Origin: Tannerellaceae bacterium
GTDB lineage: Bacteria; Bacteroidota; Bacteroidia; Bacteroidales; Tannerellaceae
Direction: 5' to 3'
Assembly (NCBI GenBank): GCA_031280435.1
Contig: JAITGS010000006.1
Span: forward strand, 1 to 32,118
DNA length: 32,118 nt
Below are positions 1 to 32,118 of this stretch, one piece after another. Positions within the stretch are counted from its first letter, which is position 1. Each line of letters begins with the position of its first letter. The notes under the pieces were generated by a model. The model was not told the DNA's origin and did no database searches. It saw only the letters and a list, made by a program, of their open reading frames with translations. The position numbers and the translations under genes were made by a program.

Positions 1-360
1 TTGATAAAACTCCATAGTAGAGATTTGTCCTATTAAACATTTATATCGCCTCCACACTTGTGGAAGCATTAGTTTTGTCAACAAGAAGCTTTCTCCATAG
101 TGGAGAAGCCTCTATTTTCTTCTGTTTTATCAAAACTCCATAGTGGAGATTGATCTGATTAAACATTTATATCGCCTCCACACTTGTGGAAGCATTAGTT
201 TTGTTGACAGAGGGCTTTCTCCACTGTGGAGAAGTCTCTATTTTTTATGTTTTATCAAAACTCCATAGTGGAGATTTATCTGATTAAACATTTATATCGC
301 CTCCACACTTGTGGAAGCATTAGTTTTGTTGAGAATAAGGCTTCTCCACTATGGAGAAGG
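1..360. repeat. Palindrome-rich tandem array (about 125-bp period, three copies)
   Basis: Three near-identical copies follow each other; the same landmark (AAAACTCCA) lies at 6, 132 and 257, giving periods of 126 and 125 bp. Each copy holds three short inverted repeats with a CTCCA core: CTCCATAGTGGAG, TCCACACTTGTGGA and a variant of TTCTCCATAGTGGAGAA. The CTCCA cores start at 10, 50, 93, 136, 176, 219, 261, 301 and 344, so the dyads are 40-43 bp apart. The array lies upstream of pnp and outside its probable promoter. It is cut by the window edge, so the true copy number is unknown. The short ORF through it is a product of the repeat. Confidence 0.93.
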
Positions 361-376
361 TGTCATCAGCTCGGCG

Positions 377-429
377 GAGGCTTCTCCCATCTTTCGCTTG
401 CGAGTATTTGCAAATAGGTGGGAGGCCTC
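377..429. other. Imperfect inverted repeat between array and pnp promoter
   Basis: The arms GAGGCTTCTCCCA (377-389) and TGGGAGGCCTC (419-429) pair except for a two-base bulge, with a loop of about 29 nt. There is no clear U-tract after it on the plus strand. It may be a terminator for a gene outside the window or a degenerate unit of the array; the sequence does not decide. Confidence 0.4.
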
Positions 430-481
430 TATGGATGTAGAGAGTTTTGGAAGCGACTTTTTAATATTCGCAATTCGTAAT

Positions 482-489
482 TAACTTTG
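482..489 (+). promoter_or_regulatory. Bacteroidota-type -7 element of pnp
   Basis: TAACTTTG matches the TAnnTTTG -7 consensus of the Bacteroidota primary sigma factor. It lies 43 bp before the pnp start codon. The region 19-23 bp upstream is T-rich but has no clean TTTG, so the -33 element is weak. Confidence 0.55.
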
Positions 490-532
490 GAGCGTTTTTA
501 CAGTGATAAACAATCAATAAAAAATTTCCTTT

Positions 533-2749
533 ATGCTAAATCCAATTAAAAAGACAATTGAGCTTGGTGATGGACGCACTATCACCATTGAGACGGGGAA
601 GCTGGCGAAGCAGGCCGACGGAGCCGTAGAGATCCGCATGGGCAACACAATGCTGCTTGCCACCGTAACAGCGGCGCAGGATGCCGTAGCGGGAACGGAT
701 TTCATGCCTCTTCAGGTAGAATACAAAGAGAAATTCTCTTCCTACGGACGCTTTCCGGGCGGCTTCACGCGGCGAGAAGGCAAGGCCTCGGATTATGAGA
801 TACTGACCTCGCGCCTTGTTGACCGAGCCCTGCGTCCGCTTTTCCCTGATGACTACCATGCCGAAGTATATGTTAATATCATACTTTTCTCCACAGACGG
901 CGAAGACCTGCCCGATGCTCTGGCCGGACTAGCCGCTTCGTCGGCCCTTGCCGTGTCGGATATTCCTTTCAACGGGCCGATTTCGGAAGTTAGAGTAGCC
1001 CGCATTGACGGGCAGTTTGTTGTGAATCCCACCGCCGCCCAGCTTTCAACGGCTGATATAGATATTATGGTTGGGGCAACGATTGAGAATATAATGATGG
1101 TGGAGGGCGAGATGGAAGAGGTGCAGGAGGCCGATATGCTCGAAGCCATAAAGGTTGCCCACGAAGCCATCAAGGTGCAATGCCGCGTGCAGCTCGAGCT
1201 GTCGGAAGCTTGCGGCAAACTCGAAAAGCGCGCTTACTCGCATGAAACCAACGACGACGATCTACGCCGCGACGTTCGCGAGAAATGCTACGATCAGGTT
1301 TACGCCGTTGCCATCGCCGCCCTTCCCAAGCACGAACGGGCCGAAGCATTTGCGAAGATCGTTGACGAATACAAAACCGCCTTCTCCGAAGAAGAGCTCG
1401 AGGAGAAAGCCGGAATGATAGCCCGCTACTATCACGACGTAGAGAAAGAAGCCATGCGCCGCGCCATCCTCGACGAAGGCAAACGCCTCGACGGTCGCTC
1501 AACAACCGAGATCCGCCCCATCTGGTGCGAAGCCGACTACATCCCCGGCCCTCACGGATCGGCCGTCTTCACACGCGGCGAAACACAGTCGCTCACCACC
1601 GTTACGCTCGGCACCAAAAGCGACGAGAAGATCGTCGACGATGTTCTCATCCAAGGCAAAGAGCGCTTTCTGCTACATTATAACTTTCCCCCATTCTCAA
1701 CCGGCGAGGCCAAAGCATCGCGGGGCGTTGGACGCCGAGAAGTAGGCCACGGCAATCTGGCCCATCGCGCCCTCAAGCGCATGCTGCCTAAGGACTATCC
1801 ATACGTTATACGCATCATCTCCGATATCCTCGAATCCAACGGATCATCGTCGATGGCCACCGTATGCGCCGGAACCCTGGCGCTGCTCGACGCCGGCGTT
1901 CAGATGAAGAAGCCCGTATCCGGAATAGCCATGGGATTAATCTCCGAGAACAAGGGAACGAACTTCGCCATCCTTTCGGATATACTCGGCGACGAAGATC
2001 ACCTTGGCGATATGGACTTCAAGGTAACAGGAACGAAAGACGGCATCACCGCCACGCAGATGGACATCAAGGTCGACGGCCTGTCTTACGAGATCCTGGA
2101 GCAAGCCCTCGCACAGGCAAAAGCCGGACGGCTGCACATACTCGAGAAGCTGACCGAAACAATGCCCGAAGCGCGCCCAGACTTGAAGCCGCACGCTCCA
2201 CGCATTGAGACCCTCACGGTCAACAAAGAATACATAGGCGCAATAATAGGCCCCGGCGGGAAAATCATACAGGGCATACAGGAGAAAACCGGTGCAACCA
2301 TATCTATCGAAGAGATAGACGGCGTGGGCCGCGTAGAAATAGCCGGAACGAACAAGGCCAGCATAGATGCGGCCGTGAAAGCCATCCGCGCCATTGCAGC
2401 CGTTCCGGAAGTAGGGCAGGTGTACGACGGCAAAATCGCCAGCGTGATGCCCTACGGAGCCTTCGTTGAATTTATGCCCGGCAAAGACGGCCTCCTGCAC
2501 ATCTCCGAAGTGGACTGGAAGCGGCTCGAGACCGTGGAGCAGGCCGGACTGAAGGAAGGCGACATCATACAGGTCAAACTCCTGGAAGTAGATCCCAAGA
2601 CGGGCAAGTTCAAGCTATCCCGGCGCGCCCTCCTTCCCAAGCCCGAAGGATACGAAGAACGTCCGCCGCGCGGCGAAAGAGGAGACAGAGGCGACAGAGA
2701 TCGGGATCGTGACAGAGACCGTGACCGCGGCCGCTCCCACAGGCGCTAA
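533..2749 (+). CDS. pnp: Polyribonucleotide nucleotidyltransferase (PNPase)
   Basis: PNPase degrades RNA 3'-to-5' by phosphorolysis in the cytoplasm. The 738-residue protein has the full family layout: first RNase PH domain (about 10-145, with [16 protein letters not shown]), helical linker (about 240-320), second RNase PH domain (about 330-545, with [12 protein letters not shown] and TATQMDIK around the active site), a KH domain with GPGG at 573-576, and an S1 domain from about 628 to 700. The last 30 residues are a basic/acidic tail of Arg-Gly-Asp and alternating Asp-Arg repeats, likely disordered. The start codon follows a -7 promoter element at 482-489 at a normal distance. The downstream porE-like gene begins 92 bp later on the same strand with a strong stem-loop between them. 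Identification is secure. Confidence 0.98.
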
Positions 2750-2800
2750 ACCGCTACGGTATCCGGAGTGAATCTCCAGCCGATGGCAATAAGAATGAGG

Positions 2801-2840
2801 CCCGTGCGTTAAATACAGTGAGCATTATTTAATGTACGGG
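2801..2840 (+). promoter_or_regulatory. 15-bp stem-loop ending one base before the porE-like start codon
   Basis: The arms at 2801-2815 and 2826-2840 form 15 consecutive pairs in RNA (two of them G-U) around a 10-nt loop. The stem ends at 2840 and the ATG is at 2842, so the whole translation-initiation region would be folded. No U-tract follows, which argues against a simple intrinsic terminator of pnp. A translational control element or an RNA-processing site between pnp and the porE-like gene is inferred. Confidence 0.6.
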
Positions 2841-2841
2841 C

Positions 2842-4818
2842 ATGAATTTCTTAAAACACATACAAATCTTCTTACTCATAGCTGCCGTCCTGCCCATATC
2901 CTGCAAGACGCCAAAGCTCTCGACCGCCGAGGAGAAGCAGCGCATAGGCGAATACTACGAAGCCGCCGCCATCTATCGCAAAGTCTACGCAAAAACTCCC
3001 CCCAAAGAACGAGCCGCTCGCGGATACATAGCCTTCAGGATGGGCGAATGTAACCGAGTCATCAATAACATCAGCCGCGCAGCCGGCGACTATCTCAACG
3101 CACTGCGCTATCAATATCCCGATACCACCCTGTATCTGCGCCTGGGGCAAACCCACCAGAAGCGCGGCCTCTACGCCGAGGCAATAAAATACTATAAAGA
3201 ATACCTCAAGATTAATCCCGGATACCTCCCGGCGCTGAACGGCATAAGCGGCTCGGAACTCGCGGCAGCCTGGAAGAAAAGCCCGTCGAGATACATAGTG
3301 CGGAGGATGGACAAGTTCAACTCCCGCTACTCCGAATTCAGCCCCATGCTGTACGGCGAGAAGTTCGACCAGCTCTATTTTGCCTCCTCACGCAAGAAAG
3401 CCAAAGACGCCAAGCCCAGCGGAGTCACAGGCCTCGCCAATAACAACTTCTATCTCGCCAAGCAAGACGATAAAGGCGTGTGGCAGGCTCCGGTCGAAAT
3501 TGAAGACCCGGTCAACACCGAGTTCGACGAAGGCGTGCCCTCCTTCACCGCCGACGGTAGCCTGATGTACTACACCTACTGCGCACAGGCCGCCGACGGC
3601 CCCCGAACGGCTGAAATCTACGCCGCCCCGCGCTCGAGCGCCGAATGGGGCAAGGGAGACAGAGTAGCCATAGTGAAAGATTCGGTTACAACGCTGGGGC
3701 ATCCGGCTGTTTCGCCCGACGGCGCCTACCTCTACTTTGTCTCTGATGTAACCGGAGGATACGGCGGCCGCGACATCTTCCGCGTGAAGCGCACCGGCAA
3801 CGATTTCGGCCCCATGGAGAACCTCGGCCCGCAGATCAATACGCCCGGCGACGAGATGTTCCCCTACGTGCGCGACTCGGTAACGCTCTACTTCGCATCC
3901 GACGGACATCCCGGGCTGGGCGGGCTCGACCTCTTTAAGGCCACCTTGGACAGCCTCGGCGTTTGGCATGTTGAGAACCTCAAGCCGCCCGTCAATTCCA
4001 TGGCCGACGACTTCGGCATCACCTTCGCCGGCCCGCTCGAAAAAGGATTCTTCAGCTCCAACCGTAACGACCTCCGCGGCTGCGACCACATCTACTCCTT
4101 CGAGCTCCCGACCCTCACCGTCGCAATCGAAGGCATAGTGGCCGACGTAGACGACAACCCGCTCGAAGATGCAACCGTCAGAATCGTGGGACGCGACGGC
4201 CTCAACGAAAAGGCTACGGTACGCAAAGACGGCTCCTATCGCGTTGAGCTGCGCCGCGACGTCAGCTACGTGATGATGGCAAGCGCCCGCGGCTACCTCA
4301 ACCAGAACTTCGAGCTCACCACCCTCGCCGAGGAGAAGAGCGAAACCTACGTAGTCGACTTCTTCCTCTCGCCCATCTACCGCCCCGTAGTTGTTGAGAA
4401 CATCTTCTACGCCTTTAATCAGGCTACACTGCGACCCGAATCCAAGGAGGCCCTCGACGAGATGATAAAGCTGCTCAACGACAATCCGAACGTCACCCTC
4501 GAATTCGGTTCGCATACCGACCGCATAGGCTCCGCCGCCTACAATGAAGGCCTGGCACAGCGACGCGCCCAATCCGTAGTCGACTATCTCATAGCCGCCG
4601 GCATCGCATCCGATCGCCTCGAGGCCAAGGGATACGGCAAAAGCGTGCCTAAGACCATAGACAGGAAGATAGCCGAGCAATACGACTTCCTCAACGAGGG
4701 CGACATCCTCTCAGAAGACTTCGTGAACGCCCTCACTCCGGAGCAACAGGCAATAGCCGACCAAATCAACCGGCGCACCGAGTTCAAAGTCCTGCGCTTG
4801 GATTACAACCTCTACTGA
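2842..4818 (+). CDS. porE: PorE-like outer-membrane lipoprotein: TPR, PD40 beta-propeller, carboxypeptidase-regulatory-like and OmpA C-terminal domains
   Basis: The 658-residue protein starts with a lipoprotein signal (cysteine 21 in PISC), so it is probably anchored to the outer membrane. Domains in order are TPR-like helices (about 25-140), WD40/PD40-type propeller repeats (about 160-425, with repeated motifs such as PAVSPDGAYLYFVSD and LGGLDLF), a carboxypeptidase-regulatory-like beta domain (about 430-515) and an OmpA C-terminal peptidoglycan-binding domain (about 530-655). In the last, the usual diaminopimelate-binding pair is present as D560 (HTD) and R575 (RRA). This is the layout of PorE (PG1058) of the Porphyromonas gingivalis type IX secretion system. 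Related proteins also occur without that system, and no other Por gene is in the window, so the role in secretion is inferred. Confidence 0.85.
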   Translation: MNFLKHIQIFLLIAAVLPISCKTPKLSTAEEKQRIGEYYEAAAIYRKVYAKTPPKERAARGYIAFRMGECNRVINNISRAAGDYLNALRYQYPDTTLYLRLGQTHQKRGLYAEAIKYYKEYLKINPGYLPALNGISGSELAAAWKKSPSRYIVRRMDKFNSRYSEFSPMLYGEKFDQLYFASSRKKAKDAKPSGVTGLANNNFYLAKQDDKGVWQAPVEIEDPVNTEFDEGVPSFTADGSLMYYTYCAQAADGPRTAEIYAAPRSSAEWGKGDRVAIVKDSVTTLGHPAVSPDGAYLYFVSDVTGGYGGRDIFRVKRTGNDFGPMENLGPQINTPGDEMFPYVRDSVTLYFASDGHPGLGGLDLFKATLDSLGVWHVENLKPPVNSMADDFGITFAGPLEKGFFSSNRNDLRGCDHIYSFELPTLTVAIEGIVADVDDNPLEDATVRIVGRDGLNEKATVRKDGSYRVELRRDVSYVMMASARGYLNQNFELTTLAEEKSETYVVDFFLSPIYRPVVVENIFYAFNQATLRPESKEALDEMIKLLNDNPNVTLEFGSHTDRIGSAAYNEGLAQRRAQSVVDYLIAAGIASDRLEAKGYGKSVPKTIDRKIAEQYDFLNEGDILSEDFVNALTPEQQAIADQINRRTEFKVLRLDYNLY

Positions 4819-4896
4819 TCTCAAATCCTACCTGCAAGCTGCTGCCGGAAGGCCCTCCCCTGTGAGGAGCTCCGGCGCTGCGGCCACCAACGAAAA

Positions 4897-4921
4897 CCGC
4901 CGAACAGTTACTGTCCGGCGG
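4897..4921 (-). terminator. Intrinsic terminator of the EF-G2-like gene, between convergent genes
   Basis: An 11-bp GC-rich stem (CCGCCG against CGGCGG at the base) with a 3-nt loop lies between the two convergent stop codons. On the minus strand the single mismatch becomes a G-U pair and the stem is followed by TTTTCGTT, so it fits a terminator for the minus-strand gene. On the plus strand no T-run follows. Confidence 0.7.
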
Positions 4922-4959
4922 CATCACTTTGTCAGGCTTCGGTTAGCATACTAAACACT

Positions 4960-7116
4960 TTAATCTTCTTCTTTACTTTCAGCGTATGCTTTAAGAAGCT
5001 TCTCCTGGACGTCGGTCGGGACGAGCTCATACGACGCAAACTTCATCGTGAACGAGGCTCGGCCGCCGCTTATGGAGCTGAGCGATGTGGAGTACGAGGC
5101 CATCTCCTTCAGAGGCACCTTGGCCAGCAGAATCTCGTATCCTTTCTCGCTGTTCATACCCATGATGATGGCGCGGCGCCCCTGCATGTCGCTCATCACG
5201 TCGCCCAGATAGTCGGCCGGCACGGATACTTCCACGTCGTAGATAGGCTCCAGAATCTTGGGGCCGGCTTCGCGGAAGGCTGTGCTGAAGGCGTTACGTC
5301 CGGCAAGCATGAAGGATATTTCGTTGCTGTCTACCGGGTGCATCTTTCCGTCGTACACCATGATGCGGACGTCGCGGGCATACGAGCCGGTGAGCGGGCC
5401 CTGCTCCATGCGAGCCATTACGCCCTTGAGGATAGCCGGCAGGAACCGGGCGTCGATTGAGCCGCCCACTATGCTGTTTACGAATACCAGCTTGCCGCCC
5501 CATTCCAGCTCTATGGTCTGAACGTCGCGCACGCTGATCTTGAACTCCTGGTTGCCGAAGCGATATACTTCGGGCGTGGGCATGCCTTCGTAGTAAGGCT
5601 CTACTATGAGGTGGACCTCGCCGAACTGTCCGGCGCCTCCGGACTGTTTCTTGTGGCGATAGTCGGCGCGGGCAGCCTTTGTGATTGTTTCGCGATAGGG
5701 AATCTTGGGTTCGATGTACTCAATCATCAGCTTCTCGTTGTTCTCCAAGCGCCATTTCAGGGTGCGGAGATGGAACTCGCCCTGGCCCGACACTATGGTT
5801 TGCTTCAGCTCCTTCGACTGTTCGATGAGCCATGTGGGATCCTCTTCGCGCATGCGGTTGAGGAGTTCGCTCAGCTTCTCGGCGTCGGCCTCGTTCAGCG
5901 GCTTGACGGCTCGGCGATACTTGGGGTTGGGATATTTGATGAAGTTGAAGGTATAGTCGGCTCCCTTGCCGTTCAGTGCATTGCCCAGTCGGAGGTCTTT
6001 GAGTTTCACGGTAGCGCCTATGTCGCCGGCCATGAGCTCCGTCACCTGGTTGCGCGTTTGTCCGGCCACGGTGAAGATCTGTGCGATGCGCTCCTTGGAG
6101 CCGCGGTTGGCGTTCAGCAGGTCGTCGCCCTCCTTAATCTTTCCCGATATAACCTTGAAGAATGAAATCTGGCCTATATGCTGCTCGACGGCGGTTTTGA
6201 AGAACAGCAGGCTCGTCGGGCCGTTCGGGTCGGGAGCTATGTCGATGCCGTCGGCGGTGCGCACGTGGGGCATCTTGTCGACCGTAGGCACCACGTTGCC
6301 CAGAAATTCCATGGTACGGCGAACGCACATGTCGCGTCCGGCGCATACGCAGAACACGGGGAACATGCCGCGCGTGGCAAGTCCGGCGCTTATGCCCATG
6401 CGCATCTCGTCTTCGGTGAGGCTGTCGTTTTCGAAGTATTTCTCCATCAGATTGTCGTCGTGCTCGGCGGCAGCTTCCACTAAGGCGGCATGGAGCTCGG
6501 CTGCCTTGTCGGCCTCGTCGGCAGGGATGTCGAGCACTTCCGGAACGCCTCCTTCGGGCTTCCAGCGGTACATCTTCATCTTCAGGACGTCGACCACGGC
6601 GTTGAAGTTAGCCCCCGGATTGATGGGATACTGAATCAGGACAACGTTCTTGCCGTACCTGTCTTTCAGCTGGGCAATAGTGCTGTCGAAGTCGGCAATA
6701 GCATTGTCGAGGTGATTAATTATAAAGATAACGGGCTTGCCGAACTGCTCCGTGTATCTGAACTGATTGATCGTGCCAACCTCCACGCCATACTGGGCGT
6801 TGAGCACCATGAGCGCCGTGTCGGTCACGTTCAGGGCGGATACGGCCCCGCCTATAAAGTCGTCGGAGCCCGGACAGTCGATAAAGTTGAGCTTGCGGCC
6901 TTGCCATTCCACACAAAAAACGGTGGACGACACCGAGTATCCGTACTCTTTCTCCACCGGATTATAATCGCAAACCGTTGTTCCTGCCTCCACCGTGCCG
7001 CGACGTTTGATTACTCCACCCTCGAAAAGCATGGCCTCGGCGAGGGTGGTTTTCCCGGAGCCGGAGCTTCCCAGGATTGCAATGTTCTTGATTTCGTTTG
7101 TTTGATATACTTTCAT
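4960..7116 (-). CDS. fusA2: EF-G paralogue of the Bacteroides EF-G2 type
   Basis: The 718-residue protein has the EF-G domain order: GTPase domain (about 1-270), domain II (about 300-385), then III, IV and V. The nucleotide-binding P-loop is GSSGSGKTT at 16-24. The G3 motif is DCPGSDDF, so serine 84 stands where translational GTPases carry the catalytic histidine of DTPGH. The G4 motif is NHLD (134-137) instead of NKxD. The sequence closely resembles, from memory, the Bacteroides thetaiotaomicron EF-G2, reported to support translocation without ribosome-stimulated GTP hydrolysis and to matter during carbon starvation and gut colonisation. That function is inferred here from family and motifs. 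The gene stands alone, with its own terminator and a possible promoter at 7167-7197. Confidence 0.92.
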   Translation of the reverse strand: MKVYQTNEIKNIAILGSSGSGKTTLAEAMLFEGGVIKRRGTVEAGTTVCDYNPVEKEYGYSVSSTVFCVEWQGRKLNFIDCPGSDDFIGGAVSALNVTDTALMVLNAQYGVEVGTINQFRYTEQFGKPVIFIINHLDNAIADFDSTIAQLKDRYGKNVVLIQYPINPGANFNAVVDVLKMKMYRWKPEGGVPEVLDIPADEADKAAELHAALVEAAAEHDDNLMEKYFENDSLTEDEMRMGISAGLATRGMFPVFCVCAGRDMCVRRTMEFLGNVVPTVDKMPHVRTADGIDIAPDPNGPTSLLFFKTAVEQHIGQISFFKVISGKIKEGDDLLNANRGSKERIAQIFTVAGQTRNQVTELMAGDIGATVKLKDLRLGNALNGKGADYTFNFIKYPNPKYRRAVKPLNEADAEKLSELLNRMREEDPTWLIEQSKELKQTIVSGQGEFHLRTLKWRLENNEKLMIEYIEPKIPYRETITKAARADYRHKKQSGGAGQFGEVHLIVEPYYEGMPTPEVYRFGNQEFKISVRDVQTIELEWGGKLVFVNSIVGGSIDARFLPAILKGVMARMEQGPLTGSYARDVRIMVYDGKMHPVDSNEISFMLAGRNAFSTAFREAGPKILEPIYDVEVSVPADYLGDVMSDMQGRRAIIMGMNSEKGYEILLAKVPLKEMASYSTSLSSISGGRASFTMKFASYELVPTDVQEKLLKAYAESKEED

Positions 7117-7166
7117 GTTTATCTGGAATATTAAATATTAGGTAAAACAATATTTTTTTTCGGGGC

Positions 7167-7197
7167 GAAAAATAGGGATTGTGTCCGACATGGGCAA
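7167..7197 (-). promoter_or_regulatory. Possible promoter of the EF-G2-like gene
   Basis: Read on the minus strand, TTG (complement of 7195-7197) is followed after 20 bp by TATTTTTC (complement of 7167-7174), one base off TAnnTTTG. The spacing fits the Bacteroidota -33/-7 layout, and the start codon is about 50 bp further on. Confidence 0.4.
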
Positions 7198-7459
7198 CAG
7201 CAACATTTGTGTTGTGCAACATATTCTTGGCCGCAGCATGCTCACGAACCCAAAAAGCCCGCCTGCAAGCCCTGCTTTGAGCCCTTACCGGCCTCTATAT
7301 CTCCAAACAAAAAGAGATTGGAAAGCAAACAATTCTGCTGCCGCATAAGCTAAACCTCTAACATCCGCTCCGCATAATCTCCTTCCACAGTCGGACTTAG
7401 CTTGCTGCGGAGACATTCCGGCGGCATGCCAGTGCAGCACAACTGTCCGGTTGTTTTCT
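7198..7459. other. Intergenic stretch without a recognisable gene
   Basis: No convincing ORF or RNA gene is seen. The only structure is an imperfect inverted repeat, CCGCATAAGCTAA at 7341-7353 against TTAGCTTGCTGCGG at 7397-7410, with a long loop. Confidence 0.5.
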
Positions 7460-7788
7460 CCGCAAGCCAACTGAGTCCTCATTTGGGCCCAAATTTTTTT
7501 CCGCAAGCCAACTGAGTCCTCATTTGGGCCCAAATTTTTTTCCGCAAGCCAAATGGGTCCTCATTTAGCTCCAAATTTTTTTCCGCAAGCCAAATGGGTC
7601 CTCATTTAGCTCCAAATTTTTTTCCGCAAGCCAAATGGGTCCTCATTTAGCCCCAAATTTTTTTCCGCAAGCCAAATGGGTCCTCATTTAGCTCCAATTT
7701 TTTTTCCGCAAGCCAAATGGGTCCTCATTTGGCTCCAAATTTTTTTCCGCAAGCTAAATGGGTCCTCATTTGGCTTGCGGAAAAAAAT
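7460..7788. repeat. 41-bp tandem array, eight copies, closed by an inverted unit
   Basis: Copies begin with CCGCAAGC at 7460, 7501, 7542, 7583, 7624, 7665, 7706 and 7747, an exact 41-bp period. In the later copies the unit carries the dyad GCCAAATG-ggtcct-CATTTGGC; the first two copies are diverged and hold TTTGGGCCCAAA instead. Units are joined by runs of about seven T. The eighth copy runs directly into an inverted unit, which creates a long hairpin (7739-7788). The array lies between the divergent EF-G2-like and pentapeptide genes and carries an ATG at 7758 that extends the pentapeptide frame artificially. Confidence 0.96.
7739..7788. other. 22-bp hairpin at the end of the 41-bp array
   Basis: The arms 7739-7760 and 7767-7788 pair over 22 bp around the loop GGTCCT, with one G-U wobble in RNA. 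The outer seven pairs are T against A. Because the T-run precedes and the A-run follows the stem, this is not a normal intrinsic terminator on the plus strand. Confidence 0.85.
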
Positions 7789-7884
7789 CGGGGCCAACTA
7801 AGTCCTCGTTTGGCTTAGGAACCCCTCATTTTGCCCTGACAGCGGCCACAATTCCGTCCAATTCCCTTTTCTCAACTTATCTTC

Positions 7885-7892
7885 TACCTTTG
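7885..7892 (+). promoter_or_regulatory. -7 promoter element of the pentapeptide/SGNH operon
   Basis: TACCTTTG matches TAnnTTTG and lies 27 bp before the ATG at 7920. No clear -33 TTTG is visible. It supports the start at 7920 rather than the upstream ATG inside the repeat array. Confidence 0.6.
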
Positions 7893-7919
7893 CAAACTAA
7901 ATATCAGGTTAATGCTATT

Positions 7920-10283
7920 ATGAGTTTTATACATTCAAACGGTTATCAGAGGCGATATTGGCTGTGGGCTGCGTTGTCGGGCCTCTTCCTGCTGCCGTTT
8001 ATATCCATAGCTTTCGGACATATTACAAATCTTTTCGCAGGCGACCTTTACCTCTTCGGGATGGCTTCGCTAAGGGATTTCCTGCTGGTGCATACAGCAG
8101 TATTCGCCACGGCTGCGCTGGCATGTTTGCTTGCCGAGCTCAGGCGGAAGGCCGGGCTGAAGCGGGAGGAGCTCGCCCTGCAAAAAGCTAAGAACGAGAT
8201 CGACGACCTTGTCCGCCAAGACAACCAATATTCGCGCTCGGCCGAGATGCTGGCCTCCGATCAGCCGGCTCTGCGCATGAGCGGGGCCCACAATCTCTGC
8301 CTGCTTGTAGGGGCATATCCGGACAAGTACGGCAAGCCCGTGTTCGAACTCCTCTGTTATCACCTTCGAACCCTGACGGGCAAGCCGGAGTATAAGGATT
8401 GGACGGGCGACGAGATTCCGACCATGCTCGCAATGATGTTCGGCGCGGAAGCCTGCTGCTTCCCGAAGAGGTTCGGGGGAGAGTTGCAGGGAGCCGACTT
8501 TGCGGCGCTGCATGCGGCTAATCTGATGATGGAAGCGATCAGCCTGAGCAGGGCCAAGCTGCCGAAAGCCATACTTTGCAGTATAGATCTGCGGAAGGCC
8601 GACATGGCTTTCGTCGATCTGAGGTACATATCGCTCGAGGAGATCAGGCTCGACGAGGCTACCATGAATAATGCCGACATGACCCGGGCCTCGGTCTGCA
8701 ATTCCTCCTTCGAGAGGGCAAGCATGCACAGCCTGGAGCTCAACGGGGCCGGCTTTTCCGCAAGCCGTCTCGGAGGAGCCTCTTTAGTTGGCGCACGGAT
8801 GCGGAATACCTCCTGGAAGGGGGTCGATCTGACGGGAGCGGATCTGACCGGAGCCGACCTCACCCAGGCTCTCTTCGCAGGATCCACAATGACAGCCGTG
8901 CAGCTCGCAGACGCCAATCTGACGGAGGCAAGCTTCGAGCAGACGTCGCTCGACGAGGCCAACCTGAACGGAAGCAATCTGGCCTTCGCCAAGCTCTCCG
9001 GAGTATCGCTCCAAAAGGCCGGGCTACATAATACATATATGAAGGAAACAGACCTGAGCGCAGCCAATCTGTGCCTGGCATCACTTCAGGAGGCCGTCAT
9101 GGAGAAGGTTAATCTCGCCGGAGCCATGATGCAGCGCTCATGCCTGCGGGGGGCGAAGCTCACCGATGTCTATCTGGGCGGGGCAGACCTTAGGGAGGCC
9201 GAGCTCTCCGGCGCCCATCTCAACGGCGTCAACATCAGGGAGGCCAATCTACGGGGATTATGCATGGAGGATGCCCTGATAGAGAACAGTCCGCTCGACG
9301 GGGTCGTACTCATAGACTGCCGTATGAGCCGGACGCTGATAACAAATGCAGCCATGGAGCGGTGTACGCTCGAAGGAACAGTACTCGACAAGGCAGGACT
9401 GTCCGGAGCCAGGCTCACCGAAGCCGTGCTGCTGCGCACCAGCCTCAAGGGCGCAAGGCTCAACGGGGCGACGCTGAGCAGGGCATCGCTCGACAAGGCC
9501 TCCCTCGAAAATGCCGACCTCAGGAACGCATCGCTCACAGATGCATCAATGGAGGAGGCCAACCTAAGCGGAGCCGACTTGGAACATGCCGGCTTGGAGC
9601 GGGCATTCATGCTCAAAACCGTGATGAAAAAGGCGAATCTCAGGCAGGCTAACCTACGGCAGGCAAAGATGGAGCGGGCTACCCTCACCGAGGCATCGCT
9701 CGACAATGCAAACCTGGAGCAGGCCATAATGAGCCGGGCCAATCTCGAAAAGGCCATGCTCTGCAACGTTTATGCCGCCGGAGCGGAGATGGCTATCTGC
9801 AACCTGGCCGGAGCTAACCTCACCGGAGCCAACCTCACCGAGGCTAATCTCAACCGATCAATACTCACGGAGGCTAATCTCGAAAAGGCGGACTTCTCTA
9901 AAGCCAACTTAGAGAAGGCTAACCTCGAAAAGGCCGTCATGACCGAAGCCGTATTCAATCGCGCACAGCTCGGGGGCGCCGTCATCAACAACTCGTTCAT
10001 GAACCGCATGAGCTTGGTGGAGGCCGACCTGCACGAAGCCTCGCTGGAAAGAGCCTATCTCGTAGAGACCGATCTGCGGCAGGCCAATCTGCAATGGGCG
10101 AACCTCGTGTGGGCGAACCTGGAGAAGGCCAACCTCGCAGGAGCCAACCTCACCGGGGCAAATCTCAACGGAGCCAACCTCGTGGGCGCCAATCTGGAGA
10201 ACGCTATCCTGGAGAACGCCAACCTGAAGAACGCCAATCTTAAAACAGCCAACCTCAAAGGAACAATTCTCGAAAAGATATGA
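7920..10283 (+). CDS. Membrane-anchored giant pentapeptide-repeat protein
   Basis: The protein has 787 residues if started at 7920. An upstream in-frame ATG (7758) lies inside the 41-bp array and precedes the -7 element, so it is unlikely to be used. Two hydrophobic segments (about 12-34 and 52-73) anchor it in a membrane, followed by a charged helical stretch (about 75-105) and a globular linker. From about residue 187 to the end it is almost entirely pentapeptide repeats of the A(D/N)Lxx type, for example ADLTGADLT and ANLTGANLT, about 120 pentapeptides. Known pentapeptide proteins fold as a quadrilateral beta-helix with four pentapeptides per turn, so about 30 turns are expected. The stop overlaps the next start (ATGA), tying it to the SGNH protein. 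A scaffold role in envelope polymer modification is inferred; the exact function is unknown. Confidence 0.9.
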   Translation: MSFIHSNGYQRRYWLWAALSGLFLLPFISIAFGHITNLFAGDLYLFGMASLRDFLLVHTAVFATAALACLLAELRRKAGLKREELALQKAKNEIDDLVRQDNQYSRSAEMLASDQPALRMSGAHNLCLLVGAYPDKYGKPVFELLCYHLRTLTGKPEYKDWTGDEIPTMLAMMFGAEACCFPKRFGGELQGADFAALHAANLMMEAISLSRAKLPKAILCSIDLRKADMAFVDLRYISLEEIRLDEATMNNADMTRASVCNSSFERASMHSLELNGAGFSASRLGGASLVGARMRNTSWKGVDLTGADLTGADLTQALFAGSTMTAVQLADANLTEASFEQTSLDEANLNGSNLAFAKLSGVSLQKAGLHNTYMKETDLSAANLCLASLQEAVMEKVNLAGAMMQRSCLRGAKLTDVYLGGADLREAELSGAHLNGVNIREANLRGLCMEDALIENSPLDGVVLIDCRMSRTLITNAAMERCTLEGTVLDKAGLSGARLTEAVLLRTSLKGARLNGATLSRASLDKASLENADLRNASLTDASMEEANLSGADLEHAGLERAFMLKTVMKKANLRQANLRQAKMERATLTEASLDNANLEQAIMSRANLEKAMLCNVYAAGAEMAICNLAGANLTGANLTEANLNRSILTEANLEKADFSKANLEKANLEKAVMTEAVFNRAQLGGAVINNSFMNRMSLVEADLHEASLERAYLVETDLRQANLQWANLVWANLEKANLAGANLTGANLNGANLVGANLENAILENANLKNANLKTANLKGTILEKI

Positions 10284-11725
10284 AGAACGATTATATGATA
10301 CGCCTGCTCGCACTGCTCGCAATAGTTTTTGCAGCCTGCACAGGCCTCTATTTCCTCCCCGACCAAGCTTTCGGGATCAAGATAAAGCGAGTGGATCTGC
10401 TGTCGGCTCTCAGGAGCGATGCGCATGTTCGCGACAGCCGCATGGAAGCCCTCAGGGCAGAGCTGGCCGAGGCCGAAGCTCCTGCGACCGACTCCCCGGC
10501 CTCCATGAGCCTCGCCGATTCCTCCGCCGAAGTCGACTCCATCGCCTTAGCCATAGCCCTCAGGGACTCCATCACCAAAGATATGGCCGGGATAGCCGCA
10601 GCCGACCACAAGGGCGAGCGCATAGAAGACTACTCCGAGGGCCATAACGGCCTGCACCGCTTCTTCGCCGCACTGAACAGCAGCCGCACGCGACCGGTCA
10701 GGATAGCCTTCGTAGGAGATTCCTTCGTGGAAGGCGACATACTCACGGCCGGCCTGCGCAACTCCCTCCAGCAATCCTTCGGCGGCAGGGGCGTAGGCTT
10801 CGTTCCGGTCACATCCGAAGCCGCCCGGTACAGGAGCACCGTGTCTATGACAGCCGCAGGCTGGAAAACCATCTCCATACTTACCGACAAGGCCAATTCC
10901 TTCATCCTCTCCGGCCTTATTTTTGAGCCTGAAGAGGAAAATCCCTCCATAAAGTTCAAGTTGGGAACCATGTATGCAGCCATCCGCAGGGCCGGCTCGC
11001 TTCAGCTCATCTACGACAGAAATGTTGCCACATCCGTGCATCTGTCCTGCAACGCCATTGCCGATACCTCCCTGCAACTGCCGCCTGCCGACGGGATAAG
11101 CGCCTGCACGCTCCGGGGCGACAGCATATCCTCCGGCACCATCACCTTCGAGCAGGGCGACGGCTTCCGCGCACTCGGCATAGTGCTGGAGGATGAGACG
11201 GGCGTCTCGGTAGACAACCTGGCTCTGCGCGGGCACTCCGGGCTCATGTGGACCAAGCTCGACGAACAGACTTGCAGCCGCTGGAACGCCATCCGCCCCT
11301 ACGACCTCATCATCCTGCAATACGGCCTCAACGTGGCTACCGAGGAGGTACTCGATTACAGCTGGTACCGCGGCCGCATGTGCGAGTCCATCGCCCGCGT
11401 CAGGCAGTGCTTCCCGGAGGCCGACCTGCTGCTGCTCGGCGTATCCGACAGGGCCAACCGCTACGACGGCTCCTTCGCCACCATGCCGGCCGTGCTCGCC
11501 CTCCTCAATGCCCAGCGGAAGATAGCCGTGCGTATGCAAATTCCCTTTTGGAACACATTCGGAGCGATGGGAGGCGAAAACAGCATGCTCGCCTACGTGG
11601 ACAAGGGCTGGGCGGGCAAGGACTACACGCACCTCTCCTTCCGCGGCGGACAGGAGCTCGCCTCCGCACTTGTCAAATCCTTGTTGAACGAAAAGAAACA
11701 ATACGAGGGCGGGAATGACCGGTAG
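10280..11725 (+). CDS. SGNH/GDSL-type hydrolase or acyltransferase, membrane-anchored
   Basis: The 481-residue protein has an N-terminal hydrophobic segment (about 7-27). It contains FAAC with cysteine 20, so it is either a membrane anchor or a weak lipobox. An Ala/Ser-rich linker follows to about 120. The SGNH fold starts at VRIAFVGDSF with nucleophile S148. The third block is YGLN (N351), retaining Asn but not the usual GxND, and the final block is DYTH with D448 and H451. SGNH proteins of this kind act with MBOAT proteins in O-acetylation of envelope polymers (AlgI/AlgJ, PatA/PatB families). The start codon overlaps the pentapeptide stop by 4 bp, indicating translational coupling. Substrate is not evident. 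Confidence 0.87.
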   Translation: MKNDYMIRLLALLAIVFAACTGLYFLPDQAFGIKIKRVDLLSALRSDAHVRDSRMEALRAELAEAEAPATDSPASMSLADSSAEVDSIALAIALRDSITKDMAGIAAADHKGERIEDYSEGHNGLHRFFAALNSSRTRPVRIAFVGDSFVEGDILTAGLRNSLQQSFGGRGVGFVPVTSEAARYRSTVSMTAAGWKTISILTDKANSFILSGLIFEPEEENPSIKFKLGTMYAAIRRAGSLQLIYDRNVATSVHLSCNAIADTSLQLPPADGISACTLRGDSISSGTITFEQGDGFRALGIVLEDETGVSVDNLALRGHSGLMWTKLDEQTCSRWNAIRPYDLIILQYGLNVATEEVLDYSWYRGRMCESIARVRQCFPEADLLLLGVSDRANRYDGSFATMPAVLALLNAQRKIAVRMQIPFWNTFGAMGGENSMLAYVDKGWAGKDYTHLSFRGGQELASALVKSLLNEKKQYEGGNDR

Positions 11726-11797
11726 CTCCCCCAAAAATCATCAACCCCAAATGACTTATATGCAATGAAAAACCTTGTTGCAGCGGAAAACCGCGAC

Positions 11798-12442
11798 ATG
11801 GTTCCAAGGAACCGCGACATGGTTCCAAGGAACTCCGGCATGGTTCCAAGGAACCGCGACATGGTTCCAAGGAACTGCGTCATGGTTCCAGGGAACTCCG
11901 TCATGGTTCTTAGGAACTCCGCCATAGTTCCAAGGAACCGCGGCATGGTTCCAAGGAACTCCGGCATGGTTCTTAGGAACTCCGGCATGGTTCTTAGGAA
12001 CTCCGGCATGGTTCCAGGGAACCGCGACATGGTTCCAAGGAACCGCGACATGGTTCCAGGGACCCGCGACATGGTTCCAAGGAACCGCGACATGGTTCCA
12101 GGGAACTCCGTCATGGTTCTTAGGAACTCCGGCATGGTTCCAGGGAACCGCGACATGGTTCCAAGGAACCGCGACATGGTTCCAAGGAACTCCGGCATGG
12201 TTCCAAGGAACCGCGACATGGTTCCAAGGAACCGTGACGTTGTAGCCGGCAACCGCGGCGTTGTAGCCGGCAACCGCGGCGTTGTAGCCAGCAACCGTGA
12301 CGTTGTAGCCGGCAACCGTGACGTTTTAGCCGGCAACCGTGACGTTGTAGCCGGCAACCGCGGCGTTGTAGCCGGCAACTGTGGCGGGGTTGCCGAATAC
12401 CGTGGCGGGGTTGCCGAATACCGCGGCGGGGTTGCCGACAAC
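11798..12442. repeat. 21-bp tandem array, about 31 units in three sequence blocks
   Basis: Units of exactly 21 bp repeat without a phase break. Block one (about 21 units) has the dyad GGTTCCAAGGAACC with variants such as GGTTCTTAGGAACT. Block two (about 7 units) changes to GTTGTAGCCGGCAAC. Block three (about 3 units) changes to GGGGTTGCCGAATACCG. As 21 is a multiple of three, frames stay open on both strands: plus-strand reading gives a heptapeptide MVPRNRD-like repeat, and a 292-residue frame also stays open on the minus strand (11623-12501). The array fills most of the gap between the two SGNH genes. The promoter at 12474 lies after it, so it is probably not translated with the downstream gene. 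Confidence 0.95.
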
Positions 12443-12473
12443 GATTCGAGGGTATTTGGCCTTTGCCGGAAAA

Positions 12474-12481
12474 TATCTTTG
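12474..12481 (+). promoter_or_regulatory. -7 promoter element of the second SGNH gene
   Basis: TATCTTTG is a perfect TAnnTTTG match 30 bp before the ATG at 12512. Two TTTG sequences occur just upstream (12455 and 12462) but closer than the usual spacing. The element lies between the 21-bp array and the signal-peptide start. Confidence 0.65.
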
Positions 12482-12511
12482 TCTATAAACATAAACTCCA
12501 TATTCTATACG

Positions 12512-13837
12512 ATGAACAGAAACAGATTTAGCGCCCTTTGCAGGGCTCTTGCCCTTGTGGCCATAGCTTTCGTCTGTGTATCTCCGAAGGCTATGGCCGA
12601 TGAGAAGCCCGGCACCTTTACATTTGCAGTCGATTCGCTTTGCTCCGTGAGCGATCCGCATGGGGCTATGGCCGGCTTTTATCGCGAGCTGAGCGAGCTG
12701 GAAGCCGGCAAGGATACCGTCATTAACATTGTGCACATAGGCGATTCTCATATACAGGCCGGCTTCCTTAGCGGGCGCACCATGCGTATGCTGCAAAACC
12801 GCTACGGCAATGCCGGGCGCGGATGGATTGCTCCGCTGCGCATCAGCCGCACGAACGAGCCCGACGACTATTTCATCAGGACACTGGTGAAGGAATGGAC
12901 GGTAGGCCGATGCATACAGCCCCGCCCGCGATGCGACTTCGGCCTCGGCGGCACGGGCCTGCTGACCGAATCGCCTTTCGTGAACTTCGACCTGATTATC
13001 ACCCCGCTCAACGGCTTGGGATTCTCGTACAATCAGGTGGTGGCCTATCGCGGCGAGAAGGCCGCGCCCCTCCTTCCCGGAGGATTGCTGCGCGATTCGT
13101 CGACGGTGAAGACCGCCGCACATCCCCAGCTGCGCATGGCCACGGATACCATACGCCTGCCCTATTGCGTCGACAGCCTTCAGCTGCAATCCACGCGCCG
13201 CAAGCCCGGATCCGACTCCCTGCTGCCCGACGCCTCCTTCCGCAACCTCTACTTCGGATTCAGCCTCTCGAACGGCCGCCCCGGCCTGCTCTATCATGCC
13301 ATCGGTACCAATGGAGCTACCTTCGGACACTATGCCCGCGAGCAGTTCGTCGGCCGCATTGCATCCCTCCGGCCCTCGCTGCTGATCGTCTCGCTCGGAA
13401 CGAACGACAGCTTCGGGAGAGGTTTCAACACGGCGGACTTTGAGCGAAACGTCGGCGCTTTCCTCGACCTTGTTGAGAAATACATGCCGGGCGCGGCGGT
13501 GATGCTCGTCACCCCGCCCGAATGTTACCGCCGCACGGTGGTGAACAAGAAGCGCAGCTACATTCGCAACGAGCGCATAGAGCTGGTTGCCCGGTCGCTC
13601 GCAGGGATAGCCGACAAACGCCGCCTGGCCTGCTGGGACTTCTTCGCCGCCACCGGAGGCAAGAACTCCAACAAGGCGTGGTTTTCGGGCGGATGGATGA
13701 GCCGCGACCGCATACACTTCTCCCGCGAGGCATATTACAGGCAAGGCGCCATGCTATACAGGGCCATTGTCGCTCCAACCTTTGTACCGGACTCCGGTTC
13801 TATTGCACCTGCCCCCGGCGATGAGCAGAATAATTGA
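12512..13837 (+). CDS. Exported SGNH/GDSL-type hydrolase
   Basis: The start at 12512 gives 441 residues with a clear signal peptide (basic n-region, hydrophobic core, likely cleavage after AMA at 27-29). The same frame is open upstream through the 21-bp array to 11765, but the promoter at 12474 and the signal peptide argue against that 249-residue extension. All SGNH blocks are present: HIGDSHIQ with nucleophile S79, LGTND with G296 and N298, and DRIH with D399 and H402. It should act in the periplasm as an esterase or acyltransferase. The 3' end overlaps the MBOAT gene by 17 bp, a typical pairing for O-acetylation of polysaccharide or peptidoglycan. The substrate cannot be told. Confidence 0.9.
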   Translation: MNRNRFSALCRALALVAIAFVCVSPKAMADEKPGTFTFAVDSLCSVSDPHGAMAGFYRELSELEAGKDTVINIVHIGDSHIQAGFLSGRTMRMLQNRYGNAGRGWIAPLRISRTNEPDDYFIRTLVKEWTVGRCIQPRPRCDFGLGGTGLLTESPFVNFDLIITPLNGLGFSYNQVVAYRGEKAAPLLPGGLLRDSSTVKTAAHPQLRMATDTIRLPYCVDSLQLQSTRRKPGSDSLLPDASFRNLYFGFSLSNGRPGLLYHAIGTNGATFGHYAREQFVGRIASLRPSLLIVSLGTNDSFGRGFNTADFERNVGAFLDLVEKYMPGAAVMLVTPPECYRRTVVNKKRSYIRNERIELVARSLAGIADKRRLACWDFFAATGGKNSNKAWFSGGWMSRDRIHFSREAYYRQGAMLYRAIVAPTFVPDSGSIAPAPGDEQNN

Positions 13838-15335
13838 GCAACTGACCTACGATCCCGGGGCGCCCATGCTATTCGGCAGCGGGCTCTTCCTCTTCGTATT
13901 CACAGCTTTCCTCGTCGTATATCTGCTGCTGCGCAAGAATACTACGGGCAGGCTCCTCTACGTGGCGGCCTTCTCCCTTTACTTTTATTATAAGAGCAGC
14001 GGGCTGTGGTTTGCCCTCCTGCTGATAACGGCCACGTCGGACTTCATCATAGGCGGGCGCATGCACCGAACGGCCTCCGTTGCCGCCCGCAAGGCCTTGG
14101 TTGTGCTGAGCCTGGCGGTGAACCTCGGCATGCTGGCCTACTTCAAGTATTATAATTTTCTGGTCGATATGATTTGCGGATTGATTGGCGAGGCCGGTCG
14201 GCTGCTTGGTGTGGAAAGCCTTGCGAATCTTGCTCCGCTGCACTACGATATCTTCCTTCCGGTCGGAGTATCCTTCTTTACCTTTCAATCCATCAGCTAT
14301 ATACTCGACCTTTACCGCAGGCGCATAGAGCCCGTCGGCAAGTGGATAGACTACCTTTTCTTCGTATCCTTCTTCCCCCAGCTCGTAGCCGGGCCCATCA
14401 TCCGCGCCCGCGACTTCATCCCGCAGATTCGCCGGCGCCCTGAGGTGAGCCGCGAGGAGTTCGGCGAGGGCCTATTCCTCGTTGTATGCGGCCTGCTGAA
14501 AAAGGGAGTGATCTCGGACTATATCAGCCTCAACTTTGTGGATCGCATCTTCGACGCTCCGACCCTCTACACCGGGCTGGAGAACCTGATAGGCGTCTAC
14601 GGATATGCCTTGCAGATCTACTGCGACTTCTCCGGATACTCCGACATGGCCATAGGAATTGCTCTGCTCCTGGGCTTCCGCTTCAACATCAACTTCGATT
14701 CGCCCTACTGCTCGGCCACCATAACCGAGTTCTGGCGCCGATGGCACATCTCCCTCTCCTCATGGCTGAAGGACTACCTGTATATCTCTCTGGGAGGCAA
14801 CCGCAGGGGTAGGATCCGCACTTATGTGAACCTGATGATTACCATGCTCCTCGGCGGCCTCTGGCATGGAGCCTCCTTCCGCTTCATCTTGTGGGGAGGC
14901 CTCCACGGCGTATCGCTGGCCGTGCACAAGTGGGCTATGAGCCGCTTCCCGAGAGCCTTCAAAGCCGACGGCGCTCAGATGCCCCTCTGGCGAAAGCTGG
15001 CGGGCATACTGCTGACCTTCCACCTCGTATGCCTGGGCTGGATATTCTTCAGGGCTCCCTCCGCGAGCATCGGCTTCGATGTGCTGAAACAAATCTTCAC
15101 CGCCTTCCACCCCGAAGTCTTCCTCCAGTTCGTAGGCGGATATCCCACGGTCAGCCTGCTGATGCTCGCCGGCTTCCTGTTCCACTTCATGCCCCGCCGC
15201 CTCGACCTCGGCCTCCGGAGCATAGTAACCCGCTCCCCGCTGATCGTTCAGGCCCTCATCCTGGTAGCGGTGATATTCATCCTGGTGCAGATGAAGAGCG
15301 CCGGCGTCCAGCCCTTCATCTACTTCCAGTTCTAA
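13821..15335 (+). CDS. MBOAT family O-acyltransferase (AlgI/PatA/DltB-like)
   Basis: The start at 13821 gives a 504-residue multi-pass membrane protein; an earlier in-frame ATG at 13767 lies inside the SGNH gene and adds 18 residues not needed for the family. The conserved MBOAT region reads GGLWHGASF with the probable catalytic H349, and a second conserved histidine is H362 (GGLHG). Other family signatures include the segments YCDFSGYSDMAIG and TEFWRRWHISLS. These enzymes move acyl groups across the inner membrane for transfer to extracytoplasmic polymers by a partner such as an SGNH protein. The 17-bp overlap with the upstream SGNH gene supports a joint function. Confidence 0.95.
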   Translation: MSRIIEQLTYDPGAPMLFGSGLFLFVFTAFLVVYLLLRKNTTGRLLYVAAFSLYFYYKSSGLWFALLLITATSDFIIGGRMHRTASVAARKALVVLSLAVNLGMLAYFKYYNFLVDMICGLIGEAGRLLGVESLANLAPLHYDIFLPVGVSFFTFQSISYILDLYRRRIEPVGKWIDYLFFVSFFPQLVAGPIIRARDFIPQIRRRPEVSREEFGEGLFLVVCGLLKKGVISDYISLNFVDRIFDAPTLYTGLENLIGVYGYALQIYCDFSGYSDMAIGIALLLGFRFNINFDSPYCSATITEFWRRWHISLSSWLKDYLYISLGGNRRGRIRTYVNLMITMLLGGLWHGASFRFILWGGLHGVSLAVHKWAMSRFPRAFKADGAQMPLWRKLAGILLTFHLVCLGWIFFRAPSASIGFDVLKQIFTAFHPEVFLQFVGGYPTVSLLMLAGFLFHFMPRRLDLGLRSIVTRSPLIVQALILVAVIFILVQMKSAGVQPFIYFQF

Positions 15336-15477
15336 AGGATCGGCAGTGATAGATGAGCGCTAATCCGAAAGTGACGGCAGGTGGATGCGGTATGGCAAGA
15401 GGGTGAAGCTGAGATATAGAAAGGTATTTAGAGAAGATTCGGAATCGGGAACAATACTGCCGGTCGGAAATATTCCT

Positions 15478-15485
15478 TATCTTCG
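15478..15485 (+). promoter_or_regulatory. Weak -7-like element before the antitoxin/PIN pair
   Basis: TATCTTCG differs from TAnnTTTG at one position and lies 30 bp before the ATG at 15516. No -33 element is evident. The rest of 15336-15515 shows nothing recognisable. Confidence 0.3.
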
Positions 15486-15515
15486 GGATGTAATATAAAT
15501 TCAAAGCACGGAATT

Positions 15516-15722
15516 ATGATAGTAGAACAAATAAATGACGAAATTTTGATACGTGTCTCTTCTGACATAGACAGAGAAGATATACAGCGCATCATTGATC
15601 TTTTCAACCTAAAAGAAGCGACAGCAAAAAGCATTGCCACGCAGGAAGATATAGATAATCTTGCAGAAGAAGTCCAACGTGGCTGGTGGGCCGCAAACCG
15701 TAGCCGTTTCCTAAGCGAATGA
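15516..15722 (+). CDS. Small antitoxin-like protein partnered with a PIN-domain protein
   Basis: This 68-residue protein has a short N-terminal strand-like part (MIVEQINDEILIRV) and a helical, charged remainder ending in EEVQRGWWAANRSRF. It matches no DNA-binding fold I can name with certainty. Its stop overlaps the start of the PIN gene by 4 bp (ATGA), the usual antitoxin-first arrangement of type II toxin-antitoxin modules. The antitoxin role is therefore inferred from context. The pair is less GC-rich than the preceding operon, as is common for mobile modules. Confidence 0.7.
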   Translation: MIVEQINDEILIRVSSDIDREDIQRIIDLFNLKEATAKSIATQEDIDNLAEEVQRGWWAANRSRFLSE

Positions 15723-16144
15723 CAGCGGTTGTAGTTGATACAAATATTGTTTTTAGCGCAATAATCGGTCGAAGAAGCAGGATTGCCGAAATCCTGATAA
15801 GCTCGCAAAATATCCGGTTTTATACAAGCGATTATATGTTTGACGAACTTAAAACGCATCATGGAAAACTCAAAAAGGTTTCCGGCATGAGTGATAAGGA
15901 TATAGATATTGCCAAATATGAACTCTTCAAATACATTCATTTCGTTACACTGGAAACAATACCAAAGCTATATTGGCGACAAGCAGAGCCATTAGTAGCA
16001 GATATAGATATTAAAGATCTGCCTTTTGTTGCATTGTCGCTGTATTTAGATGCATATTTATGGACGGGTGATAAACCACTTTATGCCGGTCTTAAAGCCA
16101 AAGGTTTTTGCAATGTTATATCTACCGGCGAATTCAAACCATAA
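15719..16144 (+). CDS. PIN-domain ribonuclease (probable type II toxin)
   Basis: The 141-residue protein fits a single PIN domain. The acidic active-site set is visible: D7 in VVDTN, E43 in FDELK, D97 or D100 in the DIDIKD stretch, and D118 in WTGDK. PIN toxins such as VapC cleave tRNA or other RNA and are held inactive by the partner protein. The start overlaps the upstream small gene by 4 bp. The RNA target is unknown, and the gene could also be a solitary regulator fixed in the chromosome. It lies between an envelope locus and the tig-clp genes, which gives no functional hint. Confidence 0.85.
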   Translation: MTAVVVDTNIVFSAIIGRRSRIAEILISSQNIRFYTSDYMFDELKTHHGKLKKVSGMSDKDIDIAKYELFKYIHFVTLETIPKLYWRQAEPLVADIDIKDLPFVALSLYLDAYLWTGDKPLYAGLKAKGFCNVISTGEFKP

Positions 16145-16287
16145 TCGTTTTTCAGACAAGAAAGGCACGAGCTTACTCCCCAAACGGTTCTCGCAAGCCG
16201 TTTACAGATTGTAATCCGGCAAAATTGATTCATGCTTCTACACATTATATAGATACTATATATGCAGGCCTGTGGTATAGATCGTTT

Positions 16288-16319
16288 TTTGTAGAAACAA
16301 AAGAATACATATATATTTG
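16288..16319 (+). promoter_or_regulatory. Promoter of tig
   Basis: TTTG (16288-16291), a 20-bp spacer and TATATTTG (16312-16319) match the Bacteroidota -33/-7 promoter consensus in both sequence and spacing. Transcription would begin near 16326 and leave a leader of about 40 nt before the ATG at 16365. This is the best promoter match in the window. Confidence 0.8.
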
Positions 16320-16364
16320 CTCCCCTTTATTTAGAGTCCTATTAAACAAATCAATAATAATATA

Positions 16365-17762
16365 ATGAATATCTCGCTCTATAACCAAGAAACTTCGCAT
16401 GGCGTTCTGCAAATGGATATTGAAAAGTCCGACTATATAGAAAACGTAGAAAAAGGATTGCGCAACATCAGAACCACAGCCAGTGTTCCCGGCTTCCGCA
16501 AAGGGATGGCTCCCATCGGTATCATTAAAAAAACATACGGCAAGCAGATCTTGTACGACGAACTCGACAAGCTCGTGCACGAAACCCTGAAATCCTATTT
16601 CGAGGAGCATCCGGAGCTCAAACTTGTTGGGGTAGCATTGATGAACAAGAGTAGCCTGAACGCCACGGAGCCTGACGGCCAAGAAAATTTCACGGTTACT
16701 CTCGACCTGCCTATGAGCCCCAAAGTGGATGTAGAGCTCAGCAAAGACGACGTCCTTCCATATATGAAAGTCGTCCTCAAAGATGAATGGGTGGACGCGC
16801 AATTGGAGAAATATCGCATAAGCTGTGGCGATTATACCGAAGAGGTCGACATAGCGTCGGGCAATGTCCTGATCAAAGGCAAACTGGCGGAACTCGAAAA
16901 CGGAGCGCCCAAAGAAGACGGAATAGTATTGGAGGAAGCAATGCTGCTACCGTCCCTCCTCAAAAATACCGGAGAGGCCGGCAAATTTAACGACGCGGCA
17001 AAAGGCTCGGTAGTGATATTCAATCCGCGCAAGGCCTACGAAGGAGCCACGAGCCCCAACCAGGAAATCGCCAAGCTCTTAGTCAGGGCGCAGCAGGAAG
17101 TAGAAAACCTCGATTCCGATTTCAGCTTCGAGATTACAGGCATACTTAGGCATGAGAAGGCTTCCCTCGACCAGCAGTTCTTCGACATTATGCTTGGAGA
17201 GCCCGGAGCCGTGCAGAGCCTCGACGAGTTCATGGCGGAATTCAGGAACAAACTTGCAGAGATGTTTGTGCCCGAATGTGATTACCTCTTCAAGAAAGAG
17301 CTTAGCTCATACTTGAGGAGCAAAGCCGGCGAGATGCCCATAGCCGCAGATTTACTCAAGCGGCAGATATTACTGGACAGCGAAAACATCACCGAGGCGG
17401 AAATCGACGAAACCATGCCCGAAACGCTCGAAGATATACGCATCAAACTAATCATAGACCATATCCTGGAACGCTACAAATTAAAAGTCACCAGGGCCGA
17501 CGTAGAAGCTCTGGCCTACATGGAAGCACAACGGATGTTGCAAGGCTATGGCATCAGCACGTACAACCATAAAATCGTGCAATCGTATGCCGAGCAAATA
17601 ATGGACAACCAGAAATCGGTTCAACAGCTTACCTTTCTGGCAAAAGAAACAAAGCTTGTAGTATTTGCGAAGAAGACCGCCACCTTAGACATTAAAGAGC
17701 TCACCCCCGAAGAGCTGGCTGAGGTCGTCCGCTCCAAAAGCTCCCAACCGGCCGCAGAATAA
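16365..17762 (+). CDS. tig: Trigger factor (ribosome-associated chaperone)
   Basis: Trigger factor binds the ribosome near the peptide exit and shields nascent chains. The 465-residue protein carries the ribosome-docking signature GFRKGMAP at 43-50, matching GFRxGxxP, within the N-terminal domain. The middle part (about 155-260) is where the FKBP-like prolyl isomerase domain would lie but is poorly conserved by eye. The rest is the helical C-terminal chaperone domain, with the usual acidic and Ala-rich end. It has its own promoter, and clpP and clpX follow, as in most bacteria. The sequence is divergent from proteobacterial trigger factor but the signature and gene order make the call firm. 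Confidence 0.95.
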   Translation: MNISLYNQETSHGVLQMDIEKSDYIENVEKGLRNIRTTASVPGFRKGMAPIGIIKKTYGKQILYDELDKLVHETLKSYFEEHPELKLVGVALMNKSSLNATEPDGQENFTVTLDLPMSPKVDVELSKDDVLPYMKVVLKDEWVDAQLEKYRISCGDYTEEVDIASGNVLIKGKLAELENGAPKEDGIVLEEAMLLPSLLKNTGEAGKFNDAAKGSVVIFNPRKAYEGATSPNQEIAKLLVRAQQEVENLDSDFSFEITGILRHEKASLDQQFFDIMLGEPGAVQSLDEFMAEFRNKLAEMFVPECDYLFKKELSSYLRSKAGEMPIAADLLKRQILLDSENITEAEIDETMPETLEDIRIKLIIDHILERYKLKVTRADVEALAYMEAQRMLQGYGISTYNHKIVQSYAEQIMDNQKSVQQLTFLAKETKLVVFAKKTATLDIKELTPEELAEVVRSKSSQPAAE

Positions 17763-17796
17763 AGCTTTCACAGGCCTGCGGACTGTTGCAGGGCGC

Positions 17797-17828
17797 TTGC
17801 AGCATTAGATTTTTTATTTATAACTTTG
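17797..17828 (+). promoter_or_regulatory. Promoter of clpP-clpX
   Basis: TTG at 17797-17799, a 21-bp spacer and TAACTTTG at 17821-17828 match the Bacteroidota consensus. The clpP start codon is 76 bp downstream. A weak GC-rich inverted repeat just after the tig stop may separate the transcripts. Confidence 0.65.
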
Positions 17829-17904
17829 TTTCAAACGGAAGTAAGAGCAAAGCCGCTCGCTTCCCTCTCCGTACACACACACTATTAACTAAATATAAAG
17901 AATT

Positions 17905-18564
17905 ATGGACAATTTCAGAAGCTACGCAACAAAACATTTGGGGCTGAACAGCAATACGCTCGATTCTTATACGCGCATCAGCAGCAGCCTTACTCCTTAT
18001 ATATTGGAAGAACGACAGCTCAACGTACAGGCAATGGACGTATTTTCACGTCTGATGATGGACCGGATAATCTTCCTGGGAACAGGCATAGACGATCAGG
18101 TTGCCAATATCATACAAGCTCAACTGCTGTTTCTCGATTCGAGCGATCCCGGCAAAAACATATCGGTGTATATCAACTCTCCCGGCGGCTACGTATATGC
18201 AGGCTACGGGATATACGATACCATGCAATTCATAAGCAGCGAAGTTTCGACAATCTGCACCGGAATGGCAGCCTCCATGGCCTCCATACTGCTTGCTGCC
18301 GGAGCCAAAGGAAAGCGCTTTGCACTGAAACATGCACGCATCATGATACATCAACCGCTGGGCGGAGCTCAAGGGCAGGCTACGGATATTGAAATAGCGG
18401 CACGCGAAATCATTAAAACGAAAAAAGAACTATATACAACCTTATCCGAACATACGGGACAGCCTTATGATCAGATAGAAAAAGACGGCGAAAGGGATTT
18501 CTGGATGAATCCGGAAGAAGCCAGGAACTATGGAATGATTGATGACATTTTAATGCGTAAATAA
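17905..18564 (+). CDS. clpP: ATP-dependent Clp protease proteolytic subunit
   Basis: The 219-residue protein is a full-length ClpP serine protease. The catalytic triad is Ser124 (in GMAASMAS), His149 (in MIHQPLGG) and Asp198 (in ERDFWM), with the same 25- and 49-residue spacings as the Escherichia coli enzyme. ClpP forms a double heptameric chamber that degrades proteins unfolded by ClpX. It has its own promoter at 17797-17828, and clpX begins 34 bp after the stop on the same strand, so the two are probably cotranscribed. The N-terminal part, about 30 residues before the conserved core, could include a short propeptide. Confidence 0.98.
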   Translation: MDNFRSYATKHLGLNSNTLDSYTRISSSLTPYILEERQLNVQAMDVFSRLMMDRIIFLGTGIDDQVANIIQAQLLFLDSSDPGKNISVYINSPGGYVYAGYGIYDTMQFISSEVSTICTGMAASMASILLAAGAKGKRFALKHARIMIHQPLGGAQGQATDIEIAAREIIKTKKELYTTLSEHTGQPYDQIEKDGERDFWMNPEEARNYGMIDDILMRK

Positions 18565-18598
18565 ATAGAAACAATAAAAAGAGTATTGGAATTAAAAC

Positions 18599-19831
18599 AT
18601 GGCCAAAACGAATAATGATGCATGTGCGTTCTGCGGGAGAAGCGGTAAAGAGGTAGGCATTCTGGTTAGCGGTATAAGCGGATCGATATGCGATCTATGC
18701 GCAATCCAAGCCTACGAAATAGTAACGGAAAATGCTCCGTCTAAAAAAACAACCGGCGACTTTGGACTGAATCATAAGCTACCGAAACCTGAAGGTATCA
18801 AAGCATTCCTGGATCAATACGTAATAGGGCAGGACGACGCCAAGCGATACATATCCGTATCCGTCTATAATCATTACAAGCGCCTTAAGCAGAAAGTTAC
18901 CACCGATGATGTTGAGATAGAGAAGTCGAACATCATCATGGTGGGGGCAACGGGTACGGGGAAAACTCTCCTGGCCCGCACTATCGCTAAGCTCCTCCAT
19001 GTGCCTTTCGCAATTGTCGATGCCACAGTCCTTACGGAAGCCGGGTACGTTGGCGAAGACATAGAAAGCATCCTCGCACGATTGCTTCAGGCCGCCGACT
19101 ACAACGTGGAAGCCGCTCAGAGAGGCATAGTTTTCATAGACGAAATAGACAAAATTGCCCGGAAAGGCGACAATCCCTCCATCACCCGCGATGTTAGCGG
19201 CGAAGGCGTTCAGCAAGGACTGCTCAAGCTGCTCGAAGGATCGCTGGTAAATGTTCCTCCCCAGGGCGGCCGAAAGCATCCGGAGCAAAAAATGATAGCC
19301 GTAGACACGAAGAACATATTATTTATATGTGGAGGAGCCTTTGACGGTATAGAAAAGAAGATAGCTCAGCGGCTGAATACTCGCGTTGTGGGCTATGTTT
19401 CCGGTAAAGAAGGCAATCTCGACAGGAATAACCTGATGAAGTACATAATGCCTTCGGATTTGAAATCCTACGGCCTTATCCCCGAAATCATAGGCAGGCT
19501 GCCAATCCTTACCTATTTAAATCCTTTAGACAAGACTGCGTTGCGTAATATCCTGACCGAGCCGAAAAATTCTATCATTAAGCAGTACATAAAGCTATTT
19601 GAGATGGATAGCATTAAGCTGAGCTTCGACGATGACGTATATGAATATATAGTGGAAAAGGCTATGGAGTTTAAACTTGGCGCCCGCGGCTTGCGATCAA
19701 TTGTCGAGACCGTGATGATGGATGCCATGTATAGCCTGCCTTCAAAAAAGGTCGCCGAGCTCAATGTGACATTGGAGTACGCCAAAGAGAAATTTGAAAG
19801 ATCGGATACCAACCGTTTGCAGATAGCATAG
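18599..19831 (+). CDS. clpX: ATP-dependent Clp protease ATP-binding subunit ClpX
   Basis: ClpX unfolds substrates and feeds them to ClpP. The 410-residue protein has the N-terminal zinc-binding domain (Cys 9, 12, 31 and 34) followed by an AAA+ module: Walker A GATGTGKT at 116-123, the pore loop GYVG, Walker B ending in IDEID with D181, an RKH loop (GGRKHPEQ) and the sensor-2 arginine in GARGLRS. The gene follows clpP by 34 bp, consistent with one transcript. No odd features are seen. Confidence 0.98.
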
Positions 19832-19873
19832 GGGAGAATATGTTGTATACCAAAAAGTGAATTGCTTCCAGGC

Positions 19874-22054
19874 ATGGTAAAGAAAGATCTTATCACCGAG
19901 AAATTAAAGACTCACTTCGGCTTCGACACTTTTAAAGGGAATCAAAAAGAGATTATCGAGCACGTTCTATCCGGGCGCGACACATTTGTATTGATGCCAA
20001 CGGGAGGAGGAAAATCATTATGCTATCAGCTGCCTTCGCTGATGATGGAAGGAACAGCTATCGTAATATCGCCGCTTATTGCATTGATGAAAAACCAGGT
20101 GGATGCAATGCGCAACTTCAGTGACGCCGACGGCATAGCTCATTTCCTCAACTCGTCGCTCAACCGGGCAGCCATCGAGCAGGTAAAGGAGGATCTGCTG
20201 TCGGGGCATACCAAACTGCTGTACGTAGCTCCCGAATCGCTCACCAAGGAGGATAACATTGAATTTCTGCGGCAGATCACAATCTCGTTTTATGCCGTTG
20301 ATGAAGCTCACTGTATTTCGGAATGGGGACACGACTTCCGCCCTGAATATCGACGCATCCGTCCGATAATTAATGAAATAGGCAAGCGTCCGCTTATAGC
20401 CCTAACCGCTACGGCGACTCCCAAAGTTCAGCACGATATCCAGAAGAATCTGGGCATGACCGACGCCATAGTGTTCAAATCGTCGTTCAACCGAGCCAAC
20501 CTGTACTACGAAGTGCGGCAAAAAGGAAACGATATAGATAGGGAGATCATTAAATACATCAAAAACAACGAAGGCAAAGCCGGCATTATTTATTGCCTGA
20601 GCAGAAAAAGAGTGGAAGATTTCACCGGTATCCTGAAGGCAAACGATATAAAGGCGCTGGCTTATCATGCAGGGATGGATTCGCAACAACGTACCAGCAA
20701 TCAGGATGCATTCCTCATGGAACATGCAGATGTTATAGTTGCCACTATCGCTTTCGGCATGGGCATCGACAAGCCCGATGTACGCTACGTTATCCATTAC
20801 GACATTCCCAAAAGCCTGGAAGGTTACTATCAGGAAACCGGACGTGCCGGGCGTGACGGAGGCGAAGGACAGTGCATCGCATTCTATGCATATAAAGACC
20901 TTCAGAAGCTTGAAAAGTTCATGCAAGGCAAGCCGGTTGCAGAGCAAGAAATCGGAAAACAACTTTTGCTCGAAACTGCTGCATACGCAGAAACTGCCAT
21001 GTGCCGGCGCAAAGTGCTGCTGCATTACTTTGGAGAATGGTACACTGATGATAACTGCGGATGCTGCGATAACTGCCTTCATCCTCAGAAACAAATTGAG
21101 GCAAAAGACCATTTGGTGGCAGTGCTTGAAATTGTATGCGCACTGAAAGAGAAGTTCAAAGCTGAGTATATAGTCAATCTTTTGTTAGGAAACGAAACCG
21201 CGGAAATTCAGTCGTTCAGGCACAACGAAACGGAACATTTCGGATCCGGCCAGGACGACGATGAAAAAACATGGAACGCCGTTATCCGACAAGCCTTGAT
21301 TGCCGGCTATCTGACCAAGGATATAGAGCATTACGGCTTGTTGAGAATTACGGAAAAAGGCCGGCGATTTATTAACGAACCGGTTTCATTCCGAATAACT
21401 AAAGACAACGAGTTTAGTGAAGACGACGAAGATGTGCCTCTACGGGGAGGAGCAAATTGCGCCGTAGATCCCATTCTTTATTCCATGATGAAAGATTTGC
21501 GCAAAAAGCTTTCCAAACGCTTGGAAGTCCCTCCCTTCGTAATATTTCAGGATCCGTCTCTCGAAGCCATGGCCACCACTTATCCTGTTACGCTGGAGGA
21601 TCTGCAAAACGTGCCGGGCGTAGGTGCAGGCAAGGCAAAACGCTATGGCGAAGAATTTGTTGCGCTGATTCGCAAGCACGTGGAAGAGAACGAAATCGAA
21701 CGTCCGGAAGATTTGAGAGTTCGAACGGTTGCTAATAAATCGAAGCTAAAAGTGTGGATTGTGCAAAGCATAGACAGGAAAGTCGCCTTATATGATATTG
21801 CGCTGACCAAAGGCTTAGAGTTCAACGAGCTGCTTGATGAAATGGAGGCAATAGTATATTCCGGCACACGCATTAAGATTGATTACTTTTTAAACGATGT
21901 GATGGACGAAGATCACATAAGGGATATATACGAATACTTTAAGGACTCGGAAACCGATAATCTGGAACGCGCCATCGAAGAGTTAGGCGTGGCCTACACG
22001 GAAGAAGAGATACGCTTGGTGCGTATAAAGTTCCTCTCGGAAATGGCTAATTAA
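19874..22054 (+). CDS. recQ: ATP-dependent DNA helicase RecQ
   Basis: RecQ unwinds DNA 3'-to-5' in recombination and fork repair. The ATG at 19874 gives 726 residues beginning MVKKDLITEKL; a TTG four codons upstream is the only earlier in-frame option. Motifs include Walker A MPTGGGKS (41-48), the DEAH box at 143-146 within AVDEAHCISEWGHDFRPEY, helicase motif VI QETGRAGRDG, the RQC zinc-binding cysteines (CRRK... CGCCDNC) and an HRDC domain (about 530-605). A further helical C-terminal extension of about 110 residues follows, as in other Bacteroidales RecQ proteins. The gene starts 42 bp after clpX. Confidence 0.97.
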   Translation: MVKKDLITEKLKTHFGFDTFKGNQKEIIEHVLSGRDTFVLMPTGGGKSLCYQLPSLMMEGTAIVISPLIALMKNQVDAMRNFSDADGIAHFLNSSLNRAAIEQVKEDLLSGHTKLLYVAPESLTKEDNIEFLRQITISFYAVDEAHCISEWGHDFRPEYRRIRPIINEIGKRPLIALTATATPKVQHDIQKNLGMTDAIVFKSSFNRANLYYEVRQKGNDIDREIIKYIKNNEGKAGIIYCLSRKRVEDFTGILKANDIKALAYHAGMDSQQRTSNQDAFLMEHADVIVATIAFGMGIDKPDVRYVIHYDIPKSLEGYYQETGRAGRDGGEGQCIAFYAYKDLQKLEKFMQGKPVAEQEIGKQLLLETAAYAETAMCRRKVLLHYFGEWYTDDNCGCCDNCLHPQKQIEAKDHLVAVLEIVCALKEKFKAEYIVNLLLGNETAEIQSFRHNETEHFGSGQDDDEKTWNAVIRQALIAGYLTKDIEHYGLLRITEKGRRFINEPVSFRITKDNEFSEDDEDVPLRGGANCAVDPILYSMMKDLRKKLSKRLEVPPFVIFQDPSLEAMATTYPVTLEDLQNVPGVGAGKAKRYGEEFVALIRKHVEENEIERPEDLRVRTVANKSKLKVWIVQSIDRKVALYDIALTKGLEFNELLDEMEAIVYSGTRIKIDYFLNDVMDEDHIRDIYEYFKDSETDNLERAIEELGVAYTEEEIRLVRIKFLSEMAN

Positions 22055-22159
22055 GCGATATAATATAGGATAAAGAGCCTGCGTCGGATATAATTTTTGG
22101 GAAAGCTTCTCGTTTATACAGAGATAATACAATGTTAAACATTTAAAATACGATTAATA

Positions 22160-23785
22160 ATGAGAAAAATACTGCTGAGCTTATTAGCTGTTGTCTGCCT
22201 AACCTGCAAAGCGCAAAAAACGGCAGATTCCGTGATCATGACTGTTGGAAGCAAACAAGTTTCTTTAGCTGAATTCGAATATATAGCTCATAAGAACAAC
22301 GAGGTTGACTTTTCTGACTCCAAGTCACTTATGAACTATATTGAGCTATTCGGGAATTTTAAATTAAAAGTCGTAGAGGCTGAGTCTTTAGGATTGGATA
22401 ATCGTGAATCTTTCAAACAAGAATGGGAGGAATACAAAACTCAACTCATAGACGGCTATATGTCCGACAAGCAAGCTGAAGAAAACCTTGCTAAAGCTAT
22501 TTACAAAAGGGCTGACGAATATCTCGTTTTAAAGCATATTTTCATCCCATTCCAAAGCAAACAATGTGTTACGAAAGACACCCTGGCTCCTTTCGGAAAG
22601 GCGATGGAGATATACGACAGGATTGCAGGGGGTATGCATTTCGATTCGGTAAGCGTGCAATACGTTCGAGCAGCTCAAGCTGCTAATCGTGACGAAGGCG
22701 ATAGCCGGAACGGCGCGGAAGCTAATGTTATAAGCGTTAGATATGAGACGATACCGTTTTTTCTTCCCATGCAGAAAAATAAAATATTTGAAGAAGCTGC
22801 ATACGCAACGGCGGCAGGAAATGTGACGAAACCATTTCGTTCGGCCGATGGCTACCATATCGTAAAAGTGGAAGACAGAAGGCCTTACTTCGGCAAAATG
22901 CTTGTTGCCTATATTAATATTCCTTTTGAGCTCGATACCGTGAAACGGAGCGCCGACGAGGTTATGGCTATCATAAACGAGGCCTACGGCAAAGCCATCT
23001 CAGGCGAGGATTTCACACAGCTTGTTTACAAATATTCGGCAGATACCGTAGACGGGGGCGTTTTATCTAAGTTCGGCCCAGGTGAGATGCTGCCCTTTGT
23101 TGAGAAAACCACCTATGCGCTTGCGCCGGGAGAGATTTCGAAACCACTTGTTGCTGAGAAAGGAGCTTATATTTTCAAGCTGATAGAGAAAACAGAAGCT
23201 CCCGTATTTGACGATGTGTCATCGAGACTGATTGCCGACCTTGGGCGTAAGGGACAAGAACGCAACCTCGACCTTTTCAAATCCTATGATGATTATCTGA
23301 AAAAAGAATATAAATACGTTCTCTATCCAAAGGCTTATGCCGAACTTGAGAAGCTGGCCGATGAGTTTTTCCCCACTTCCGAACAGTTCCTGAGCCGCCT
23401 GAATGATATAAACAAACCGCTCTTCAGGCTGAACGGCAAGGATTTCACACAGCAGGATTTCGGGGCCTATATACAAGCATCGCCGGCCTCGATGAAAACC
23501 TATTCGAAGGATTTTCTCGCCGACGAGCTCGCTCTTTTTGTTCGTGAAGAAGCCCGCAATTATGAGCAGCAGAGCTTAACAACCAAATATCCCGAAATAG
23601 CCCTTTTGCTTCAGGAATATCGTGACGGCATACTGCTGTTCGACGTCAGCAACGATAAAATCTGGAGCAAGCCGGCTGAAGAGCAGGATGCGCTGGAAAC
23701 AGCATGGGTGAAGGAGCTTAATGAAAAATATACGGTTACGATTAATCAGGATGCCTTGAAATTGTTATCCAAAAAGAAAAAATGA
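22160..23785 (+). CDS. Periplasmic parvulin-type peptidyl-prolyl isomerase (first of three)
   Basis: The 541-residue protein begins with a signal peptide (hydrophobic 4-16, then TCKAQ). Two parvulin (PpiC-type) regions follow: about 118-235, with KHIFIPF at the start and ADGYHIVKVEDRRP at the end, and about 245-340, with FGPGEMLPFVEK and GAYIFKLIEK. The remaining C-terminal 200 residues are helical. The layout suggests a SurA-like chaperone/isomerase for outer-membrane proteins in the periplasm. It is the first of three consecutive genes of this kind and overlaps the next ATG by 4 bp. A layered hairpin lies 28 bp after its stop and may lower transcription into the second gene. Confidence 0.88.
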   Translation: MRKILLSLLAVVCLTCKAQKTADSVIMTVGSKQVSLAEFEYIAHKNNEVDFSDSKSLMNYIELFGNFKLKVVEAESLGLDNRESFKQEWEEYKTQLIDGYMSDKQAEENLAKAIYKRADEYLVLKHIFIPFQSKQCVTKDTLAPFGKAMEIYDRIAGGMHFDSVSVQYVRAAQAANRDEGDSRNGAEANVISVRYETIPFFLPMQKNKIFEEAAYATAAGNVTKPFRSADGYHIVKVEDRRPYFGKMLVAYINIPFELDTVKRSADEVMAIINEAYGKAISGEDFTQLVYKYSADTVDGGVLSKFGPGEMLPFVEKTTYALAPGEISKPLVAEKGAYIFKLIEKTEAPVFDDVSSRLIADLGRKGQERNLDLFKSYDDYLKKEYKYVLYPKAYAELEKLADEFFPTSEQFLSRLNDINKPLFRLNGKDFTQQDFGAYIQASPASMKTYSKDFLADELALFVREEARNYEQQSLTTKYPEIALLLQEYRDGILLFDVSNDKIWSKPAEEQDALETAWVKELNEKYTVTINQDALKLLSKKKK

Positions 23786-24762
23786 AATTCGGCATACTTC
23801 CGAAGCAAATACAAAAACTTTGTCGGGCTTTAAACTCATGCGTGAGCAAGCTCCGGCAAAGTTTTTATGTGTTTAATCACACTAATAGCCTGCCGGCATG
23901 GCTATTGTTTCTGCTCGTCCTCACGGCGGTTTCGTGCAAGCAAGCGCAAACAATAGACAATATGGAAATCATGGCCAAGGTGAAAGATAAAACCTTGACG
24001 CGCGAAACAGTGCTCAGCATTATTCCCAAAGGCGTTTCATCGGCCGACAGTTTCCTGATTGCCGAAAGCTATATAAAGAAATGGGCGATAGACGAGCTGG
24101 TGTATGTGCAGGCTTTGCGGAATCTGGGGCCTGAAAAAGAAGAAATAGATAAACTTGTTGAAACCTATCGCTCTTCGCTGTTTCGCTATCGCTATCTGGA
24201 GGATTTGATTAAGCGACGTGTTTCGGCCGACATAAGCGACTCCGAGAAATTGAGATTTTACAGCGAAAACGAGGATAAATTCACGTTGGATGCAGGAATA
24301 ATCAAAGGCCTGTTTCTTAAAATACCCGTAAATGCTCCTAAGCTGCACGAAATTAAGGAGCTGTATAACTTAAATACGGATGAGGCTTTGGCCGGTATTG
24401 AACAATACAGCGTGCAAAATGCAATCTCCTACGATTATTTCTATGACAAATGGATTGACTTTGATGAAGTAATATCCCAGATACCTTTTCGCGTGGCTGA
24501 TGCAAGTACATTCCTGCGGAATCACAAGTCGCTGGAAGTGTCGGACAGCAGCTACTGCTATTTGCTGAATATTAAGGAATTTATTGCGCCTGGGCGCATA
24601 GCTCCATACGAATATGCCGAGCCGCAGGTTGTGGAAATGCTGATCAACCTGAAAAAAGCATCTTTCCTTAAGAACTTTGAAAACGAGTTGCTGGAAGATG
24701 CCGTAAAGAACGGCGATGTTTTATTTAACGAAAATGAATCTCACACTAATGAAAATCAATAA
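23782..24762 (+). CDS. SurA-like periplasmic lipoprotein (second of three)
   Basis: From ATG 23782 the product has 326 residues. A hydrophobic segment ends in a lipobox-like TAVSC, so a lipoprotein is likely. The first 29 residues are encoded by the layered hairpin at 23813-23866, and an in-frame GTG at 23869 (just before FNHTNSLPAW) lies immediately after that hairpin. The real start may therefore be 23869, giving 297 residues, though the ATGA overlap with the upstream gene favours 23782. The mature part resembles the helical N-domain region of SurA-type chaperones, and no clear parvulin active site is visible. Its place between two parvulins suggests work on outer-membrane protein folding. 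Confidence 0.75.
   Translation: MKFGILPKQIQKLCRALNSCVSKLRQSFYVFNHTNSLPAWLLFLLVLTAVSCKQAQTIDNMEIMAKVKDKTLTRETVLSIIPKGVSSADSFLIAESYIKKWAIDELVYVQALRNLGPEKEEIDKLVETYRSSLFRYRYLEDLIKRRVSADISDSEKLRFYSENEDKFTLDAGIIKGLFLKIPVNAPKLHEIKELYNLNTDEALAGIEQYSVQNAISYDYFYDKWIDFDEVISQIPFRVADASTFLRNHKSLEVSDSSYCYLLNIKEFIAPGRIAPYEYAEPQVVEMLINLKKASFLKNFENELLEDAVKNGDVLFNENESHTNENQ
23813..23866 (+). terminator. Layered hairpin with U-rich tail between the first two parvulin genes (attenuator-like)
   Basis: An outer 14-bp stem pairs 23813-23826 with 23853-23866 (one G-U), an inner GCTT/AAGC pair follows, and CTCA-tgcg-TGAG sits at the top. A-runs lie on the 5' side and five T residues on the 3' side, as in a bidirectional intrinsic terminator. 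It overlaps the nominal first codons of the second parvulin gene. Confidence 0.65.
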
Positions 24763-24775
24763 AAATATAAGCGTC

Positions 24776-26137
24776 ATGAAAAAGATCTTTGTTGTTTGTT
24801 TTCTGCTTTGTGGCCTGCTGCATGTCGCGGCACAGGAAAATGTGATCGACGAGGTGGTATGGGTCGTGGGCGATGAATCAATTTTGCTGTCGGACATTGA
24901 AGAACGGCGGCTTGTAATGCAAAGCCAGGGGCGGAGGTTTGACGGCGATCCCTACTGCATCATTCCCGAACAGCTTGCGATACAGAAGCTTTATCTCAAC
25001 CAGGCAAAGCTCGACAGCGTGGAAGTGAGCGAAACAACCGTAATACAGCAGCTCGACGGAAGGATGAACTACTACGTTAACGAACTCGGCTCACGCGAAA
25101 AACTGGAGGAATATTTTAACAAGAAATATTCTCAGATAAGAGAATTGCAAAAGGAGCAGATCAAGGAGGAAATGGTAGTGCAAAGGATGCAGCAACAGTT
25201 AGTTGGAGAGATTAAGCTCACTCCGGCCGACGTCAGACAGTTCTATAATCAGATACCAAAAGACAGCTTGCCGAATGTGGCAACGACCGTTGAAGTTCAA
25301 ATTATCACATACGAGCCGAAAATCCCACTTGAAGAAACCGATGCGATAAAGGCTCGGCTGCGCGATTTTACCGAACAAGTCAACAGCGGCAAAATGACGT
25401 TTTCATCGCTCGCCCGTTTATACTCCGAAGATAAGGAAAGCGCCATACGGGGAGGCGAACTCGGCCCGCGGGGCAAAACGAGCTTGCTGCCGGAATTTGC
25501 CAACGTGGCTTTCAACCTGAGCGACAACAAACGGGTATCGAACATAGTGGAAACGGAATACGGATTCCATATAATTCAGCTTATAGAGAAGCTTGGCGAC
25601 CGCATCAACTGCCGGCACATACTGCTGCGCCCCAAAGTGTCGGACAAGGAACTGAACGAGGCCATGATACGGATGGATTCGTTATACAACGACCTCGCCG
25701 CCGGCAAATTCACTTTCGAAGAGGCTGCCACCTATGTTTCGTTCGACAAAAATACCCGCAACAACAAGGGTATCATGGTTAACCAGAATTATGAAAGCAA
25801 TTATGCCAATACTCCCAAATTTGAAATGGGAGAACTGCCTCAGGAAATGGGCAAAATTGTTTACGACATGAAGGTTGGCGAAGTATCCAAACCCTTCCGT
25901 ATGATTAACGACAGTCAGAAGGAAATCGTGGTAATTGTAAAGCTCCGATCCAGAACCGATGCGCATAAAGCTAACATATCCGACGACTATCAAACGCTGA
26001 AAGTGATGGTTGAAGCTCGCAAGCGGGAGCAGATGCTCAAAGACTGGATTGCGAAAAAACAAAAAACAACCTACATAAGGATCAGCGAAAGATGGCGCAA
26101 CTGCGACTTTCAGTTCCCGGGTTGGATTAAGCAGTGA
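24776..26137 (+). CDS. surA: SurA-type peptidyl-prolyl isomerase/chaperone (third of three)
   Basis: The start at 24776 gives 453 residues with a clean signal peptide (MKKIFVVCFLLCGLLHVAAQ), 13 bp after the previous stop. Earlier in-frame ATGs at 24716 and 24749 lie inside the previous gene. After a helical SurA N-domain (about 25-160) come two parvulin domains: about 170-270, ending TEYGFHIIQLIEK, and about 277-395, starting INCRHILLRP. The RGGELGPRG motif is typical of SurA-like parvulins. SurA escorts unfolded outer-membrane proteins across the periplasm. It ends just before a 21-bp tandem array. Confidence 0.9.
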   Translation: MKKIFVVCFLLCGLLHVAAQENVIDEVVWVVGDESILLSDIEERRLVMQSQGRRFDGDPYCIIPEQLAIQKLYLNQAKLDSVEVSETTVIQQLDGRMNYYVNELGSREKLEEYFNKKYSQIRELQKEQIKEEMVVQRMQQQLVGEIKLTPADVRQFYNQIPKDSLPNVATTVEVQIITYEPKIPLEETDAIKARLRDFTEQVNSGKMTFSSLARLYSEDKESAIRGGELGPRGKTSLLPEFANVAFNLSDNKRVSNIVETEYGFHIIQLIEKLGDRINCRHILLRPKVSDKELNEAMIRMDSLYNDLAAGKFTFEEAATYVSFDKNTRNNKGIMVNQNYESNYANTPKFEMGELPQEMGKIVYDMKVGEVSKPFRMINDSQKEIVVIVKLRSRTDAHKANISDDYQTLKVMVEARKREQMLKDWIAKKQKTTYIRISERWRNCDFQFPGWIKQ

Positions 26138-26188
26138 AAAACCTGTGCACCTACCCGCTTTGGCTATTTCAGCACTACTTTCAGAGAT

Positions 26189-26459
26189 GTCCAAAATCAT
26201 TTTGAGTGTTCCCAAAATCATTTTGAGTGTTCCCAAAAGTGTTTTGAGTGTTCCCAAAATCATTTTGAGTGTTCCCAAAATCATTTTGAGTGTTCCCAAA
26301 AGTATTTTGAGTGTTCCCAAAATCATTTCGGGTGTTCCCAAAAGTATTTTGAGTGTCCCAAAATCATTTCGGGTGTTCCCAAAAGTATTTTGGGAGCACT
26401 CAAAAGCATTTCGGGGACACTCAAAATCGTTGCGGGAACACCCGCAATGATTGCGGGGA
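26189..26459. repeat. 21-bp tandem array, about 13 units, last units inverted
   Basis: Units of 21 bp (one of 20) carry the dyad CAAAATCATTTTG or its variant CAAAAGTATTTTG, joined by GAGTGTTCC. After about ten units the orientation flips (CACTCAAAA at about 26397 and 26418), and the array ends in a GC-rich triple-arm segment. Frames stay open on both strands, giving spurious ORFs of 101 residues on the plus strand and 283 on the minus strand. It fills the 384-bp gap between surA and the OstA-like gene. Confidence 0.95.
26430..26457. promoter_or_regulatory. Two mutually exclusive hairpins upstream of the OstA-like gene
   Basis: TTGCGGG (26430-26436), CCCGCAA (26441-26447) and TTGCGGG (26451-26457) follow one another with 4- and 3-nt gaps. 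The middle arm can pair perfectly with either flank, so two 7-bp hairpins compete. No U-tract follows. It may be regulatory or just the degenerate end of the array. Confidence 0.5.
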
Positions 26460-26521
26460 TGCTGCATTTCCTCTCCGCAGTACCTGTAAAGAACTCTTAT
26501 CAACCGCTTTAATATAACAGA

Positions 26522-28108
26522 ATGAGAGAACACACGGCCTTGATGCCGGCTATGACAACCGCTTTGCGCGGCCTGCTTGTCGCCTTGTTTGCTTTGGCGG
26601 CCGTTTATGACTCAACGGCTCAAACTCGCGACTCTATTTACCTTTTGCATACGAACGACTGGGTATACAACAAGGCTATTAATCCCGACGTTCAGGTTTT
26701 GAAGGGCGACGTATCCTTTAGACACGACAGCGCCTTCATGTACTGCGACAGCGCTTACCTGTACGACGCTTCCAATTCTTTCGAGGCTTTCGGCAATGTC
26801 AGGATGGAGCAGGGCGACACCTTGTTTATTTATAGCGATTGGTTGCATTATAACGGGAACACAAAGCTGGGTAAACTGCGACACAATGTGCGGATGATTA
26901 ACAACAATGTAACTTTGCTTACCGATAGCCTTAATTATGACAGGATTACCAACATCGGATATTATTTCACGGGAGGAACAATCATTGATGAAGAGAATAG
27001 GCTTTCGTCCGTGTTCGGACAATACTCTGTTGATACGAAGTTGGCTGTGTTTAAAGACTCGGTAATTGTGAAGAACGAGCAATTCACTTTGTATTCAGAT
27101 ACATTGAACTATGAAACCGACAATAAGATTGCAACCATACTCGGCCCCTCCGAGATAGTTTCGGACAGCGGCATCATATACTCCTCAAGAGGATGGTATG
27201 ACACTGCAGCCGGCGTATCATTGTTGCTCGATCGTTCTCAGATTGTTTCCGGCAATCGTATTTTAATAGGCGATTCAATAAGCTATCATAAAGAACTTGC
27301 ATTGTATGAGACTTTCGGCAACATGATCCTGATAGATACCGCGCAGATGGTTACGCTCAAAGGAAATTACGGATACTACGACGAGCTTCGCGAATTTGCC
27401 TATGCAACCGACAGCGCATGCTTCATGGAATACTCCGGCGGCGACACGCTCTACATGCATGCCGACACTATCCGGATGGAAACCATAGACTCCGCTTACC
27501 GCGAGATAAAAGCCTATTACGGAGTGAGATATTACCGTACCGATCTGCAAGGCGCATGCGATTCCCTGCAATACAACATGCGCGACTCGATTCTGTACAT
27601 GTTTAGCGATCCTGTTATATGGAACGAATCCTATCAGCTTTACGGCGACACTATCCTTATATTTATGAACGACAGTTCGGCCGATTATGCACACATCAAA
27701 CAGTTTGCCTTTGCCGTACAGCATCTGGGCGAAACCTACTACAATCAACTGAAGGGCAACGATATGAAAGCCTATTTCGAAGGCAGCGCCATCAGGCAGG
27801 TCGACGTCAGCGGCAATGCCGAATCAATCTTTTATCCTCTCGACAACGGCTTGATGGTGGAGCTCAACCACACCAAAAGCGCATACCTCACCATCTGGCT
27901 GCAAAACGGGCAGCTCGACAAGCTCAAGGCATGGCCGCAGCCGGAAGGCAGCCTCACGCCCATCCCCGACCTCTTCCCGGAGCAGAAAACCTTGCAGGAC
28001 TTCTATTGGTTTGATTACATACGCCCGACCGACAAGGACGACATCTACCACAAAGTGGCCAGGAAGTCCGGCGAATCTCCCAAGAGAAGCAATAAATTCG
28101 TATTTTAG
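26522..28108 (+). CDS. OstA-like (LptA/LptD N-domain-like) exported protein
   Basis: The 528-residue protein has an N-terminal signal peptide ending near STAQ. The start is uncertain because ATGs at 26543 and 26552 are also in frame. The mature part is a long run of beta-strand repeats typical of the OstA/LptA fold, with recurring pieces such as GDVSFRHDSAFMYCDSAYLYD, GNVRMEQGDTLFIYSD and SDTLNYE. OstA-family proteins form the periplasmic bridge that carries lipopolysaccharide to the outer membrane. A role in that transport is inferred from the family, and the neighbouring surA-like genes also serve outer-membrane biogenesis. No LptD barrel is seen. Confidence 0.88.
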   Translation: MREHTALMPAMTTALRGLLVALFALAAVYDSTAQTRDSIYLLHTNDWVYNKAINPDVQVLKGDVSFRHDSAFMYCDSAYLYDASNSFEAFGNVRMEQGDTLFIYSDWLHYNGNTKLGKLRHNVRMINNNVTLLTDSLNYDRITNIGYYFTGGTIIDEENRLSSVFGQYSVDTKLAVFKDSVIVKNEQFTLYSDTLNYETDNKIATILGPSEIVSDSGIIYSSRGWYDTAAGVSLLLDRSQIVSGNRILIGDSISYHKELALYETFGNMILIDTAQMVTLKGNYGYYDELREFAYATDSACFMEYSGGDTLYMHADTIRMETIDSAYREIKAYYGVRYYRTDLQGACDSLQYNMRDSILYMFSDPVIWNESYQLYGDTILIFMNDSSADYAHIKQFAFAVQHLGETYYNQLKGNDMKAYFEGSAIRQVDVSGNAESIFYPLDNGLMVELNHTKSAYLTIWLQNGQLDKLKAWPQPEGSLTPIPDLFPEQKTLQDFYWFDYIRPTDKDDIYHKVARKSGESPKRSNKFVF

Positions 28109-28136
28109 CCACGTTAAATTTTAATTAAGCATCATT

Positions 28137-28442
28137 ATGGCACTCTTACCTTTTTATAGCGTTCGCAAACCCAAGCAATTCGACCACAAGTACATTTATC
28201 ACGATCCCCGCAAAGAAGCCCTCGAAGAGCGCAAGCTCAAGGTGAAGCGCGAGATGGGCCTCGAAATCACTCCGGAAGACTATAAGCCTCAGATCAGAGG
28301 AACATTCATCGAAGGAACAACCCACCTGAGGAAGAGCGTGCTGCGCGGCGACGACATACGCTCGCGCAGGTACAAGAGCGGCAAGCTGGTACTCTTCGCC
28401 ACACTGCTCATCCTCATCCTTTGGTATTTCTTCCGCGGATGA
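28137..28442 (+). CDS. Small conserved protein with one C-terminal membrane segment
   Basis: The 101-residue protein is basic and hydrophilic (RKPKQFDHKY, YHDPRKEALEERK) up to about residue 80 and ends in one transmembrane segment (LVLFATLLILILWYFF), so it is probably tail-anchored in the inner membrane. From memory, similar small proteins precede mutL in other Bacteroidales, but no function is known to me. The stop overlaps the mutL start by 4 bp (ATGA), indicating translational coupling. Confidence 0.85.
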   Translation: MALLPFYSVRKPKQFDHKYIYHDPRKEALEERKLKVKREMGLEITPEDYKPQIRGTFIEGTTHLRKSVLRGDDIRSRRYKSGKLVLFATLLILILWYFFRG

Positions 28443-30247
28443 GCGATGTAATACATCTGCTGCCCGACAGTATTGCCAACCAGATAGCCGCCGGCGAAGT
28501 TATTCAGCGGCCGGCATCGGTTGTAAAAGAGCTGGTTGAGAACGCAATCGACGCCGGAGCAACATCCATCAAAGTATATATCAAAGAGGCCGGCAAGGCA
28601 TTAATCCAAGTCGTCGACAACGGCAAGGGAATGTCGTCGACCGACGCCCGTATGGCCTTCGAACGGCATGCCACCTCCAAGATCTCGACCGCAGCCGACC
28701 TCTTTGCGCTCCAAACGATGGGCTTCAGAGGCGAAGCACTCGCATCCATAGCCGCAGTGGCACAGGTGGAGCTGCGCACAAGGCTGCACGGCAGCGAGCT
28801 CGGCACTCGGCTGCTCATTGCCGGCTCCACCGTCCCGGAATCCACCATGGACGCTTGCGACGAAGGCAGCAACTTCTCGGTGAAGAACCTCTTCTTCAAT
28901 GTTCCGGCGCGCAGGCGCTTCCTCAAGTCGAACGACGTAGAGTTTCGCCACATCCTCAACGAATTTGAGCGCATAGCCTTAGTTAATCCGCAAGTCAATC
29001 TCTCGCTCTATCGCGACGATGCCGAGGTTTTTGTACTGCAAGACGCCGGAATGTTGCAGCGAATTGTTGACATATACGGCAAAGGACTGAACCGCAAGCT
29101 ACTTCCCGTAGGCATAGAAACCACGCTCGCCACCGTATCCGGATTCGTAGCGCGGCCGGATACCTCCAAGAAAAGAGGCTGGCTGCAATACTTCTTCGTC
29201 AACGGACGCTACATGAAGCACTCATGGTTTCATAAAGCAGTCATCACCGCCTACGAGCAGCTGATTCCCGCAGGCGAAATGCCCGACTACTTCATATACA
29301 TATCCGTCGACCCGGCAACCATAGACGTCAACATACATCCCACCAAGACTGAAATAAAGTTTGAAAACGAGCAGGCCATCTGGCAGATACTCCTGGCCGT
29401 TGTGCGCGAATCCCTCGCCAGGTCGAGCTCCATACCAAGCATAGATTTCGACACCGAAGACGCCATCGACATACCCGTGTATATAGCCGAAAACGTGAAG
29501 AATGCCGGCACGCCCTCCGTTCCCGTCAACAAAAACTACAATCCCTTCAGCTCCTCCGCCCCCTCATCGGCTCCTTTACAATCGGAGCTCGACTGGCAGG
29601 CCCTCCACGAGAATTTTGAAAAGACCAAGCAGTTGGTTATGCAAGCCGACGAACCCGCCCCAAACGATTCGCCGCTGTACATTCCGCACACATGCATACA
29701 ATATCGCGGGCGATTCATCATGACCACACTCAAATCAGGCGTAGCGCTCATCGACCAGCACCGCGCTCACACCAGCATACTCTTCGAGCAGTACCTGACC
29801 TGCATCAGGCAGCGAAAAGGAGCTGCGCAAAAGGTGCTGTTCCCCGAAATAATAGAGCTGACGGCCGCCGAAGAAGATGTGCTGTCCGCCGTGGCCGACG
29901 CTCTGCAATACGCTGGTTTCGAGCTCAGTCCCATGGGCAATCAAGCCTGGTCGATCAGCGCCATACCGGCCGGACTGGAAAAGCAAAACCCCGCCGCCCT
30001 CCTCAAAAACACCCTGGCGCAAGCCCTCGAAACAGGCAGCAAGCAGGCCACCGACGACATAGCCCGCACCATAGCCCTCTCCCTCGCGCGCGCCGCCGCC
30101 ATACCATGCGGTAAAGTCCTGTCGGAAGCCGAGATGGACGCCATGGTAGCTGCACTTTTCTCACTCTCATCTCCCACCTACACGCCCAACGGCAAACTCG
30201 TTTTGTTTATAGTTTCAAACAACGAGATAGAGAAAATGTTTCAGTAG
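28439..30247 (+). CDS. mutL: DNA mismatch repair protein MutL
   Basis: The start at 28439 overlaps the previous stop; an upstream ATG at 28421 would add six residues lying in the previous gene. The 602-residue protein has a complete GHKL ATPase: E34-N35-D38 in ENAIDAG, DNGKGM at 60-65, HATSK at 77-81 and GFRGEAL at 95-101. A linker of about 60 residues follows from about 355. The C-terminal domain holds DQHRAHTSILFE at 439-450, the position of the endonuclease motif DQHA(x)2E(x)4E, but with Arg and Thr replacing the Ala and first Glu. The C-terminal end has TPNGK where endonuclease MutLs have CPHGRP. Metal-dependent nicking therefore looks doubtful, although ATPase-driven signalling should remain. 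Confidence 0.97.
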   Translation: MSDVIHLLPDSIANQIAAGEVIQRPASVVKELVENAIDAGATSIKVYIKEAGKALIQVVDNGKGMSSTDARMAFERHATSKISTAADLFALQTMGFRGEALASIAAVAQVELRTRLHGSELGTRLLIAGSTVPESTMDACDEGSNFSVKNLFFNVPARRRFLKSNDVEFRHILNEFERIALVNPQVNLSLYRDDAEVFVLQDAGMLQRIVDIYGKGLNRKLLPVGIETTLATVSGFVARPDTSKKRGWLQYFFVNGRYMKHSWFHKAVITAYEQLIPAGEMPDYFIYISVDPATIDVNIHPTKTEIKFENEQAIWQILLAVVRESLARSSSIPSIDFDTEDAIDIPVYIAENVKNAGTPSVPVNKNYNPFSSSAPSSAPLQSELDWQALHENFEKTKQLVMQADEPAPNDSPLYIPHTCIQYRGRFIMTTLKSGVALIDQHRAHTSILFEQYLTCIRQRKGAAQKVLFPEIIELTAAEEDVLSAVADALQYAGFELSPMGNQAWSISAIPAGLEKQNPAALLKNTLAQALETGSKQATDDIARTIALSLARAAAIPCGKVLSEAEMDAMVAALFSLSSPTYTPNGKLVLFIVSNNEIEKMFQ

Positions 30248-30263
30248 AGATAAATCCCGGCAG

Positions 30264-30290
30264 CCTCTCAACGACTCGGTGAGAGAGAGG
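30264..30290 (+). terminator. Weak hairpin after mutL
   Basis: CTCTCA (30265-30270) pairs with TGAGAG (30280-30285), with an alternative register CCTCTC/GAGAGG. It is followed by TTTGATATAA rather than a solid U-run, so terminator function is uncertain. Confidence 0.35.
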
Positions 30291-30325
30291 TTTGATATAA
30301 AAAAATATGAACGGGGGGCAAAAAG

Positions 30326-30542
30326 AGATAATTACCGATTAAGAAAGCGGGTCATTCCCGCGAAGGCGGGAATCTCCGATCGAAAAACGGGACGATTGTA
30401 GTTATATCATAATAAAAACAACTACTATCGTCCCAGCTATCGATCGGAGATTGACTGCGTCGATTCTCGCAAGCTTAAAGCTTGCTTCGAATTCCCGCCT
30501 TCGCGGGAATGACCTATTTTTTTGAGCGGGCGGGAATTATCT
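30326..30542. repeat. MITE-like nested inverted-repeat element, copy A (with a 41-bp insert)
   Basis: The core arms start with GGTCATTCCCGCGAAGGCGG (30350 onward) and continue to TCTCCGATCGA. The right arm is the inverted copy, split by a 41-bp insert at 30453-30493, and ends at 30514. The insert contains the perfect palindrome GCAAGCTTAAAGCTTGC (30469-30485). Outer arms AGATAATTACCG (30326-30337) and CGGGAATTATCT (30531-30542) pair with one mismatch. The interior shares ACTATCGTCCCA with copy B at 31904-32088. No transposase is present, so it would be non-autonomous. Confidence 0.85.
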
Positions 30543-30575
30543 ATTGCTACAATGACCTGTTTTTTGGCGGGAATT
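30508..30575. repeat. Direct duplication of the right end of copy A
   Basis: AATGACCT followed by a T-run and GCGGGAATTAT occurs at 30508-30540 and again at 30551-30575, offset by 43 bp. The second copy is slightly shorter. It lies between copy A and the stop of the DUF6261-like gene. Confidence 0.7.
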
Positions 30576-30602
30576 ATTTTTGGGACTTGCTCCTCGCGGA
30601 GG

Positions 30603-31538
30603 TTACTCGCCGGCGAAGGGGTGTTCGTCGGGGTCGAGTTTGTGGGGCTCGTCGGTGGGGGGGTGGACCGGGAAGTCAGGAGCTTGCGGGGGGGTGATGT
30701 CCGGTTGCTGGGTTCCCGGAGGAGGGGGTGGCGACGGAGGTGTGGCCGGCGTTTGGCTGCCTTCGTCCTCCTTGTCCTTGTCCTCCTCTTTTTTCTTGTG
30801 CGCTTTGGCTATGGCGAGGCGGCGGTGGACTATGACGGTGTACTGCTCGACGGTGGCGTTGATGTAGTCTATTATCTCGTCGAGCGCGGCTATCTCGGCG
30901 GGGGCAGTTGCGCTGATTCTAAGGCCGTTGATTACCTGAACCAGAGTGCCGTACTCGCTTAGCAGCTTGACGCGCCACTGCCTTGTGGTGCCGGCCTGCT
31001 TGTGCGCGTGCTTGTCTACGTAGCGGCTTGAGTACAAGGCCTGGAAGTCGATGTTGAGCTGCTTCATTGCCGCGACATTGGCTGTCTGACCGAGCAGTGC
31101 GATGCGTGCGGCGTTTTCCGGTTTTTCCAGCTCCTGGATGAGGTTGGTGATATTGCCCGATTTGCCTTCGTACTCAAGCTTGGGCGTGCCGGCGTAGGTT
31201 CTGAAAATCAGCAGTAAAGCTCCGGCGGCCTCCTTCACATCGGGCGCTACCGCGTACTTGGCCGCATCTTTCACGGCGTGGTCAACCAGTCTGAACAAGC
31301 CCTTGCGCTCGCCGTCGAGTTTCTCGATTTTCTTTGTTTCGATAGAGGCCAAGACGTCTTTGAAGCTGATGTCGAAGCCGTTAAAGTCATCCAAGTATTT
31401 GTTGTACGACGCTTGCAGCCGCGGAATGGCTACAACTTTCTGATTCATGAACTCCACAAGTAGCTCATGCAATGTGAAAAGTTCCGCATTGCTCAAATTC
31501 TTACTCATCACGCTTTGGTGTGGGTCAATTAGTGCCAT
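30603..31538 (-). CDS. DUF6261-like protein with proline-rich C-terminus
   Basis: The 311-residue protein has no signal peptide. Residues 1 to about 235 are helical and look like the Bacteroidota-specific DUF6261 family (segments such as FTLHELLVEFMNQ and RYVDKHAHKQAG), recognised from memory only. Residues about 236-260 are highly charged (KAHKKKEEDKDKEDEG), and the last 50 are rich in proline, likely disordered. The first ATG is at 31538 and a second in-frame ATG lies ten codons later (31508), so the start is uncertain. Function is unknown. It is a single-gene unit between two MITE-like copies, with the 41-bp array upstream of its start. Confidence 0.75.
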   Translation of the reverse strand: MALIDPHQSVMSKNLSNAELFTLHELLVEFMNQKVVAIPRLQASYNKYLDDFNGFDISFKDVLASIETKKIEKLDGERKGLFRLVDHAVKDAAKYAVAPDVKEAAGALLLIFRTYAGTPKLEYEGKSGNITNLIQELEKPENAARIALLGQTANVAAMKQLNIDFQALYSSRYVDKHAHKQAGTTRQWRVKLLSEYGTLVQVINGLRISATAPAEIAALDEIIDYINATVEQYTVIVHRRLAIAKAHKKKEEDKDKEDEGSQTPATPPSPPPPPGTQQPDITPPQAPDFPVHPPTDEPHKLDPDEHPFAGE

Positions 31539-31668
31539 GTTTTTTGTAACTGTTTAATAGTTTATAAATAATTATGTAACCTCTGAAAAAAATTATTGGT
31601 CATATAGCTCCGCATGGTCGTCCCAAAATATGGACGCCCCGTATGCCTCGAAAGGCAGCTCAAAACCT

Positions 31669-31903
31669 GGAAAGTTTCCCGCCGGACGAAAGCAAGCTTT
31701 CCAGTTTCTGGAAAGTTTCCCGCCGGACGAAAGCAAGCTTTCCAGTTTCTGGAAAGTTTCCCGCCGGACGAAAGCAGACTTTCCAGTTTCTGAAAAGTTT
31801 CCCGCCGGACGAAGGCAGACTTTCCAGTTTCTGAAAAGCTTCCCGCCGAACGAAAGCAAGCTTTCCAGTTTTTGGAAAGTTTCCCGCCGAGCGAAAGCAC
31901 ACT
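31669..31903. repeat. 41-bp tandem array, six copies
   Basis: Copies begin (GGAAAGTTTCCC or variant) at 31669, 31710, 31751, 31792, 31833 and 31874, an exact 41-bp period. Between copies lies the perfect inverted repeat CTTTCCAGTTTCTGGAAAG, and the unit start GGAAAGTTTCC is itself palindromic. The last copy runs to 31903, where the second MITE-like element begins. The array sits about 130 bp upstream of the minus-strand DUF6261-like start. ORFs through it on both strands are repeat products. Confidence 0.95.
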
Positions 31904-32088
31904 GTCAAAAGGTAATTCAGCCTGCCCCCAAAGGTCATTCCCGCGAAGGCGGGACTCTCCGATCGAATGACGGATACTATTGCATAATTCTTAGACACAC
32001 CGGGCTTATACTATCGTCCCAACTATCGATCGGAGATTCCCGCCTTCGCGGGAATGACCCGTATGGGCGGGCTGAATTGCCTTTTGAC
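31904..32088. repeat. MITE-like nested inverted-repeat element, copy B (intact)
   Basis: The outer arms at 31904-31927 and 32065-32088 are inverted copies with two mismatches (starting GTCAAAAGG and ending CCTTTTGAC). Inner arms of about 34 bp follow (GGTCATTCCCGCGAAGG at 31933; inverse ending at 32059). About 60 bp of non-paired interior contains ACTATCGTCCCA, also found in copy A. It abuts the 41-bp array with no gap. No coding capacity is credible. The last 30 bp of the window hold nothing recognisable. Confidence 0.88.
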
Positions 32089-32118
32089 GCATTGACATGA
32101 CATATTGTTCGAGCGTGA

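What the first reader, a model, noticed from the sequence alone, without database searches (positions are those of the whole stretch)
6..31903. Five unrelated intergenic arrays share one architecture: dyads spaced by about two or four helical turns
Directly seen: five tandem arrays (1-360, 7460-7788, 11798-12442, 26189-26459, 31669-31903) have no common unit sequence, yet every unit carries an inverted repeat. Dyad spacings are about 41.8 bp on average (40-43), 41, 21, 21 and 41. These are close to 42 or 21 bp, four or two turns of B-DNA, which would put all dyads of an array on one face of the helix. All lie between housekeeping genes and upstream of at least one start. Inference: a genome-wide process (a repeat-generating enzyme, slippage at hairpins, or selection for phased structures binding a structure-recognising protein) makes new arrays from different seeds while keeping the period. 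I know of no described class that fits all of this.
Basis: partly seen in the sequence, partly recalled or inferred. Interest (0 to 1): 0.85.

Follow-up and report, generated by a model that had tools for sequence, protein, structure and literature searches.

The report
Helix-phased repeat arrays beside DUF6261 genes
This bacterial genome is full of short DNA repeat arrays that differ in sequence but keep a spacing of about two or four turns of the double helix, and the four-turn kind often sits just upstream of genes of one uncharacterised protein family in several groups of gut and mouth bacteria, which points to a new gene-and-array partnership of unknown function.

Summary
All five arrays are real, and in a 31% sample of the genome 108 of 140 non-coding arrays have period 40-42 bp and 22 of 140 have 21-23 bp, in about 57 sequence families. 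Dyads are enriched but not universal: 58 of 159 arrays at p<=0.05. 41-bp units tend to carry a second dyad half a unit away, so dyads recur about every 20.5 bp, and dyad pairs change in a compensatory way.

Arrays of this kind were already known in Porphyromonas gingivalis (23-nt BrickBuilt, 41-nt MITE464/PgRS; PMC4596501), so 'no described class' is wrong for the arrays alone. New here: the 41-bp kind is tied to DUF6261 (PF19775), one copy of which lies beside window array 5. Of 64 DUF6261 genes tested in 14 genomes, 41 have an array upstream, all 41 with period 40-43 bp, well above other genes. One more case is in a complete Prevotella nigrescens plasmid.

My reading: helically phased sites for cooperative binding that controls DUF6261, with copies scattered elsewhere. 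The link is shown; the binding is inferred.

The parts
6..359 (.). Array 1: three 42-bp units forming a 126-bp higher-order repeat, with CTCCA..TGGAG dyads, upstream of PNPase; cut by the contig end
   Evidence: TRF; sequence; dyad p=0.02
7454..7775 (.). Array 2: 41 bp x 7.9, family F0 (half-unit TTTTTTTCCGCAAGC shared by several members plus a locus-specific half), between divergent EF-G and pentapeptide genes
   Evidence: TRF; nine F0 members; dyad p=0.07
7740..7788 (.). Inverted last unit of array 2, a long imperfect palindrome that ends the array
   Evidence: sequence, by eye; + and - matches at 7740-7759 and 7768-7787
11789..12438 (.). Array 3: 21 bp, several unit types (AACCGCGACATGGTTCCAAGG, then AACCGTGACGTTGTAGCCGGC), between two GDSL genes; produces a spurious long ORF
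   Evidence: TRF; sequence; dyad p=0.05 and 0.57
26191..26441 (.). Array 4: 21 bp; forward units, then inverted units from about 26388 (by eye); sits between SurA-like and OstA-like genes that abut in all 13 congeners examined
   Evidence: TRF; sequence; empty site
31667..31899 (.). Array 5: 41 bp x 5.7, family F1, 128 bp upstream of the DUF6261 start codon
   Evidence: TRF
31539..31666 (-). Region between array 5 and the DUF6261 start; 51-103 bp of it (reaching a few codons into the gene) match the flanks of six gene-less F1 arrays ('leader')
30603..31538 (-). DUF6261 (PF19775) gene, 311 aa, family of unknown function; 44 matches in this genome
   Evidence: Pfam E=7e-28; counts; alignment
31904..32088 (.). 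Palindromic MITE-like element with 24-bp terminal inverted repeats (22 of 24 match, by eye) abutting array 5; relatives flank other arrays
   Evidence: sequence

Best explanation
These are intergenic arrays of dyads spaced by about two helical turns. In the 21-bp kind the unit is at most one dyad; in the 41-bp kind it is often two different dyads about 20.5 bp apart. The 41-bp kind is the upstream element of many DUF6261 genes: such a gene has its own private array just upstream of its promoter. The most likely mechanism, which is inferred, is that the dyads lie on one face of the helix and are filled cooperatively by a dimeric protein, either DUF6261 itself or a partner, which controls the promoter. 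The sequence can drift as protein and sites change together, while the spacing cannot. Array copies, in some families with shared flanks, then spread to other intergenic sites as gene-less (solo) arrays, where they may be passive or act as extra target sites. Shown: arrays, periods, dyad enrichment, half-period dyads, compensatory changes, DUF6261 link, dispersal, an empty site. Inferred: protein binding, promoter control, how copies move.
For: Period peak in 140 arrays and in 55 of 57 families. Second dyad at half a unit: p=0.0002 in 71 units, also in the 45 own-genome family representatives (p=0.002) and the 26 arrays of other genomes (p=0.004) taken apart; shuffled control p=0.33; arms limited so that the two dyads share no pair. 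Double changes in dyad pairs: 146 complementary and 75 not, against 54 and 117 for other pairs. DUF6261 link: first seen in 11 of 14 genes of the sample, all on the 5' side. Final table 41 of 64 genes in 14 genomes, every array with a 39-43 bp period. Against other genes with at least a 150-bp upstream gap, same rule for both and leaving out genes on stretches picked for or holding the query arrays: G000 13/14 v 116/283, T. forsythia 4/6 v 12/98, G009 3/3 v 10/28, G012 4/4 v 5/20, G010 2/3 v 3/12; stratified z=6.2. Bacteroidota -7 motif TAnnTTTG (recalled) within 120 bp of 29 of 64 starts, 3.6 expected from shuffles; arrays end a median 114 bp before the start. Array similarity follows protein similarity (Mantel rho 0.21, p=0.0065, 28 genes). 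The P. nigrescens DUF6261 gene has a 41-bp array ending about 70 bp upstream of its likely start.
Against: DUF6261 has no recognisable DNA-binding fold: no significant PDB match by sequence, a poor single-sequence model (pLDDT 43, helical), and a pI of the first 235 residues from 5.2 to 9.5 in 18 proteins. 23 of 64 DUF6261 genes have no array (only 0 of 3 in G005, 0 of 4 in G007 and 1 of 6 in P. gordonii have one); the Riemerella gene has none. Most arrays are not beside DUF6261: 11 of 136 elements of the sample are. Families F5 and F8 have no member near any listed DUF6261 gene (against the incomplete lists, by eye). No solo array carries a DUF6261 stub: the 13 matched stretches all lie beside the 11 linked arrays. 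The 21-23 bp kind has no gene partner that I could find. Dyads are not detectable in 101 of 159 arrays. G005 and G002, with 30 and 20 DUF6261 matches, gave 0 of 3 and 0 of 1.
Confidence: 0.42

Rival explanations
1. Minisatellite-bearing MITEs, as in P. gingivalis: non-autonomous transposable elements with a leader, a tandem core and a tail, moved by transposases in trans. DUF6261 is cargo, or merely sits where they collect.
For: Dispersed families with conserved leader and tail (F1 and F8); 92 of 253 flanks have relatives among other flanks; E79 has inverted flanks of about 55 bp (by eye); an empty site in 13 of 13 congeners for array 4; the same periods in P. gingivalis MITEs.
Against: 161 of 253 flanks have no relative. 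Transposition explains neither one period across unrelated units nor the placement upstream of 41 of 64 DUF6261 genes in several genera. I identified no consistent TIR or target duplication, but made no systematic search for them.
Confidence: 0.28
2. Replication slippage at hairpins: dyads stall the polymerase and arrays grow by misalignment, with no function; the period reflects a physical preference of the replication machinery of these bacteria.
For: Homogeneous units within an array and higher-order repeats, orientation switches seen by eye; dyads enriched; an array absent from the sister sites.
Against: It does not predict the DUF6261 link or a fixed 40-43 bp with only one array near 30 bp (period 33) in 140, nor compensatory changes between loci. 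Control stretches of other orders (205,037 bp) and other classes (141,108 bp) have no array of these periods.
Confidence: 0.15
3. Inherited period: all 41-bp arrays descend from one ancient array beside an ancestral DUF6261 gene; sequence drifted and the period stayed because indels spread less easily than substitutions.
For: Shared CGCAAG and T-tract words in 10-12 of 45 families; a common half-unit in F0 and, by eye, a similar one in T. forsythia; array similarity follows protein similarity.
Against: Extensive sequence turnover with period held to 40-43 across several Bacteroidales families suggests constraint as well; P. gingivalis and other Bacteroidales arrays also come as 22-23 bp units.
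Confidence: 0.1
4. REP/RAYT-like pair in which DUF6261 is a domesticated mobilising enzyme that copies its cognate array.
For: Multi-copy protein family with upstream repeats and dispersed copies.
Against: No Y1 transposase match in G000; in the 18 aligned DUF6261 proteins only M, R and R are invariant, with no catalytic motif to be seen.
Confidence: 0.05

Closest known systems
MITE464/PgRS and BrickBuilt elements of Porphyromonas gingivalis (PMC4596501)
   Same: Intergenic tandem arrays with 41-nt and 23-nt units in a Bacteroidales genome; no sequence homology between the two kinds; dispersed copies; flanking segments; stem-loops predicted for BrickBuilt.
   Different: Here about 57 families in 31% of one genome, against two array-bearing MITE kinds there; most flanks have no relative; no IS5-type terminal repeats were identified (not compared); the 41-bp kind is often upstream of DUF6261 genes. 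The section and passages I read report no gene partner, common period rule or dyad phasing.
REP/BIME elements with RAYT (TnpA-REP) genes (recalled; PMC3733652 seen in a search listing only)
   Same: Multi-copy palindromic intergenic repeats associated with a multi-copy gene family.
   Different: No Y1 transposase match in this genome; no GTAG/CGTC tag was sought; unit sequence varies while period is held.
Iterons upstream of plasmid rep genes (recalled, not tested)
   Same: Tandem sites about two helical turns apart upstream of the gene for the protein that binds them; private sequence for each protein.
   Different: Many copies per genome, dyad units, and DUF6261 proteins matched no Rep family in the Pfam scans.

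Membership tests
BrickBuilt / MITE464-PgRS type minisatellite MITE | Intergenic tandem array with 22-23 or 41 nt units | tested here: met
   108 and 22 of 140 non-coding arrays at 40-42 and 21-23 bp
BrickBuilt / MITE464-PgRS type minisatellite MITE | Conserved leader and tail flanking the array in family members | tested here: inconclusive
   Clear in F1 and F8; 92 of 253 flanks have a relative, many through one common palindromic MITE
BrickBuilt / MITE464-PgRS type minisatellite MITE | Terminal inverted repeats matching an IS5-family element, and target duplication | not tested
   TIRs seen only by eye at E79 and at the MITE beside array 5; no IS comparison was made
BrickBuilt / MITE464-PgRS type minisatellite MITE | Sequence homology to the P. 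gingivalis units | not tested
   No P. gingivalis sequence was fetched
REP with RAYT | Y1 (HUH) transposase in the genome | tested here: not met
   PF01797: no match in G000; 6 of the 18 genomes searched match; the assembly is 83% complete
CRISPR | Identical repeats separated by differing spacers | tested here: not met
   In the five window arrays and the TRF consensuses whole units repeat, including the locus-specific half
Known structured RNA family | Rfam match over the arrays | tested here: not met
   No match in the window at gathering thresholds

The most novel reading that the evidence does not exclude
DUF6261 and its upstream array form a new kind of genetic pair: a multi-copy protein family of Bacteroidota in which each paralogue recognises its own array of helically phased dyads. 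Sequence specificity evolves freely because only dyad symmetry and a two-turn spacing are selected. The scattered gene-less arrays are its targets across the genome, a set of parallel, mutually insulated regulatory or nucleoid-organising circuits.
Probability: 0.3. Interest if true: 0.92.

Novelty: new variant of a known kind. Interest (0 to 1): 0.8.

Why it matters
Tandem repeats of 22, 23 and 41 nt have been known in P. gingivalis for years, without a common rule or a gene partner in what I read. The same periods appear in other Bacteroidales with differing sequences, and one uncharacterised protein family sits downstream of the 41-bp kind in several families of the order. That gives DUF6261, for which one search found a single passing mention, a concrete test: does it bind helically phased dyads? 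It also makes the fixed period testable by half-turn insertions.

Tried and rejected
REP/RAYT: no Y1 transposase match in G000. Known RNA: none in the window. One gene partner for the 21-23 bp arrays: 21 genes downstream of such arrays share no family beyond 3 of a 27-member cluster. Solo arrays as deletion derivatives with a DUF6261 stub: no solo hit. A linked 'master' for every family: F5 and F8 have none among the listed genes. Divergent-promoter preference: 36 of 64 divergent gaps hold an array against 48 of 427 tandem and 13 of 68 convergent, but per kb of non-array gap it is only 1.08, 0.71 and 0.54, so little weight is put on it. My first half-period dyad test used arms that could share pairs between the two dyads; it was redone with shorter arms. 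My first Fisher and stratified tests (z=7.0) did not hold DUF6261 genes to the same gap and non-coding rule as the control genes, included genes on stretches picked for arrays, and counted one weak 22-bp array in G007 that the final table does not; they were redone for five genomes (z=6.2), where T. forsythia L264 is not counted as having an array. G005, G007 and G002 are not in that redone test; they gave 0/3, 0/4 and 0/1. DUF6261 in viral contigs: none with one protein; a profile query could not be made. PHROGs, NCBIfam and PADLOC gave only weak scattered hits. E. coli match of the array-5 leader: none. Fold comparison was not run, because the model is too poor. The compensatory-change test uses 321 overlapping unit pairs, so its p value is too small; the ratio is the result. 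A few of the 71 units are related to each other (F0-like units of G009). The gene caller is my own simple one. PMC5771137 was looked through for tandem repeats by terms only and gave nothing relevant.
Full report
What the window is. The window is contig C45 of a 3,057,007-base assembly in 143 contigs, 83% complete. Its MutL is 50-63% identical to the 80 best relatives kept, the highest being Tannerellaceae and Parabacteroides. Genes named from Pfam domains include PNPase, OmpA, EF-G, a pentapeptide protein, two GDSL hydrolases, MBOAT, trigger factor, ClpP, ClpX, RecQ, PPIases, OstA, MutL and DUF6261 (the gene names are my reading of the domains).

The five arrays are real. TRF places them at 6-359, 7454-7775, 11789-12438, 26191-26441 and 31667-31899 with periods 126 (3x42), 41, 21, 21 and 41. 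Dyads against shuffled units: p=0.02, 0.07, 0.05 and 0.57 (two unit types of array 3), 0.045 and 0.01. By eye, arrays 2 and 4 end in inverted units.

Genome-wide period. I read 958,827 bp in 61 stretches. Eight of these are the window or hold array-5 hits; five were chosen for that. Of 165 arrays of at least 80 bp and score at least 100, 140 were called non-coding: 108 have smallest period 40-42, 22 have 21-23 and 10 have other values. Without the eight stretches 790,567 bp hold 111 non-coding arrays. Neighbouring arrays merge into 136 elements in 57 sequence families, 23 of them with a single member. The family representatives have period 40-42 in 44, 21-23 in 11, 33 in one and 46 in one. The families are not fully unrelated: CGCAAG occurs in 10 of 45 long-period families against 0.9 expected, and T-tract words in 12. 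In family F0 a half-unit TTTTTTTCCGCAAGC recurs with a different other half at several loci.

Other genomes. In 80 stretches of other Bacteroidales (1,463,172 bp) there are 24 arrays. Of the 19 non-coding ones, 10 have period 22-23, 2 have 41 and 7 have other values. Tannerella forsythia (375,375 bp) has 15 arrays, of which 13 have smallest period 20-22 or 41-42; most of these stretches lie on contigs with hits to one of its arrays. In 498,391 bp of congeners other than G009 there are 23 arrays, mostly of 21-23 and 43 bp. Other orders of the class (205,037 bp, 5 arrays) and other classes (141,108 bp, none) have no array of these periods.

Dyads. 58 of 159 arrays and 24 of 57 families have a dyad at p<=0.05, many times the 5% expected, but not all. 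In 71 units of 39-43 bp (45 own-genome family representatives, 26 arrays of other genomes) a second dyad lies half a unit from the first more often than elsewhere (3.08 against 2.65, p=0.0002). This also holds in the two sets apart (p=0.002 and p=0.004), and not in shuffled units (p=0.33). Dyads therefore tend to recur about every 20.5 bp, close to two helical turns. Where two alignable units differ on both sides of a dyad pair, 146 changes keep complementarity and 75 do not; for other complementary position pairs the figures are 54 and 117. The unit pairs overlap, so the p value is not to be taken at face value.

Turnover. Array 4 lies in a 384-bp gap between SurA-like and OstA-like genes. 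In 13 of 13 congener stretches with both genes the gap is closed (extrapolated -33 to -4 bp) and no array lies there. Array-2-like sequences occur in one of 17 congeners examined (G009).

DUF6261. Clustering the 620 called genes of the sample showed one multi-copy family with 14 members, 11 of which have a 40-42 bp array 64-217 bp away, always on the 5' side. It is DUF6261 (PF19775; for the window member, for others). The 11 arrays belong to ten array families. The genome has 44 PF19775 matches and the 17 congeners have 2 to 40 (one search scored fewer candidates and gave 28 for this genome). 14 of 119 sampled Bacteroidales genomes, this one included, have at least one, and none of 14 control genomes does. 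I then looked upstream of genes not used to find the link. Final table, genes with at least 150 bp of upstream sequence: G000 15/16, G009 6/6, T. forsythia 5/7, G010 2/3, G005 0/3, G002 0/1, P. gordonii 1/6, Mediterranea sp. Hm464 4/6, G012 4/4, G007 0/4, G175 2/3, G164 1/3, G111 1/1, G162 0/1; together 41 of 64. All 41 arrays have a period of 40-43 (4, 19, 17 and 1 of 40, 41, 42 and 43 bp), and 19 of 41 have a dyad at p<=0.05. Three of the six G009 genes and the window gene lie on stretches picked for arrays.

Control. Genes other than DUF6261 with at least a 150-bp upstream gap have an array in 116/283 (G000), 12/98 (T. forsythia), 10/28 (G009), 5/20 (G012), 3/12 (G010), 0/8 (G005) and 0/11 (G007). 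Under the same rule, and leaving out genes on stretches picked for or holding the query arrays, DUF6261 genes have one in 13/14, 4/6, 3/3, 4/4 and 2/3 of the first five genomes; stratified z=6.2, p=3e-10. The promoter motif TAnnTTTG (recalled) lies within 120 bp of 29 of 64 starts against 3.6 expected, mostly 36-51 bp before the start, and the arrays end a median 114 bp before it, so as a rule they lie upstream of the promoter.

Named check. The Prevotella nigrescens plasmid NZ_CP082843.1 carries a DUF6261 gene near conjugative-transposon genes, with a 41-bp array that ends about 70 bp before the likely start; the annotated start falls inside the array. In the three stretches read of this record (140,498 bp) the other arrays have periods 22, 22, 23 and one of 9/120. 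The Riemerella anatipestifer DUF6261 gene has no array.

What it does. DUF6261 has no significant PDB relative by sequence, a poor single-sequence model (mean pLDDT 43, helical) and one passing mention in a table found by the one search for its name (passage read). I infer that phased dyads upstream of its promoter are a cooperative binding platform for DUF6261 or a partner, and that solo arrays are dispersed copies. Six solo arrays of family F1 share 51-103 bp with the region between array 5 and the DUF6261 start. Solo arrays carry no DUF6261 stub, two of the larger families have no linked member among the listed genes, and 23 of 64 DUF6261 genes lack an array, so the pair is not obligatory.

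Known relatives. P. gingivalis carries 23-nt BrickBuilt and 41-nt MITE464/PgRS elements, and 22-nt repeats were reported in strain W83 (PMC4596501: abstract, passages and part 1 of section 7 read). The arrays are therefore a known kind. I found no report of the DUF6261 link, the common period rule or the half-period dyads in paper searches, which cover open-licence PubMed Central papers only.

Noticed in passing
window 31904-32088: A palindromic MITE-like element with 24-bp terminal inverted repeats abuts array 5; relatives lie in the flanks of arrays of many other families.
   Followed up: partly
own-genome sample: 18 of 89 true contig ends in the sample have an array element within 60 bp, so the arrays probably break the assembly and their number is underestimated.
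   Followed up: partly
window 11765-12511: The 21-bp array reads through as 7-codon repeats and creates a spurious N-terminal extension of the GDSL2 gene; automatic annotation may mistake such arrays for protein repeats.
   Followed up: no
L308 19516-20600 (NZ_CP082843.1): DUF6261 and its 41-bp array lie near conjugative-transposon genes, and both the array and the gene have a second place in the same record; the pair may travel together.
   Followed up: partly
L310, ORF from 3878 (MT837725.1): An unannotated 6.3-kb human faecal record labelled a phage encodes a DUF6261-like domain (own profile, E=1.6e-14); it may be a bacterial fragment.
   Followed up: no
L038 10-2707: One DUF6261 gene has 40-bp arrays of different families on both sides.
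   Followed up: no
C-termini in alignment A1: Many own-genome DUF6261 proteins share a low-complexity tail ending in ..DEPHHLDPNEHPAMGE; the T. forsythia member and some congener members of the alignment lack it.
   Followed up: no
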